Source of the DNA: Deinococcales bacterium
GTDB lineage: Bacteria > Deinococcota > Deinococci > Deinococcales > JAAFIG01
Assembly (NCBI GenBank): GCA_013298185.1
Contig: JAAFJQ010000014.1
Coordinates: forward strand, 1 to 33,789
Reading direction: 5' to 3'
Length of the DNA stretch: 33,789 nucleotides
How positions within the stretch are numbered: the first letter of the stretch is position 1; each line of letters opens with the position of its first letter. Below the pieces are notes generated by a model. That model was given only the letters and a program-made list of their open reading frames with translations. It had not been told where the DNA came from and did not search any database. Both the position numbers and the translations under genes were made by a program. This document shows, piece by piece, positions 1 to 33,789 of this stretch.

Positions 1-667
1 ACCGCGTGGTAATGACCATCCAACGAACATCTGCGCCTTCAAATCCCGGGGTTTGCACAGCGACAAAAACCGCTAAGCTGTTACCCAACAAGTGAGCGCT
101 TCGCATTTCATAAGAAAGCGCACAGGCTCGGGACTTTGGCAAGGTCAGCCCATCTTTTTGCAGCACCCGGGTTTTACCAGCCACAGTTAAAGTCAATGCC
201 AGTTGCGTGGCAATTTCATCAGGGCAAGTTTGGGCATCTTGCTTAACAAATTCACTGTTCAACTCGAGGGTATGGATGCGTCCAGCGTAGACAAAACTGC
301 TGCGTTGCCCTTGGATATTAGGCGAAGTTGGTGCAATGCCAATAAAGCGCCCTTGCAAGCCTTGGCTGATGGCATAGCGTTTATACATGGCTTGAGCGGC
401 GGCTGAAATTGCGGCTCGAGCTTGGGAAGTGGTTGAGTTTTCTGTCTCGAGCATCTTCTCGGTTTGGGATAGGACGGTGTTTTTGGCAACGTCTACGACT
501 TGGGTTTTGGCATAGGCAAAACCAGCGCCATCGGTGATACCAAATTGCTCAAAAGCCACATAGCGCCCATCTTTGGAGAACCCAATCAACTCGAGGGTGG
601 CGGCGTCACCTGCTCGAGCCAAGGAAAGAAAGAGCGCCAATGCCAACATGAGTTTCAAAAGTTTCAT
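1..667 (-). CDS. DUF2259 predicted secreted protein, C-terminus cut by window edge
   Basis: The reading frame is open from the ATG at 667 to the left edge, about 222 codons, with no stop inside the window, so the C-terminus is missing. The N-terminus MKLLKLMLALALFLSLARA is a typical signal peptide (basic, hydrophobic, small-residue cleavage site). The mature start has the DUF2259 look: a LELIGFSKDGRYVAFEQFG stretch followed by an acidic/glycine turn and a VVDVAKN segment. Family function is unknown; members are secreted or periplasmic. The start is supported by a TAGACT box 7 bases upstream and no Shine-Dalgarno sequence. Family assignment is from recalled sequence resemblance, so it is fairly but not fully certain. 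Confidence 0.75.
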   Translation of the reverse strand, partial: MKLLKLMLALALFLSLARAGDAATLELIGFSKDGRYVAFEQFGITDGAGFAYAKTQVVDVAKNTVLSQTEKMLETENSTTSQARAAISAAAQAMYKRYAISQGLQGRFIGIAPTSPNIQGQRSSFVYAGRIHTLELNSEFVKQDAQTCPDEIATQLALTLTVAGKTRVLQKDGLTLPKSRACALSYEMRSAHLLGNSLAVFVAVQTPGFEGADVRWMVITTR

Positions 668-674
668 GACCTAC

Positions 675-680
675 AGTCTA
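675..680 (-). promoter_or_regulatory. -10 box of leaderless promoter for the DUF2259 gene
   Basis: On the minus strand TAGACT ends 7 bases before the ATG at 667. A -35-like ATGACA lies about 19 bases further upstream (700-705). Confidence 0.55.
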
Positions 681-808
681 GCTCAGATTTGGAGTCAATT
701 GTCATGTTGTGTTATGCTGCTGGCGTAGCTCGCTTAGCCATCAAGGAGCCGCGTGTTCTTTGACAATCAAAATGAAAGTTCAGGACTGGACAGCCGATCA
801 AAAAGGTT

Positions 809-860
809 GACCCCACGTCCTGTGCAAAGGGCGTGGGGTCGCCTCCTATCAGAAAGGAGG
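809..860 (+). promoter_or_regulatory. Two stacked hairpins, the second hiding an extended Shine-Dalgarno
   Basis: Hairpin 1: arms 809-820 and 829-840 pair over 12 bp (one G-U wobble) around an 8-base loop. Hairpin 2: CCTCCT at 842-847 pairs with AGGAGG at 855-860. The right arm of hairpin 2 is part of AGAAAGGAGGTGATC (851-865), which complements the usual 3' end of 16S rRNA over nearly its full length. Such an RNA would keep the ribosome binding site closed until something opens it, as in several type I toxin mRNAs. The structures are seen directly; the regulatory role is inferred. Confidence 0.6.
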
Positions 861-1054
861 TGATCACTATAAACCACAAAAAGGCTATCAGAAAGCCAGT
901 GAAACTGCAAGTCAAACGCGCTAAGTCCAAACCGAAAGGCAAACAAGTCGCTAAGCAAAAAGCAGTTAAACTGAGCATCTGGGCTGCCATTGTGAGCATC
1001 ATCGCCAGCATCATCGCTAGCATTGTTGCGGTGCTGATGAGCCTGATGAAGTAA
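833..1054 (+). CDS. Small basic protein with hydrophobic C-terminus; possible type I toxin-like peptide
   Basis: The open frame from a GTG at 833 runs to TAA at 1054. The extended Shine-Dalgarno at 851-865 lies inside this frame, so the real start is probably later. The codon at the ideal distance (8 bases after GGAGG) is ATA at 869-871, which would give about 61 residues beginning (M)NHKKAIRKP. The first half is almost all Lys/Arg/Gln; the last 26 residues form a hydrophobic helix of IVS/IIAS repeats ending MSLMK. A basic end plus one membrane helix, a hidden strong binding site and no CTCGAG sites resemble a type I toxin or small membrane peptide. I do not recognise the family. If ATA replaced an ATG, the gene may be disabled. 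Confidence 0.45.
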   Translation: MGSPPIRKEVITINHKKAIRKPVKLQVKRAKSKPKGKQVAKQKAVKLSIWAAIVSIIASIIASIVAVLMSLMK

Positions 1055-1096
1055 TTTTGATTGCAAGCCAAACGAGCTACACCTAAGTACCTCCCT

Positions 1097-1129
1097 GAAA
1101 TGTTTTAGCGTTTTTTGCTAAAACATTTC
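1097..1129. terminator. Perfect 13-bp hairpin with T-rich loop
   Basis: GAAATGTTTTAGC at 1097-1109 and its exact reverse complement at 1117-1129 flank a 7-base loop G plus six T. It follows the small ORF by 42 bases. There is no T-run after the stem, so it may be a weak terminator or another RNA structure. Confidence 0.45.
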
Positions 1130-1152
1130 CGACCAACGGGAGTAAGGACAGC

Positions 1153-1217
1153 GTATCTACCGCTGTAATGGTAGAATTGCCGCTTTTTGAAAATTCTAAA
1201 ATGAAAGCGGTAGATAC
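1153..1217. repeat. 65-bp element with 12-bp perfect terminal inverted repeats
   Basis: GTATCTACCGCT at 1153-1164 is exactly inverted at 1206-1217. A second nested inverted repeat, TAGAATT at 1172-1178 and AATTCTA at 1192-1198, lies inside. It begins 6 bases past the stop of the acyl-CoA dehydrogenase on the minus strand. It could be that gene's transcript end, a small structured RNA, or a tiny non-autonomous element; nothing in it codes for protein. Confidence 0.45.
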
Positions 1218-1223
1218 TTAGTT

Positions 1224-2390
1224 TTACTCGAGTGCATTCAAACCCGTTAAATCCCGTCCAACAATCAGGGTATGAATATCATGCGTGCCTTCGTAAGTGT
1301 CCACCGTCTCGAGGTTGAGCATGTGGCGAATGATTGGGTATTCGGTGGTGATACCATTCCCCCCATGCAGTTCCCTTGCCAACCGCGCTCCTTGCAGTGC
1401 TACTCGGACATTGTTACGCTTTGCCATAGACACTTGGGCGTAGTTCATTGTGCCGCCGTCTTTGTGTTCGCCAAGGCGTTTTGCCATCAGCAGCCCCAGC
1501 GAGTGCTGGGTTGCCATCCATGTCAGTTTGTCCTGCACCAATTGACGGCTGGCGATGGGTTTTCCAAAAGTCGTGCGGGTTTTGGTGTACTCGAGGGTTT
1601 CGGTGAACACCGCCTCGAGCGCCCCAAGTGCGCCCCATGCAATGCCGTACCGAGCTTGGGTCAGGCAGCCAAGTGGTGATTTTAAGCCACCAGATTTGGG
1701 CAGCAGGTTTTCTAATGGAATGCGGCAATCCTCGAGAACAATTTCGCCTGTAATGCTGGCTCGCAAGCTTTGTTTGTTCTTGATTTTTGGGGTGCTGAAA
1801 CCTGTAGCTTCGCGTGGCACAATAAAGCCGCGTATCATATCCACACCGTTTTCCTCGAGTTTCGCCCAGACCACGGCTAAATCAGCGATGGGGCTGTTGG
1901 TGATCCACATTTTCGAGCCGTTCAGGACATATGAATCGCCGTCTTTGACTGCTCTGGTTCGCATTGCGGCGGGGTCAGAGCCTCCATCGGATTCGGTCAA
2001 GCCAAAGCAGCCAATGGTTTTACCCGTGGCAAGGTCTGGCAGGTATTTTTTTCGTTGTTCTTCCGAGCCATACGCATAAATTGGGTACATCACCAAACTG
2101 CCTTGGACACTGGCACTCGAGCGGACACCAGAATCGGCTCGCTCGAGTTCATAGCAAATTAAGCCATACGCGGTACTCGAGATGCCTGCCCCACCGTACT
2201 CTTCGGGGGTGGTGGGTCCTAAAAAACCAAGGCTACCCATTTTGGTTATCAGTTCTCGAGGCAGTGTACCTTCGTCCCACCAACCAGCCACATGAGGAAT
2301 GATTTCTTTGTCGACAAAATCCCGTGCCAGTGCATGAATGTCTTTTTCTTCGGGCGACAAGGTGTCTAAGGCTTTGAAGTAATCGAACAT
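1224..2390 (-). CDS. Acyl-CoA dehydrogenase, glutaryl-CoA dehydrogenase-like
   Basis: A flavoenzyme that oxidises an acyl-CoA to the enoyl-CoA with FAD, probably in the cytoplasm. The 388-residue protein has the full family fold: helical N-terminal domain, the GCFGLTESDGGSDP FAD/substrate strand, the KMWITNSPIADLAVVWAK segment and the YTKTRTTFGKPIASRQLVQ helix. The C-terminal NLETVDTYEGTHDIHTLIVGR contains the catalytic Glu in the TYEGTHDIH context typical of glutaryl-CoA dehydrogenases, so lysine/tryptophan degradation is a reasonable guess. Substrate is not provable here. The frame is open to an earlier ATG at 2426, but family alignment begins at MFDYFKALD. No other beta-oxidation gene is adjacent; it is divergent from the permease operon. 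Confidence 0.88.
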   Translation of the reverse strand: MFDYFKALDTLSPEEKDIHALARDFVDKEIIPHVAGWWDEGTLPRELITKMGSLGFLGPTTPEEYGGAGISSTAYGLICYELERADSGVRSSASVQGSLVMYPIYAYGSEEQRKKYLPDLATGKTIGCFGLTESDGGSDPAAMRTRAVKDGDSYVLNGSKMWITNSPIADLAVVWAKLEENGVDMIRGFIVPREATGFSTPKIKNKQSLRASITGEIVLEDCRIPLENLLPKSGGLKSPLGCLTQARYGIAWGALGALEAVFTETLEYTKTRTTFGKPIASRQLVQDKLTWMATQHSLGLLMAKRLGEHKDGGTMNYAQVSMAKRNNVRVALQGARLARELHGGNGITTEYPIIRHMLNLETVDTYEGTHDIHTLIVGRDLTGLNALE

Positions 2391-2473
2391 GGATTTATTT
2401 TGACATATCCCCCAAAGGACAAACATGACACAACTCGAGTAGCAATAAGACTTTTTACTCCTCTCTTTGGCGT

Positions 2474-2479
2474 TAGACT
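2474..2479 (+). promoter_or_regulatory. -10 box of leaderless promoter for the permease operon
   Basis: TAGACT lies 7 bases before the ATG at 2487, with no ribosome binding site between. It also argues for this start over an in-frame ATG at 2400. Confidence 0.6.
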
Positions 2480-2486
2480 GCTGTTC

Positions 2487-3662
2487 ATGAATTTTGCTGA
2501 CCTTTCAAATTTAGCCCTGCGCGGCTTAATGCGCCGCCCAGTCCGAACTTTTTTAACCATACTTGGTATTGTTGTGGCGGTTGCCAGCATGGTCGTGTTC
2601 TTGTCACTCGGTGAGGGCTTCCGGCGGGCGTTGGGCGACCAAATCGGTAACATTGGACCTGATATTCAAATCCAACTGGCAGGTTCGGATAGCTCGAGTG
2701 TCTTTGGTAGCCCAATTCCAGATGTGCCTGTCGAGAATGTAGCCCGTTTTGAAACCTTGAAAACTGAGCTGGGAATTCGCCAAGTGATTCCGTATTTGCT
2801 GACAGCTCGAGGTAATTTTAGCGGCAGTGGTTATGTGATTTTGGCGTATCCATTCGAGAACACCAAACTGACCGATGTCTACCCGAACATGAAGCTGTCG
2901 GCGGGGCGTTGGGTGCTGCCGACTGAAGCCAATGAAAAAGTTGCGGTGGTGGGCGCTCAGGCTGCCAAAACCGCGAAGCTCGGTTTGGGCGACGAACTGC
3001 GCCTCTCGAGAACCGACCGCTACAAAGTCGTGGGTTTGCTCGAGAAAGGCGAAGGTTTTACTGACAGCGCCATTTTTCTGCCCTTCCAAAGCCTGAGTAA
3101 AACGTTGGCAGTGCAAGGCAAAGCCACTGGTATTGCCCTGAAACTCAATGATGCTTCCGATGCTCGAGCTGTTGCCAATGACTTGAACAAGCGCTTTGAA
3201 GGTGAACTCAAAGCCCAAACCCAAGGTGATGTGGTGCAAGTGCTTGACCGTGCTATAGCCATTGGTGATGCTTTTCGTTTTGGTATCAGTTTAATTGCTT
3301 TGATTGTCGGTGGTTTAGCCGTTGCCAATACCGTGATGATGGGAGTGTATGAGCGCACCAAAGAATTTGGTGTGATTCGAGCAATTGGTGCAAAACCCAG
3401 TTTTGTGTTTCAGTTGGTGGTCTGGGAAAGCCTACTGATGGCACTGCTTGGTGGGGTTGGTGGGATTTTTGTCGGCTGGCTCGGCACACTGGCAGTGAAT
3501 TTTGCGGTGCGTGACCTGATTAGTGTTGAAATTGCCCAGATTACCTTTCGCTTGGCGGGGCTGGCGATTGGTGTGGCAACCGTGCTGGGCTTGCTGTCTG
3601 GTTTGCTGCCTGCTCGAACTGCCAGCCGTTTGGTGATTACTCAAGCTCTAGGACGGAACTAA
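2487..3662 (+). CDS. ABC transporter permease, MacB/FtsX type
   Basis: A 391-residue inner-membrane permease. An N-terminal membrane helix after RRPVRTFLTILGIVVAVAS leads into a large extracytoplasmic MacB_PCD-like domain (about 50-260). Three C-terminal membrane helices form the FtsX domain, with the conserved ERTKEFGVIRAIGA loop at the ATPase contact and a GGVGGIFVGWLGT glycine helix. Proteins of this kind move substrates mechanically (lipoproteins, peptides, antibiotics) rather than through a channel. The ATPase gene starts 2 bases after the stop, so the two form one transporter. No membrane fusion protein is next to it. The substrate is unknown. Confidence 0.87.
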   Translation: MNFADLSNLALRGLMRRPVRTFLTILGIVVAVASMVVFLSLGEGFRRALGDQIGNIGPDIQIQLAGSDSSSVFGSPIPDVPVENVARFETLKTELGIRQVIPYLLTARGNFSGSGYVILAYPFENTKLTDVYPNMKLSAGRWVLPTEANEKVAVVGAQAAKTAKLGLGDELRLSRTDRYKVVGLLEKGEGFTDSAIFLPFQSLSKTLAVQGKATGIALKLNDASDARAVANDLNKRFEGELKAQTQGDVVQVLDRAIAIGDAFRFGISLIALIVGGLAVANTVMMGVYERTKEFGVIRAIGAKPSFVFQLVVWESLLMALLGGVGGIFVGWLGTLAVNFAVRDLISVEIAQITFRLAGLAIGVATVLGLLSGLLPARTASRLVITQALGRN

Positions 3663-3664
3663 AA

Positions 3665-4339
3665 ATGATTATTTTACAAGCAACCGATATTTCCAAAGTT
3701 TACCCAAGCGGCGAAAGCAGCGTCACCGCGCTGAATCATTTATCCATTGGTTTTGAAGCGGGCAAAATTACGGCAATTGTTGGACCTTCGGGCAGTGGTA
3801 AAAGCACCTTGCTGAATTTACTGGCGGGTTTTGATCGTCCCTCGAGTGGTTCGGTTTCGCACCAAGGCATTGATATTACTGGAATGCCTGAAACCAACTT
3901 AGCGAGTTACCGCTTGGCGCATTTTGGTTTTATTTTCCAGAATTATAATTTGGTCAGCATCCTCAATGCCCAAGAAAATGTTGAATTACCGCTTTCTTTG
4001 GCAAGTGTTCCCAAAGCCAAGCGCAACAGCATCTCGAGTGAAATCCTGAAACGGGTTGGGTTAGGCAAACGCACCACCCATTACCCGAATCAGTTATCGG
4101 GCGGCGAGCAGCAGCGAGTGGCAATTGCTCGAGCGCTTGCCACCAACCCCAGTGTCTTGTTTGCTGATGAACCCACAGGAAATTTGGACACCACCACGGG
4201 AACAGGCATCCTCGAGTTACTGACCGAACCAATGGAAGGCAGCCAAAACCGCACATTAATTCTGATTACGCACGATATGGAAGTGGCGGCTCGAGCCAAT
4301 CAAATTGTGCGAATCCGTGACGGGAAGCTCGAGGCATGA
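3665..4339 (+). CDS. ABC transporter ATPase, LolD/MacB type
   Basis: The 224-residue energy unit for the upstream permease. Walker A GPSGSGKST is at 40-48, the Q-loop is in GFIFQNYNL, the signature is LSGGEQQRVAIARAL, Walker B is SVLFADEPTGNLD and the switch His is in LILITHD. The GNLD after Walker B and short length are typical of the LolD/MacB/FtsE group. It starts 2 bases after the permease stop, and its stop overlaps the next start as ATGA, so all three genes are probably one transcript. Confidence 0.9.
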   Translation: MIILQATDISKVYPSGESSVTALNHLSIGFEAGKITAIVGPSGSGKSTLLNLLAGFDRPSSGSVSHQGIDITGMPETNLASYRLAHFGFIFQNYNLVSILNAQENVELPLSLASVPKAKRNSISSEILKRVGLGKRTTHYPNQLSGGEQQRVAIARALATNPSVLFADEPTGNLDTTTGTGILELLTEPMEGSQNRTLILITHDMEVAARANQIVRIRDGKLEA

Positions 4340-5391
4340 CCATGAACGGAATCCGCCAAGCCCTGCGCGATGCGCCAGATTATCCTTTTGTGCCGCTTGA
4401 AGCGCCGATTAAGCTCGATCAGAATGAATCGGGGTATGATTTTCCGCTTTCGTTAAAACAAATCGCCCTCGAGAAGATGCTGCACACCAATTGGAATCGT
4501 TATCCAGATATTCATGCCAATACTTTGCAGCAAAAAATCGCAGCTCGAGTTGGCTGGGTGCAGCACGGTGTGGTGGTCACACCGGGCAGCAATGTCTTGA
4601 TTCATGCTTTGGCACAAGCGGCTGGACTTGGGCAACGGATGCTGAGTGTCTCACCAGCTTTTAGCTTGTATAGCTTGTCGGGCAAACTCTTGGGTGCTGA
4701 GATGCTCGAGCCAGCTTTGAATTCAGATTTTTCTTTGCCAATGGATGATTTACTTGCCACCCTCGAGCAGTACACTCCGGGCGTGTGTTTTCTGGCTGTT
4801 CCACATGCGCCAACTGGCGCAATGCCGAGTCTGGAGCAAATTGAAACCTTGGTTCATCGGGCTTCAAAAGATTGGGTGATGGTGCTGGACGAAGCCTATT
4901 TTGAGTACAGTCAGCGTTCGCATTTGCACTTGCTCGAGCAGCACCCCAATGTGTGTATCCTCAGAACCTTCTCGAAGGCATGGGGCTTAGGCGGGGTACG
5001 ACTTGGTTATTTGCTTGCCCAACCAGAATTAGCTGTGAACATCCAAAAAATACTTAGTCCATTCAATGTTTCTTCACTCATCGTAGCAGCAGCCGAAACT
5101 GCTCTCGAGCATCCAAACTATGCCGAAACTCGAGTTCAGGAAACCATCCTTGAGCGCCAAAGGGTCTTTGCTGCCCTTCAAAACCACCCAACGTGGAAGG
5201 TTTACCCAAGCGCTGCCAATTATCATTTAATTCGCACCCAAGATGCCAAACGCGCCCATGCCGAACTGCTCGAGCGTGGCATTCTGGTGCGAAAACAAGA
5301 CAGTTATTTGGGTCTAAACGGCTGCATTCGGGTTTCAATTGGCACACCCGAAGAAAACAATGCGTTTGTGAAAGCAGCTCTCGAGCTTTGA
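4336..5391 (+). CDS. hisC: Histidinol-phosphate aminotransferase-like class I/II aminotransferase
   Basis: A PLP-dependent aminotransferase of 351 residues, probably converting imidazole acetol phosphate to histidinol phosphate, or a related step. The N-terminal KLDQNESGYDFP matches HisC (family LNANENP). VMVLDEAYFEY carries the PLP-contacting Asp185 and Tyr, Lys214 in RTFSKAWGLGG is the Schiff-base lysine, and VRLGY and the C-terminal CIRVSIGTPEEN arginine are present. Odd point: the usual NPNNPTG loop reads VPHAPTG, so the Asn that normally contacts the PLP ring hydroxyl is Ala. Other his genes are absent and its partner is a transporter operon, so a different keto acid substrate is possible. 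ATG at 4336 overlaps the ATPase stop; a second ATG follows at 4342. Confidence 0.8.
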   Translation: MTMNGIRQALRDAPDYPFVPLEAPIKLDQNESGYDFPLSLKQIALEKMLHTNWNRYPDIHANTLQQKIAARVGWVQHGVVVTPGSNVLIHALAQAAGLGQRMLSVSPAFSLYSLSGKLLGAEMLEPALNSDFSLPMDDLLATLEQYTPGVCFLAVPHAPTGAMPSLEQIETLVHRASKDWVMVLDEAYFEYSQRSHLHLLEQHPNVCILRTFSKAWGLGGVRLGYLLAQPELAVNIQKILSPFNVSSLIVAAAETALEHPNYAETRVQETILERQRVFAALQNHPTWKVYPSAANYHLIRTQDAKRAHAELLERGILVRKQDSYLGLNGCIRVSIGTPEENNAFVKAALEL

Positions 5392-5460
5392 GCTATGAGC
5401 TTTGAGCTATGAGCTTTTGTTTTTCCTCATAGCTCATGGCTGCTTTTGCTCATAGCCCAC
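5389..5460. repeat. Heptamer repeat array GAGCTTT/GAGCTAT between convergent genes
   Basis: From 5389 five 7-base units alternate GAGCTTT and GAGCTAT, continuing past the hisC stop. Beyond a T-rich spacer the reverse-complement form (TCATAGC) appears twice, up to the end of the opposing gene. Confidence 0.7.
5403..5436. terminator. Bidirectional terminator between convergent hisC and CPBP genes
   Basis: TGAGCTATGAG (5403-5413) and its exact inverse CTCATAGCTCA (5426-5436) make an 11-bp stem around a T-rich 12-base loop. It lies between two converging genes and is built from the heptamer repeats. Confidence 0.55.
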
Positions 5461-7061
5461 TAAAACCAATTCCGAATCACTGGGAAAAAGTAAATACAGG
5501 CTAAAATCCCAACCAAGAAAATGGCTTGTGCGACAATGCTCGGCACGGTGCTTTTGGCTCGAGCGGCAACAAAGGTCAGCAGCGCTCCATGAATCAGCAG
5601 GTACGGAGCTGGAGCAACCAAACACAAAGCAAATAAGGTGAGAGCGATGCTCGAGCCAATCAGTGTTCCGTAGCGTTTCTCGAGTGGGTAAAAAGCAAAA
5701 GCTCGAAAAAAGACTTCTGAGAACGGCAGTACCACAATCAGCAGCACCAATGAAATTCGCCAATTCAGGACATCAGTAAAAAAACTGACCATGCCAAGCT
5801 GTCTCGAGAGAAATTGATAGCCAATCGCTAGTGCCACGGCAATCAAGCCCACGGCTACACCTTCGGCAATGCTTTCTTGGCTGGGTTTTCCAAATAAGAC
5901 TTGACCGATTTTCCAACCGTTGGTTTTGGCGGTTTGGAAGCTGAGCAGCAGCATGGTTAAGCTCATAACGATTAAAAACGTGTCTATTGCCACGCCAGAC
6001 TGGCTTGGGGTGAGGATCGCAAAGAAATTTCCAAATAAGACATTGCCAATAAATAAAGCTGCGACACCACCAGCAAAGATGCTGGTCAGCAGCCACACAT
6101 AGGCTGTTCCAACTGACCATGGGCGTGGACCGTCTTGAATTTCGATGGTTGAGAGTGGTTCAATTCTGGCTTCGCCAATCAGGTGCAGCACCAAAAGCAG
6201 CACAATACAGAGCAGCCAAGGCAGGGTTCTCGAGATAAACAAACCAAACCAGTTGCCACCTGTGTCCATTTGATTCATGACTTGCTGACCATCGGTAAAA
6301 CGCCCTTGTCCAAAGTAAGCGTATGCCAATGCACCAAGGGCTTTTTGGTAGGTGCTGCGCTCTTGGGCATTAAAAGCCTCCGGTTTGGCTGCCACGGTTT
6401 CCAAGGTGCGAATCGCGTTTTTAAGATCGCCCGTGATCCATTGGGTACGCCCCAAATCCGCCAAAAGAGGCAATGGTTTTTGTGGTGATTCTGCCAAGAC
6501 CGCCAAGGCTCGTCTGGGTTCGTTTTTGAGGTATAAATCTGCCAGTTCACGCCGCACCAGCACATCGCTTGGTACAAGCTGCACAGCCCGTTTGAAGGTT
6601 TGTAAGGCTTCGTCAAAACGAGACAAGCGCTTTTGGGCTAAACCCAAGACTTTGTACGCCCTGAGTTGCACATCGGCAGGAGCAGCTGTGACTCGAGCCG
6701 CCGCGTTGACGGTGGCATCCAAATTATTTTGGGCATAAGCAATTTCAGCTTCTATTGCGTCATCTTCGGCAATTGTACCTCTGGTTCGAGCATTGCCTAG
6801 GCTGGCGCTGGCTTCGGCGTATTTATTCACGCCAAGCAATACTCGAGCAAAAAGCCGGTGATAGGCTGCAATTTCTGGGGCGTATTGGACTGCATTGCGA
6901 CACTGGCTTTCGGCAGTGATGGGGTCGTTGAGGCGCAAGAAAAACTTTTGGCAATCTGCGAAATTCTTAGCTGCCACACGCTGAGTATTGATAAGTTGAG
7001 CTGCTGCTTGCATCGGCAGCAAGAAACCAAGAAGAACCAAGAAACGCATAAACCACTTCAT
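5460..7061 (-). CDS. Secreted-start TPR protein fused to a degenerate CPBP (CAAX protease-like) membrane domain
   Basis: A 533-residue membrane protein. A signal peptide (about 1-22) is followed by roughly 240 residues of TPR-like helices, clearest at KVLGLAQKRLSRFDEALQTF and at LGRTQWITGDLKNAIRTLE. About eight membrane helices follow from residue 275. The last part resembles the CPBP/Abi family of intramembrane proteases, but the first motif EExxxR reads SEVFFR and the last His/Asn motif reads IVAQAIFLV, so key catalytic residues look lost. It may act as a scaffold or pseudo-protease. The start is supported by a TAAAAT box 8 bases upstream. It is convergent with hisC and divergent from the patatin gene. 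Confidence 0.7.
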   Translation of the reverse strand: MKWFMRFLVLLGFLLPMQAAAQLINTQRVAAKNFADCQKFFLRLNDPITAESQCRNAVQYAPEIAAYHRLFARVLLGVNKYAEASASLGNARTRGTIAEDDAIEAEIAYAQNNLDATVNAAARVTAAPADVQLRAYKVLGLAQKRLSRFDEALQTFKRAVQLVPSDVLVRRELADLYLKNEPRRALAVLAESPQKPLPLLADLGRTQWITGDLKNAIRTLETVAAKPEAFNAQERSTYQKALGALAYAYFGQGRFTDGQQVMNQMDTGGNWFGLFISRTLPWLLCIVLLLVLHLIGEARIEPLSTIEIQDGPRPWSVGTAYVWLLTSIFAGGVAALFIGNVLFGNFFAILTPSQSGVAIDTFLIVMSLTMLLLSFQTAKTNGWKIGQVLFGKPSQESIAEGVAVGLIAVALAIGYQFLSRQLGMVSFFTDVLNWRISLVLLIVVLPFSEVFFRAFAFYPLEKRYGTLIGSSIALTLFALCLVAPAPYLLIHGALLTFVAARAKSTVPSIVAQAIFLVGILACIYFFPVIRNWF

Positions 7062-7069
7062 TGCTGGTT

Positions 7070-7075
7070 ATTTTA
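7070..7075 (-). promoter_or_regulatory. -10 box of leaderless promoter for the TPR/CPBP gene
   Basis: TAAAAT on the minus strand ends 8 bases before the ATG at 7061. Confidence 0.5.
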
Positions 7076-7099
7076 CACATGAAACTGCCAGAAGTGTTA

Positions 7100-7156
7100 C
7101 GGTCTACCCCATCGGCGCGTTTCGGTCTACCCCATCGGCGCGTTTCGGTCTACCCC
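7100..7156. repeat. 23-bp tandem repeat upstream of the patatin gene
   Basis: Two exact 23-bp copies (7100-7122, 7123-7145) and 11 bases of a third begin CGGTCTACCCC. The -10/start region of the following gene (ACGGTATACCTATG) looks like a diverged copy of the unit, so the array may come from duplication of promoter DNA. Confidence 0.8.
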
Positions 7157-7174
7157 CAAACTGCTCAGAGGTGC

Positions 7175-7180
7175 TACGGT
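7175..7180 (+). promoter_or_regulatory. -10 box of leaderless promoter for the patatin gene
   Basis: TACGGT lies 6 bases before the ATG at 7187. It lacks the A/G-rich centre of the best boxes in this window. Confidence 0.4.
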
Positions 7181-7186
7181 ATACCT

Positions 7187-8071
7187 ATGAAATTGGCATT
7201 GGCACTGTCTGGCGGTGGTATTCGTGGTTGCGCTCATCTGGGAGTGATGCTGGCACTCGAGCAAGCTGGCATTGTGGTGGATGCGATTGCTGGGACTTCA
7301 AGCGGTGCAATTGCGGCAATGATTTTCACCCGCGAAACCAAAGAACACAAAGCCCTGACCTATCAAAAACTCGAGGCGATTGGGCGTATGGGTTACGCTG
7401 AACTCGAGTATTTGTTTCATCCGCCTAAAATCACCAATCCACTCGATGCCAAAAGCCGTTTTGAGAGTTTAAGTAAAACCGTGGCAGGTTGGGAAAAAGT
7501 GATTCGTGGTGGGGTGTTTGGCGCGGGTCTGGTCAGTGCCGAAGCCCTGCGCTCAAGCCTGATTGCCATGACGGGCGGTGGGCGTTTTGAGGATTCACCG
7601 ATTCCATTGGCGTTTTTAGCTGTGGACATCATCACGGGCGAACGGGTGATTCTGCGTCAAGGTTCAATGCTCGAGGCTGCTCTGGCTTCAAGTGCCATTC
7701 CGGGGGTTTTTCCACCAGTGCAAATAGATGGGCGTTTTTTGGTGGATGGTCATGTCCTCGAGAATGTCCCGGTCAGTGTGGCAAAAGAAATCGTGCCAGA
7801 TGCCTTGGTGCTGGCAGTGGATGTTGGCGATGAAAGCGGTGCGCCAAGTATCCCTAAGACCTCGCTTGATGTGATTCTTCGCAGCGCCCATATCTCGAGG
7901 GATGCTTTGCGCCGTCAGAGTTTAGAGCAAGCTGATTTGATTTTACGTTTGAATGACTTACCTGGCGGAGCTTTTGAATACGGGCAGTGTCAAGCTTTGT
8001 TTGAAGCTGGGGTGGCAAGAACCAATGCCATGCTGCCAGAAATTCTCAAAGCACTGGAAAAGCACCCGTAA
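7187..8071 (+). CDS. Patatin-like phospholipase
   Basis: A 294-residue lipid acyl hydrolase of the bacterial RssA/YchK-like patatin group. All active-site elements are visible: the glycine-rich oxyanion hole SGGGIRG (8-14), the nucleophile Ser38 in GTSSG, and the catalytic Asp187 in LVDGH (family DG[GA]). There is no signal peptide, so it probably acts at the cytoplasmic face of the membrane on lysophospholipids or similar lipids. The frame is open upstream to 7061, but that extension would be translated from the tandem repeat; the ATG at 7187 begins exactly at the patatin motif and has a -10 box 6 bases upstream. Confidence 0.88.
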   Translation: MKLALALSGGGIRGCAHLGVMLALEQAGIVVDAIAGTSSGAIAAMIFTRETKEHKALTYQKLEAIGRMGYAELEYLFHPPKITNPLDAKSRFESLSKTVAGWEKVIRGGVFGAGLVSAEALRSSLIAMTGGGRFEDSPIPLAFLAVDIITGERVILRQGSMLEAALASSAIPGVFPPVQIDGRFLVDGHVLENVPVSVAKEIVPDALVLAVDVGDESGAPSIPKTSLDVILRSAHISRDALRRQSLEQADLILRLNDLPGGAFEYGQCQALFEAGVARTNAMLPEILKALEKHP

Positions 8072-8147
8072 CTCGATCTGTTTGGGTTGTCATGTGCAAA
8101 ACCGACATGGCTGCACTTTTACTGTCTAGAAACTGGCTCGAGAAGAA

Positions 8148-8915
8148 TCAATTCGGTTGATGCACCGCATACAAAAGTAAACTTCCAGCCACACCTAAAT
8201 TCAAAGAATCTGTTTGTGGCTGCATTGGGATTCTCAGTAAGTGCGAACACAACTTGCGTTGCACAGAACTTAAACCCATTCGCTCCTCGCCAAGCATTAA
8301 AAACGTGGGTTTGGGGTACTGGAATTCCTGAAAACCTTGTGTCCCATCAGGCGATGCGCCAACTGCTATAAACCCATGCTGCTCGAGAAATTGTTGGAAT
8401 TGCACTGGGCTGGCACGCACAAAGCGTTGTTGGTAAATGCCACCCATCGAGGCGCGTACTGCGGCTGGGGAGAATGGTTCGATGCTCTGCTCGAGCAGAA
8501 TAAATCCTGTGTTGCCCGAAGCATTGGCAGAGCGAATCAATGTGCCAAAATTGCCTGCGTTGCGAATCTGGTGCAGCACAATCCAACTCGAGTCGGTGTT
8601 TTGCACGGCTTTTAAGTTACCAATGCGTTGCTCTAAAATTGCGGCGACTCCCGAGGCGTGTTCGGTTTGGCTCAAACGCCTGAATTCTTCTGGACTGAGG
8701 CGAATGATTGGTGCGTTGCTTTGGCGCAGTACTCGTCGCACGGCGCTGGATTTACACAGCAGATCGCAGTGCAGGATAACTCGAGGTTGAAACAGCGCTT
8801 CTTGAGAGCGCAGGAAATTGCGTATCCCTTCGATCACAAATAAACGATGGTCGTCGCGGGCTTTGCGGTGTTGTTGCAGAACGTGAATCAAAGAAAAAAG
8901 GCGTTCTTTGTTCAT
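8148..8915 (-). CDS. TrmH/SpoU-family RNA 2'-O-methyltransferase
   Basis: A 255-residue SPOUT methyltransferase that uses S-adenosylmethionine to methylate a ribose in tRNA or 23S rRNA. The three SpoU motifs are in order: motif 1 NAGNFGTLIRSANASG with the catalytic Arg, motif 2 FLMLGEERMGL, and motif 3 IPMQPQTDSLNLGVAGSLL forming the SAM knot. The N-terminal part (VIEGIRNFLRSQ) looks like the substrate-binding domain of rRNA enzymes such as RlmB or TsnR. The exact target cannot be told from sequence. The frame is open much further upstream, but AAAGGAG sits just before the ATG at 8915, making this one of the few genes here with a clear Shine-Dalgarno. Confidence 0.87.
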   Translation of the reverse strand: MNKERLFSLIHVLQQHRKARDDHRLFVIEGIRNFLRSQEALFQPRVILHCDLLCKSSAVRRVLRQSNAPIIRLSPEEFRRLSQTEHASGVAAILEQRIGNLKAVQNTDSSWIVLHQIRNAGNFGTLIRSANASGNTGFILLEQSIEPFSPAAVRASMGGIYQQRFVRASPVQFQQFLEQHGFIAVGASPDGTQGFQEFQYPKPTFLMLGEERMGLSSVQRKLCSHLLRIPMQPQTDSLNLGVAGSLLLYAVHQPN

Positions 8916-9007
8916 GCTCCTTTCGGTCTTGCAAGTGAATTTAGCATCGGCATAGCTTAAAAGGCGCTGTTCGGTATTGCAATATAAATCAAATGGCGTA
9001 GTGCTGA

Positions 9008-9013
9008 TAAAAT
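9008..9013 (+). promoter_or_regulatory. -10 box of leaderless promoter for the TRIC-family gene
   Basis: TAAAAT lies 6 bases before the ATG at 9020. Confidence 0.55.
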
Positions 9014-9019
9014 CTGCCC

Positions 9020-9640
9020 ATGACCCCGCTCGAGATTGCTTCCTTGGTTGGTACAGTTGTCTTTGCTGCTTCTGGCGCAATGCTCGGGGTGCGTAAAGGT
9101 TTTGATTTGTTGGGCGTGATTGTGCTGGGTTGTGTCACCGCCGTTGGTGGTGGTGCGTTGCGCGATACTTTAACGGGGCTATTACCCGCTTCGTGGTTCA
9201 GAGATGAGCGCTTACTTTGGGCTGCGATTGTCGGGGCGCTGCTTGGTTTTGTGGCGTATCGGCGGCTCGAGAAACGCGAATCTGAACTCGAGTTTTTGGA
9301 TGCACTGGGTTTAAGTTTATTTGCTGCGACTGCTGCACAGCGAGGCATGGAACTTGGTTTTGGTTTACTTGGTGTGGTGTTTATTGGCACGGTGTCTGGC
9401 GTCGGTGGCGGTGTGATCCGCGATGTTCTGGCTCGGGATGTGCCTCGGATTTTCCTGCCCGGCGAGTTGTATGCCAGTACTGCCGCCTTGGGTTGTGTGG
9501 CGGTTTATTTGCTCACGCCAGTCCTGCCCAATGAATGGGTGCTTGGCATTGGTGCGAGTGTGACGCTGATCTCGAGATTAGCTGCGCGGCATTATCGTTT
9601 GACTTTACCTGTGCGCGACCCTGAAAAGCCATTGCTCTAA
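9020..9640 (+). CDS. TRIC-family (UPF0126/YicG) membrane protein, likely cation channel
   Basis: A 206-residue protein with about seven membrane helices arranged as two repeats of the UPF0126 domain. Each repeat carries the signature GGGxxRD: GGGALRDTL near residue 45 and GGGVIRDVLARDVP near 130. The second repeat also has the usual P-x-IF-x-GELYA stretch. Bacterial members are homologous to trimeric intracellular cation (TRIC) channels and conduct potassium or sodium; some may carry glycine. The gene stands alone, divergent from the RNA methyltransferase and followed by a tandem repeat. Confidence 0.85.
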   Translation: MTPLEIASLVGTVVFAASGAMLGVRKGFDLLGVIVLGCVTAVGGGALRDTLTGLLPASWFRDERLLWAAIVGALLGFVAYRRLEKRESELEFLDALGLSLFAATAAQRGMELGFGLLGVVFIGTVSGVGGGVIRDVLARDVPRIFLPGELYASTAALGCVAVYLLTPVLPNEWVLGIGASVTLISRLAARHYRLTLPVRDPEKPLL

Positions 9641-9641
9641 T

Positions 9642-9733
9642 CTGACCAGTGCATGGGTTGCTCTCACCTGACCAGTGCATGGGTTGCTCTCACCTGACCA
9701 GTGCATGGGTTGCTCTCACCTGACCAGTGCATG
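9642..9733. repeat. 26-bp tandem repeat, 3.5 copies, upstream of the peroxiredoxin gene
   Basis: Copies at 9642-9667, 9668-9693 and 9694-9719 look identical; a fourth breaks off at 9733 after CTGACCAGTGCATG, exactly where the -10 region begins. Each full copy carries TTGCTC, the best -35 candidate for the next gene (9710-9715, 19-base spacer). Confidence 0.9.
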
Positions 9734-9734
9734 T

Positions 9735-9740
9735 TAGACT
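9735..9740 (+). promoter_or_regulatory. -10 box of leaderless promoter for the peroxiredoxin gene
   Basis: TAGACT lies 6 bases before the ATG at 9747 and starts one base after the truncated last repeat copy. Confidence 0.6.
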
Positions 9741-9746
9741 TTTTCT

Positions 9747-10205
9747 ATGAGTTTACTTGGTCAAACCGCTCCCAATTTTAGCCTTAAAGCCCACACTGGC
9801 GAGGACATCAGCTTAGATCAATTCAAAGGCAACCAGAATGTGCTGCTGATTTTTTACCCACTGGATTTCTCGCCGACTTGCAGTATGCAGCTCCCAGAAT
9901 TCAGTGCCATGAAACCCGATTTTGCGGCGCTCGAGACGACCATCCTCGGGGTCAACCGCGATAGTTTTTGGAGTCACAAAGCCTGGGCAAAAGAATACGG
10001 CATCGAAGTGCCACTCTTAGCGGACATGACTTTAAGTGCTGCCAAAGCCTACGGCGTGGCGCTCGAGGAACGCGGCATCAGCAAACGCGCTACTTTTTTA
10101 ATTGATAAAGCTGGCACAGTGGTTCTCGAGCATGTGGAAACCAACGCTGGGGATTTTACGCTTCATGCCGATGATGTTCTCGAGAAAGTCAAATCCTTGG
10201 GTTGA
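9747..10205 (+). CDS. Peroxiredoxin, AhpC/TSA family, 1-Cys type
   Basis: A 152-residue cytoplasmic thiol peroxidase that reduces hydrogen peroxide or organic peroxides. The active site PLDFSPTC fits the family PxxxT/SxxC motif, with Cys45 as the peroxidatic residue. No other Cys occurs in the protein, so there is no resolving cysteine and an outside thiol must recycle it. Length and the GVNRDSFWSHKAWAKEYGI helix resemble AhpE-like one-cysteine enzymes. Residues after Cys45 (SMQLPEF) differ from the usual TxE. The gene is alone, with its own leaderless promoter and an upstream tandem repeat. Confidence 0.9.
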   Translation: MSLLGQTAPNFSLKAHTGEDISLDQFKGNQNVLLIFYPLDFSPTCSMQLPEFSAMKPDFAALETTILGVNRDSFWSHKAWAKEYGIEVPLLADMTLSAAKAYGVALEERGISKRATFLIDKAGTVVLEHVETNAGDFTLHADDVLEKVKSLG

Positions 10206-10271
10206 TACATGAGAGCCATTCATCAAATGTTGGGCTTGCCACTCATCCGAGTTTGTAAGAGTACACCTTAG

Positions 10272-11336
10272 ATGAAATCCTTTTTTGTTACCATAAGTGC
10301 CTTGATTTTGGCAGGCAGCGTTTTGGCGCAAACCAATCCACCCACAACCCCGACCACACCCACAACGCCTCCCAGACCGACCACACCTGCCACACCAGCT
10401 CCAACTACGCCAACACAGCCTGCTACCCCCGCACAACCAGCTACCCCCGCACAACCAGCTACGCCTAAACCTGTGGTCAGTCCAATTGGCTGGCCTCCCA
10501 AATTGGCATTAGGTCAGCGCTGGGTTTTGTCACTCGAGCCAATTGGTCAATGGGATATTGCCCTTTCTGCCCGTGACCGTGACGGCGACCCGATTGGCAC
10601 TGCCAAAGCCACCACCGAGAAAACCGCCAATTACCAAGTCTTTTTTTATTATGTCCAAAAAGACAATGTGACCAATTTGTACTTAAGCGCCAACAACGGC
10701 ACTGGGTTTTTATGTCAGTTTGGTCAAAATTCACTCTCGAGCAACCCCAACGATGTGACCATGGTCGGAGCAGCTTATAAAAAAGACTTAAATAAACCCT
10801 TTGAGAAAATGGATTCGATTTGCTTAGCCACTTGGATCAATTCGCCTGTTGCGCCACTTTCGATTCAGCCAACCACGCCAACCCCAACCACCACTACCAA
10901 TACCACCAACACCCCACCGACCCCAACAGTCAGCACTCCACCAACTGTGGCAAGCCCAACCAATGGTACTGCCACCGATGTCAAACCACCCGCCAGCGCT
11001 CTGGCTTTGGCGTGGGTCCCTAAAATAGATGTCAACCAAGTCTGGTTGGCTCGTATTGGCAACCTCAGTTTTGATGTGACCCTGCAACGCCTCGCGGCGG
11101 GTGTGGCTCGAGGTACGGCAAAACGAGGTACAACCACAGGTGATGCTTTCTTGTTCTATAACTCGGCTGAAAACCGCCTGACCTTGGAAATGAACCTCGG
11201 CACAGATCAATTTATCTGTAGCTTTGACATCAAAGGTGTAGCTGATAAGTCCTACACAGGCGCAGTTGTCTACCGCTCAGGCAGCAGCGTAGCGCAGACG
11301 CTCAAAGAAAGTTGCGCTTTGTTTAGAACAAAGTAA
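10272..11336 (+). CDS. Secreted Pro/Thr-rich protein with two copies of an unknown domain
   Basis: A 354-residue protein I do not recognise. After a signal peptide (cleavage near VLAQ, residue 20) come a Thr/Pro/Ala linker (21-66) with PATPAQ repeats, domain A (about 74-196), a second Thr/Pro linker (about 197-235), and domain B (about 247-354). A and B align: each has GQRW or NQVW at its start, a WDIAL/FDVTL strand, GTAK, a FYY/FYN strand, a NNGTGFLCQF or NLGTDQFICSF strand with a Cys, then GAAY/GAVVY and a second Cys near the end. The Cys pair in each copy suggests a disulfide. It is probably exported beta-rich substrate-binding or structural material; function is unknown. Confidence 0.75.
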   Translation: MKSFFVTISALILAGSVLAQTNPPTTPTTPTTPPRPTTPATPAPTTPTQPATPAQPATPAQPATPKPVVSPIGWPPKLALGQRWVLSLEPIGQWDIALSARDRDGDPIGTAKATTEKTANYQVFFYYVQKDNVTNLYLSANNGTGFLCQFGQNSLSSNPNDVTMVGAAYKKDLNKPFEKMDSICLATWINSPVAPLSIQPTTPTPTTTTNTTNTPPTPTVSTPPTVASPTNGTATDVKPPASALALAWVPKIDVNQVWLARIGNLSFDVTLQRLAAGVARGTAKRGTTTGDAFLFYNSAENRLTLEMNLGTDQFICSFDIKGVADKSYTGAVVYRSGSSVAQTLKESCALFRTK

Positions 11337-11342
11337 AACCCC

Positions 11343-11372
11343 AGAGGAAAGAGACAATATACTTTCCTCTTT
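11343..11372 (+). terminator. Rho-independent terminator after the Pro/Thr-rich gene
   Basis: AGAGGAAAG (11343-11351) and its exact inverse (11362-11370) form a 9-bp stem around 10 bases, followed by TT and the TTTAACC heptamers. It starts 6 bases after the stop codon. Confidence 0.6.
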
Positions 11373-11390
11373 AACCTTTAGCCTTTAACC
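11370..11390. repeat. Heptamer repeat TTTAACC, three units
   Basis: TTTAACC, TTTAGCC and TTTAACC follow in register at 11370-11390, directly behind the terminator stem. The same family appears near 19340. Confidence 0.65.
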
Positions 11391-11426
11391 TGCTCCTACG
11401 CCCTTCTCGAGTTGAGCAAAAAGCGC

Positions 11427-11432
11427 TATGCT
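11427..11432 (+). promoter_or_regulatory. -10 box of leaderless promoter for the SIS-domain gene
   Basis: TATGCT lies 6 bases before the ATG at 11439, which favours this start over an earlier in-frame one at 11412. Confidence 0.5.
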
Positions 11433-11438
11433 CGAGGT

Positions 11439-12392
11439 ATGTCGTTGGATTCATTTGAACAATATGATTTGGATAGCCTGAACTTGGCTCGAGCGCTCGA
11501 GGGATTACCGCACAGTTACGATGGGGCAACCCGTGCTTTACCCGCGCCTTTTGGGGTGATTGGCTTTGGTGAGGGGGCTTTGGCAGCTGAACTCTCGAGG
11601 GTGTTTATTGATGAGGCAGCGGTGTCTGGTTCTGGTACGCAATTTGTTTTGGCGGGTGGCTTTGATTTTGGCGCGGTGGATGCCGCCTGTGTAATTGCCG
11701 AAGCGGCAGGTGCAAAAGTCTTCCGCATGGGTTTGCCTCGAGCCAGTGTGGTCAATATCTCGGATGATGAGTTGTCGTATTCTTTTGAGGACAATCCCGA
11801 CGAAGAACCTCGAGATGATTTTTTTCCTGTGCCGCACGGTAGTTTTAGCACCTACACTTATGCCCAAGCCCTAGCGTACCTGACCAACCACATTGACCTT
11901 GCCGAAGCCGCCGATGAAACGCTGGCGAAACTGCGTGAGCAGTGCAAAACCGAAATTGAAACAGCGCAAAATCCAGCTAAGCAACTGGCATGGAGTCTTT
12001 GGACTCGCACCCCGCTTCTGATTCCCTCGAGTGGCTTTGCGATTCAGGCGTGGGCATGGCAGTTAAACCTATCAAAACTCGGCAAATCCCTGAGCATCCC
12101 GATTGCTCATAACAGCCTCGAGATTGTCGCCAGTGGCTTTGAAGCCCGCCATGAAAGCGGCGATGCACTGGTGGCATTGCTGCTTGGTGGCTCGGACGAA
12201 GGCTTAGACTTGGCTCGAGAAATCCTCGAGACTCGAGTGGACGAAGTGATTGAAGTGCCAGCCGCTGCCAATGAAGCTTACGCTGCCAATTTGGGTTTGT
12301 GGTACTTGTCGTGTTGGGTTGGGTTGTACTTGGCTTTGCTGTACAAAATTGACCCTCGAGATTCCAAGCCACTCGAGGCACTGCGAAAATGA
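11439..12392 (+). CDS. SIS-domain protein, phosphoglucose/phosphomannose isomerase-like
   Basis: A 317-residue cytoplasmic protein that resembles the small bifunctional phosphoglucose/phosphomannose isomerases. Features are a glycine-rich early segment FGVIGFGEGALAAEL, a central SYSFEDN stretch, and a second SIS-like half with LIPSSGFAIQAWAWQLNLSKLGK and PIAHNSLEIVASG, where His/Asn/Glu sit as in the family active site (NHNE-like). The C-terminal LGLWYLSCWVGLYLALLYKIDP matches the family tail. The sequence is divergent, so isomerase activity is an inference. Its stop overlaps the start of the HtrA-like gene by ATGA, so both are made together. Confidence 0.65.
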   Translation: MSLDSFEQYDLDSLNLARALEGLPHSYDGATRALPAPFGVIGFGEGALAAELSRVFIDEAAVSGSGTQFVLAGGFDFGAVDAACVIAEAAGAKVFRMGLPRASVVNISDDELSYSFEDNPDEEPRDDFFPVPHGSFSTYTYAQALAYLTNHIDLAEAADETLAKLREQCKTEIETAQNPAKQLAWSLWTRTPLLIPSSGFAIQAWAWQLNLSKLGKSLSIPIAHNSLEIVASGFEARHESGDALVALLLGGSDEGLDLAREILETRVDEVIEVPAAANEAYAANLGLWYLSCWVGLYLALLYKIDPRDSKPLEALRK

Positions 12393-13351
12393 AAGTTTTG
12401 CCATGGATGCTGGCTGTCGTGCTTGCGGCTATGGCAGGTTTTTTGTACGGCACAAGCAATACACCAAAAACCACCGACGCTGTTCCACTCGAGGCAATGC
12501 TGAGCAAAGCTGTGGCTGCCACGGTCTCGGTTCGCACCGATATTGCTGACCTCTCTGACCCGAATATGCGCGGCTCGGGTTCAGCTTTTCACATCGGCGA
12601 TGGTGTTTACATCACCGCAGCTCATGTGGTGGATGGAGGCACAAAAATTTATCTTGACCCGCGCAGCCGAACTGTTAAGCATTTACTGGGTGTTACCGAA
12701 GCCAAACTGATTGGCAAGGTGGATGAATTTGATTTGGCTGTCTTGCGCGGTGCAGTGATTCCCGAGAAACTTGCGTGGGCTGAAACCCCAGCCCTAATTG
12801 GCTCGGGTGTCTACGCCATTGGCAACCCATTTGCTCGAGCGCCGCGCAGTGTCACGGCGGGGATTGTCTCGGGTTTAGATCGGCTTCAACAAACCCCCAA
12901 AGGTGCATTGGCGGGCTTGGTGCAATTTGATGCACAGGTCAACCCGGGTAACTCGGGCGGCGCATTGGTCAACAATCGTGGTCAGGTCTTGGGCATTGTC
13001 TCGAGTATCCTCTCGCCAACAGGCTCAAGCGCAGGTGTGGGCTTTGCCATTTCCACAAATCTAATCAAAAGTAAAGTCGAAGCTATGCTGCGCGGTGAAA
13101 AAATTGTGTTCCCAAGTTTGGGAGTCTCGAGTCAGGACGATGGTGCAATTTTACAAACTGTGCAACCCGGTGGTTTAGCTGCTGCGGCTGGGCTACAAGC
13201 AGGCGATGAAATCCTCGAGATTGCGGGGTTGCCCGTGGAAACCCTGTCTGAAATCAATGCTGTGGTTTTAGTCGCCAAAAGCGGCTCGAATTTAGCCATC
13301 AAAGCCAAGCGCTCTGGTGCAACTCGAGATTTTAGTCTTCGGATTCCGTAG
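12389..13351 (+). CDS. HtrA/DegP-like trypsin-type serine protease with one PDZ domain
   Basis: A 320-residue envelope protease. The N-terminal helix (4-20) is a membrane anchor or signal peptide. The trypsin-like domain shows the full triad: His79 in ITAAHVVD, Asp115 in EFDLAVLRG and Ser189 in NPGNSGGAL. A single PDZ domain (about 232-318) contains QPGGLAAAAGLQAGDEIL. It likely removes damaged proteins outside the cytoplasmic membrane. Translation is probably coupled to the SIS gene through a 4-base overlap, and two more genes follow closely. Regulation beyond that coupling is not visible. Confidence 0.92.
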   Translation: MKVLPWMLAVVLAAMAGFLYGTSNTPKTTDAVPLEAMLSKAVAATVSVRTDIADLSDPNMRGSGSAFHIGDGVYITAAHVVDGGTKIYLDPRSRTVKHLLGVTEAKLIGKVDEFDLAVLRGAVIPEKLAWAETPALIGSGVYAIGNPFARAPRSVTAGIVSGLDRLQQTPKGALAGLVQFDAQVNPGNSGGALVNNRGQVLGIVSSILSPTGSSAGVGFAISTNLIKSKVEAMLRGEKIVFPSLGVSSQDDGAILQTVQPGGLAAAAGLQAGDEILEIAGLPVETLSEINAVVLVAKSGSNLAIKAKRSGATRDFSLRIP

Positions 13352-13361
13352 CAAGGCATTG

Positions 13362-13367
13362 TAAAAT
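13362..13367 (+). promoter_or_regulatory. -10 box before the coiled-coil gene
   Basis: TAAAAT lies 5 bases before the ATG at 13373 in the 21-base gap after the protease gene, so this gene and miaA may have an extra leaderless start. Confidence 0.45.
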
Positions 13368-13372
13368 CTCTT

Positions 13373-13678
13373 ATGACCGAATCTGAAATCAATGCTTTAA
13401 TCGAACAAAAACTCGAGCCGCTACGCGCTGAGATTGGTGTGCTGCGCCAAAAACTGGGGCTGTCTGAACCTAGCCAAGCGCCTGAAGCCGTCTCGAGTGT
13501 AGAAGAAACCTCGAGCGAAGAAGTTCCTACAGAAATCTCGAGCGCCGCGCCGCCCGAACGCGCCGACTTTCAGCGTTTCTTGCAGCGTGGTCTCGAGCAG
13601 GAACAACGCGAGTACACCGAAGAAGCCTTGGAAGCCAAGCCTCAACCAAAAAAGGGCTGGAATCCGTTCCGCCGATGA
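13373..13678 (+). CDS. Small acidic coiled-coil protein of unknown function
   Basis: A 101-residue soluble protein I do not recognise. Residues 1-30 form a short amphipathic helix (EIEALIEQKL-type heptads with Leu spacing), 31-60 are a disordered Ser/Glu/Pro stretch, and 61-85 form a second charged helix. The tail GWNPFRR is basic and aromatic. It lies between the HtrA-like protease and miaA, overlapping the miaA start by ATGA. Co-translation with miaA is likely; a functional link is not shown. Confidence 0.75.
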   Translation: MTESEINALIEQKLEPLRAEIGVLRQKLGLSEPSQAPEAVSSVEETSSEEVPTEISSAAPPERADFQRFLQRGLEQEQREYTEEALEAKPQPKKGWNPFRR

Positions 13679-14595
13679 ACGCCATTCCCGTTTTATGTGG
13701 TGTGACCGCCAGTGGCAAAACAGCTTTGTCGCTGGAATTAGCTAAGCACCACCCGCTCGAGGTTGTGTCTGCCGATGCAATGATGGTGTACCAGCAAATG
13801 GACATTGGCACCGCCAAACCCAGTTTGCTCGAGCGCCAGCAAGTGCCGCATCACCTGATTGATTTGTTAGCCCCCAACCAAGATTTTTCGGTGGCAGCGT
13901 GGGTTAAAGCGGCTGAAACTGCGATTGCCGAAATTCTAGCTCGAGGCAACATCCCTTTGGTGGTTGGTGGCACTGGTTTTTATATTCGAGCGCTTTCACA
14001 GGGTTTGCCCAGCACCCCAATCTCGAATTTAGCGGCAATGCAACGCTTAGAAGTAGAACTCAAAGCCCAAGGACTCGATGCCATGCTTGCCGAACTCGAG
14101 GCGGTCAGTCCCACCGATGCTCAAAAAACCCAACGCAACCCAAGACGGGTTTTACGGGCGCTCGAGATTCTGCGCGGCACAGGTCAACCCCCCTCGAGTT
14201 TTACTCCAATCCCACCCAAGTACAGCTTCTTCAAAGTTGCCCTGATTCCCGATTCCACAATCCTCGAGCCGCGCATTGCCCAGCGTACCAAATGGATGCT
14301 CGAGTCGGGTTTGCTCGAGGAAACCCGACAACTACTCGAGGTTTTTTCCAGAGATGGTCGTCGAGCCACCAGTTTCCAAGCCATTGGGTATAAACAAGCC
14401 CTCGATCACCTGCTTGGCACAACCGACGCAGTAGGAAATCATGTCAGCATCTCGCTCGAGGAAACTGAGCGACGCATCAACTTAGCCACGCGACAATATG
14501 CCAAGCGCCAAAGCACATGGTTTAAGGCAGAACCCAATGCCCATGTGGTGACGAATCTCGAGCAAGCGGGGGAGCTATTAGCTTCTAGCTTCTAG
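13675..14595 (+). CDS. miaA: tRNA dimethylallyltransferase
   Basis: The enzyme adds a dimethylallyl group to N6 of A37 in tRNAs that read UNN codons. The 306-residue protein has the P-loop GVTASGKTAL (9-18), SADAMMVYQQMDIGTAKP with the catalytic Asp, VPHHLID, and GGTGFYIRALSQGL. The zinc-free insertion and QRNPRRVLRALEIL helix follow, then the C-terminal INLATRQYAKRQSTWF motif. The start overlaps the previous gene by ATGA. The last residues LASSF and the stop are encoded by TAGCTTC-type heptamer repeats, so the C-terminus has been reshaped by the repeat array. The call is secure. Confidence 0.96.
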   Translation: MNAIPVLCGVTASGKTALSLELAKHHPLEVVSADAMMVYQQMDIGTAKPSLLERQQVPHHLIDLLAPNQDFSVAAWVKAAETAIAEILARGNIPLVVGGTGFYIRALSQGLPSTPISNLAAMQRLEVELKAQGLDAMLAELEAVSPTDAQKTQRNPRRVLRALEILRGTGQPPSSFTPIPPKYSFFKVALIPDSTILEPRIAQRTKWMLESGLLEETRQLLEVFSRDGRRATSFQAIGYKQALDHLLGTTDAVGNHVSISLEETERRINLATRQYAKRQSTWFKAEPNAHVVTNLEQAGELLASSF

Positions 14596-14597
14596 CT
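14573..14597. repeat. Heptamer repeat forming the 3' end of miaA
   Basis: GAGCTAT, TAGCTTC, TAGCTTC and TAGCTCT follow each other in 7-base steps across the miaA stop codon. It belongs to the same family as the arrays near 5390 and 19375. Confidence 0.65.
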
Positions 14598-14849
14598 CTT
14601 AAAGCATTGCGTAAGGTACGTTTTTGCTGTGCATGAGGTGGGCAAAGCCCACGCTACCTCTCCAAAGAGATTCTTGGTTTTGCCTTCGACCTTCGACTTT
14701 TGCCTTTCCTCTTTTTTCTTTTCTCTTTCCTCCCAAACCTTCGGTTAGGTCATTCCCAGATTGTTTGGTGGAAGGCAAAAACCTTTCTTCTAGCTATCCT
14801 TTATGGCATTACTGGGCGCGGTTGCCCAAGTCATCAAAGGAGCTTTTGT
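14596..14849. other. Non-coding, pyrimidine-rich stretch between miaA and the DUF4388 gene
   Basis: This 254-bp gap has no supported gene. It holds a REP-like hairpin at 14635-14660, a C/T-rich tract at 14694-14742 made largely of CTTTTGCC and CTCTTT variants, and no CTCGAG site. A promoter for the next gene is presumably near its right end, but I see no clear box. Confidence 0.6.
14635..14660. repeat. REP-like palindrome GTGGGC-AAA-GCCCAC
   Basis: GTGGGC (14638-14643) and GCCCAC (14647-14652) pair around AAA, with outer arms GAGGT and ACCTC and a 3-base bulge. It resembles the GGGTGGGC/GCCCACC palindromes scattered between genes in many bacteria. Confidence 0.5.
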
Positions 14850-15428
14850 ATGTCCAAGCAAACGGTCATCACCTCGGGTTACTTAGAAGGCATTCTGGAA
14901 CACTTAGGCGGGATGGGAACGTTCATGGCGTACTTAATTGAATCGCAAAGCACCGGCATTCTCGAGGTTGGCGGCGCGAAGCTGCATCTCGAGTGCGGGA
15001 TAATCACGCATCTCGAGCATGAGCGCTTGTTTGGCATGACTGCCGCTTTAGATGTGGCGCAACGTCAAACAGGGCATTTTAAGTTTGTGAAATCAGCCGT
15101 GGTTCAACACACCACGTTCCTCAATGCCAATGCGGTGCTGCTCGAGGCGATGCGTTTACTGGATGAGCGCCAGAATAAATACCTCGAGATGGTTGTGCCA
15201 GATATTGAATCTGCCATGATTTGCGCTCAGGGTCTTGCACCGCTCGTGATTTGGTCGGTCTATGAAACTGATTATCAACATCAAAAAACCACGATTATGG
15301 CGCTTGATGGTATGAAAATCATCATTCTCTCGGGCAACCTCGGTCAAGTTCGTAAGCACTTACTGCGGGCTGGTTTTACTCAAGACTTGCCGCAAAAAAC
15401 CAGACAAGCGAATCTGCCACGCGCCTAG
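14850..15428 (+). CDS. DUF4388 domain protein
   Basis: A 192-residue protein. Residues 10-115 match the DUF4388 domain: an opening LEGILEHLGG helix, a SQSTGILEV segment, an AKLHLECGIITHLE strand pair and a later DVAQRQTGHFKF stretch. The domain is common in Deinococcota, Myxococcota and cyanobacteria, often with signalling or GTPase-regulating proteins. The C-terminal 75 residues have no recognised domain. AAAGGAG (14836-14842) lies at good distance from the ATG at 14850; the frame is open further upstream only through low-complexity DNA. The biochemical role is unknown. Confidence 0.8.
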   Translation: MSKQTVITSGYLEGILEHLGGMGTFMAYLIESQSTGILEVGGAKLHLECGIITHLEHERLFGMTAALDVAQRQTGHFKFVKSAVVQHTTFLNANAVLLEAMRLLDERQNKYLEMVVPDIESAMICAQGLAPLVIWSVYETDYQHQKTTIMALDGMKIIILSGNLGQVRKHLLRAGFTQDLPQKTRQANLPRA

Positions 15429-15437
15429 AAAATCGCG

Positions 15438-15443
15438 TAAAAT
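15438..15443 (+). promoter_or_regulatory. -10 box of leaderless promoter for the GT4 gene
   Basis: TAAAAT lies 6 bases before the ATG at 15450. Confidence 0.55.
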
Positions 15444-15449
15444 TGGGGC

Positions 15450-16766
15450 ATGTTGTCCGTTAAACGCCCACTTCGGGTTGCGCTTTTCACCGATACCTAT
15501 ACGCCTCAGATCAATGGGGTGGTGACCAGTGTGGTCAATCTCAAACGTGGTCTCGAGGAAATGGGTCATGTGGTGACGATTGTTGCGCCTAAGCACCCGC
15601 AGCAAATCCCCGAAGCCAATGTGATTCGGATTCGTTCGACCACATATCGTCCGCAGCCCGAGCAGCGTTATGCTTTCCCACCGAGTTTACGAAAAATCCT
15701 CGAGTTTAGGATGCGCCGCTTTGATGTTATTCATACACATGGCGTGGTGATGCCACTGATTGGCTTGGGTATTGGGCGTTTACTTGGTGTGCCAGTGGTG
15801 ATGACGTACCACACCCGAATTCGAGATTATGTGCATTACGCGCCGTTTTATGCCAGCATGTCATGGTTACTCAACGACAAGCGTTGGTATGTGCGTGGTT
15901 CTAAAACCCGTACCAGTGTCTCGCGCAGTTTGGTCAGCAGCTTGGAGCATCGCACCCAAGTTTTGGCGGCTCGGGTGGATCAGTGGCTGTGTAATCGCAA
16001 CCTCGAGATTATTACGCCAGCCGCGCCGATGGCAGATGAACTTGTGGAAATGGGTGTGCAGAGTCCAATCAGTGTTGTGCCGAACGGAATTAACTTGGAA
16101 TTGCTGAGTCAACCACGTCAAGACCCATTTCCACAGTACCGCGCTCCTCAAAACGCCAAGCGTTTGCTGCATGTTTCGAGGGTGGGGAAAGAAAAATCCA
16201 TTGATTTGCTGCTCGAGCGTTTTTTCATCATCCATAAAGCCATGCCAGACACGCATTTGTTTATTGTGGGGGATGGTCCTGAGCGCAAGAACTTAGAAGC
16301 CTACACCAAGCAACTTGGTCTGGAAGAAGCTGTGACCTTCACGGGGTATGTGGCGAACACCGATGTTGGCGCGTATTATCAGCACGCGCATTTGTTTGTT
16401 TTTGCCAGCACATCTGAAACTCAAGGCATGGTCGCACTCGAAGCCAATGCTTGTGGTTGCCCAGTGATTGCTCGAGCTGAGATGGGGATTATTTCTTGTG
16501 TCTTGGATGGAAAAACAGGGTATCTGATTGACCCATCCGACGCAGAAACCTACGCTCAAAAAGCCCTCGAGTTGCTGCAAAACGAACCCAAGCGCCTCGA
16601 GTTCGCGGCGGCAGCCAAAGCCTTTGCTTTTGTGGAGGGTTCGCACACCACCATGACCAAACGCATTCTCGAGGTCTACGAACGCGCCATTGGCACAAAT
16701 AAGGGTTGGGCGGATTTGAGTTTAACCGAAGCGGTCAGTACGGTTCGTAAGGAACTCATTTCCTAA
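15450..16766 (+). CDS. GT4-family glycosyltransferase
   Basis: A 438-residue GT-B enzyme that likely transfers a sugar from a nucleotide donor to a lipid or glycan at the inner membrane face. The N-terminal half has FTDTYTPQINGVVTS (acceptor side, typical of diacylglycerol/phosphatidylinositol glycosyltransferases), DVIHTHGVVMPL and TYHTRIRDYVHY. The C-terminal half has VPNGINLE, LLHVSRVGKEKSIDLLL, FIVGDGPE and the E-x7-E motif SETQGMVALEA. It resembles MgtA-like and alpha-glucosyl-diacylglycerol synthases, so glycolipid synthesis is a fair guess. Its last 45 bases overlap the convergent phosphotransferase gene. Donor and acceptor cannot be told from sequence. Confidence 0.87.
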   Translation: MLSVKRPLRVALFTDTYTPQINGVVTSVVNLKRGLEEMGHVVTIVAPKHPQQIPEANVIRIRSTTYRPQPEQRYAFPPSLRKILEFRMRRFDVIHTHGVVMPLIGLGIGRLLGVPVVMTYHTRIRDYVHYAPFYASMSWLLNDKRWYVRGSKTRTSVSRSLVSSLEHRTQVLAARVDQWLCNRNLEIITPAAPMADELVEMGVQSPISVVPNGINLELLSQPRQDPFPQYRAPQNAKRLLHVSRVGKEKSIDLLLERFFIIHKAMPDTHLFIVGDGPERKNLEAYTKQLGLEEAVTFTGYVANTDVGAYYQHAHLFVFASTSETQGMVALEANACGCPVIARAEMGIISCVLDGKTGYLIDPSDAETYAQKALELLQNEPKRLEFAAAAKAFAFVEGSHTTMTKRILEVYERAIGTNKGWADLSLTEAVSTVRKELIS

Positions 16767-17651
16767 AACCAAGCGCCGTCCAATCTCGAGAAACTGTCCT
16801 GTTCCATCTTGCATATCCCAAGCCAGCATCAACAGCGCCCGTACCCGAATGTACTGACTGACTCGAGCAGGGTCGCAAGGTCTGACGCTCTGATAACCAC
16901 GCAAGAAAATCTCGAGGTGATCTGGGTTTTCAAATGGATGGCAATTATCGCGCAAGCAAGCTCTGGCGATGTCGTATTCGGGGTGGGCAAGGGTAGGTTC
17001 GTCAAAGTCAATGATGCTGACTTTTTCACCATCCCAAATCGCATTGGCAGGTCGAAAATCACCATGACAAAGCAGCCTTTCTTCTTTAGGCAAACCAATC
17101 AGCCAAGTGGTTAGTTCTTGGTACGCGCTCCACAACTCGGCATCTGGCTCGAGTGTGGCTTGGATGTTGCGCCAAAACTGCGCCAAAGTAAAACGCTCAG
17201 GCAGAAAATCCCCGTTGGGTGTGTGGGTCAGTTCAGGCTGATAACTCGAGCTTGCCAAATGCAGCTTGCCCAACGCCATTCCCCATGCCTCGAGTTGAAT
17301 CGGTGCGATGTTGTCATCGAGGGGTGTGCCATCCATGCCACGCCAGACAACAGCGAACCAAACCGTATCTATTTCCTCGAGTAAGTAACCAGTATTGGAC
17401 TTAATGGCTGTGGTTACATCCGCACCGTGGGCTGCTAAGTGCCGCGCCCAATCAATGCCTGCTGCTAAGAACTCTTCATCGCGTTGCTCGCAGTGAATCA
17501 TTCGCAAGTAGACGGTTTGACCATCCTTCGAGGCGCGAAAGACAGCATTGGCACTTCTTGCCACCAACTCGAGGTTGCTTAAACTCCAACGCCGCGCTGC
17601 TTTTTCTGCCAGCCAAGGGGTAATCATCTTTAATGTACTTGCCCAACTCAT
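16722..17651 (-). CDS. Aminoglycoside/choline-kinase-like phosphotransferase (APH family)
   Basis: A 309-residue protein with the APH/choline kinase fold. The ATP lobe has VFRASKDGQTVYLRMIH with the phosphate-anchoring Arg/Lys, and the catalytic loop is LLCHGDFRPANAIW with Asp and Asn. The metal-binding Asp follows in VSIIDFDEPTLAHPEYDIAR. Related proteins phosphorylate homoserine, choline, sugars or antibiotics; the natural substrate here is unknown and resistance should not be assumed. The frame is open 59 codons further upstream, but that part overlaps the divergent phosphatase; the ATG at 17651 has a TAACTT box 7 bases away. Its 3' end overlaps the GT4 gene tail to tail. Confidence 0.8.
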   Translation of the reverse strand: MSWASTLKMITPWLAEKAARRWSLSNLELVARSANAVFRASKDGQTVYLRMIHCEQRDEEFLAAGIDWARHLAAHGADVTTAIKSNTGYLLEEIDTVWFAVVWRGMDGTPLDDNIAPIQLEAWGMALGKLHLASSSYQPELTHTPNGDFLPERFTLAQFWRNIQATLEPDAELWSAYQELTTWLIGLPKEERLLCHGDFRPANAIWDGEKVSIIDFDEPTLAHPEYDIARACLRDNCHPFENPDHLEIFLRGYQSVRPCDPARVSQYIRVRALLMLAWDMQDGTGQFLEIGRRLVLGNEFLTNRTDRFG

Positions 17652-17658
17652 ATGCCCT

Positions 17659-17664
17659 AAGTTA
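17659..17664 (-). promoter_or_regulatory. -10 box of leaderless promoter for the APH-family gene
   Basis: TAACTT on the minus strand lies 7 bases before the ATG at 17651. It shares a 72-bp divergent control region with the phosphatase gene. Confidence 0.5.
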
Positions 17665-17711
17665 GTGCATTTCCAAACAACAAATGACTTCAACCACGAC
17701 TGCAAACAAGT

Positions 17712-17717
17712 TAAGCT
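17712..17717 (+). promoter_or_regulatory. -10 box of leaderless promoter for the metallophosphatase gene
   Basis: TAAGCT lies 6 bases before the ATG at 17724. Confidence 0.5.
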
Positions 17718-17723
17718 ACACCC

Positions 17724-18542
17724 ATGTTCTACGCCATTGGTGATATTCACGGCTGTCTCGAGAAACTGCGCTCTTTGCTCGAGACAGCCAATTTGATTGA
17801 TGCAAACGCACATTGGATAGCTGGTCATTCAAAACTGGTTTTCTTAGGCGATTACATGGATAGGGGAGAGGACGGCATTGGCGTGCTTGACCTCATCATG
17901 CGGCTCGAGCAAGAAGCCAAAAAAGCTGGTGGTGAAGTGATTGCCCTCCTTGGCAATCATGATCTGATTCTGCTCGAGGTGCTGTACTTTGGCGAGCAGC
18001 ATCTACCAAGTTTTTTATCACAAGGAAAAACCCTGAGCTTCAAACAAATGTGGCTCGAGAATGCTGGCGGGCAACTGTCCGATTACAACCGCCTCGAGCC
18101 AAAGCATGTACATTGGTTACAAACCCGTCCTGTCATGCACCAAATTGCTGATACGCTTTTCCTTCATGCAGATTCTGAATTTTACCTCGAGTACGGCGCT
18201 CGTCTCGAGGAGATCAACCGCAACATCCAAGCTGTGATTACCAGCGGCGAGATTCACAGCATGGATTTACTCGAGGAACGCTTTGCCACACGCAAGGCTT
18301 TTATCTTTGATACCCAAGCCGCCAAAGACTTCGCCAATTTTTTTGATGTCAAACGCCTTGTGCATGGTCACACCACAATTTTTAATTTGGCTCGAGTGTC
18401 ACCCAAGGATGTGACTGCGCCGTTTATCTATGCCGATGGCATCTGCGTCAACCTCGATCATGGGCTTTGTTATGGCGGGCAAGGCTTTGTTTACCGTCTA
18501 CCTAGCCCAACTCAGTCACTCGAGGTAGAATCTGCGTCATGA
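17724..18542 (+). CDS. Calcineurin-like metallophosphatase, bacterial Ser/Thr phosphatase / ApaH type
   Basis: A 272-residue metal-dependent phosphoesterase. The dinuclear metal motifs appear in order: GDIHG (6-10), GDYMDRG (42-48), GNHD (near 80), a His in TLFLHADSE, and VHGHT. The layout is that of the PrpE/ApaH/lambda phosphatase group, which cleave phosphoproteins or diadenosine tetraphosphate. The gene is divergent from a kinase-like gene with a shared 72-bp promoter region, and its stop overlaps the fabG start by ATGA. The substrate is unknown. Confidence 0.85.
   Translation: MFYAIGDIHGCLEKLRSLLETANLIDANAHWIAGHSKLVFLGDYMDRGEDGIGVLDLIMRLEQEAKKAGGEVIALLGNHDLILLEVLYFGEQHLPSFLSQGKTLSFKQMWLENAGGQLSDYNRLEPKHVHWLQTRPVMHQIADTLFLHADSEFYLEYGARLEEINRNIQAVITSGEIHSMDLLEERFATRKAFIFDTQAAKDFANFFDVKRLVHGHTTIFNLARVSPKDVTAPFIYADGICVNLDHGLCYGGQGFVYRLPSPTQSLEVESAS
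18526..18531 (+). promoter_or_regulatory. -10 box of internal leaderless promoter for fabG
   Basis: TAGAAT lies 7 bases before the ATG at 18539, inside the end of the phosphatase gene. fabG could thus be both co-transcribed and started on its own. Confidence 0.45.
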
Positions 18543-19282
18543 CAACCTCCCGAAAAATTTTGGTCACAGGAGCTTCACGCGGTTTAGGCAAATCCATTGC
18601 CCTCGAGTTAGGTCAATTTGGTCACAGCATCGCCGTGCATTATGGACGCTCGAGCGAAGAAGCCCAAGCGGTTGCCGAAGCCATCCGTGCCAGTGGGGGT
18701 ACAGCAGAACTGATCCAAGGCGATCTGAGCAGCTTAGACGGAGCAAAAGCCGTGGCAGCCGCCGCCACCCAAGCCTTGGGTGGTCTGGAAGTGCTGGTCA
18801 ACAACGCTGGAATCACCAAAGATGGTTTGGTCATGCGAATGAAAGACGAAGATTGGGACGCCGTCATAGACACCAATTTGTCCGCACCTTTTGCCTTAAT
18901 CAGAGCTGCGATTCGTGGAATGCTGACCGCCAAATGGGGAAGAATTGTCAATGTCTCGAGCATCGTTGGTTTAATGGGCAACCCCGGACAAGCCAATTAT
19001 ATTGCTGCTAAAGCTGGTTTGATTGGTCTGACCAAAGCCATTGCCAAAGAATATGGTGGTAAAGGCATCACTTGTAACGCCATCGCCCCGGGCTTTATTG
19101 AATCTGATATGACCGAGAAACTACCCGAAGCCCTCAAAGCCAAGTACCTCGAGAGCATCCCAGCCGCTCGTTTTGGCAAACCCGAAGATGTGGCTGCCTT
19201 GATTGCCTTCTTGGTATCCGACGGAGCAGCTTATATCAATGGGCAAACCATTGCCGTGGATGGCGGCTTGTACGCGCATTAA
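18539..19282 (+). CDS. fabG: 3-oxoacyl-[acyl-carrier-protein] reductase
   Basis: A 247-residue NADPH-dependent short-chain dehydrogenase that reduces the 3-keto group during fatty acid elongation. Cofactor motif TGASRGLGKS is at 10-19, NNAGITKDGLVMRM is the FabG-specific segment, and the catalytic residues are in VNVSSIVGLMGNPGQ (Ser) and NYIAAKAGLIGLTKA (Tyr-x3-Lys). The C-terminal GAAYINGQTIAVDGGLYA is the standard FabG ending. Other fab genes are not adjacent, so a PhaB-like or housekeeping role can only be judged by phylogeny. Confidence 0.92.
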   Translation: MTTSRKILVTGASRGLGKSIALELGQFGHSIAVHYGRSSEEAQAVAEAIRASGGTAELIQGDLSSLDGAKAVAAAATQALGGLEVLVNNAGITKDGLVMRMKDEDWDAVIDTNLSAPFALIRAAIRGMLTAKWGRIVNVSSIVGLMGNPGQANYIAAKAGLIGLTKAIAKEYGGKGITCNAIAPGFIESDMTEKLPEALKAKYLESIPAARFGKPEDVAALIAFLVSDGAAYINGQTIAVDGGLYAH

Positions 19283-19393
19283 GGGCTTGGGAGAAAAGAG
19301 AAAAGAGAAAATTGAGAGCAAAAACAGTTGTCAGAGGTTTATCTTTAACCTTTAACCTTTCATCTTTAACCTCATAGCTCATAGCTCATAGCT
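19283..19393. repeat. Low-complexity spacer with two heptamer repeat arrays
   Basis: Between convergent fabG and the sensor gene lie AGAAAAG repeats (from 19291), five units of the TTTAACC family (about 19340-19372) and three TAGCTCA units (about 19375-19393). There is no gene. Confidence 0.7.
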
Positions 19394-22300
19394 CTACCCT
19401 ACTTTAATCGCCTCGAGATACTGTTTTAACGTTCCTTCTAAAATCACAACCATCATGCTGCGTCCGCGTAAAATCAGTTTTTTCTCCGCCCAGTCGCTGT
19501 GTTTCTCGAGGTGTGCGGTGAAGTACTGCTCACCGCCGATGCCTCGGATGAAGGCAATGCCTGCTTCGATGTTGGGCAGGATCATGGTTTTGGTTTCGGT
19601 GTTGCGTTGCCGCATTTTTTGGTTTTGAGCTTCGAGCAGACGCATTTCGTCTAACAATCGGGTGATTTGAATTTCATGGCTGATGCGCTCAGCGATTTGC
19701 AGTAGTAAATTGGCATCGGCTTCGTTGAATGCAGCCAGCTCTAAGGACTCGAGGTTAATCACGCCCAGCACTTCGTCTTGGTTGGTGATTGGTACGCAAA
19801 GTTCGCTTTTGATGCTGCCTGATAAATGCACAAAATCAGGGTCAGTGCTTGAATCGGTAATCAGCATGACTTGTTTACCTTTGACACTGCGTACCATTAC
19901 GCCTTTGCCAGTCATGGCATGGGATTGAATGGTGTTTTCGTAACCAACTGCGTGTTGCAATACCAATTGCCCACCCTCGAGTAAGTAAATGCTGACCATG
20001 GGTACACCAAGGGTTTGGCTGATGCTTGTCACAATGTTTTGAATCAGGTTTTGGGTGGTGTTGGTGCTGCTGGCAGCATTGCGGATGGTGTCTATCAGTT
20101 CTAAGCGTTTGGCTTGGGCTTGGCTGTCTTCAAACAACTGGCGGTATTTTTGTTCGGCTAAAAGTAAAGCCTGAGTTTTCTCGAGTTTGGTTTTGGTTTC
20201 GCGCTCTAAGGCGCGGCGGGCAGCGTGGGCGGCTTGCTCGAGCTGCACTTGTTCGGTGACATCGTGCAGTGTGGCAATTGCACCAATTGGTTGTCCAGTG
20301 GCGTCTATTCGTGGTGAGGTGTGTCCTTCGATGGTGATCCAATGTCCGTCTTTGTGTTTGACTCGGTATCGGTAGACACTGTACTGCCCAGCTTGGCGCA
20401 GCTGCTGGGCTTCGTTCAGTAACCGATGGTCGTCGGGGTGAACCAGTTCTAAAGTTGTTTTTCCAATTAAATCCTCGAGTTCGTAACCCACTGTTTTGGT
20501 GAAAGCGGGATTCATGTACTCGATTTTTCGTTCTTGGTTGATCAGCACCAACCCAACTTGAAGCCCGTTGGTGATGTCAAGTGCGTAATCGCGTTCCTGC
20601 TCGAGTTGGGTTTTGATTTGAGCCACTTCTTTGGCATGCTCACTTTCTCGGGTGACATCGCGGGTGAGTGCCACGCCGCCGCCTTTGATTTCACCATTGA
20701 GTGAATAGCGCGGATAGCCAATCACTTCGACTTTGATGATGCTGCCATCTTTGTGTTCCATGTCGTAACGGTTGACGCTTCGCCAGCCTTGGTTGCGCTC
20801 CTCGAGTGTGGCTCTCAGTTCTTGTTTTTTGCCGATCACCAAATCCACGGGGCTTTGCCCAATCAGCTCCTCGGGTTCGTAGCCGAGCATCTTGGCGTAA
20901 GCTGGGCTGACATATTCAAAAATTCCATGTTCGTTGTTGACGGTTACACCTTGGTCAATGGTTTCAAGCACCAATTGGGCAAAGGCTTGTTGTTGTGCCA
21001 AAGTGGTTTGGGTATCAAGCAGTTGCCGCAAGGCTTGATTTTTTTCTAAGGTGGTTTGATTGTTGGCGCTGGTGTCAATCACAATTGCATTTGCACCAAC
21101 CAAAACATCATCTTGATAAATTGGTCGGACAAAGACCTGCACATCCATGCCACGAAAATCAAATGAAACTTGGAATTCTTCTCCGGCTAAAGCACTTTCA
21201 ATCAGGTTTTCAACAACTGGATCATCGCGCAGAATTTGATTCAGTGGCACACCAATCAGGCGCCCAGCCGCTTGTGCGCCACCAAAATGCTTGACCCCTA
21301 AGCCCTCGAGCATGGTTAAGCAACCATTTTTATCAATAGATAACACCAGAATGGGCAGCGTCTCGAGCAGCTGTTCAACCCGATGCGACACGACTTCTAG
21401 GGCTTGTTCGGATTTGACTTGTTGGCTGATGTCAACTGCCAATAAATGACAGCCAATCAAGCGCTCATGCTGGCGAATTGGTACAGCCCAGATTTCCAAG
21501 GTGCGTTGCTGCCAAGGCACTTGAAAGTTCAGTTTTTCGCCTTGTAAAGCTCGGGCAATTTCGGATTGATTCGTCCATAATTCATGAATTGATAAGCCCA
21601 ACAGGGCTTGGCTTTTGAGGTTTTCTTGCTCGAGCAGCTGCCCTTCGATAAAAGTAATCATGCCTCTGGCATCGGTTTGCACAAAAATCATGGGTAGGTG
21701 CTTCATTAGGCTCTGGAAATGATCGGTCTGAGCGCTGCGAACAGGGTCAGTTGAAATCCCACTGAACTCGAGAATGCCAATCACAGTGCCTTGCCCATCT
21801 CGGATGGCTTCGATGCTCGAGCGCACCTGAATCCGAAAACCCGATTGGTGTAAACGGGTGACTTCTCGTGGGGCAACGTTTTTTTGCGGTAATTGCTCGA
21901 GCAGGTGTAAAAAGTTGGCTTGTTCAAGAGATGGAATGATGGTGGTCAGTGGTTGCCCAATCATTTTTTCGCGCTCATAGCCGTACATTTCTTCAGCGCC
22001 GTCATTCCAAGCGGTGATGATGCCAGCCAAGTCACAAGCAACCACGCTTTCTTTGGCTTGCATCACAGCGTTTTCGAGTTCAGAAGCATTATCTTGGGGT
22101 GTTCGCTTGGTGGATAACAAAACCGCATTGATTCCGTCCATGGCAAGGTCAGCCACACCAGCCAGCAACTCGAGTTGAGCCGCTTCGGGTTGTTGGTTGG
22201 ATCGGTCAAGCAGCAGCAACGAACCCATCACCAAACCAGAATGCGACATCAAAGGAATGCTGACCATGGTTTGAAAATGCTCGATGCCAAGAAATGATTC

Positions 22301-22618
22301 GACTTGTCTTAGCACACCTGATTCGCTTGAGTGCATTGGTTTTGGAGGAGCAAACCAAGTGAAATCCTTGGGCAAACTCCGCGCCAAGCGGTTATTGCCA
22401 AGCCCATAGGTTGCCATTAAGCGCACGGTATTGCTTGAAACCCAGCAAACGGCAGCGGCTTCAAAGCCAATCATTTTGCTGCTCAGTTGAGCAGCTTGTT
22501 GTAGACTGACACTGGCAAGTTCGCGCACAGGAGCGTACTCGAGTAAAATATCAGCCTTAAACGCCGTAGATGGTTGTCTACTGGTTTGACTGGTTTTCAT
22601 TTGAATACGGTTGCTCAT
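19394..22618 (-). CDS. Multi-domain GAF/PAS sensor protein without a recognised output domain
   Basis: A 1074-residue soluble protein. Domains in order, approximate: GAF (28-165); PAS (183-290, AGIITAWNDGAEEMYGYE); two weaker PAS-like units (305-405, 415-525); PAS plus PAC (560-680, FEYVSPAYAKMLGYEPEELIG); PAS plus PAC (690-800, IEYMNPAFTKTVGYELEDLIG); a coiled coil (about 800-865); a second GAF (870-1005); and a C-terminal segment of about 65 residues. No histidine kinase, GGDEF, EAL, phosphatase or HTH motif is visible. The C-terminal segment (QKMRQRNTETKT, then IRGIGGEQYFTAHLEKHSDWAEKK) may be a novel output or docking element. There is no membrane helix. The start has a TAGAAT box 9 bases upstream. 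Confidence 0.85.
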   Translation of the reverse strand: MSNRIQMKTSQTSRQPSTAFKADILLEYAPVRELASVSLQQAAQLSSKMIGFEAAAVCWVSSNTVRLMATYGLGNNRLARSLPKDFTWFAPPKPMHSSESGVLRQVESFLGIEHFQTMVSIPLMSHSGLVMGSLLLLDRSNQQPEAAQLELLAGVADLAMDGINAVLLSTKRTPQDNASELENAVMQAKESVVACDLAGIITAWNDGAEEMYGYEREKMIGQPLTTIIPSLEQANFLHLLEQLPQKNVAPREVTRLHQSGFRIQVRSSIEAIRDGQGTVIGILEFSGISTDPVRSAQTDHFQSLMKHLPMIFVQTDARGMITFIEGQLLEQENLKSQALLGLSIHELWTNQSEIARALQGEKLNFQVPWQQRTLEIWAVPIRQHERLIGCHLLAVDISQQVKSEQALEVVSHRVEQLLETLPILVLSIDKNGCLTMLEGLGVKHFGGAQAAGRLIGVPLNQILRDDPVVENLIESALAGEEFQVSFDFRGMDVQVFVRPIYQDDVLVGANAIVIDTSANNQTTLEKNQALRQLLDTQTTLAQQQAFAQLVLETIDQGVTVNNEHGIFEYVSPAYAKMLGYEPEELIGQSPVDLVIGKKQELRATLEERNQGWRSVNRYDMEHKDGSIIKVEVIGYPRYSLNGEIKGGGVALTRDVTRESEHAKEVAQIKTQLEQERDYALDITNGLQVGLVLINQERKIEYMNPAFTKTVGYELEDLIGKTTLELVHPDDHRLLNEAQQLRQAGQYSVYRYRVKHKDGHWITIEGHTSPRIDATGQPIGAIATLHDVTEQVQLEQAAHAARRALERETKTKLEKTQALLLAEQKYRQLFEDSQAQAKRLELIDTIRNAASSTNTTQNLIQNIVTSISQTLGVPMVSIYLLEGGQLVLQHAVGYENTIQSHAMTGKGVMVRSVKGKQVMLITDSSTDPDFVHLSGSIKSELCVPITNQDEVLGVINLESLELAAFNEADANLLLQIAERISHEIQITRLLDEMRLLEAQNQKMRQRNTETKTMILPNIEAGIAFIRGIGGEQYFTAHLEKHSDWAEKKLILRGRSMMVVILEGTLKQYLEAIKVG

Positions 22619-22627
22619 GGCTTTTAG

Positions 22628-22633
22628 ATTCTA
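22628..22633 (-). promoter_or_regulatory. -10 box of likely leaderless promoter for the sensor gene
   Basis: TAGAAT on the minus strand ends 9 bases before the ATG at 22618, slightly further than in other genes. Confidence 0.4.
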
Positions 22634-22753
22634 TTTAATCGTTTATAGAGTTACAATTCCCTGACAAATCATGCCAGTTTCGAGTAAGACAATTGTGACC
22701 TTCATAACAATAGCCTTTCTTGACAGCAAATGAAACCACCCAAAGTATAGGCA

Positions 22754-22884
22754 CTGCCACACCAAGCAGAGTATGGGCAGAGTATGGGCTGTCACACCAA
22801 GCCTGCTATGGGCTGTCACACCAAGCCTGCTATGGGCTGTCACACCAAGCCTGCTATGGGCTGTCACACCAAGCCTGCCATGGG
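22754..22884. repeat. 24-bp tandem repeat, about 5.5 copies, between the sensor and DsbA-like genes
   Basis: Copies at 22789-22812, 22813-22836 and 22837-22860 look identical (CTGTCACACCAAGCCTGC plus TATGGG). The copy at 22861-22884 has one change, the copy at 22754-22777 is diverged, and an 11-base partial copy follows it. The 313-bp gap between the two divergent genes contains little else. The repeat's TATGGGCT resembles the real -10 region TAGGCT downstream. Confidence 0.9.
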
Positions 22885-22918
22885 CTAAGCGACACCTTCT
22901 CAAACCAACAAAGTTTGC

Positions 22919-22924
22919 TAGGCT
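22919..22924 (+). promoter_or_regulatory. -10 box of leaderless promoter for the DsbA-like gene
   Basis: TAGGCT lies 7 bases before the ATG at 22932. Confidence 0.5.
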
Positions 22925-22931
22925 ATGACCC

Positions 22932-23696
22932 ATGAACGAAACCACCCCCCGCCCTCGAGCCAGTAACCCTTGGGGTTTAGCCATTGTCATGCTGATAGTT
23001 GGATTCTTTGGTGGTTTGCTGGCAGCCCCACGCCCAGCGCCAATCGCTGCCAATACCCCAGCCTCGAGTACCTTGGGCAGCACTGGTCTGCAACCGATGG
23101 TCTTTAACCTCGAGCAGAACGGTCAAAAAAGCCAGATTATTGGCAATCCGCTTCTGGCGGATGCGACCAGCGGCGCGACGTATATTCTTGGGGATCAAAA
23201 CGCCAAGGTCACAATGATTGAATTTGGCGATTACCGTTGTGGCTACTGCCATTTGTTTACCAATCAAACCCTGCCAAGAATCATTGAAACTTATGTCAAA
23301 ACCGGTAAGGTGCGTTATATCTACCGCGATACCATCACGGTTGGCGGCGAACAAACCGTGACCGTTGCCAGTGTTGCAGCTTGCGCCAATGAACAAGGCA
23401 AATTCTGGGATTTTCATCAAATGGCACATGCCAATGTTGACACTTGGGCAAACAACACAGGCGCACAATTGGTCAGTACCTTAAGCCAAATGAGTCAGCG
23501 CCTTGGTATCAATTCAAGCACCTTGGAAAGCTGTGTCTCGAGCAACCGTTATGCCACGCGCTACAACACCGAAGTCGAACTCTCAAAGCGTTTTGGTGTG
23601 TCTGGAACACCTTCATTTGTGATCAATGGCTACTTCTTTAGTGGCGCTCTGCCATTTGAGGTGTACCAAAAAATCTTTGAAACTTTTGGGGTGTAA
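22932..23696 (+). CDS. DsbA-like thioredoxin-fold oxidoreductase, membrane anchored
   Basis: A 254-residue envelope protein. One N-terminal membrane helix (about 14-31) anchors it outside the cytoplasm; a Pro/Ala/Ser linker follows. The DsbA-type domain starts near residue 83 with LGDQNAKVTMIEFGDYRCGYCH, giving the CxxC pair Cys103-Cys106, and ends with the cis-Pro loop VSGTPSFVINGYFFSGALP. Two more Cys lie in the helical insert (VAACANEQ and ESCVSS) and may form a second disulfide. It likely makes or repairs disulfides in secreted proteins. A small membrane protein gene follows after 2 bases. Confidence 0.9.
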   Translation: MNETTPRPRASNPWGLAIVMLIVGFFGGLLAAPRPAPIAANTPASSTLGSTGLQPMVFNLEQNGQKSQIIGNPLLADATSGATYILGDQNAKVTMIEFGDYRCGYCHLFTNQTLPRIIETYVKTGKVRYIYRDTITVGGEQTVTVASVAACANEQGKFWDFHQMAHANVDTWANNTGAQLVSTLSQMSQRLGINSSTLESCVSSNRYATRYNTEVELSKRFGVSGTPSFVINGYFFSGALPFEVYQKIFETFGV

Positions 23697-23698
23697 GC

Positions 23699-24082
23699 AT
23701 GAATCTGGCTTGGCTTTTTTTAAGTGGTGCGGTGGGCATTGGCTTTGGTTACGCCACGCTTGGTGTCTTATCCATCATTGGTACGAACAAACTGGGTTTT
23801 GCCCTGTGGTGGCTCGAGCCGCTGATTGCCGTAGCCGTGGGTCTGATTTGCTTTTGGTTATGCACCAAAGTTGCCACGCGGCAAACCAACAGCCCGATCC
23901 TGAGCCGTGGTGAACGCGCCATTTGGCGTTTAGCATACCGCCGAGGCTGGGAACTGAGTTTAGAAGAAATTCTGCAAAACACCATGCTCGAGCAAAGCGC
24001 GGCTCTGGCAGCCCTGCAAAAACTCGAGGCGACAGGGCAAGCGGTGCAACTCGAGCCAAACCGCTGGAAACTGAAACAGTAA
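23699..24082 (+). CDS. Small membrane protein with a possible cytoplasmic winged-helix domain
   Basis: A 127-residue protein I do not recognise. Two membrane helices (about 3-25 and 37-57) are followed by a basic loop and a 60-residue cytoplasmic domain. That domain (SRGERAIWRLAYRRGWELSLEEI, then a Ser/Ala helix ending LQKLEATGQAV, then NRWKL) has the helix-helix-helix-wing pattern of MarR-like winged helices. It starts 2 bases after the DsbA-like gene, so the pair is probably one operon and this protein may sense or report envelope redox state. That role is inference. Its stop is 2 bases from the stop of the convergent permease gene. Confidence 0.7.
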   Translation: MNLAWLFLSGAVGIGFGYATLGVLSIIGTNKLGFALWWLEPLIAVAVGLICFWLCTKVATRQTNSPILSRGERAIWRLAYRRGWELSLEEILQNTMLEQSAALAALQKLEATGQAVQLEPNRWKLKQ

Positions 24083-24084
24083 AA

Positions 24085-24882
24085 TTACTTGAGTCCGCCC
24101 TCGAGTGTCTTGGTAACTCGAGATTCAAAAATAATGTACAAAATCAAAATCGGCAAACTGGTGACCATGGCGGCTGCCCCAAGTTTGCCCCATGCGTTCG
24201 GGTCTTTGCGAAGCATTTCGGTCAGTGCCACTTGAACTGTCCACCATTGCGGATTATCCAGCACCACCTTGGGGTACAAAACCAAATTCCAGTGTGCCGC
24301 AAAGCCAAGCACTGCCGCCGCTGTCATTTCTGGGCGCAAGAGTGGGGCAACAATTTTCAGGAGGATTTGAATGTTGTTTGCGCCGTCTAACCGCGCTGCT
24401 TCAATAAATGTCCATGGCAGCTTGGCAAGCCCGCTGTAGAGCAGAAACACGATGAACGGATTGGCAATAAATGGAAAGACCAGCGCCAGTGGGTTGTTCA
24501 GTAACCCCAAATCCTTGAGCAGCCCGTACAGCGGTATCAGCATCAACTCGGCGGGAATTGAAAGCAGCAGTAAATAAAGCGGCAGCAACTTTGCCCCACT
24601 GCGAATTGCATAGGCGGCTGGTAGTGAAACCGTCAGTTGTAACACCACCACCAAACTCGAGACGACCAGACTTAAAATAAGTGGGCGTATCAGGGTATCA
24701 AAAGGTAATTTTGCAAAGTTCTCGAGCGTGAAACCAGTTGGCACACCACTGGTCTTAAAAATCGCATCGGGCGGTAAGAACGCGCTGTAAGCCAACCAGA
24801 TAATTGGCAAGAGAATAAAAACCAGCACCACCCCAACCACGATTTTGCCAAGCCAAGTACCGGACAGCCGAGCGGTTTTCAT
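24085..24882 (-). CDS. Carbohydrate ABC transporter permease, MalG type
   Basis: A 265-residue inner-membrane permease with six predicted helices. The EAA loop that contacts the ATPase is EAARLDGANNIQILLKIVAPLLRP. N-terminal features VFILLPIIWLAYSAFLPP and the periplasmic DTLIRPLILSLVVSS region match the MalG/UgpE group. Its ATG overlaps the MalF-type stop by ATGA. There is no substrate-binding protein or ATPase gene in this cluster; such permeases often share one ATPase encoded elsewhere. The sugar is unknown. Confidence 0.88.
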   Translation of the reverse strand: MKTARLSGTWLGKIVVGVVLVFILLPIIWLAYSAFLPPDAIFKTSGVPTGFTLENFAKLPFDTLIRPLILSLVVSSLVVVLQLTVSLPAAYAIRSGAKLLPLYLLLLSIPAELMLIPLYGLLKDLGLLNNPLALVFPFIANPFIVFLLYSGLAKLPWTFIEAARLDGANNIQILLKIVAPLLRPEMTAAAVLGFAAHWNLVLYPKVVLDNPQWWTVQVALTEMLRKDPNAWGKLGAAAMVTSLPILILYIIFESRVTKTLEGGLK

Positions 24883-25736
24883 TGCTCACTCCCGCGCAAA
24901 GCTCGAGCTTGCAAAGCCGCAAAGGTGAATGCCAAAAGAAGCGCACACATTGAAAGAGCTGCGCCGTAACCGAATTCAAATTTTTCAAAAGCCGTTTCGT
25001 ACAAAAAATAACCCAAGACTCGAGTGCTACCAAACGGTCCACCTCGAGTCAGCAGGTACACGGCTGTATAGCTTTGCAGGGCGTACAAGCCGCCAATCAC
25101 GGCGAGAAACGTCAGGCTTGGGCGCAGGAGCGGAATCACAATCTTCCAACGCACTTGGTTTTCATTTGCGCCATCCACCCTAGCCGCTTCTAAGGTTTCT
25201 TGCGGAATACCTTTTAAGCCAGCGCTAACGACCAGCACAGCATAACCAATGTTTTGCCAAATGGTAAATGCACCAACCAAAGTCAGTGCCGCCCAACCTT
25301 GATCGCCCCAAGGCAGTGCCACCGCGCCGTTAGTAATGGTGGCAATGATGCCGTAATCAGGTGCGTAAAGGGTGTACCAACCAATGGCACTCGCGCCAAT
25401 TGTCCAAAGCCCGGGCAGAAACAAAATTGCTTTAATCACCCGTTCAAAGCGTGTGCCCTCGAGTTCAATGGCAATTGTGGCAGCCAGCGTCACAAAAATT
25501 GGTAAGACAAAAGCAGCTAAAGTCAGGGTCGTGATTAAACTCCGTCCAAGGTCAGCATCGCCAAATAAACGCAGATAATTACCAAAGCCAATGCCTTCAC
25601 CAGCTACAACCCCATCCCATTTGAGGCTCGAGATTTGCAGCACTTGCAGCAGTGGGTACAACACAAAAATTGCCAGCAGCGTCAAACTCGGCAATACGCC
25701 CCACCAGCCCGGGGTGAAGTTGAATTTATGCTTCAC
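24879..25736 (-). CDS. Carbohydrate ABC transporter permease, MalF type
   Basis: A 285-residue permease paired with the MalG-type gene just downstream. It shows the MalF/UgpA start (PGWWGVLPSLTLLAIFVLYPLLQ) and the EAA loop EAARVDGANENQVRWKIVIPLLRP. The periplasmic stretch LYALQSYTAVYLLTRGGP is typical of sugar permeases. It starts with GTG at 25736, overlapping the stop of the upstream secreted-protein gene (GTGA), which implies coupled translation of all three genes. Confidence 0.88.
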   Translation of the reverse strand: MKHKFNFTPGWWGVLPSLTLLAIFVLYPLLQVLQISSLKWDGVVAGEGIGFGNYLRLFGDADLGRSLITTLTLAAFVLPIFVTLAATIAIELEGTRFERVIKAILFLPGLWTIGASAIGWYTLYAPDYGIIATITNGAVALPWGDQGWAALTLVGAFTIWQNIGYAVLVVSAGLKGIPQETLEAARVDGANENQVRWKIVIPLLRPSLTFLAVIGGLYALQSYTAVYLLTRGGPFGSTRVLGYFLYETAFEKFEFGYGAALSMCALLLAFTFAALQARALRGSEQ

Positions 25737-26311
25737 AAACCGAGGCGCAACCCAAATGAAGCTCGAGCAAAGCCGATGGTGTTGTAATCAAAACCCAACT
25801 CGAGGGCAATGACATCAATGTAATACCGCGCAGCCAAACCAAGATCAAAGGCGTACACACCATTGGTCAGGGATAACAGCGAGACACTGAGTGTGGCATA
25901 AAGCGGGTCAACATTGAAATTGAGAAACGGTCCAAAAGCCACGTTAAAACTGTTCAAACTCGAGCCAACATTCCGCGCTCCAATGTCCAACCAGACACCC
26001 ACGCCCAGTAAACCACCCGAAATCGAATTCAGCACCAATGCCTTGGCAAGCAAACCTGCCTCAAAACCGGCTGCCGAAAAATTATAGCCAATTCGCGCTG
26101 TTAAACTGACATCTATCGGCAGTGGCACAGGGATTGGTGTTTCGTACTCGAGCGCCACGGCAAACGCCTGATTGCTCGAGAAGGCATAACTGACTCGAGC
26201 GGTTAAACCCGATTCAAGCACCAATCCGAGTGGCGCGGCATGGGCGGCTGGTAAGATCAGCAGCAAGGCAAGAACGAAGGGACGTGAGACTCGAGCGATC
26301 AATCCAGTCAT
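25733..26311 (-). CDS. Secreted beta-rich protein, possible outer-membrane barrel, coupled to sugar permeases
   Basis: A 192-residue protein I do not recognise. The signal peptide runs to the AHA-AP site near residue 26. The rest is an alternation of short hydrophobic strands with Gly/Asn turns (AFAVALEYETPIPVP, VSLTARIGYNFSAAGFEAGL, DIGARNVGSSLNSF) and ends in ARASFGLRLGL, much like an outer-membrane beta-barrel strand. It occupies the operon place where a substrate-binding protein usually sits, but its length and composition do not fit one. The frame reaches 26335; the ATG at 26311 has a TATACT box 7 bases upstream. Confidence 0.65.
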   Translation of the reverse strand: MTGLIARVSRPFVLALLLILPAAHAAPLGLVLESGLTARVSYAFSSNQAFAVALEYETPIPVPLPIDVSLTARIGYNFSAAGFEAGLLAKALVLNSISGGLLGVGVWLDIGARNVGSSLNSFNVAFGPFLNFNVDPLYATLSVSLLSLTNGVYAFDLGLAARYYIDVIALELGFDYNTIGFARASFGLRLGL

Positions 26312-26318
26312 GGTCTGT

Positions 26319-26324
26319 AGTATA
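26319..26324 (-). promoter_or_regulatory. -10 box of leaderless promoter for the barrel-permease operon
   Basis: TATACT on the minus strand lies 7 bases before the ATG at 26311. Confidence 0.55.
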
Positions 26325-26351
26325 CAACCCAACATACAAATTACCTGAGAT

Positions 26352-26390
26352 AAGAATCACCATTTGGACTTAGCCCAAATGGTGATTCTT
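26352..26390 (-). terminator. Perfect 16-bp hairpin ending the rhodopsin operon
   Basis: Arms 26352-26367 and 26375-26390 are exact inverse copies around a 7-base loop. The hairpin lies 13 bases past the stop of the 71-residue gene and just upstream of the next promoter. The minus-strand sequence after the stem (ATCTCAGG) has no T-run, so it may instead protect the mRNA end. Confidence 0.65.
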
Positions 26391-26403
26391 GAATGGCTGC
26401 TGT

Positions 26404-26619
26404 TTAATTCTTGCCGATGTTGCTGACTGTGTACACGTATGCCACGATCATCAGCATCAACGCCAAGTACACCAAACGCAAACCAATCAGGTTCTGACCA
26501 CCAAAACCAATGAAGTTATCAAATGCCAAGGTTGCCAGCACCAAAGCGATCAGGAGCACCCCGACGGGCTGATTGTGCTTCTCAACGTAGCGTTGCAGCA
26601 ATTTGACTCGAGGTTTCAT
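26404..26619 (-). CDS. 71-residue two-helix membrane protein coupled to the rhodopsin gene
   Basis: I do not recognise this protein. A basic, probably cytoplasmic N-terminus (MKPRVKLLQRYVEKHNQ) precedes two hydrophobic helices (about 18-35 and 46-64) joined by a short loop with FDNFIGFGGQN; the C-terminus is SNIGKN. Its ATG shares bases with the rhodopsin stop (TGATG), so translation is almost certainly coupled. A strong hairpin follows, so the two genes seem to be the whole operon. A helper, stabilising subunit or pigment-holding partner of the rhodopsin is a fair guess but unproven. Base use and one CTCGAG site match the rest of the genome. Confidence 0.8.
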   Translation of the reverse strand: MKPRVKLLQRYVEKHNQPVGVLLIALVLATLAFDNFIGFGGQNLIGLRLVYLALMLMIVAYVYTVSNIGKN

Positions 26620-27467
26620 CAGTCACCTGCCATGGCAAGGTTGCCTGGTTTGGCTTCGTTATCGGCTTTGGTTTTCTCCAAAGCAATAAAGTAAATCAGT
26701 GTGCCGAAACCAGCCTTGGCGATCATATCGGCTAAGCTATAACCCACTTGCAAAGCCACCACACCATCTGCCGAGAAGCTACCGAACACCAGTGGCATCA
26801 GGTAAGCAATGGGGTAAAAACCCCATGAGGCAAACAGCAACAAACGCAGGTTCTTCATCAAGAGTTGCACTCGAGGTGGCTGACGATCAAGTGACTTGCC
26901 AAGTTCGACAAACAAAGTGTAGATGATGTACACAAACGGAATGGTGCTGAGTGTACCCCACAACAAACGTGTGCCAGTATCCAAGGAGATTTCGCCAGGG
27001 TAGCCCAGAACAATCATGGCAAGCGCAGCAACAACCAAGCGCCCAATCATGCCCGAAGCCACGTTGCTTGCCAATGCCAAAACCGCTACGGCTTCAACCA
27101 GCAACAACGGCACGGTCAAAACCCAGTCGGCATAGCGGTACGCATCGTTGAACGGCAACCCAGAGGCTTTGTAAACCCCGTCTACAAAAGTATAGGCTTC
27201 GCTCCATGAACCAGAGATACGAAAGTAGTGATAACACGCCACTGCCACCACCAACGCCGAGACAAGCATCGCAGGTTGATACTTCACCCCAAGGTTTTGC
27301 TTGCCCAGCACAAAGAAAATAAACGATGCCCCCATCGTCGCAATGGTGATCGAGAACAACTGATACACCAAACCAAACTGTCCTGAACTGAGTTCAGTCG
27401 GCGCAGCCAAAGCTGCACTTCCAAAAAGAACTGCTCCGAGTAGTGCTGGCACGAACAACTTTTTCAT
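26619..27467 (-). CDS. Xanthorhodopsin-type light-driven proton pump
   Basis: A seven-helix retinal protein of 282 residues that should pump protons outward in light. A signal-peptide-like N-terminus (1-22) precedes the helices. Helix C reads RYADWVLTVPLLLVE: counterion Asp114, Thr118 and proton donor Glu125 (the DTE set of outward pumps); Leu122 at the proteorhodopsin 105 position suggests green absorption. His80 matches the xanthorhodopsin counterion partner, and Lys251 in DMIAKAGFG binds retinal. Gly171 in LLWGTLSTIPF matches xanthorhodopsin Gly156, which leaves room for a carotenoid antenna. Alignment to Salinibacter xanthorhodopsin is close throughout. No retinal or carotenoid synthesis gene lies in the window. 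Confidence 0.96.
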   Translation of the reverse strand: MKKLFVPALLGAVLFGSAALAAPTELSSGQFGLVYQLFSITIATMGASFIFFVLGKQNLGVKYQPAMLVSALVVAVACYHYFRISGSWSEAYTFVDGVYKASGLPFNDAYRYADWVLTVPLLLVEAVAVLALASNVASGMIGRLVVAALAMIVLGYPGEISLDTGTRLLWGTLSTIPFVYIIYTLFVELGKSLDRQPPRVQLLMKNLRLLLFASWGFYPIAYLMPLVFGSFSADGVVALQVGYSLADMIAKAGFGTLIYFIALEKTKADNEAKPGNLAMAGD

Positions 27468-27473
27468 AAATAA

Positions 27474-27478
27474 CCCCC
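27474..27478 (-). promoter_or_regulatory. Shine-Dalgarno of the rhodopsin gene
   Basis: GGGGG on the minus strand lies 6 bases before the ATG at 27467. The rhodopsin mRNA is therefore leadered, unlike many neighbours. The 250-bp region upstream is shared with the divergent DUF177 gene and holds the small inverted repeat AATCC-TCAC-GGATT (27512-27525). Confidence 0.6.
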
Positions 27479-27705
27479 TAAAACATCAAGCCAAGACCAC
27501 ACGCTAAACCGTAATCCTCACGGATTCCAGCCGTCCAGCGCGTGCATGTCAGATGCTCCCTGACCTTACAGCCCTTGTACCAGTTTTCACAGTCCGTGTT
27601 CCTACGTTTGAATGTACTTGCACCGAGTGATTGAAATGTAGGTCAGCACGAAGGTTCAAACGCGCCATCTGCCATTTCGCGCATTTCAAAAGACATGAAT
27701 TCGTG

Positions 27706-27711
27706 TAGACT
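27706..27711 (+). promoter_or_regulatory. -10 box of leaderless promoter for the DUF177 gene
   Basis: TAGACT lies 6 bases before the GTG at 27718, supporting a leaderless GTG start. Confidence 0.55.
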
Positions 27712-27717
27712 AAACGG

Positions 27718-28305
27718 GTGAATGAAGTACCCAGTTTGAATTTAGTCAAAATTTTACGCGGTGGCGGCGATGTCTCCGACCAAGGCAAAACCAACTTGCT
27801 CGAGTACAGCGTCGAAACCACCCACGGCTTAGAAGTTGTCACCTTGCCACTGCACGGCACGGCCCAATGGCGAGCCATTGCCTCGCACATCGGCGAACAG
27901 GAATTCTGGTTGGCTGGGACAATCGAAGCCACCCTGAACTTAGAATGCGGACGTTGCCTTGACCCAGTCACGCACAGCATGGAAGCTCGGCTCGAGAGTT
28001 TGCTGCGCTTTGACCCGAACGCCAAAACCCCAAAGCGCACCCTAACCGACGATGACGAAGAAGTGATTCTCTTTGGCGAGCCAAACGTCAACTTAACCGC
28101 GCTGTTTGCAGAAGCCATCAGCCTCGAGATTCCCGCCATGGTCAAATGCCGCGCTAATTGTAAAGGACTGTGTGCCAGTTGCGGCATGAACCTGAACAAC
28201 ACCTCAGCTTGCAAAGAAGCTCGAGCCGACTGCCCGAGTTTTGGCGTGCAAGAGACAAAGAAAGAAAATCCGTTTGCTGTATTAAAAGATTTGTTTAAGG
28301 ATTAA
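27718..28305 (+). CDS. YceD/DUF177 family protein
   Basis: A 195-residue protein of the YceD family, linked to 23S rRNA accumulation and usually encoded just before the ribosomal protein L32 gene rpmF. It shows ATLNLECGRCLDPVTHSMEA, the acidic DDDEEVILFG loop, ISLEIPAMVKC and the Cys cluster CRANCKGLCASCGMNLN, probably binding zinc. Unlike the usual arrangement no rpmF follows; the next gene is convergent arsC, and the two stop codons overlap. The start is GTG with a -10 box 6 bases upstream. Confidence 0.87.
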   Translation: MNEVPSLNLVKILRGGGDVSDQGKTNLLEYSVETTHGLEVVTLPLHGTAQWRAIASHIGEQEFWLAGTIEATLNLECGRCLDPVTHSMEARLESLLRFDPNAKTPKRTLTDDDEEVILFGEPNVNLTALFAEAISLEIPAMVKCRANCKGLCASCGMNLNNTSACKEARADCPSFGVQETKKENPFAVLKDLFKD

Positions 28306-28730
28306 GTTTTGTAACCTGCTTCTTTCCACTCGAGGATACGCTTGGAAATGGCATCGCGGATTTCACGGAATTTCTCGAGTTTGGCTTGATCAGTGCCTTC
28401 AAAGGCAGCGGGGTCTTCAAATGCCCATGCCAGACGGTACGATACCCCCGGAAAAATCGGGCAGTTGGCTTCGGCTCTCGAGCAAACCGTGATGATGTAA
28501 TGAAAATGCTTGTAACCAAGCATCGGAATCACACCTTTGGCGTGCATTCCTTCGGTGCCAATACCGATTTCCTCGAGAACCCGTACAGTGTAAGGATTTA
28601 AGACACCCGGTTCGAGTCCAGCGCTGGTGACTTCAAATTCGTCTGGTGCATGGTGGCGCAGCAGCGCATCTGCCATTTGGCTACGAGCTGTGTTGCCGGT
28701 GCATAAAAACAAAACCGATGGTTGTTTCAT
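28302..28730 (-). CDS. arsC: Arsenate reductase, low-molecular-weight phosphatase type (second copy)
   Basis: A 142-residue enzyme of the LMW tyrosine phosphatase fold that reduces arsenate to arsenite. The P-loop LFLCTGNTARSQMADALLR has nucleophile Cys10 (CX5R). ITVCSRAEANCPIFPG carries the two further Cys of the thioredoxin-linked relay, and FEDPAAFEG holds the general-acid Asp. It differs clearly from the other ArsC in the operon (MHAKGV loop, longer acidic C-terminus), so it is not a recent duplicate. Its ATG overlaps the aquaporin stop (ATGA). Confidence 0.88.
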   Translation of the reverse strand: MKQPSVLFLCTGNTARSQMADALLRHHAPDEFEVTSAGLEPGVLNPYTVRVLEEIGIGTEGMHAKGVIPMLGYKHFHYIITVCSRAEANCPIFPGVSYRLAWAFEDPAAFEGTDQAKLEKFREIRDAISKRILEWKEAGYKT

Positions 28731-29407
28731 TTCATCACTTCCTTTTTGGTCTCGAGGTTGATTGCTTCAAGCCACTGCGCCGTGAATGCTGCCAGAATTG
28801 CTCCACAAGTTGGCGCAACCCACATGATCCAGTGGTCTGCCCATTGCCCAAACACGGCAGGTCCAAAGGCTCGAGCAGGGTTGAGCGCCACGCCCGTTAG
28901 TGGTCCGGCGGCGGCAATGCACATCATCACGGTTGCACCAATCAGCGCTCCTGCGGCTGGATGTGCATGTAGCACCGCCACACGAAAAATCACCAGTGCC
29001 AAGAAAAAAGTCAGCACCAGTTCGATTAAAAATCCTGCAAGTACCGAGACATTGGGGGCAAGCAAGGTTGCGCCGTATTTGACTTGCTCGAGCGCCGCGC
29101 CATGGGTCAGGCTGAGCAGTCCAACTGCCGCAAGGCTACCAGCCAATTGAGCTGGAATATAAAAAAGTGCATCTTGCCAAGCAAAGCGTCTTATTACACT
29201 CAGGGCAATGGTGATGGCAGGGTTAAAATGTGCGCCTGAAACATTGCCGAGGGCGTAAATCATGACCGTCACTGCAAAGCCATGCGCCATGGCAATAGCA
29301 ATTAAACCGCCGTTCAGTAAACCTGTTTGGGTTAGAGCAATTGCACCAACGCCGCAGTAGACAATGGCAAACGTGCCAATCAGTTCTGCTATCGCTTTTT
29401 GTAGCAC
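28727..29407 (-). CDS. aqpS: Aquaglyceroporin in arsenic operon, AqpS-like
   Basis: A 226-residue MIP-family channel with six helices and two half-helices. Both NPA boxes are intact: GAHFNPAITIALS and GVALNPARAFGPAVFG. In an operon with arsR and arsC such channels let arsenite made by ArsC flow out, as described for AqpS of Sinorhizobium meliloti. GTG start at 29407, directly after the arsC stop, with GGAGG 6 bases upstream inside the end of arsC. No ArsB or Acr3 pump gene is in the operon, which strengthens the AqpS reading. Water or glycerol transport cannot be excluded. Confidence 0.88.
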   Translation of the reverse strand: MLQKAIAELIGTFAIVYCGVGAIALTQTGLLNGGLIAIAMAHGFAVTVMIYALGNVSGAHFNPAITIALSVIRRFAWQDALFYIPAQLAGSLAAVGLLSLTHGAALEQVKYGATLLAPNVSVLAGFLIELVLTFFLALVIFRVAVLHAHPAAGALIGATVMMCIAAAGPLTGVALNPARAFGPAVFGQWADHWIMWVAPTCGAILAAFTAQWLEAINLETKKEVMK

Positions 29408-29863
29408 TTAAACCTCCACTCGAGGCGCGTCTTGGTACGTCGCAGGAACAGGCTGCTGGTTTTTCAGAGCGAATATAAACTGCTCGAGTTGCCCCCCAAT
29501 TTGGTCACGCACCACCCGCCAAGTCTCGAGTGAACCGCCACTTGGGTCTTGGAATGGATAGTGCAACCGCGTGGTTTGAACTGGATACACAGGGCAGCGC
29601 TCGGCAGCGCTGTCGCAAACCGTGATCACGTAATCAAAATTCCATGGGTCGGGTAAATCAAACAGCACTTTGCTCGAGTGGGTGCTTAAGTCAATGCCAA
29701 CTTCTTGCATCACAGCCATGGCATCGGGTTTGACGAAAGTGCTTTCTGTGCCAGCACTGAAAATCTCGCAAGGCAGACCAAGTTGATTGGCATAGAATCT
29801 TGCCCAACCTTCAGCCATTTGGCTTCGGGCGCTGTTGTGGGTACAAAGGATTAAAATTCGCAT
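29408..29863 (-). CDS. arsC: Arsenate reductase, thioredoxin-linked (first copy)
   Basis: A 151-residue LMW phosphatase-type arsenate reductase. ILILCTHNSARSQMAEGWAR gives the P-loop with nucleophile Cys. ITVCDSAAERCPVYP gives the Cys pair seven residues apart that matches Cys82/Cys89 of staphylococcal ArsC, and PFQDPSGG gives the general-acid Asp. The frame begins at TTG, but ATG at 29863 is the next codon and the better start. It follows arsR after 10 bases and abuts the aquaporin gene. Confidence 0.92.
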   Translation of the reverse strand: MRILILCTHNSARSQMAEGWARFYANQLGLPCEIFSAGTESTFVKPDAMAVMQEVGIDLSTHSSKVLFDLPDPWNFDYVITVCDSAAERCPVYPVQTTRLHYPFQDPSGGSLETWRVVRDQIGGQLEQFIFALKNQQPVPATYQDAPRVEV

Positions 29864-29873
29864 CAAAAACAGA

Positions 29874-30212
29874 TTAACATATCAATTCTATTTGATTTGT
29901 CAGCTTGATGTCAGGGCGTGGTTGCAGCAGTGTCTCGAGCAGCCGTCCACCCAACACATACAAGGCATCTTTCTCGAGGCGATAAAACACATTTTTGCCT
30001 CGCTGCTGACTGGAAACCAAACCAACATCGCGCAGCAACGCCAAATGATACGAAACTTTACTTTGTGTCAGACCCAAATACGCCTCGAGTTCACAGACAC
30101 AGCATTCACGTTGCGCCAGAATTGAAACCATTTCAAAGCGCAAATCATGACCAAGGGCTTTAATCTGCTCAAGCGGAGAAGCTGTGGCTGGCTTAGATGG
30201 TGTTAAAAGCAT
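29874..30212 (-). CDS. arsR: ArsR-family arsenite-responsive repressor
   Basis: A 112-residue winged-helix repressor. ALGHDLRFEMVSIL begins the DNA-binding domain, ECCVCELEAYLGLTQSKVSYHLALLRDVGLV is helices 3 to 5, and RGKNVFYRL is the wing. The CxC in ECCVCEL corresponds to the ELCVCDL arsenite site in helix 3 of plasmid R773 ArsR, so it should release DNA on binding As(III). It heads the operon and probably represses its own promoter. ATG at 30212 has a TATACT box 7 bases upstream, so the ArsR operator likely overlaps it. Confidence 0.93.
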   Translation of the reverse strand: MLLTPSKPATASPLEQIKALGHDLRFEMVSILAQRECCVCELEAYLGLTQSKVSYHLALLRDVGLVSSQQRGKNVFYRLEKDALYVLGGRLLETLLQPRPDIKLTNQIELIC

Positions 30213-30219
30213 CAAAAAA

Positions 30220-30225
30220 AGTATA
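30220..30225 (-). promoter_or_regulatory. -10 box of leaderless promoter for the ars operon
   Basis: TATACT on the minus strand lies 7 bases before the ATG of arsR at 30212, within a 25-bp gap behind the lipoprotein gene. Confidence 0.55.
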
Positions 30226-30237
30226 TGGGTTATTGGC

Positions 30238-30723
30238 TTAAAAATTCAACTCGAGCTTAAAGCGTCCGCTGTTGCCTTGGGCGTCTAGTTTCACTTCTAA
30301 ATTACGGCTACCCAATCGGTACGTGGCTTCGAGCTTGGTCGCATTGGTTTTGAAGTCAAGCGCCGTGCGCTGCCAACCTTTGCTGGTCAGTTGACCATGA
30401 ATATAGGCGTAAACATCCCCAAAACTGGCTCGGCTTTCAAACACCACTTTGCTCGAGCCGTTGCTGCTGCCGTCCAAGTCAATCAATTGACTATTTGGGT
30501 AGGCGGCTAAGCCAAGTTGGGAATTCCAAGTGGTGTTGGACGAACTGATAGATGGCGCAGCAGGTGGCGGTGGATTGACTGCTGTACCAACAGGCGACGA
30601 AGCAGAAGTTGTACCAATGGTTGGTGGCGGCGCATTCAAAGCTGGTACTGGCGCTCCTCGGGTATTGACCACAGTGCATGAAGCCAAAACAAGGAAAAGC
30701 AAAAAGGGTGAAAAAGATTTCAT
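30238..30723 (-). CDS. Lipoprotein of unknown function
   Basis: A 161-residue protein with a lipoprotein signal peptide: hydrophobic FSPFLLFLVLASC with the lipobox LASC, so Cys16 should be lipid-modified. A Pro/Ala/Ser linker (about 20-65) precedes a compact alpha/beta domain (about 66-161) with SKVVFESRASFGDVYAYI, then a SKGWQRTALDFKTN strand pair and a C-terminal GRFKLELNF strand. I do not recognise the domain. TAAACT lies 6 bases before the ATG. It is upstream of arsR on the same strand with a 25-bp gap; a role in arsenic resistance is not shown. Confidence 0.8.
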   Translation of the reverse strand: MKSFSPFLLFLVLASCTVVNTRGAPVPALNAPPPTIGTTSASSPVGTAVNPPPPAAPSISSSNTTWNSQLGLAAYPNSQLIDLDGSSNGSSKVVFESRASFGDVYAYIHGQLTSKGWQRTALDFKTNATKLEATYRLGSRNLEVKLDAQGNSGRFKLELNF

Positions 30724-30729
30724 GGCTTG

Positions 30730-30735
30730 AGTTTA
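30730..30735 (-). promoter_or_regulatory. -10 box of leaderless promoter for the lipoprotein gene
   Basis: TAAACT on the minus strand lies 6 bases before the ATG at 30723. Confidence 0.5.
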
Positions 30736-30806
30736 ACATCTAACCGATGACAAGGCTGTGACCAATGAGCCTGAAAGAAAGCCAAATTGTGGTCAAAAGG
30801 CTATCA

Positions 30807-31463
30807 TCACTCGAGCAGAAAAATCTGGTAGTTCTGCACAACCTTAGCTCGAGCCTCAAAATCTGTTGGCACACTGACTTCAAGCCCACCAAAATCTGCT
30901 TTGGCTCGAGCGAACAGTGCTTTGGCAATCTGATTCTTTCCTGCCCACCACGCACTGACTGCGCCCTGAAGCTGGCTCGAGAACCACTGCTTGGGTGTGC
31001 CATTGTGCCACCACCCTGTTTTGGGCATGGCGAGCAGCATTCCTGTGGGGGCATCGGCTTCGTAAGCCAAGTAGGCGCAGAGTTCTGGGTATTGCTGCAT
31101 CACTCGAGCTATTTCGTTTGCCACCGAGTCTTGCCATTCAAGGGCTTGGTGCTGCTGACACCAGACTCGAGCCAAGACCGGAGCTTGAGTCCACGCGACT
31201 TGCTCAATGATCATGTTGGCGGGGTAACCAGTACCCCACTCGAGCATCAGCCCTTTGTACTGCAATAAACCCTGAGCTGTTTCTGAACTCAACCATAAGC
31301 GCGGTGGCTGCCAAGCATCAGGCAACATCTTGAGTGACGTCTCGAGTTGACCATAGGCACAGTTCACCTCGAGTAGCGGCAAGTTTGGATTTTGCAACAA
31401 GGTCAAACCACCAAACTCGAGGGTCTGGGTGGCAAACAACGACCAAAAACCCTCGAGCCACAT
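30807..31463 (-). CDS. Hypothetical protein, possibly GNAT-like
   Basis: A 218-residue soluble protein, last of the murI operon, which I cannot assign with certainty. The middle (about 125-160) has a YPELCAYLAYEADAPTGMLLA strand-turn-strand that resembles a GNAT acetyltransferase beta4 region, but the acetyl-CoA loop (RxxGxG/A) is missing; the region after it is WWHNGTPKQWFSSQLQGAV. The protein is rich in Trp. ATG at 31463 comes one base after the acylphosphatase stop. It may be a degenerate acetyltransferase. Confidence 0.6.
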   Translation of the reverse strand: MWLEGFWSLFATQTLEFGGLTLLQNPNLPLLEVNCAYGQLETSLKMLPDAWQPPRLWLSSETAQGLLQYKGLMLEWGTGYPANMIIEQVAWTQAPVLARVWCQQHQALEWQDSVANEIARVMQQYPELCAYLAYEADAPTGMLLAMPKTGWWHNGTPKQWFSSQLQGAVSAWWAGKNQIAKALFARAKADFGGLEVSVPTDFEARAKVVQNYQIFLLE

Positions 31464-31464
31464 G

Positions 31465-31734
31465 TTAATAAGCAAAAAAACCTGTTAAACCAGTGGCATC
31501 CGCCCATTGCACCTCGAGCGAATCCACAAGGGCATGGGTTGAACCTTTTTTGAGAAAATGCAGCAAATGCTCCAAATCGGATTTTTCGCCTTCGGCAACT
31601 ACTTCGACCCGACCATCGGCTAGATTTTCGGCATAGCCCGTTAAGCGCAGAATCTCGGCTTGGCGTTGTACAAAGCGCCGATAACCAACACCTTGAACTG
31701 TGCCGGACACCAAAACCGTTAAGCGTAAAAGCAT
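31465..31734 (-). CDS. acyP: Acylphosphatase
   Basis: An 89-residue enzyme that hydrolyses acyl phosphates such as acetyl or carbamoyl phosphate. The phosphate loop [12 protein letters not shown] contains catalytic Arg19, and the second catalytic residue Asn37 is in [17 protein letters not shown]; spacing and length fit the family exactly. The ATG comes directly after the stop of the GNAT gene, and the next gene starts one base after its stop, so it lies inside a tight operon. The C-terminus is less conserved (GLTGFFAY). Confidence 0.92.
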
Positions 31735-32166
31735 TTACAAGGCTTGGCGAAGTAACGCCACCACAGGTTCAAAACCAACTTTACGTGCCAAAGAAATACT
31801 GGCAGCATTTTCTGGATGGGTTTTGATTAAGCTACTCCGCGCCCCACGGGCTTTGGCTTCGGACAAACCCGCCTCGAGCAGCTGAGTAGCAACACCATTT
31901 TTTCGTGCTTCGGGTTCGACATAGTACGCCACCGACATTTCCTCGGGGTTTTCAGCCACCCACCAAGACACACCAAGCACCTTACCGTTGTCCTCGGCAA
32001 TATGGGCAAAGCCTTCGGCAGAGACATCCTCGAGAACCCGTTCGACTGCCACCTCGAGCGAGCCGTTGCCTCGGGCGATCAAGCGCGGATACTCATGGTA
32101 AGCAGCTTGAATTGATTTCTTGAGGTAGGTTTCATCCTGAATTGAAGCTAAACGAATCTGATTCAT
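31735..32166 (-). CDS. GNAT-family N-acetyltransferase
   Basis: A 143-residue acetyl-CoA-dependent acetyltransferase. The fold is complete: helix 1-2 region, the GKVLGVSWWV strand pair, beta4 MSVAYYVEPEARKNGVATQLLEAGL with the acetyl-CoA pyrophosphate loop RKNGVA, and the C-terminal ENAASISLARKVGFEPV typical of family members. Substrate unknown. It lies 13 bases after murI; TAAACT 10 bases before the ATG contains the murI stop and could serve as an extra promoter. Confidence 0.87.
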   Translation of the reverse strand: MNQIRLASIQDETYLKKSIQAAYHEYPRLIARGNGSLEVAVERVLEDVSAEGFAHIAEDNGKVLGVSWWVAENPEEMSVAYYVEPEARKNGVATQLLEAGLSEAKARGARSSLIKTHPENAASISLARKVGFEPVVALLRQAL

Positions 32167-32179
32167 TCCGTTCCATAGT

Positions 32180-33007
32180 TTACACTTTTGGCAACAAGTG
32201 TGGTGTGTTTGCTGTCACACCAGACAAAGCATCAATCTCGAGGTGCTGCATCTGCCCATCCACACCACCAATCACATTGGCAGTGTGCTGATACGATTGA
32301 ATATCGCCTGTAATAAAATGCTGAATCGTACCAAATTGCTGCTTTGAACTGCCTAAATTCTGAGACTCGAGTTCTCGAGCCACCACATTGGCAGTGGCAA
32401 AAGCACTGTCCACCACTTGAATCGTATCACCCAAATGCGCCGCAATTGCACTTTTGAGAACTGGATAATGGGTGCAACCCAAAATCAGGGCATCCATGTT
32501 CTTGGGGCGCGTCTGCAAATAATGCTCAATTAAAAGCTGCGCCTCTTTCTCATCAGCTAAGCCTTCTTCGACCAACGGTGCAAGCATTGGGCAACTCTGC
32601 GCCCAGACTTCATGCCCTCGAGCCTCGAGCCGAGATTGATACGCCCCACTGGCAATTGTGCCTCGGGTGGCAAGCACACCAACCACCCCACCGTTGCTGG
32701 CAGCGCTGGCAGCCAATACACCGGGTTCGATCACACCAAGCATTGGCACGGACGCACTGCTAAAATCAGCGCAAGTGCTGGCGGTGTTACAAGCAATCAC
32801 AATCAGTTTTGCGCCCATAGACTCGAGAAACGCCGCGTTCTCGGCGGCAAAGTGGCGAATCATTTCGCGGGGTTTACGACCATAGGGAAAACGAGCTGTA
32901 TCGGCTAAGTAAATAAAATCTTCAAAAGGCAAAAGTTCACGCATGGCACGCAGCACAGTTAAACCACCCACGCCAGAATCAAACACACCAATCGGAGAAG
33001 ACCTCAT
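32180..33007 (-). CDS. murI: Glutamate racemase
   Basis: Converts L-glutamate to D-glutamate for peptidoglycan. The 275-residue protein has VFDSGVGGLTVL (5-20), YLADTARFPYGRKP, the first catalytic Cys73 in IACNTAS and the second Cys178 in LGCTHYPVL. The C-terminal 50 residues (after ITGDIQSY) are an unusual extension with no known motif. It is first in the murI-GNAT-acyP operon; the ATG has a TAGAAT box 9 bases upstream and shares the control region with the alkyltransferase-like gene. Confidence 0.95.
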   Translation of the reverse strand: MRSSPIGVFDSGVGGLTVLRAMRELLPFEDFIYLADTARFPYGRKPREMIRHFAAENAAFLESMGAKLIVIACNTASTCADFSSASVPMLGVIEPGVLAASAASNGGVVGVLATRGTIASGAYQSRLEARGHEVWAQSCPMLAPLVEEGLADEKEAQLLIEHYLQTRPKNMDALILGCTHYPVLKSAIAAHLGDTIQVVDSAFATANVVARELESQNLGSSKQQFGTIQHFITGDIQSYQHTANVIGGVDGQMQHLEIDALSGVTANTPHLLPKV

Positions 33008-33016
33008 GCGGCGTGA

Positions 33017-33022
33017 ATTCTA
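33017..33022 (-). promoter_or_regulatory. -10 box of likely leaderless promoter for murI
   Basis: TAGAAT on the minus strand ends 9 bases before the ATG at 33007. Confidence 0.45.
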
Positions 33023-33049
33023 CGCTGTTCCATGAGAGAATAAAAAGCC

Positions 33050-33376
33050 ATGAAACTCGAGGCAGATTTTAGACAAAAAGTACTGACATTGATTCTGCAA
33101 ATTCCCAAAGGACGGGTCAGCACCTACGGCGCAGTGGCGCTGATGGCTGGTTATCCACGTCGCGCCAGACACGTTGGGCATTTGCTGCGCGGGATTTCAG
33201 AAGAAACCGCCCATGACATCCCATGGCAGCGGGTGGTCAACTCGAGTGGGCAGTTGTCCACCTATAAAATAGGCACAGGCGATTTGCAGCGTGTACTGCT
33301 CGAGGCTGAGGGGATTGTGTTCTCGAAAACTGGGAGGCTTGACTTAAAACGGCTCGAGTGGTGGGCAGAAAAATGA
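33050..33376 (+). CDS. Alkyltransferase-like (ATL) DNA repair protein
   Basis: A 108-residue relative of O6-alkylguanine-DNA methyltransferase. The DNA-binding part is intact: PKGRVSTYGAVALMAGYPRRARHVGHLL (helix-turn-helix and Arg finger). The active-site PCHRV of true methyltransferases reads PWQRVV, with Trp59 in place of the acceptor Cys, as in ATL proteins, so it cannot take the alkyl group. ATL proteins bind O6-alkylguanine and hand it to nucleotide excision repair. The gene is divergent from murI and converges on greA. His is also replaced (PWQ instead of PWH). Confidence 0.88.
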   Translation: MKLEADFRQKVLTLILQIPKGRVSTYGAVALMAGYPRRARHVGHLLRGISEETAHDIPWQRVVNSSGQLSTYKIGTGDLQRVLLEAEGIVFSKTGRLDLKRLEWWAEK

Positions 33377-33397
33377 GCTGAGATCACCGCGAAAATT

Positions 33398-33458
33398 CTC
33401 GAGAACCCTTCAAGCCCGAACCTCGAGAACCGTTCAAGCCCGAATCTCGAGAACCTTG
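33398..33458. repeat. 24-bp tandem repeat duplicating the 3' end of greA
   Basis: Copies at 33398-33421 and 33422-33445 and a 13-base partial at 33446-33458 begin CTCGAGAACC. The rightmost part encodes the last residues VLEIRA of greA and its stop; the copy on the left repeats the VLE-x-RA-stop sequence once more past the gene, with VLE alone at the far end. Confidence 0.8.
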
Positions 33459-33789
33459 TATTTCAGTTGCCCCTTTGCGCCTTCAACCACAAAAACCTCG
33501 TTTTTCTTGCGTCCAAAGAGCTTTTGTCCAAGCGGGCTATCATCGGAGACCTTGCGGATGCTGCCACCCGGAACGCTGGCTTCTGCGCCAGACACCAGTT
33601 GGACTTCGATTTCCTTACCGCTTTTTTCTTCTTTGAGTTTAATCACCGTGCCAAAACCAATGGCTTTACCGCCTTCTGCGCCCTCGAGAACCACAGCACG
33701 GGTCAGGGTATCCTCGAGTTCATCAATGCGGGTTTCGATGTTCATTTTCTCGCGTTTGGCTTCTTCTAAACCAGAACCGTCGTAATCAT
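33434..33789 (-). CDS. greA: Transcription elongation factor GreA/GreB family, N-terminus outside window
   Basis: The 3' part of a GreA-type factor, which helps stalled RNA polymerase cut back its transcript. The frame enters at the right edge with DYDGSGLEEAKREK and continues into IETRIDELEDTLTRA, the end of the N-terminal coiled coil. The C-terminal FKBP-like domain follows: GFGTVIKLKEEKSGKEIEVQLV, and then DDSPLGQKLFGRKKNEVFVV. About 118 of an expected 155-160 residues are present. The 3' end lies in a tandem repeat. Confidence 0.93.
   Translation of the reverse strand, partial: DYDGSGLEEAKREKMNIETRIDELEDTLTRAVVLEGAEGGKAIGFGTVIKLKEEKSGKEIEVQLVSGAEASVPGGSIRKVSDDSPLGQKLFGRKKNEVFVVEGAKGQLKYKVLEIRA

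What the first reader, a model, noticed from the sequence alone, without database searches (positions are those of the whole stretch)
244..33720. CTCGAG behaves as a HIP1-like highly iterated palindrome
About 230 CTCGAG sites in 33.8 kb is near 28 times the chance level. The motif is used in all three reading frames and on both gene orientations, so amino acid or codon choice cannot explain it; selection or biased repair must act on the DNA itself. The closest known case is HIP1 (GCGATCGC) in cyanobacteria, whose cause is still debated. A solitary methyltransferase acting on CTCGAG or its TCGA core, or a chromosome-organising protein, are possible readers. I know of no described CTCGAG version, but could not search.
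Basis: partly seen in the sequence, partly recalled or inferred. Interest (0 to 1): 0.88.

Follow-up and report, generated by a model that had tools for sequence, protein, structure and literature searches.

The report
CTCGAG palindrome saturates Deinococcales genomes
In an uncultured family of bacteria related to Deinococcus and Thermus, the six-letter DNA word CTCGAG occurs every ~165 bases, about 25 times more often than chance; it is kept in place across genera and even biases which amino acids the proteins contain, so something unknown acts on the DNA word itself.

Summary
The window holds 231 CTCGAG (8.4 expected); the genome (4.41 Mb, a Deinococcales MAG) holds 26,619, one per 166 bp, and only 4 of the reversed control GAGCTC. 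All four genomes of the family (three genera) have about 27,000-28,000. HIP1 densities tabulated by Elhai are 300-2700/Mb; this is 6,000/Mb.

The pressure acts on DNA. Enrichment over synonymous resampling is 10-17x in all three frames, and intergenic density is similar. CTCGAG encodes 70% of Leu-Glu pairs (about 2% expected), and Leu-Glu itself is 2.2-2.5x over-used (1.1x in a relative without the motif). Sites keep their positions between genera (48-60%; other hexamers 14-18%). Occupancy ignores distance to the next site except below ~15-24 bp. One-mismatch sites are not enriched. Other palindromic hexamers are strongly avoided.

The methyltransferase reading is not supported but not excluded: no methyltransferase ortholog common to the four family genomes was found. 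Best reading: a new, extreme HIP-class motif kept by a per-site pressure, most likely weak selection for an unidentified 6-bp-specific binding protein. A milder parallel occurs in Natrialbaceae haloarchaea.

The parts
263..33718 (.). 231 exact CTCGAG sites, the whole set dispersed through coding and intergenic DNA; the motif is exactly 6 bp and palindromic, so it has no strand
   Evidence: count; first and last site, gaps; no preferred palindromic extension
12001..15000 (.). densest 3 kb of the window: 32 CTCGAG sites
26870..27804 (.). longest interval between neighbouring sites in the window (929 bp from start to start)
4336..5391 (+). example gene carrying the motif like all others: histidinol-phosphate transaminase (hisC); ordinary housekeeping context
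   Evidence: TIGR01141 above cut-off
13675..14595 (+). example gene: miaA, tRNA dimethylallyltransferase; inside the densest stretch
   Evidence: TIGR00174 above cut-off

Best explanation
CTCGAG is the highly iterated palindrome of an uncultured Deinococcales family and of part of a second family. SHOWN: a directional pressure of nearly the same strength acts on every possible 6-bp site, whatever the frame, gene or position. It is strong enough to set codon choice at 30-74% of all opportunities and to create extra Leu-Glu pairs. It needs the complete hexamer (one-mismatch sites gain nothing), takes no account of how many sites are nearby, and weakens only when another site lies within about 15-24 bp. 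INFERRED: the site is the target of an abundant protein with a sharp 6-bp specificity and a footprint of some 12-20 bp, for example a nucleoid or a repair/recombination protein, and each occupied site gives a tiny additive benefit. If the log odds of 3.0-4.6 are read as a scaled coefficient at equilibrium, the effect per site is only a few times 1/Ne. Protein and benefit are not identified, and the same statistics would arise if the protein instead caused a local, per-site repair bias toward CTCGAG.
For: Uniform log odds of 3.0-4.6 in three frames and five genomes. Position-level conservation 60%, 59% and 48% against 18%, 17% and 14% for other hexamers. In ortholog pairs with Leu-Glu kept, CTCGAG is kept 77/110 while CTC alone is kept 15/103 and GAG alone 31/102. 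Leu-Glu occupancy is 0.62-0.72 at all distances from 15 to over 480 bp from the next site but 0.32 below 15 bp. Pair counts are 0.35-0.55 of expectation at 6-14 bp and 1.0 from 24 bp on; generic inverted repeats show no such dip from 9 bp up. No graded enrichment of one-mismatch sites. Leu-Glu excess of 2.2-2.5x. Present in all four genomes of the family.
Against: No protein was identified. Near-matches are not enriched at all, which is sharper than most non-enzymatic DNA-binding proteins. Pairs 7 and 14 bp apart are not excluded, which a simple footprint does not predict. G007, in family f2, has lost the motif altogether (683 sites in 2.3 Mb), so the function would have to be dispensable. A local repair or conversion bias fits the same numbers.
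Confidence: 0.38

Rival explanations
1. Methylation-linked ratchet, as Elhai proposed for HIP1 and alternate HIPs: a CTCGAG-specific methyltransferase marks the motif, and mismatch repair guided by that mark keeps mutations that create it.
For: In cyanobacteria every genome with a HIP has a predicted MTase for it (PMC4390886). The genomes are rich in MTases. Sharp all-or-none 6-bp recognition is enzyme-like. A CTCGAG orphan MTase is known in Nocardia (PMC4752239). An Eco57I-class MTase beside a broken XhoI gene in G108 has a 48% identical relative in G024, a motif-rich genome without a detected XhoI gene.
Against: No MTase ortholog in all four f1 genomes among the listed hits of five families. 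The Eco57I_C-type MTase shared by most g12 genomes is absent from G000-G002 and from f2. No excess of C-to-T decay at the inner cytosine compared with the outer one, so no 5mC signature there. Elhai's model predicts saturation near one site per kb; here it is 6 per kb with no density dependence.
Confidence: 0.27
2. Uptake-driven molecular drive: CTCGAG is a self-DNA uptake or recombination tag, and DNA carrying it replaces DNA lacking it.
For: The pressure is the same at silent, coding and intergenic sites, as a drive would give. Relatives such as Thermus are naturally competent (general knowledge). Strong avoidance of all other palindromes suggests frequent exposure to restriction during DNA exchange.
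Against: Uptake sequences are longer and non-palindromic, with graded over-representation of mismatched forms (PMC1939737); here one-mismatch forms are not enriched. A drive acting on fragments should saturate at about one site per fragment, but occupancy does not fall when other sites are near, above 15-30 bp.
Confidence: 0.1
3. Selfish or defensive restriction-modification: a XhoI-like nuclease with its methyltransferase favours the site.
For: XhoI-family nucleases do occur in the phylum (G012-G014, broken in G108).
Against: No XhoI-family hit in G000-G007. Within genus g8 the three genomes with XhoI have fewer sites (695-974/Mb) than the three without (1,655-1,966/Mb); small sample, kinship and G+C not corrected. 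The genomes show the usual avoidance for other restriction sites.
Confidence: 0.03
4. Codon usage or amino-acid composition, or a repeated element carrying the motif.
For: Frame 0 (Leu-Glu) is the commonest frame, 794 of 1306 coding sites.
Against: Resampling with the genome's own, already inflated, codon usage gives 10-17x too few sites in every frame. Intergenic density equals coding density. Leu-Glu excess goes with the motif while Glu-Leu is normal. Flanks are diverse.
Confidence: 0.01

Closest known systems
HIP1 (GCGATCGC) of cyanobacteria
   Same: Short palindrome grossly over-represented genome-wide in coding and non-coding DNA; graded and occasionally lost among relatives.
   Different: Other sequence, other phylum, 6 bp instead of 8; about 6,000/Mb against 300-2700/Mb (PMC4390886); no shared methyltransferase found; deviations are even over the motif instead of concentrated at the outer positions; CGATCG, the core of HIP1, is nearly absent here (1 in 248 kb).
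Alternate HIPs (GGCGCC in Calothrix PCC 7103, GGGATCCC, rCCGGy, GCsGC)
   Same: A non-HIP1 palindrome takes the HIP role; GGCGCC is also a hexamer.
   Different: Those are sporadic in single genomes or sister strains and each comes with a predicted MTase; CTCGAG is clade-wide over three genera of one family plus part of a second, with no shared MTase found; it is 67% G+C and much denser.
CTCGAG orphan methyltransferase of Nocardia (Blow et al. 2016)
   Same: Same motif, a reader outside restriction.
   Different: There the motif clusters between dnaA and a replication gene (PMC4752239); here it is everywhere, with near-exponential spacing.
DNA uptake sequences (USS/DUS)
   Same: Genome-wide over-represented oligomers explained by molecular drive.
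   Different: Longer, non-palindromic, with graded mismatch enrichment (PMC1939737), none of which holds here.

Membership tests
HIP class (Elhai 2015) | Short palindrome over-represented far above other oligomers, genome-wide | tested here: met
   25-27x by base composition; next palindromic hexamer 2.5-2.9x; whole-genome count 26,619
HIP class (Elhai 2015) | Dispersed in coding and non-coding DNA, independent of reading frame | tested here: met
HIP class (Elhai 2015) | A methyltransferase for the motif is present in every genome that has it | tested here: inconclusive
   No common ortholog in five MTase families; specificities of the many other MTases cannot be read from sequence here
HIP class (Elhai 2015) | Density of about 0.3-2.7 per kb, near one per kb at saturation | tested here: not met
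   6.0 per kb in the genome; occupancy does not depend on density. This is a typical value of known cases, not a strict definition
HIP1 proper | Sequence GCGATCGC in a cyanobacterium | tested here: not met
   CGATCG 1 copy in 248 kb; Deinococcales record titles
HIP1 proper | Deviations concentrated at the first and last positions | tested here: not met
   One-transition neighbours 1.11, 1.13 and 1.15 at the three positions of the half-site in G000
DNA uptake sequence | Graded over-representation of mismatched forms | tested here: not met
   One-mismatch forms at 0.04-1.15 in G000; feature from PMC1939737
DNA uptake sequence | Preferential uptake of DNA carrying it | not testable with these tools
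   needs transformation assays
XhoI/PaeR7I restriction-modification site | Cognate XhoI-family nuclease in the genome | tested here: not met
   PF04555 absent from G000-G007
Chi site | Non-palindromic, strand-oriented recombination signal | tested here: not met
   The motif is a perfect palindrome and so has no orientation; no strand-breaking flank was seen

The most novel reading that the evidence does not exclude
A hexamer-specific DNA-binding protein that is not a methyltransferase has sites along these chromosomes every ~165 bp on average. Per-site selection for its binding has filled most of the synonymous capacity and measurably rewritten the proteome (extra Leu-Glu and related peptides) over at least family-level time, and a milder version arose independently in Natrialbaceae archaea.
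Probability: 0.3. Interest if true: 0.92.

Novelty: new variant of a known kind. Interest (0 to 1): 0.8.

Why it matters
The cause of HIP1 has been open since 1995. This is an independent HIP in another phylum, more than twice as dense as the top of the HIP1 range tabulated by Elhai, and graded from none to near saturation among relatives that include cultured genera such as Calidithermus. That makes the methylation, uptake and binding hypotheses testable. The measured properties (uniform log odds, no density dependence, a 15-24 bp exclusion zone, no graded mismatch enrichment) constrain any mechanism. It also shows a DNA-motif pressure strong enough to alter protein sequences genome-wide, which matters for codon-usage and selection tests.

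Tried and rejected
(1) A first impression of one shared Eco57I-class MTase across the phylum: G000:C254 turned out to sit beside a BsuBI/PstI-type nuclease, and the MTase shared by most g12 genomes is absent from G000-G002 and f2. (2) A conserved D12 adenine methylase of about 365 aa in g11/g12: only 25-33% identical relatives in G000 and G001, none in G002 or G003. (3) Hairpin avoidance as the cause of short-range exclusion: rejected with generic inverted repeats as control. (4) The loose three-motif pattern in viral contigs gave many hits in G+C-rich contigs with little excess. (5) Several genome-survey hits (Agrococcus, the JAUIBR01 bin, Porphyromonas) are codon, repeat or local effects: whole-genome counts or frame tests are weak. 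(7) Searches for a prior CTCGAG report found none in the open-access library. (8) No RNA family matches in the window.
Full report
What was checked. The window has 231 CTCGAG where 8.4 are expected. The genome it comes from (G000, 4,408,500 bp, 94.6% complete) has 26,619, and 4 of GAGCTC, the reversed control. The family (G000-G003, three genera) has 26,619, 27,159, 28,178 and 27,118 CTCGAG, with 4-15 GAGCTC. In the pattern survey of public genomes the motif-richest record titles read 'Deinococcales bacterium'. The MAG titles carry different isolate series, so a single assembly artefact is unlikely.

Distribution. Elhai gives 300-2700/Mb for HIP1.

DNA, not protein or codon, is the target. With amino acids fixed and codons redrawn from the genome's own usage, G000 should have 82.5, 21.7 and 14.3 sites in frames 0/1/2; it has 794, 270 and 242. 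Intergenic density is 5.7/kb (G000), 8.0 (G001), 6.7 (G002) and 11.6 (G003). Genes here are simple non-overlapping ORFs, so small errors are expected. CTCGAG encodes 716/1027 Leu-Glu pairs, 240/473 of [SPTA]-Arg-[VADEG] and 225/560 of X-Ser-[SR] in G000, where background codon use predicts 2.3%, 2.8% and 1.8%. Log odds are 4.60, 3.58 and 3.62 there and 3.0-4.6 in the other motif-rich genomes; 1.8-2.3 in G004, 1.5-2.6 in G024, 1.6-2.5 in Natrialbaceae; -0.6 (frame 0, no sites in the other frames) in G007. The pressure also changes proteins: Leu-Glu is 2.17-2.46 times its expectation in the five motif-rich genomes and 2.07 in G004, but 1.11 in G007 and 1.15 in the f5 sample, while Glu-Leu stays at 0.96-1.05 in the motif-rich genomes.

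Maintenance. In DNA alignments 67/111 sites of G000 are intact at the same position in G001 (74% identity), 19/32 in G002 and 19/40 in G003; other hexamers are intact in 18%, 17% and 14% (binomial P 6e-23 for G001). In codon alignments of orthologs with Leu-Glu kept, CTCGAG is kept 77/110, while CTC not before GAG is kept 15/103 and GAG not after CTC 31/102 (Fisher P 6e-17 for CTC). Part of this is high equilibrium occupancy rather than memory of a place: Leu-Glu that is not CTCGAG in G000 is CTCGAG in G001 in 13/31 cases.

Shape of the pressure. One-mismatch neighbours are not enriched (transitions about 1.1x at each position, most transversions well below 1), so recognition is all-or-none over six bases and even across positions. 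TCGA outside the motif is at 0.58 of expectation. Spacing is close to exponential (CV 0.99). Leu-Glu occupancy is 0.62-0.72 at every distance from 15 bp to over 480 bp from the next site but 0.32 below 15 bp. Pair counts are 0.35-0.55 of expectation at 6-14 bp and return to 1.0 at 24 bp. Generic 6-bp inverted repeats show no such dip from 9 bp up, so hairpin avoidance does not explain it. Pairs exactly 7 and 14 bp apart are exceptions (1.08 and 0.99) and remain unexplained.

Palindrome avoidance. In the same genomes the other 63 palindromic hexamers have median O/E 0.10 (G000) and 0.19 (G001); nine have no copy in 248 kb of G000. Over 11 samples avoidance and motif strength rise together (Spearman -0.75, P 0.007; kinship not corrected).

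Readers. PF01555, PF00145, PF07669, PF02384 and PF02086 were searched in all 111 genomes, and the listed hits of f1 and f2 were fetched and clustered; hits below the listing limit of the tool were not seen. No cluster holds all four f1 genomes. Partial sharing exists: a C5-MTase in G000/G001/G006 (59-74% identity), a 1030-aa Eco57I/N6_Mtase protein in G002/G003 (72%), and D12 enzymes in G002/G006 (72%) and G002/G003 (58%). XhoI-family nucleases occur only in G012-G014 and, broken, in G108. In genus g8 the three XhoI genomes have 695-974 sites/Mb and the three without 1,655-1,966/Mb, the opposite of what a nuclease-driven enrichment needs. These results weaken but do not exclude a methyltransferase: unrelated enzymes may share a specificity, and the f1 genomes are 91-95% complete.

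A second lineage. Natrialbaceae haloarchaea (G111-G117: Halostagnicola, Natronolimnohabitans, Halobiforma, Halopiger, Natronococcus, Natrarchaeobius) carry 11,600-16,400 sites in 3.2-4.7 Mb with 600-2,800 GAGCTC. Enrichment beyond synonymous expectation is 1.6-2.4x in frame 0 and 7-30x in frame 1, and 1-6x in frame 2, on few sites; Leu-Glu is 2.08x. The 8 kb loci were chosen by the pattern, so they are biased upward; the whole-genome counts come from the same genomes and are not local.

Judgement. This is a HIP-class motif in another phylum, with a new sequence, higher density and measurable effects on proteins. What maintains it is open. The lack of density dependence and of graded mismatch enrichment argues against uptake drive and against range-limited mismatch repair; a local per-site mechanism is required, either weak additive selection for a bound protein or a site-specific repair bias. 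I lean to the former at about 0.38.

Noticed in passing
window 1083-1221 (about 30 copies in G000; more in G001 and G002): An interspersed intergenic repeat of about 140 bp with two strong hairpins (fold z-score -6.6, no Rfam family); it contains no CTCGAG itself and is shared across genera of the family.
   Followed up: partly
G000 and G001 genome samples (L379-L398): Nearly all other palindromic hexamers are strongly avoided (median O/E 0.10 and 0.19; GAGCTC, CTGCAG, CCGCGG and others at zero in 248 kb of G000). Avoidance tracks motif strength across relatives.
   Followed up: partly
L290, L251, L282, L257, L318, L334, L307, L320, L339, L351 (genomes G111-G117): Natrialbaceae haloarchaea also over-use CTCGAG at DNA level, with Leu-Glu excess: a milder, apparently convergent case in Archaea.
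   Followed up: partly
L229 (record G126, 110 kb), L144 (G128), L218 (G130), L240 (G127): IMG/VR viral contigs with about 3 CTCGAG per kb and 0-1 GAGCTC per record; possibly viruses of motif-rich hosts that have taken on the motif.
   Followed up: partly
L328 (QHCF01000072.1, binned as Acidimicrobiales): A 3.3 kb stretch with 24 CTCGAG and no GAGCTC in a genome bin with only 1017 sites in 2.3 Mb: probably a foreign or mis-binned contig.
   Followed up: no
L065, L066 (G004:C11): MTase-bearing stretches with only 0.7-1.0 sites/kb in a genome averaging 3.6/kb: recently acquired islands that lack the motif. Motif density could date or flag imports.
   Followed up: no
family f1 samples, all loci used: CTCGAG pairs are excluded at 8-13 bp but not at exactly 7 and 14 bp (1.08 and 0.99 of expectation); unexplained.
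   Followed up: partly
L057 342-2779 (G000:C254): A BsuBI/PstI-type restriction-modification pair (nuclease PF06616/PF17728 with an Eco57I-class MTase), matching the complete absence of CTGCAG in the 248 kb sample.
   Followed up: yes

Follow-up and report, generated by a model that had tools for sequence, protein, structure and literature searches.

A small gene adjoining a xanthorhodopsin gene in one rhodopsin clade of Deinococcales encodes a predicted two-helix membrane protein and a plausible partner of the pump

Introduction

To our knowledge, proton-pumping rhodopsins are regarded as one-gene machines, and dedicated partners are known mainly for sensory types. In haloarchaea, HtrI and HtrII contact sensory rhodopsins through two transmembrane helices, and their genes adjoin the rhodopsin gene. 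Tiny membrane proteins such as CydX, KdpF and AcrZ serve large membrane proteins; we know of no small subunit of this kind for a rhodopsin pump. The closest precedent for the locus described below is the soluble partner gene of the cryorhodopsins, which adjoins or overlaps the rhodopsin gene in all genomes and whose product has been interpreted as a transducer (PMC12227055). The gene for Gloeobacter rhodopsin is reported to be a solitary gene in its genome (PMC4210194). The open-access literature that we searched contained no membrane partner of a proton-pumping rhodopsin, which is no proof of novelty.

Here, we analyzed a stretch of 33,789 nucleotides from a Deinococcales bacterium (hereafter the window; positions 1-33789 of contig JAAFJQ010000014.1, assembly GCA_013298185.1, genome label G000), in which a xanthorhodopsin gene is followed by a gene for a 71-aa protein. 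Similar to the Htr transducers, this protein has two predicted transmembrane helices and a gene next to that of a rhodopsin. However, Htr proteins extend into the cytoplasm with large HAMP and signalling domains, whereas the protein studied here comprises only 68-75 aa among its copies, contains no HAMP or methyl-accepting domain (no Pfam match) and accompanies a rhodopsin with pump residues. It resembles CydX, KdpF and AcrZ in being a tiny membrane protein, and no sequence relation to them was found. As with the cryorhodopsin partners, a small, hard-to-annotate coding sequence lies beside or overlaps the rhodopsin gene throughout one rhodopsin clade; in contrast, the cryorhodopsin partners are soluble in water and are predicted to attach, on the cytoplasmic side, to the C-terminus of the rhodopsin, whereas each copy here has two hydrophobic segments, is predicted to form a membrane hairpin and is paired with a xanthorhodopsin of the outward-pump type (PMC12227055).

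The xanthorhodopsin gene and the overlapping small gene

The rhodopsin gene (26619..27467, minus strand) encodes 282 aa with a signal-peptide-like N-terminus, and its product matched the microbial rhodopsin family PF01036 (E=4.1e-38). The best phmmer matches were psXR, Gloeobacter rhodopsin, xanthorhodopsin and Kin4B8 (E 1e-76 to 1e-86), clear relatives whose deposited chains are named as rhodopsin alone. The Asp/Thr/Glu pump triad of helix C (D114/T118/E125) and the retinal-binding Lys251 are invariant in all five family members. Judged from these residues and matches, the protein is a xanthorhodopsin of the predicted outward-pump type, as the initial annotation had it. G171 and Y222, also invariant in the five proteins, correspond in an alignment to 3ddl to Gly156 and Tyr207 of xanthorhodopsin, which serve as criteria for a carotenoid site (PMC12308411). 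A carotenoid antenna on this rhodopsin is therefore possible.

The small gene (26404..26619, minus strand) begins within the rhodopsin stop codon: base 26619 belongs to both the TGA and the ATG (TGATG), so the overlap read in the initial annotation stands. A ribosome-binding site of its own, AGGTGA (26623..26628, minus strand), lies 3 nt 5′ of the ATG within the final rhodopsin codons (GCA GGT GAC TGA) and agrees with the standard Shine-Dalgarno sequence TAAGGAGGTGAT over 6 nt. Corresponding matches of 7 nt and 6 nt were found in the relatives G001 and G003, respectively; in G016, GGAGGT precedes a start located 17 nt downstream of the rhodopsin stop, and no match of at least 4 nt was found before the small gene of G002. 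One copy begins with TTG, and alternative TTG starts in G001 and G016 would overlap the rhodopsin stop. That the rhodopsin ends in a conserved Ala-Gly-Asp may in part be a consequence of the overlapping ribosome-binding site. Translation of the two genes is likely coupled, from which equal protein amounts do not follow. The equal supply that had been assumed initially is no necessary outcome, given that ribosomes can bind the small gene at a site of its own and that spacing and start codon differ among genomes.

A hairpin 3′ of the small gene (26352..26390, minus strand) closes the two-gene unit. It had been described as a stem of 16 bp; the stem is in fact slightly longer, with 18 bp and a 3-nt loop (-26.7 kcal/mol, z=-6.5). 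No clean U-tract follows it in the window, and we therefore call it terminator-like. Hairpins occur at the same place after the small gene in all four relatives (z -5.4 to -6.6).

Conservation and predicted structure of the small protein

Homologues of the small protein were found in G001, G002, G003 and G016, each starting 1-17 nt after the rhodopsin stop and sharing 37-53% identity with the window copy. Twelve residues are invariant across the five copies (G20, L23, L26, V27, L28, A32, D34, L44, L47, R48, Y51 and Y61), and they fall within or beside the two helices. Among codon positions, the third is the most variable and the second the most conserved, and pN (0.31-0.46) is below pS (0.61-0.82, near saturation) in every pair; together, these patterns indicate purifying selection on the small gene. 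The small protein has changed at about two to three times the rate of the rhodopsin (dN of 0.40 versus 0.13 in the closest pair). Its shortness, the TTG start of one copy and the distant start of another are features that a chance open frame might also display, but the conserved protein sequence, the coding-type substitutions and the retained two-helix pattern refute that reading, to which we give practically no credence. The small ORF is a genuine gene, and it is conserved.

The window copy contains two 19-residue windows with a mean hydropathy of 2.3, and all five copies have two such hydrophobic segments (1.7-2.3). An AF2 model of the small protein forms a helical hairpin (residues 3-37 and 45-70) with a mean pLDDT of 65 and a pTM of 0.37, a low confidence at which the model supports secondary structure only. 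Both lines of evidence agree with the two-helix membrane protein proposed initially. In all or nearly all copies, positive charges are more numerous at the ends than in the loop, which suggests that both ends lie inside.

The small protein had also been described as belonging to no known family, and we found no match above the cut-off in Pfam, NCBIfam, PHROGs or PDB sequences. Pfam matches to SPC25, holin and MerT (E 0.02-0.2) were each confined to one or two members, were inconsistent and were set aside as chance.

Distribution and linkage of the gene pair

A profile of the small gene was searched against 111 Deinococcota genomes. Convincing matches occurred in five genomes only, once each, and these are the same five that carry this rhodopsin clade (support 1.000). 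A further match in G045 (E=0.004) covers only 21 positions inside a 238-aa frame and was rejected as chance. The rhodopsin family is present in 29 of the Deinococcota genomes, and no similar small membrane gene was found close behind the other rhodopsins (27 of 30 loci parsed). Conservation in other Deinococcota, which the initial annotation had proposed to check, thus holds for one family of uncultured Deinococcales and fails for Thermaceae and Trueperaceae, whose rhodopsins have no small partner gene; absence of the pair from relatives had been named as evidence against a partner role, and the pair is present in five loci. Outside the clade, the closest xanthorhodopsins come from MAGs of other phyla (Bacteriovoracaceae and Oligoflexales); they also have no partner gene, and the small-gene profile found no homologue in nine genomes with such xanthorhodopsins, in a search that had no positive control. 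Likewise, no confirmed relative emerged from a scan of genome contigs with the small protein, and nothing was found in viral contigs with a rhodopsin alignment as the query or in plasmids with the small protein.

The gene pair occurs in all four genomes that we covered from the window's family and on one contig of a fifth MAG, G016. When all surrounding ORFs were compared, the five loci had five different gene neighbourhoods, and the pair was the only syntenic unit common to all; beyond it, the sole ORF match was a weak one (22%) between two loci. Linkage of the small gene is shown to be exclusive to one rhodopsin clade, and a single gain at the root of the family, followed by retention in all known members, is its simplest history. 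G016 is classed in a family other than the window's, and its pair sits on a 9.5-kb contig (C175, locus L057). For two other genes on this contig, the best matches come from members of the window's family (76% in G001 and 58% in G003), and the genus to which G016 itself belongs yields only a distant match or none. Judging by these matches, we rejected horizontal transfer into G016, since a misbinned contig of the window's family is more likely.

One Bacteriovoracaceae MAG (locus L060) carries a 69-aa two-helix ORF 88 nt after the stop of its xanthorhodopsin gene. We rejected this candidate because the small-gene profile does not recognize it and the two genes are separated by an inverted repeat; the ORF is unrelated to the small protein, and its downstream position is possibly a coincidence.

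Chromophore supply

Phytoene synthase is encoded in all five genomes (G000, G001, G002, G003 and G016). Neither Blh (PF15461) nor an RPE65-type carotenoid oxygenase (PF03055) was found above the cut-off in any of them, and chromophore supply in these bacteria is therefore possibly unusual. Rhodopsin-bearing bacteria that lack blh are known, including members of Deinococcus-Thermus (PMC7734400).

Possible roles of the small protein

Overall, the locus holds a confirmed, narrowly distributed and conserved gene pair, and a partner role for the small protein is plausible on the sequence evidence. We put at about even the chance that the product of the small gene is a dedicated, obligate partner of the xanthorhodopsin in the membrane, probably packing directly on the pump. 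Pigment binding by the small protein, among the roles suggested initially, would be conjecture, though the pump keeps Gly171 and Tyr222 of the carotenoid site. In our proposed mechanism, the small protein would be synthesized in coupling with the pump and would form a helical hairpin with a probably cytoplasmic N-terminus, two transmembrane helices and a short outer turn. The conserved Asp34 and Arg48 would be placed near the outer helix ends, where, as a guess, they may pair between themselves or else with the rhodopsin. The hairpin would most likely pack on the lipid-facing surface of the pump or on the edge of its oligomer, and would stabilize this assembly or else modulate the pump or the carotenoid site. 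Direct binding, the binding site and the effect on the pump are what we infer here; a direct partner is the best reading because the linkage is exclusive and persistent, synthesis is coupled and both proteins would share the same membrane. Against it stand the faster evolution of the small protein and the weak AF2 model, and the clade-specific rhodopsin changes (e.g., Q36, I40, V76, S232 and F260) mark no single surface. Since the solved xanthorhodopsin relatives were deposited as rhodopsin alone, the partner would not be needed for pumping in general.

Other roles are each unlikely to a different degree. Small two-helix proteins are common and diverse, and the small protein could be a passenger with its own task that shares the transcript by chance and is retained because both products are needed under the same (light) conditions. 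Its rapid evolution and its restriction to one bacterial family are compatible with such an independent task, which we nonetheless find unlikely, as the linkage is kept in five of five loci with five different neighbourhoods and the gene was never found apart from the rhodopsin. Somewhat more doubtful is an assembly factor that acts in opsin insertion, folding, oligomerization or the loading of retinal or carotenoid and is absent from the finished pump. A chaperone role would fit coupled synthesis right after the opsin, and chromophore supply, with no Blh or RPE65-type oxygenase above the cut-off in the five genomes, is possibly unusual; however, the xanthorhodopsins of Thermaceae, Trueperaceae and Oligoflexales manage without the small protein, and its 68-75 aa hold no soluble or catalytic region.

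We consider it improbable that the rhodopsin doubles as a light sensor whose state the hairpin relays onward, similar to a reduced Htr-type transducer. Contact through two helices is likewise the mode of Htr transducers, and the adjacent or overlapping small partner gene of cryorhodopsins has been read as a transducer (PMC12227055). However, all that the small protein has beyond its helices is a charged N-terminus and a tail, both short, and no cytoplasmic signalling domain; the rhodopsin retains the pump residues D114, T118 and E125, and no neighbour gene common to the five loci could serve as the next signalling step. The lack of a catalytic or signalling domain is the reason for which we prefer a structural subunit to a chaperone, a passenger or a signalling element.

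A more specific form of this dedicated membrane partner is tentative, and we hold it to be somewhat less probable than not: the hairpin would be a dedicated transmembrane subunit, the first for a proton-pumping rhodopsin, in stoichiometric complex with a xanthorhodopsin that binds carotenoid and whose oligomer, antenna or chromophore loading the hairpin would control in bacteria without known retinal-forming enzymes. If true, a membrane partner would alter views of how rhodopsin pumps are assembled or tuned, and it would provide a natural tool to stabilize or regulate them.

Other features of the window

On the minus strand, positions 28302-30215 appear to hold an arsenate-resistance cluster, read from the ORF translations, with an ArsR-like regulator, two low-molecular-weight-phosphatase/ArsC-like proteins and an aquaporin-like channel. 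A short tandem repeat (22770-22930), AVTPSLLW-like when translated, lies between two divergent genes. Additionally, the palindrome CTCGAG is highly iterated: base composition would predict about 8 copies in the window, which has 231, and the whole genome contains 26,619 (about 6 per kb). It is alike in kind to cyanobacterial HIP1 but differs in sequence. Its density is similar in the window's family and genus g11 (genomes listed: G000, G001, G002, G003, G012 and G016), about 3.6 per kb in G008 and low in G004 (683 copies in 2.3 Mb).
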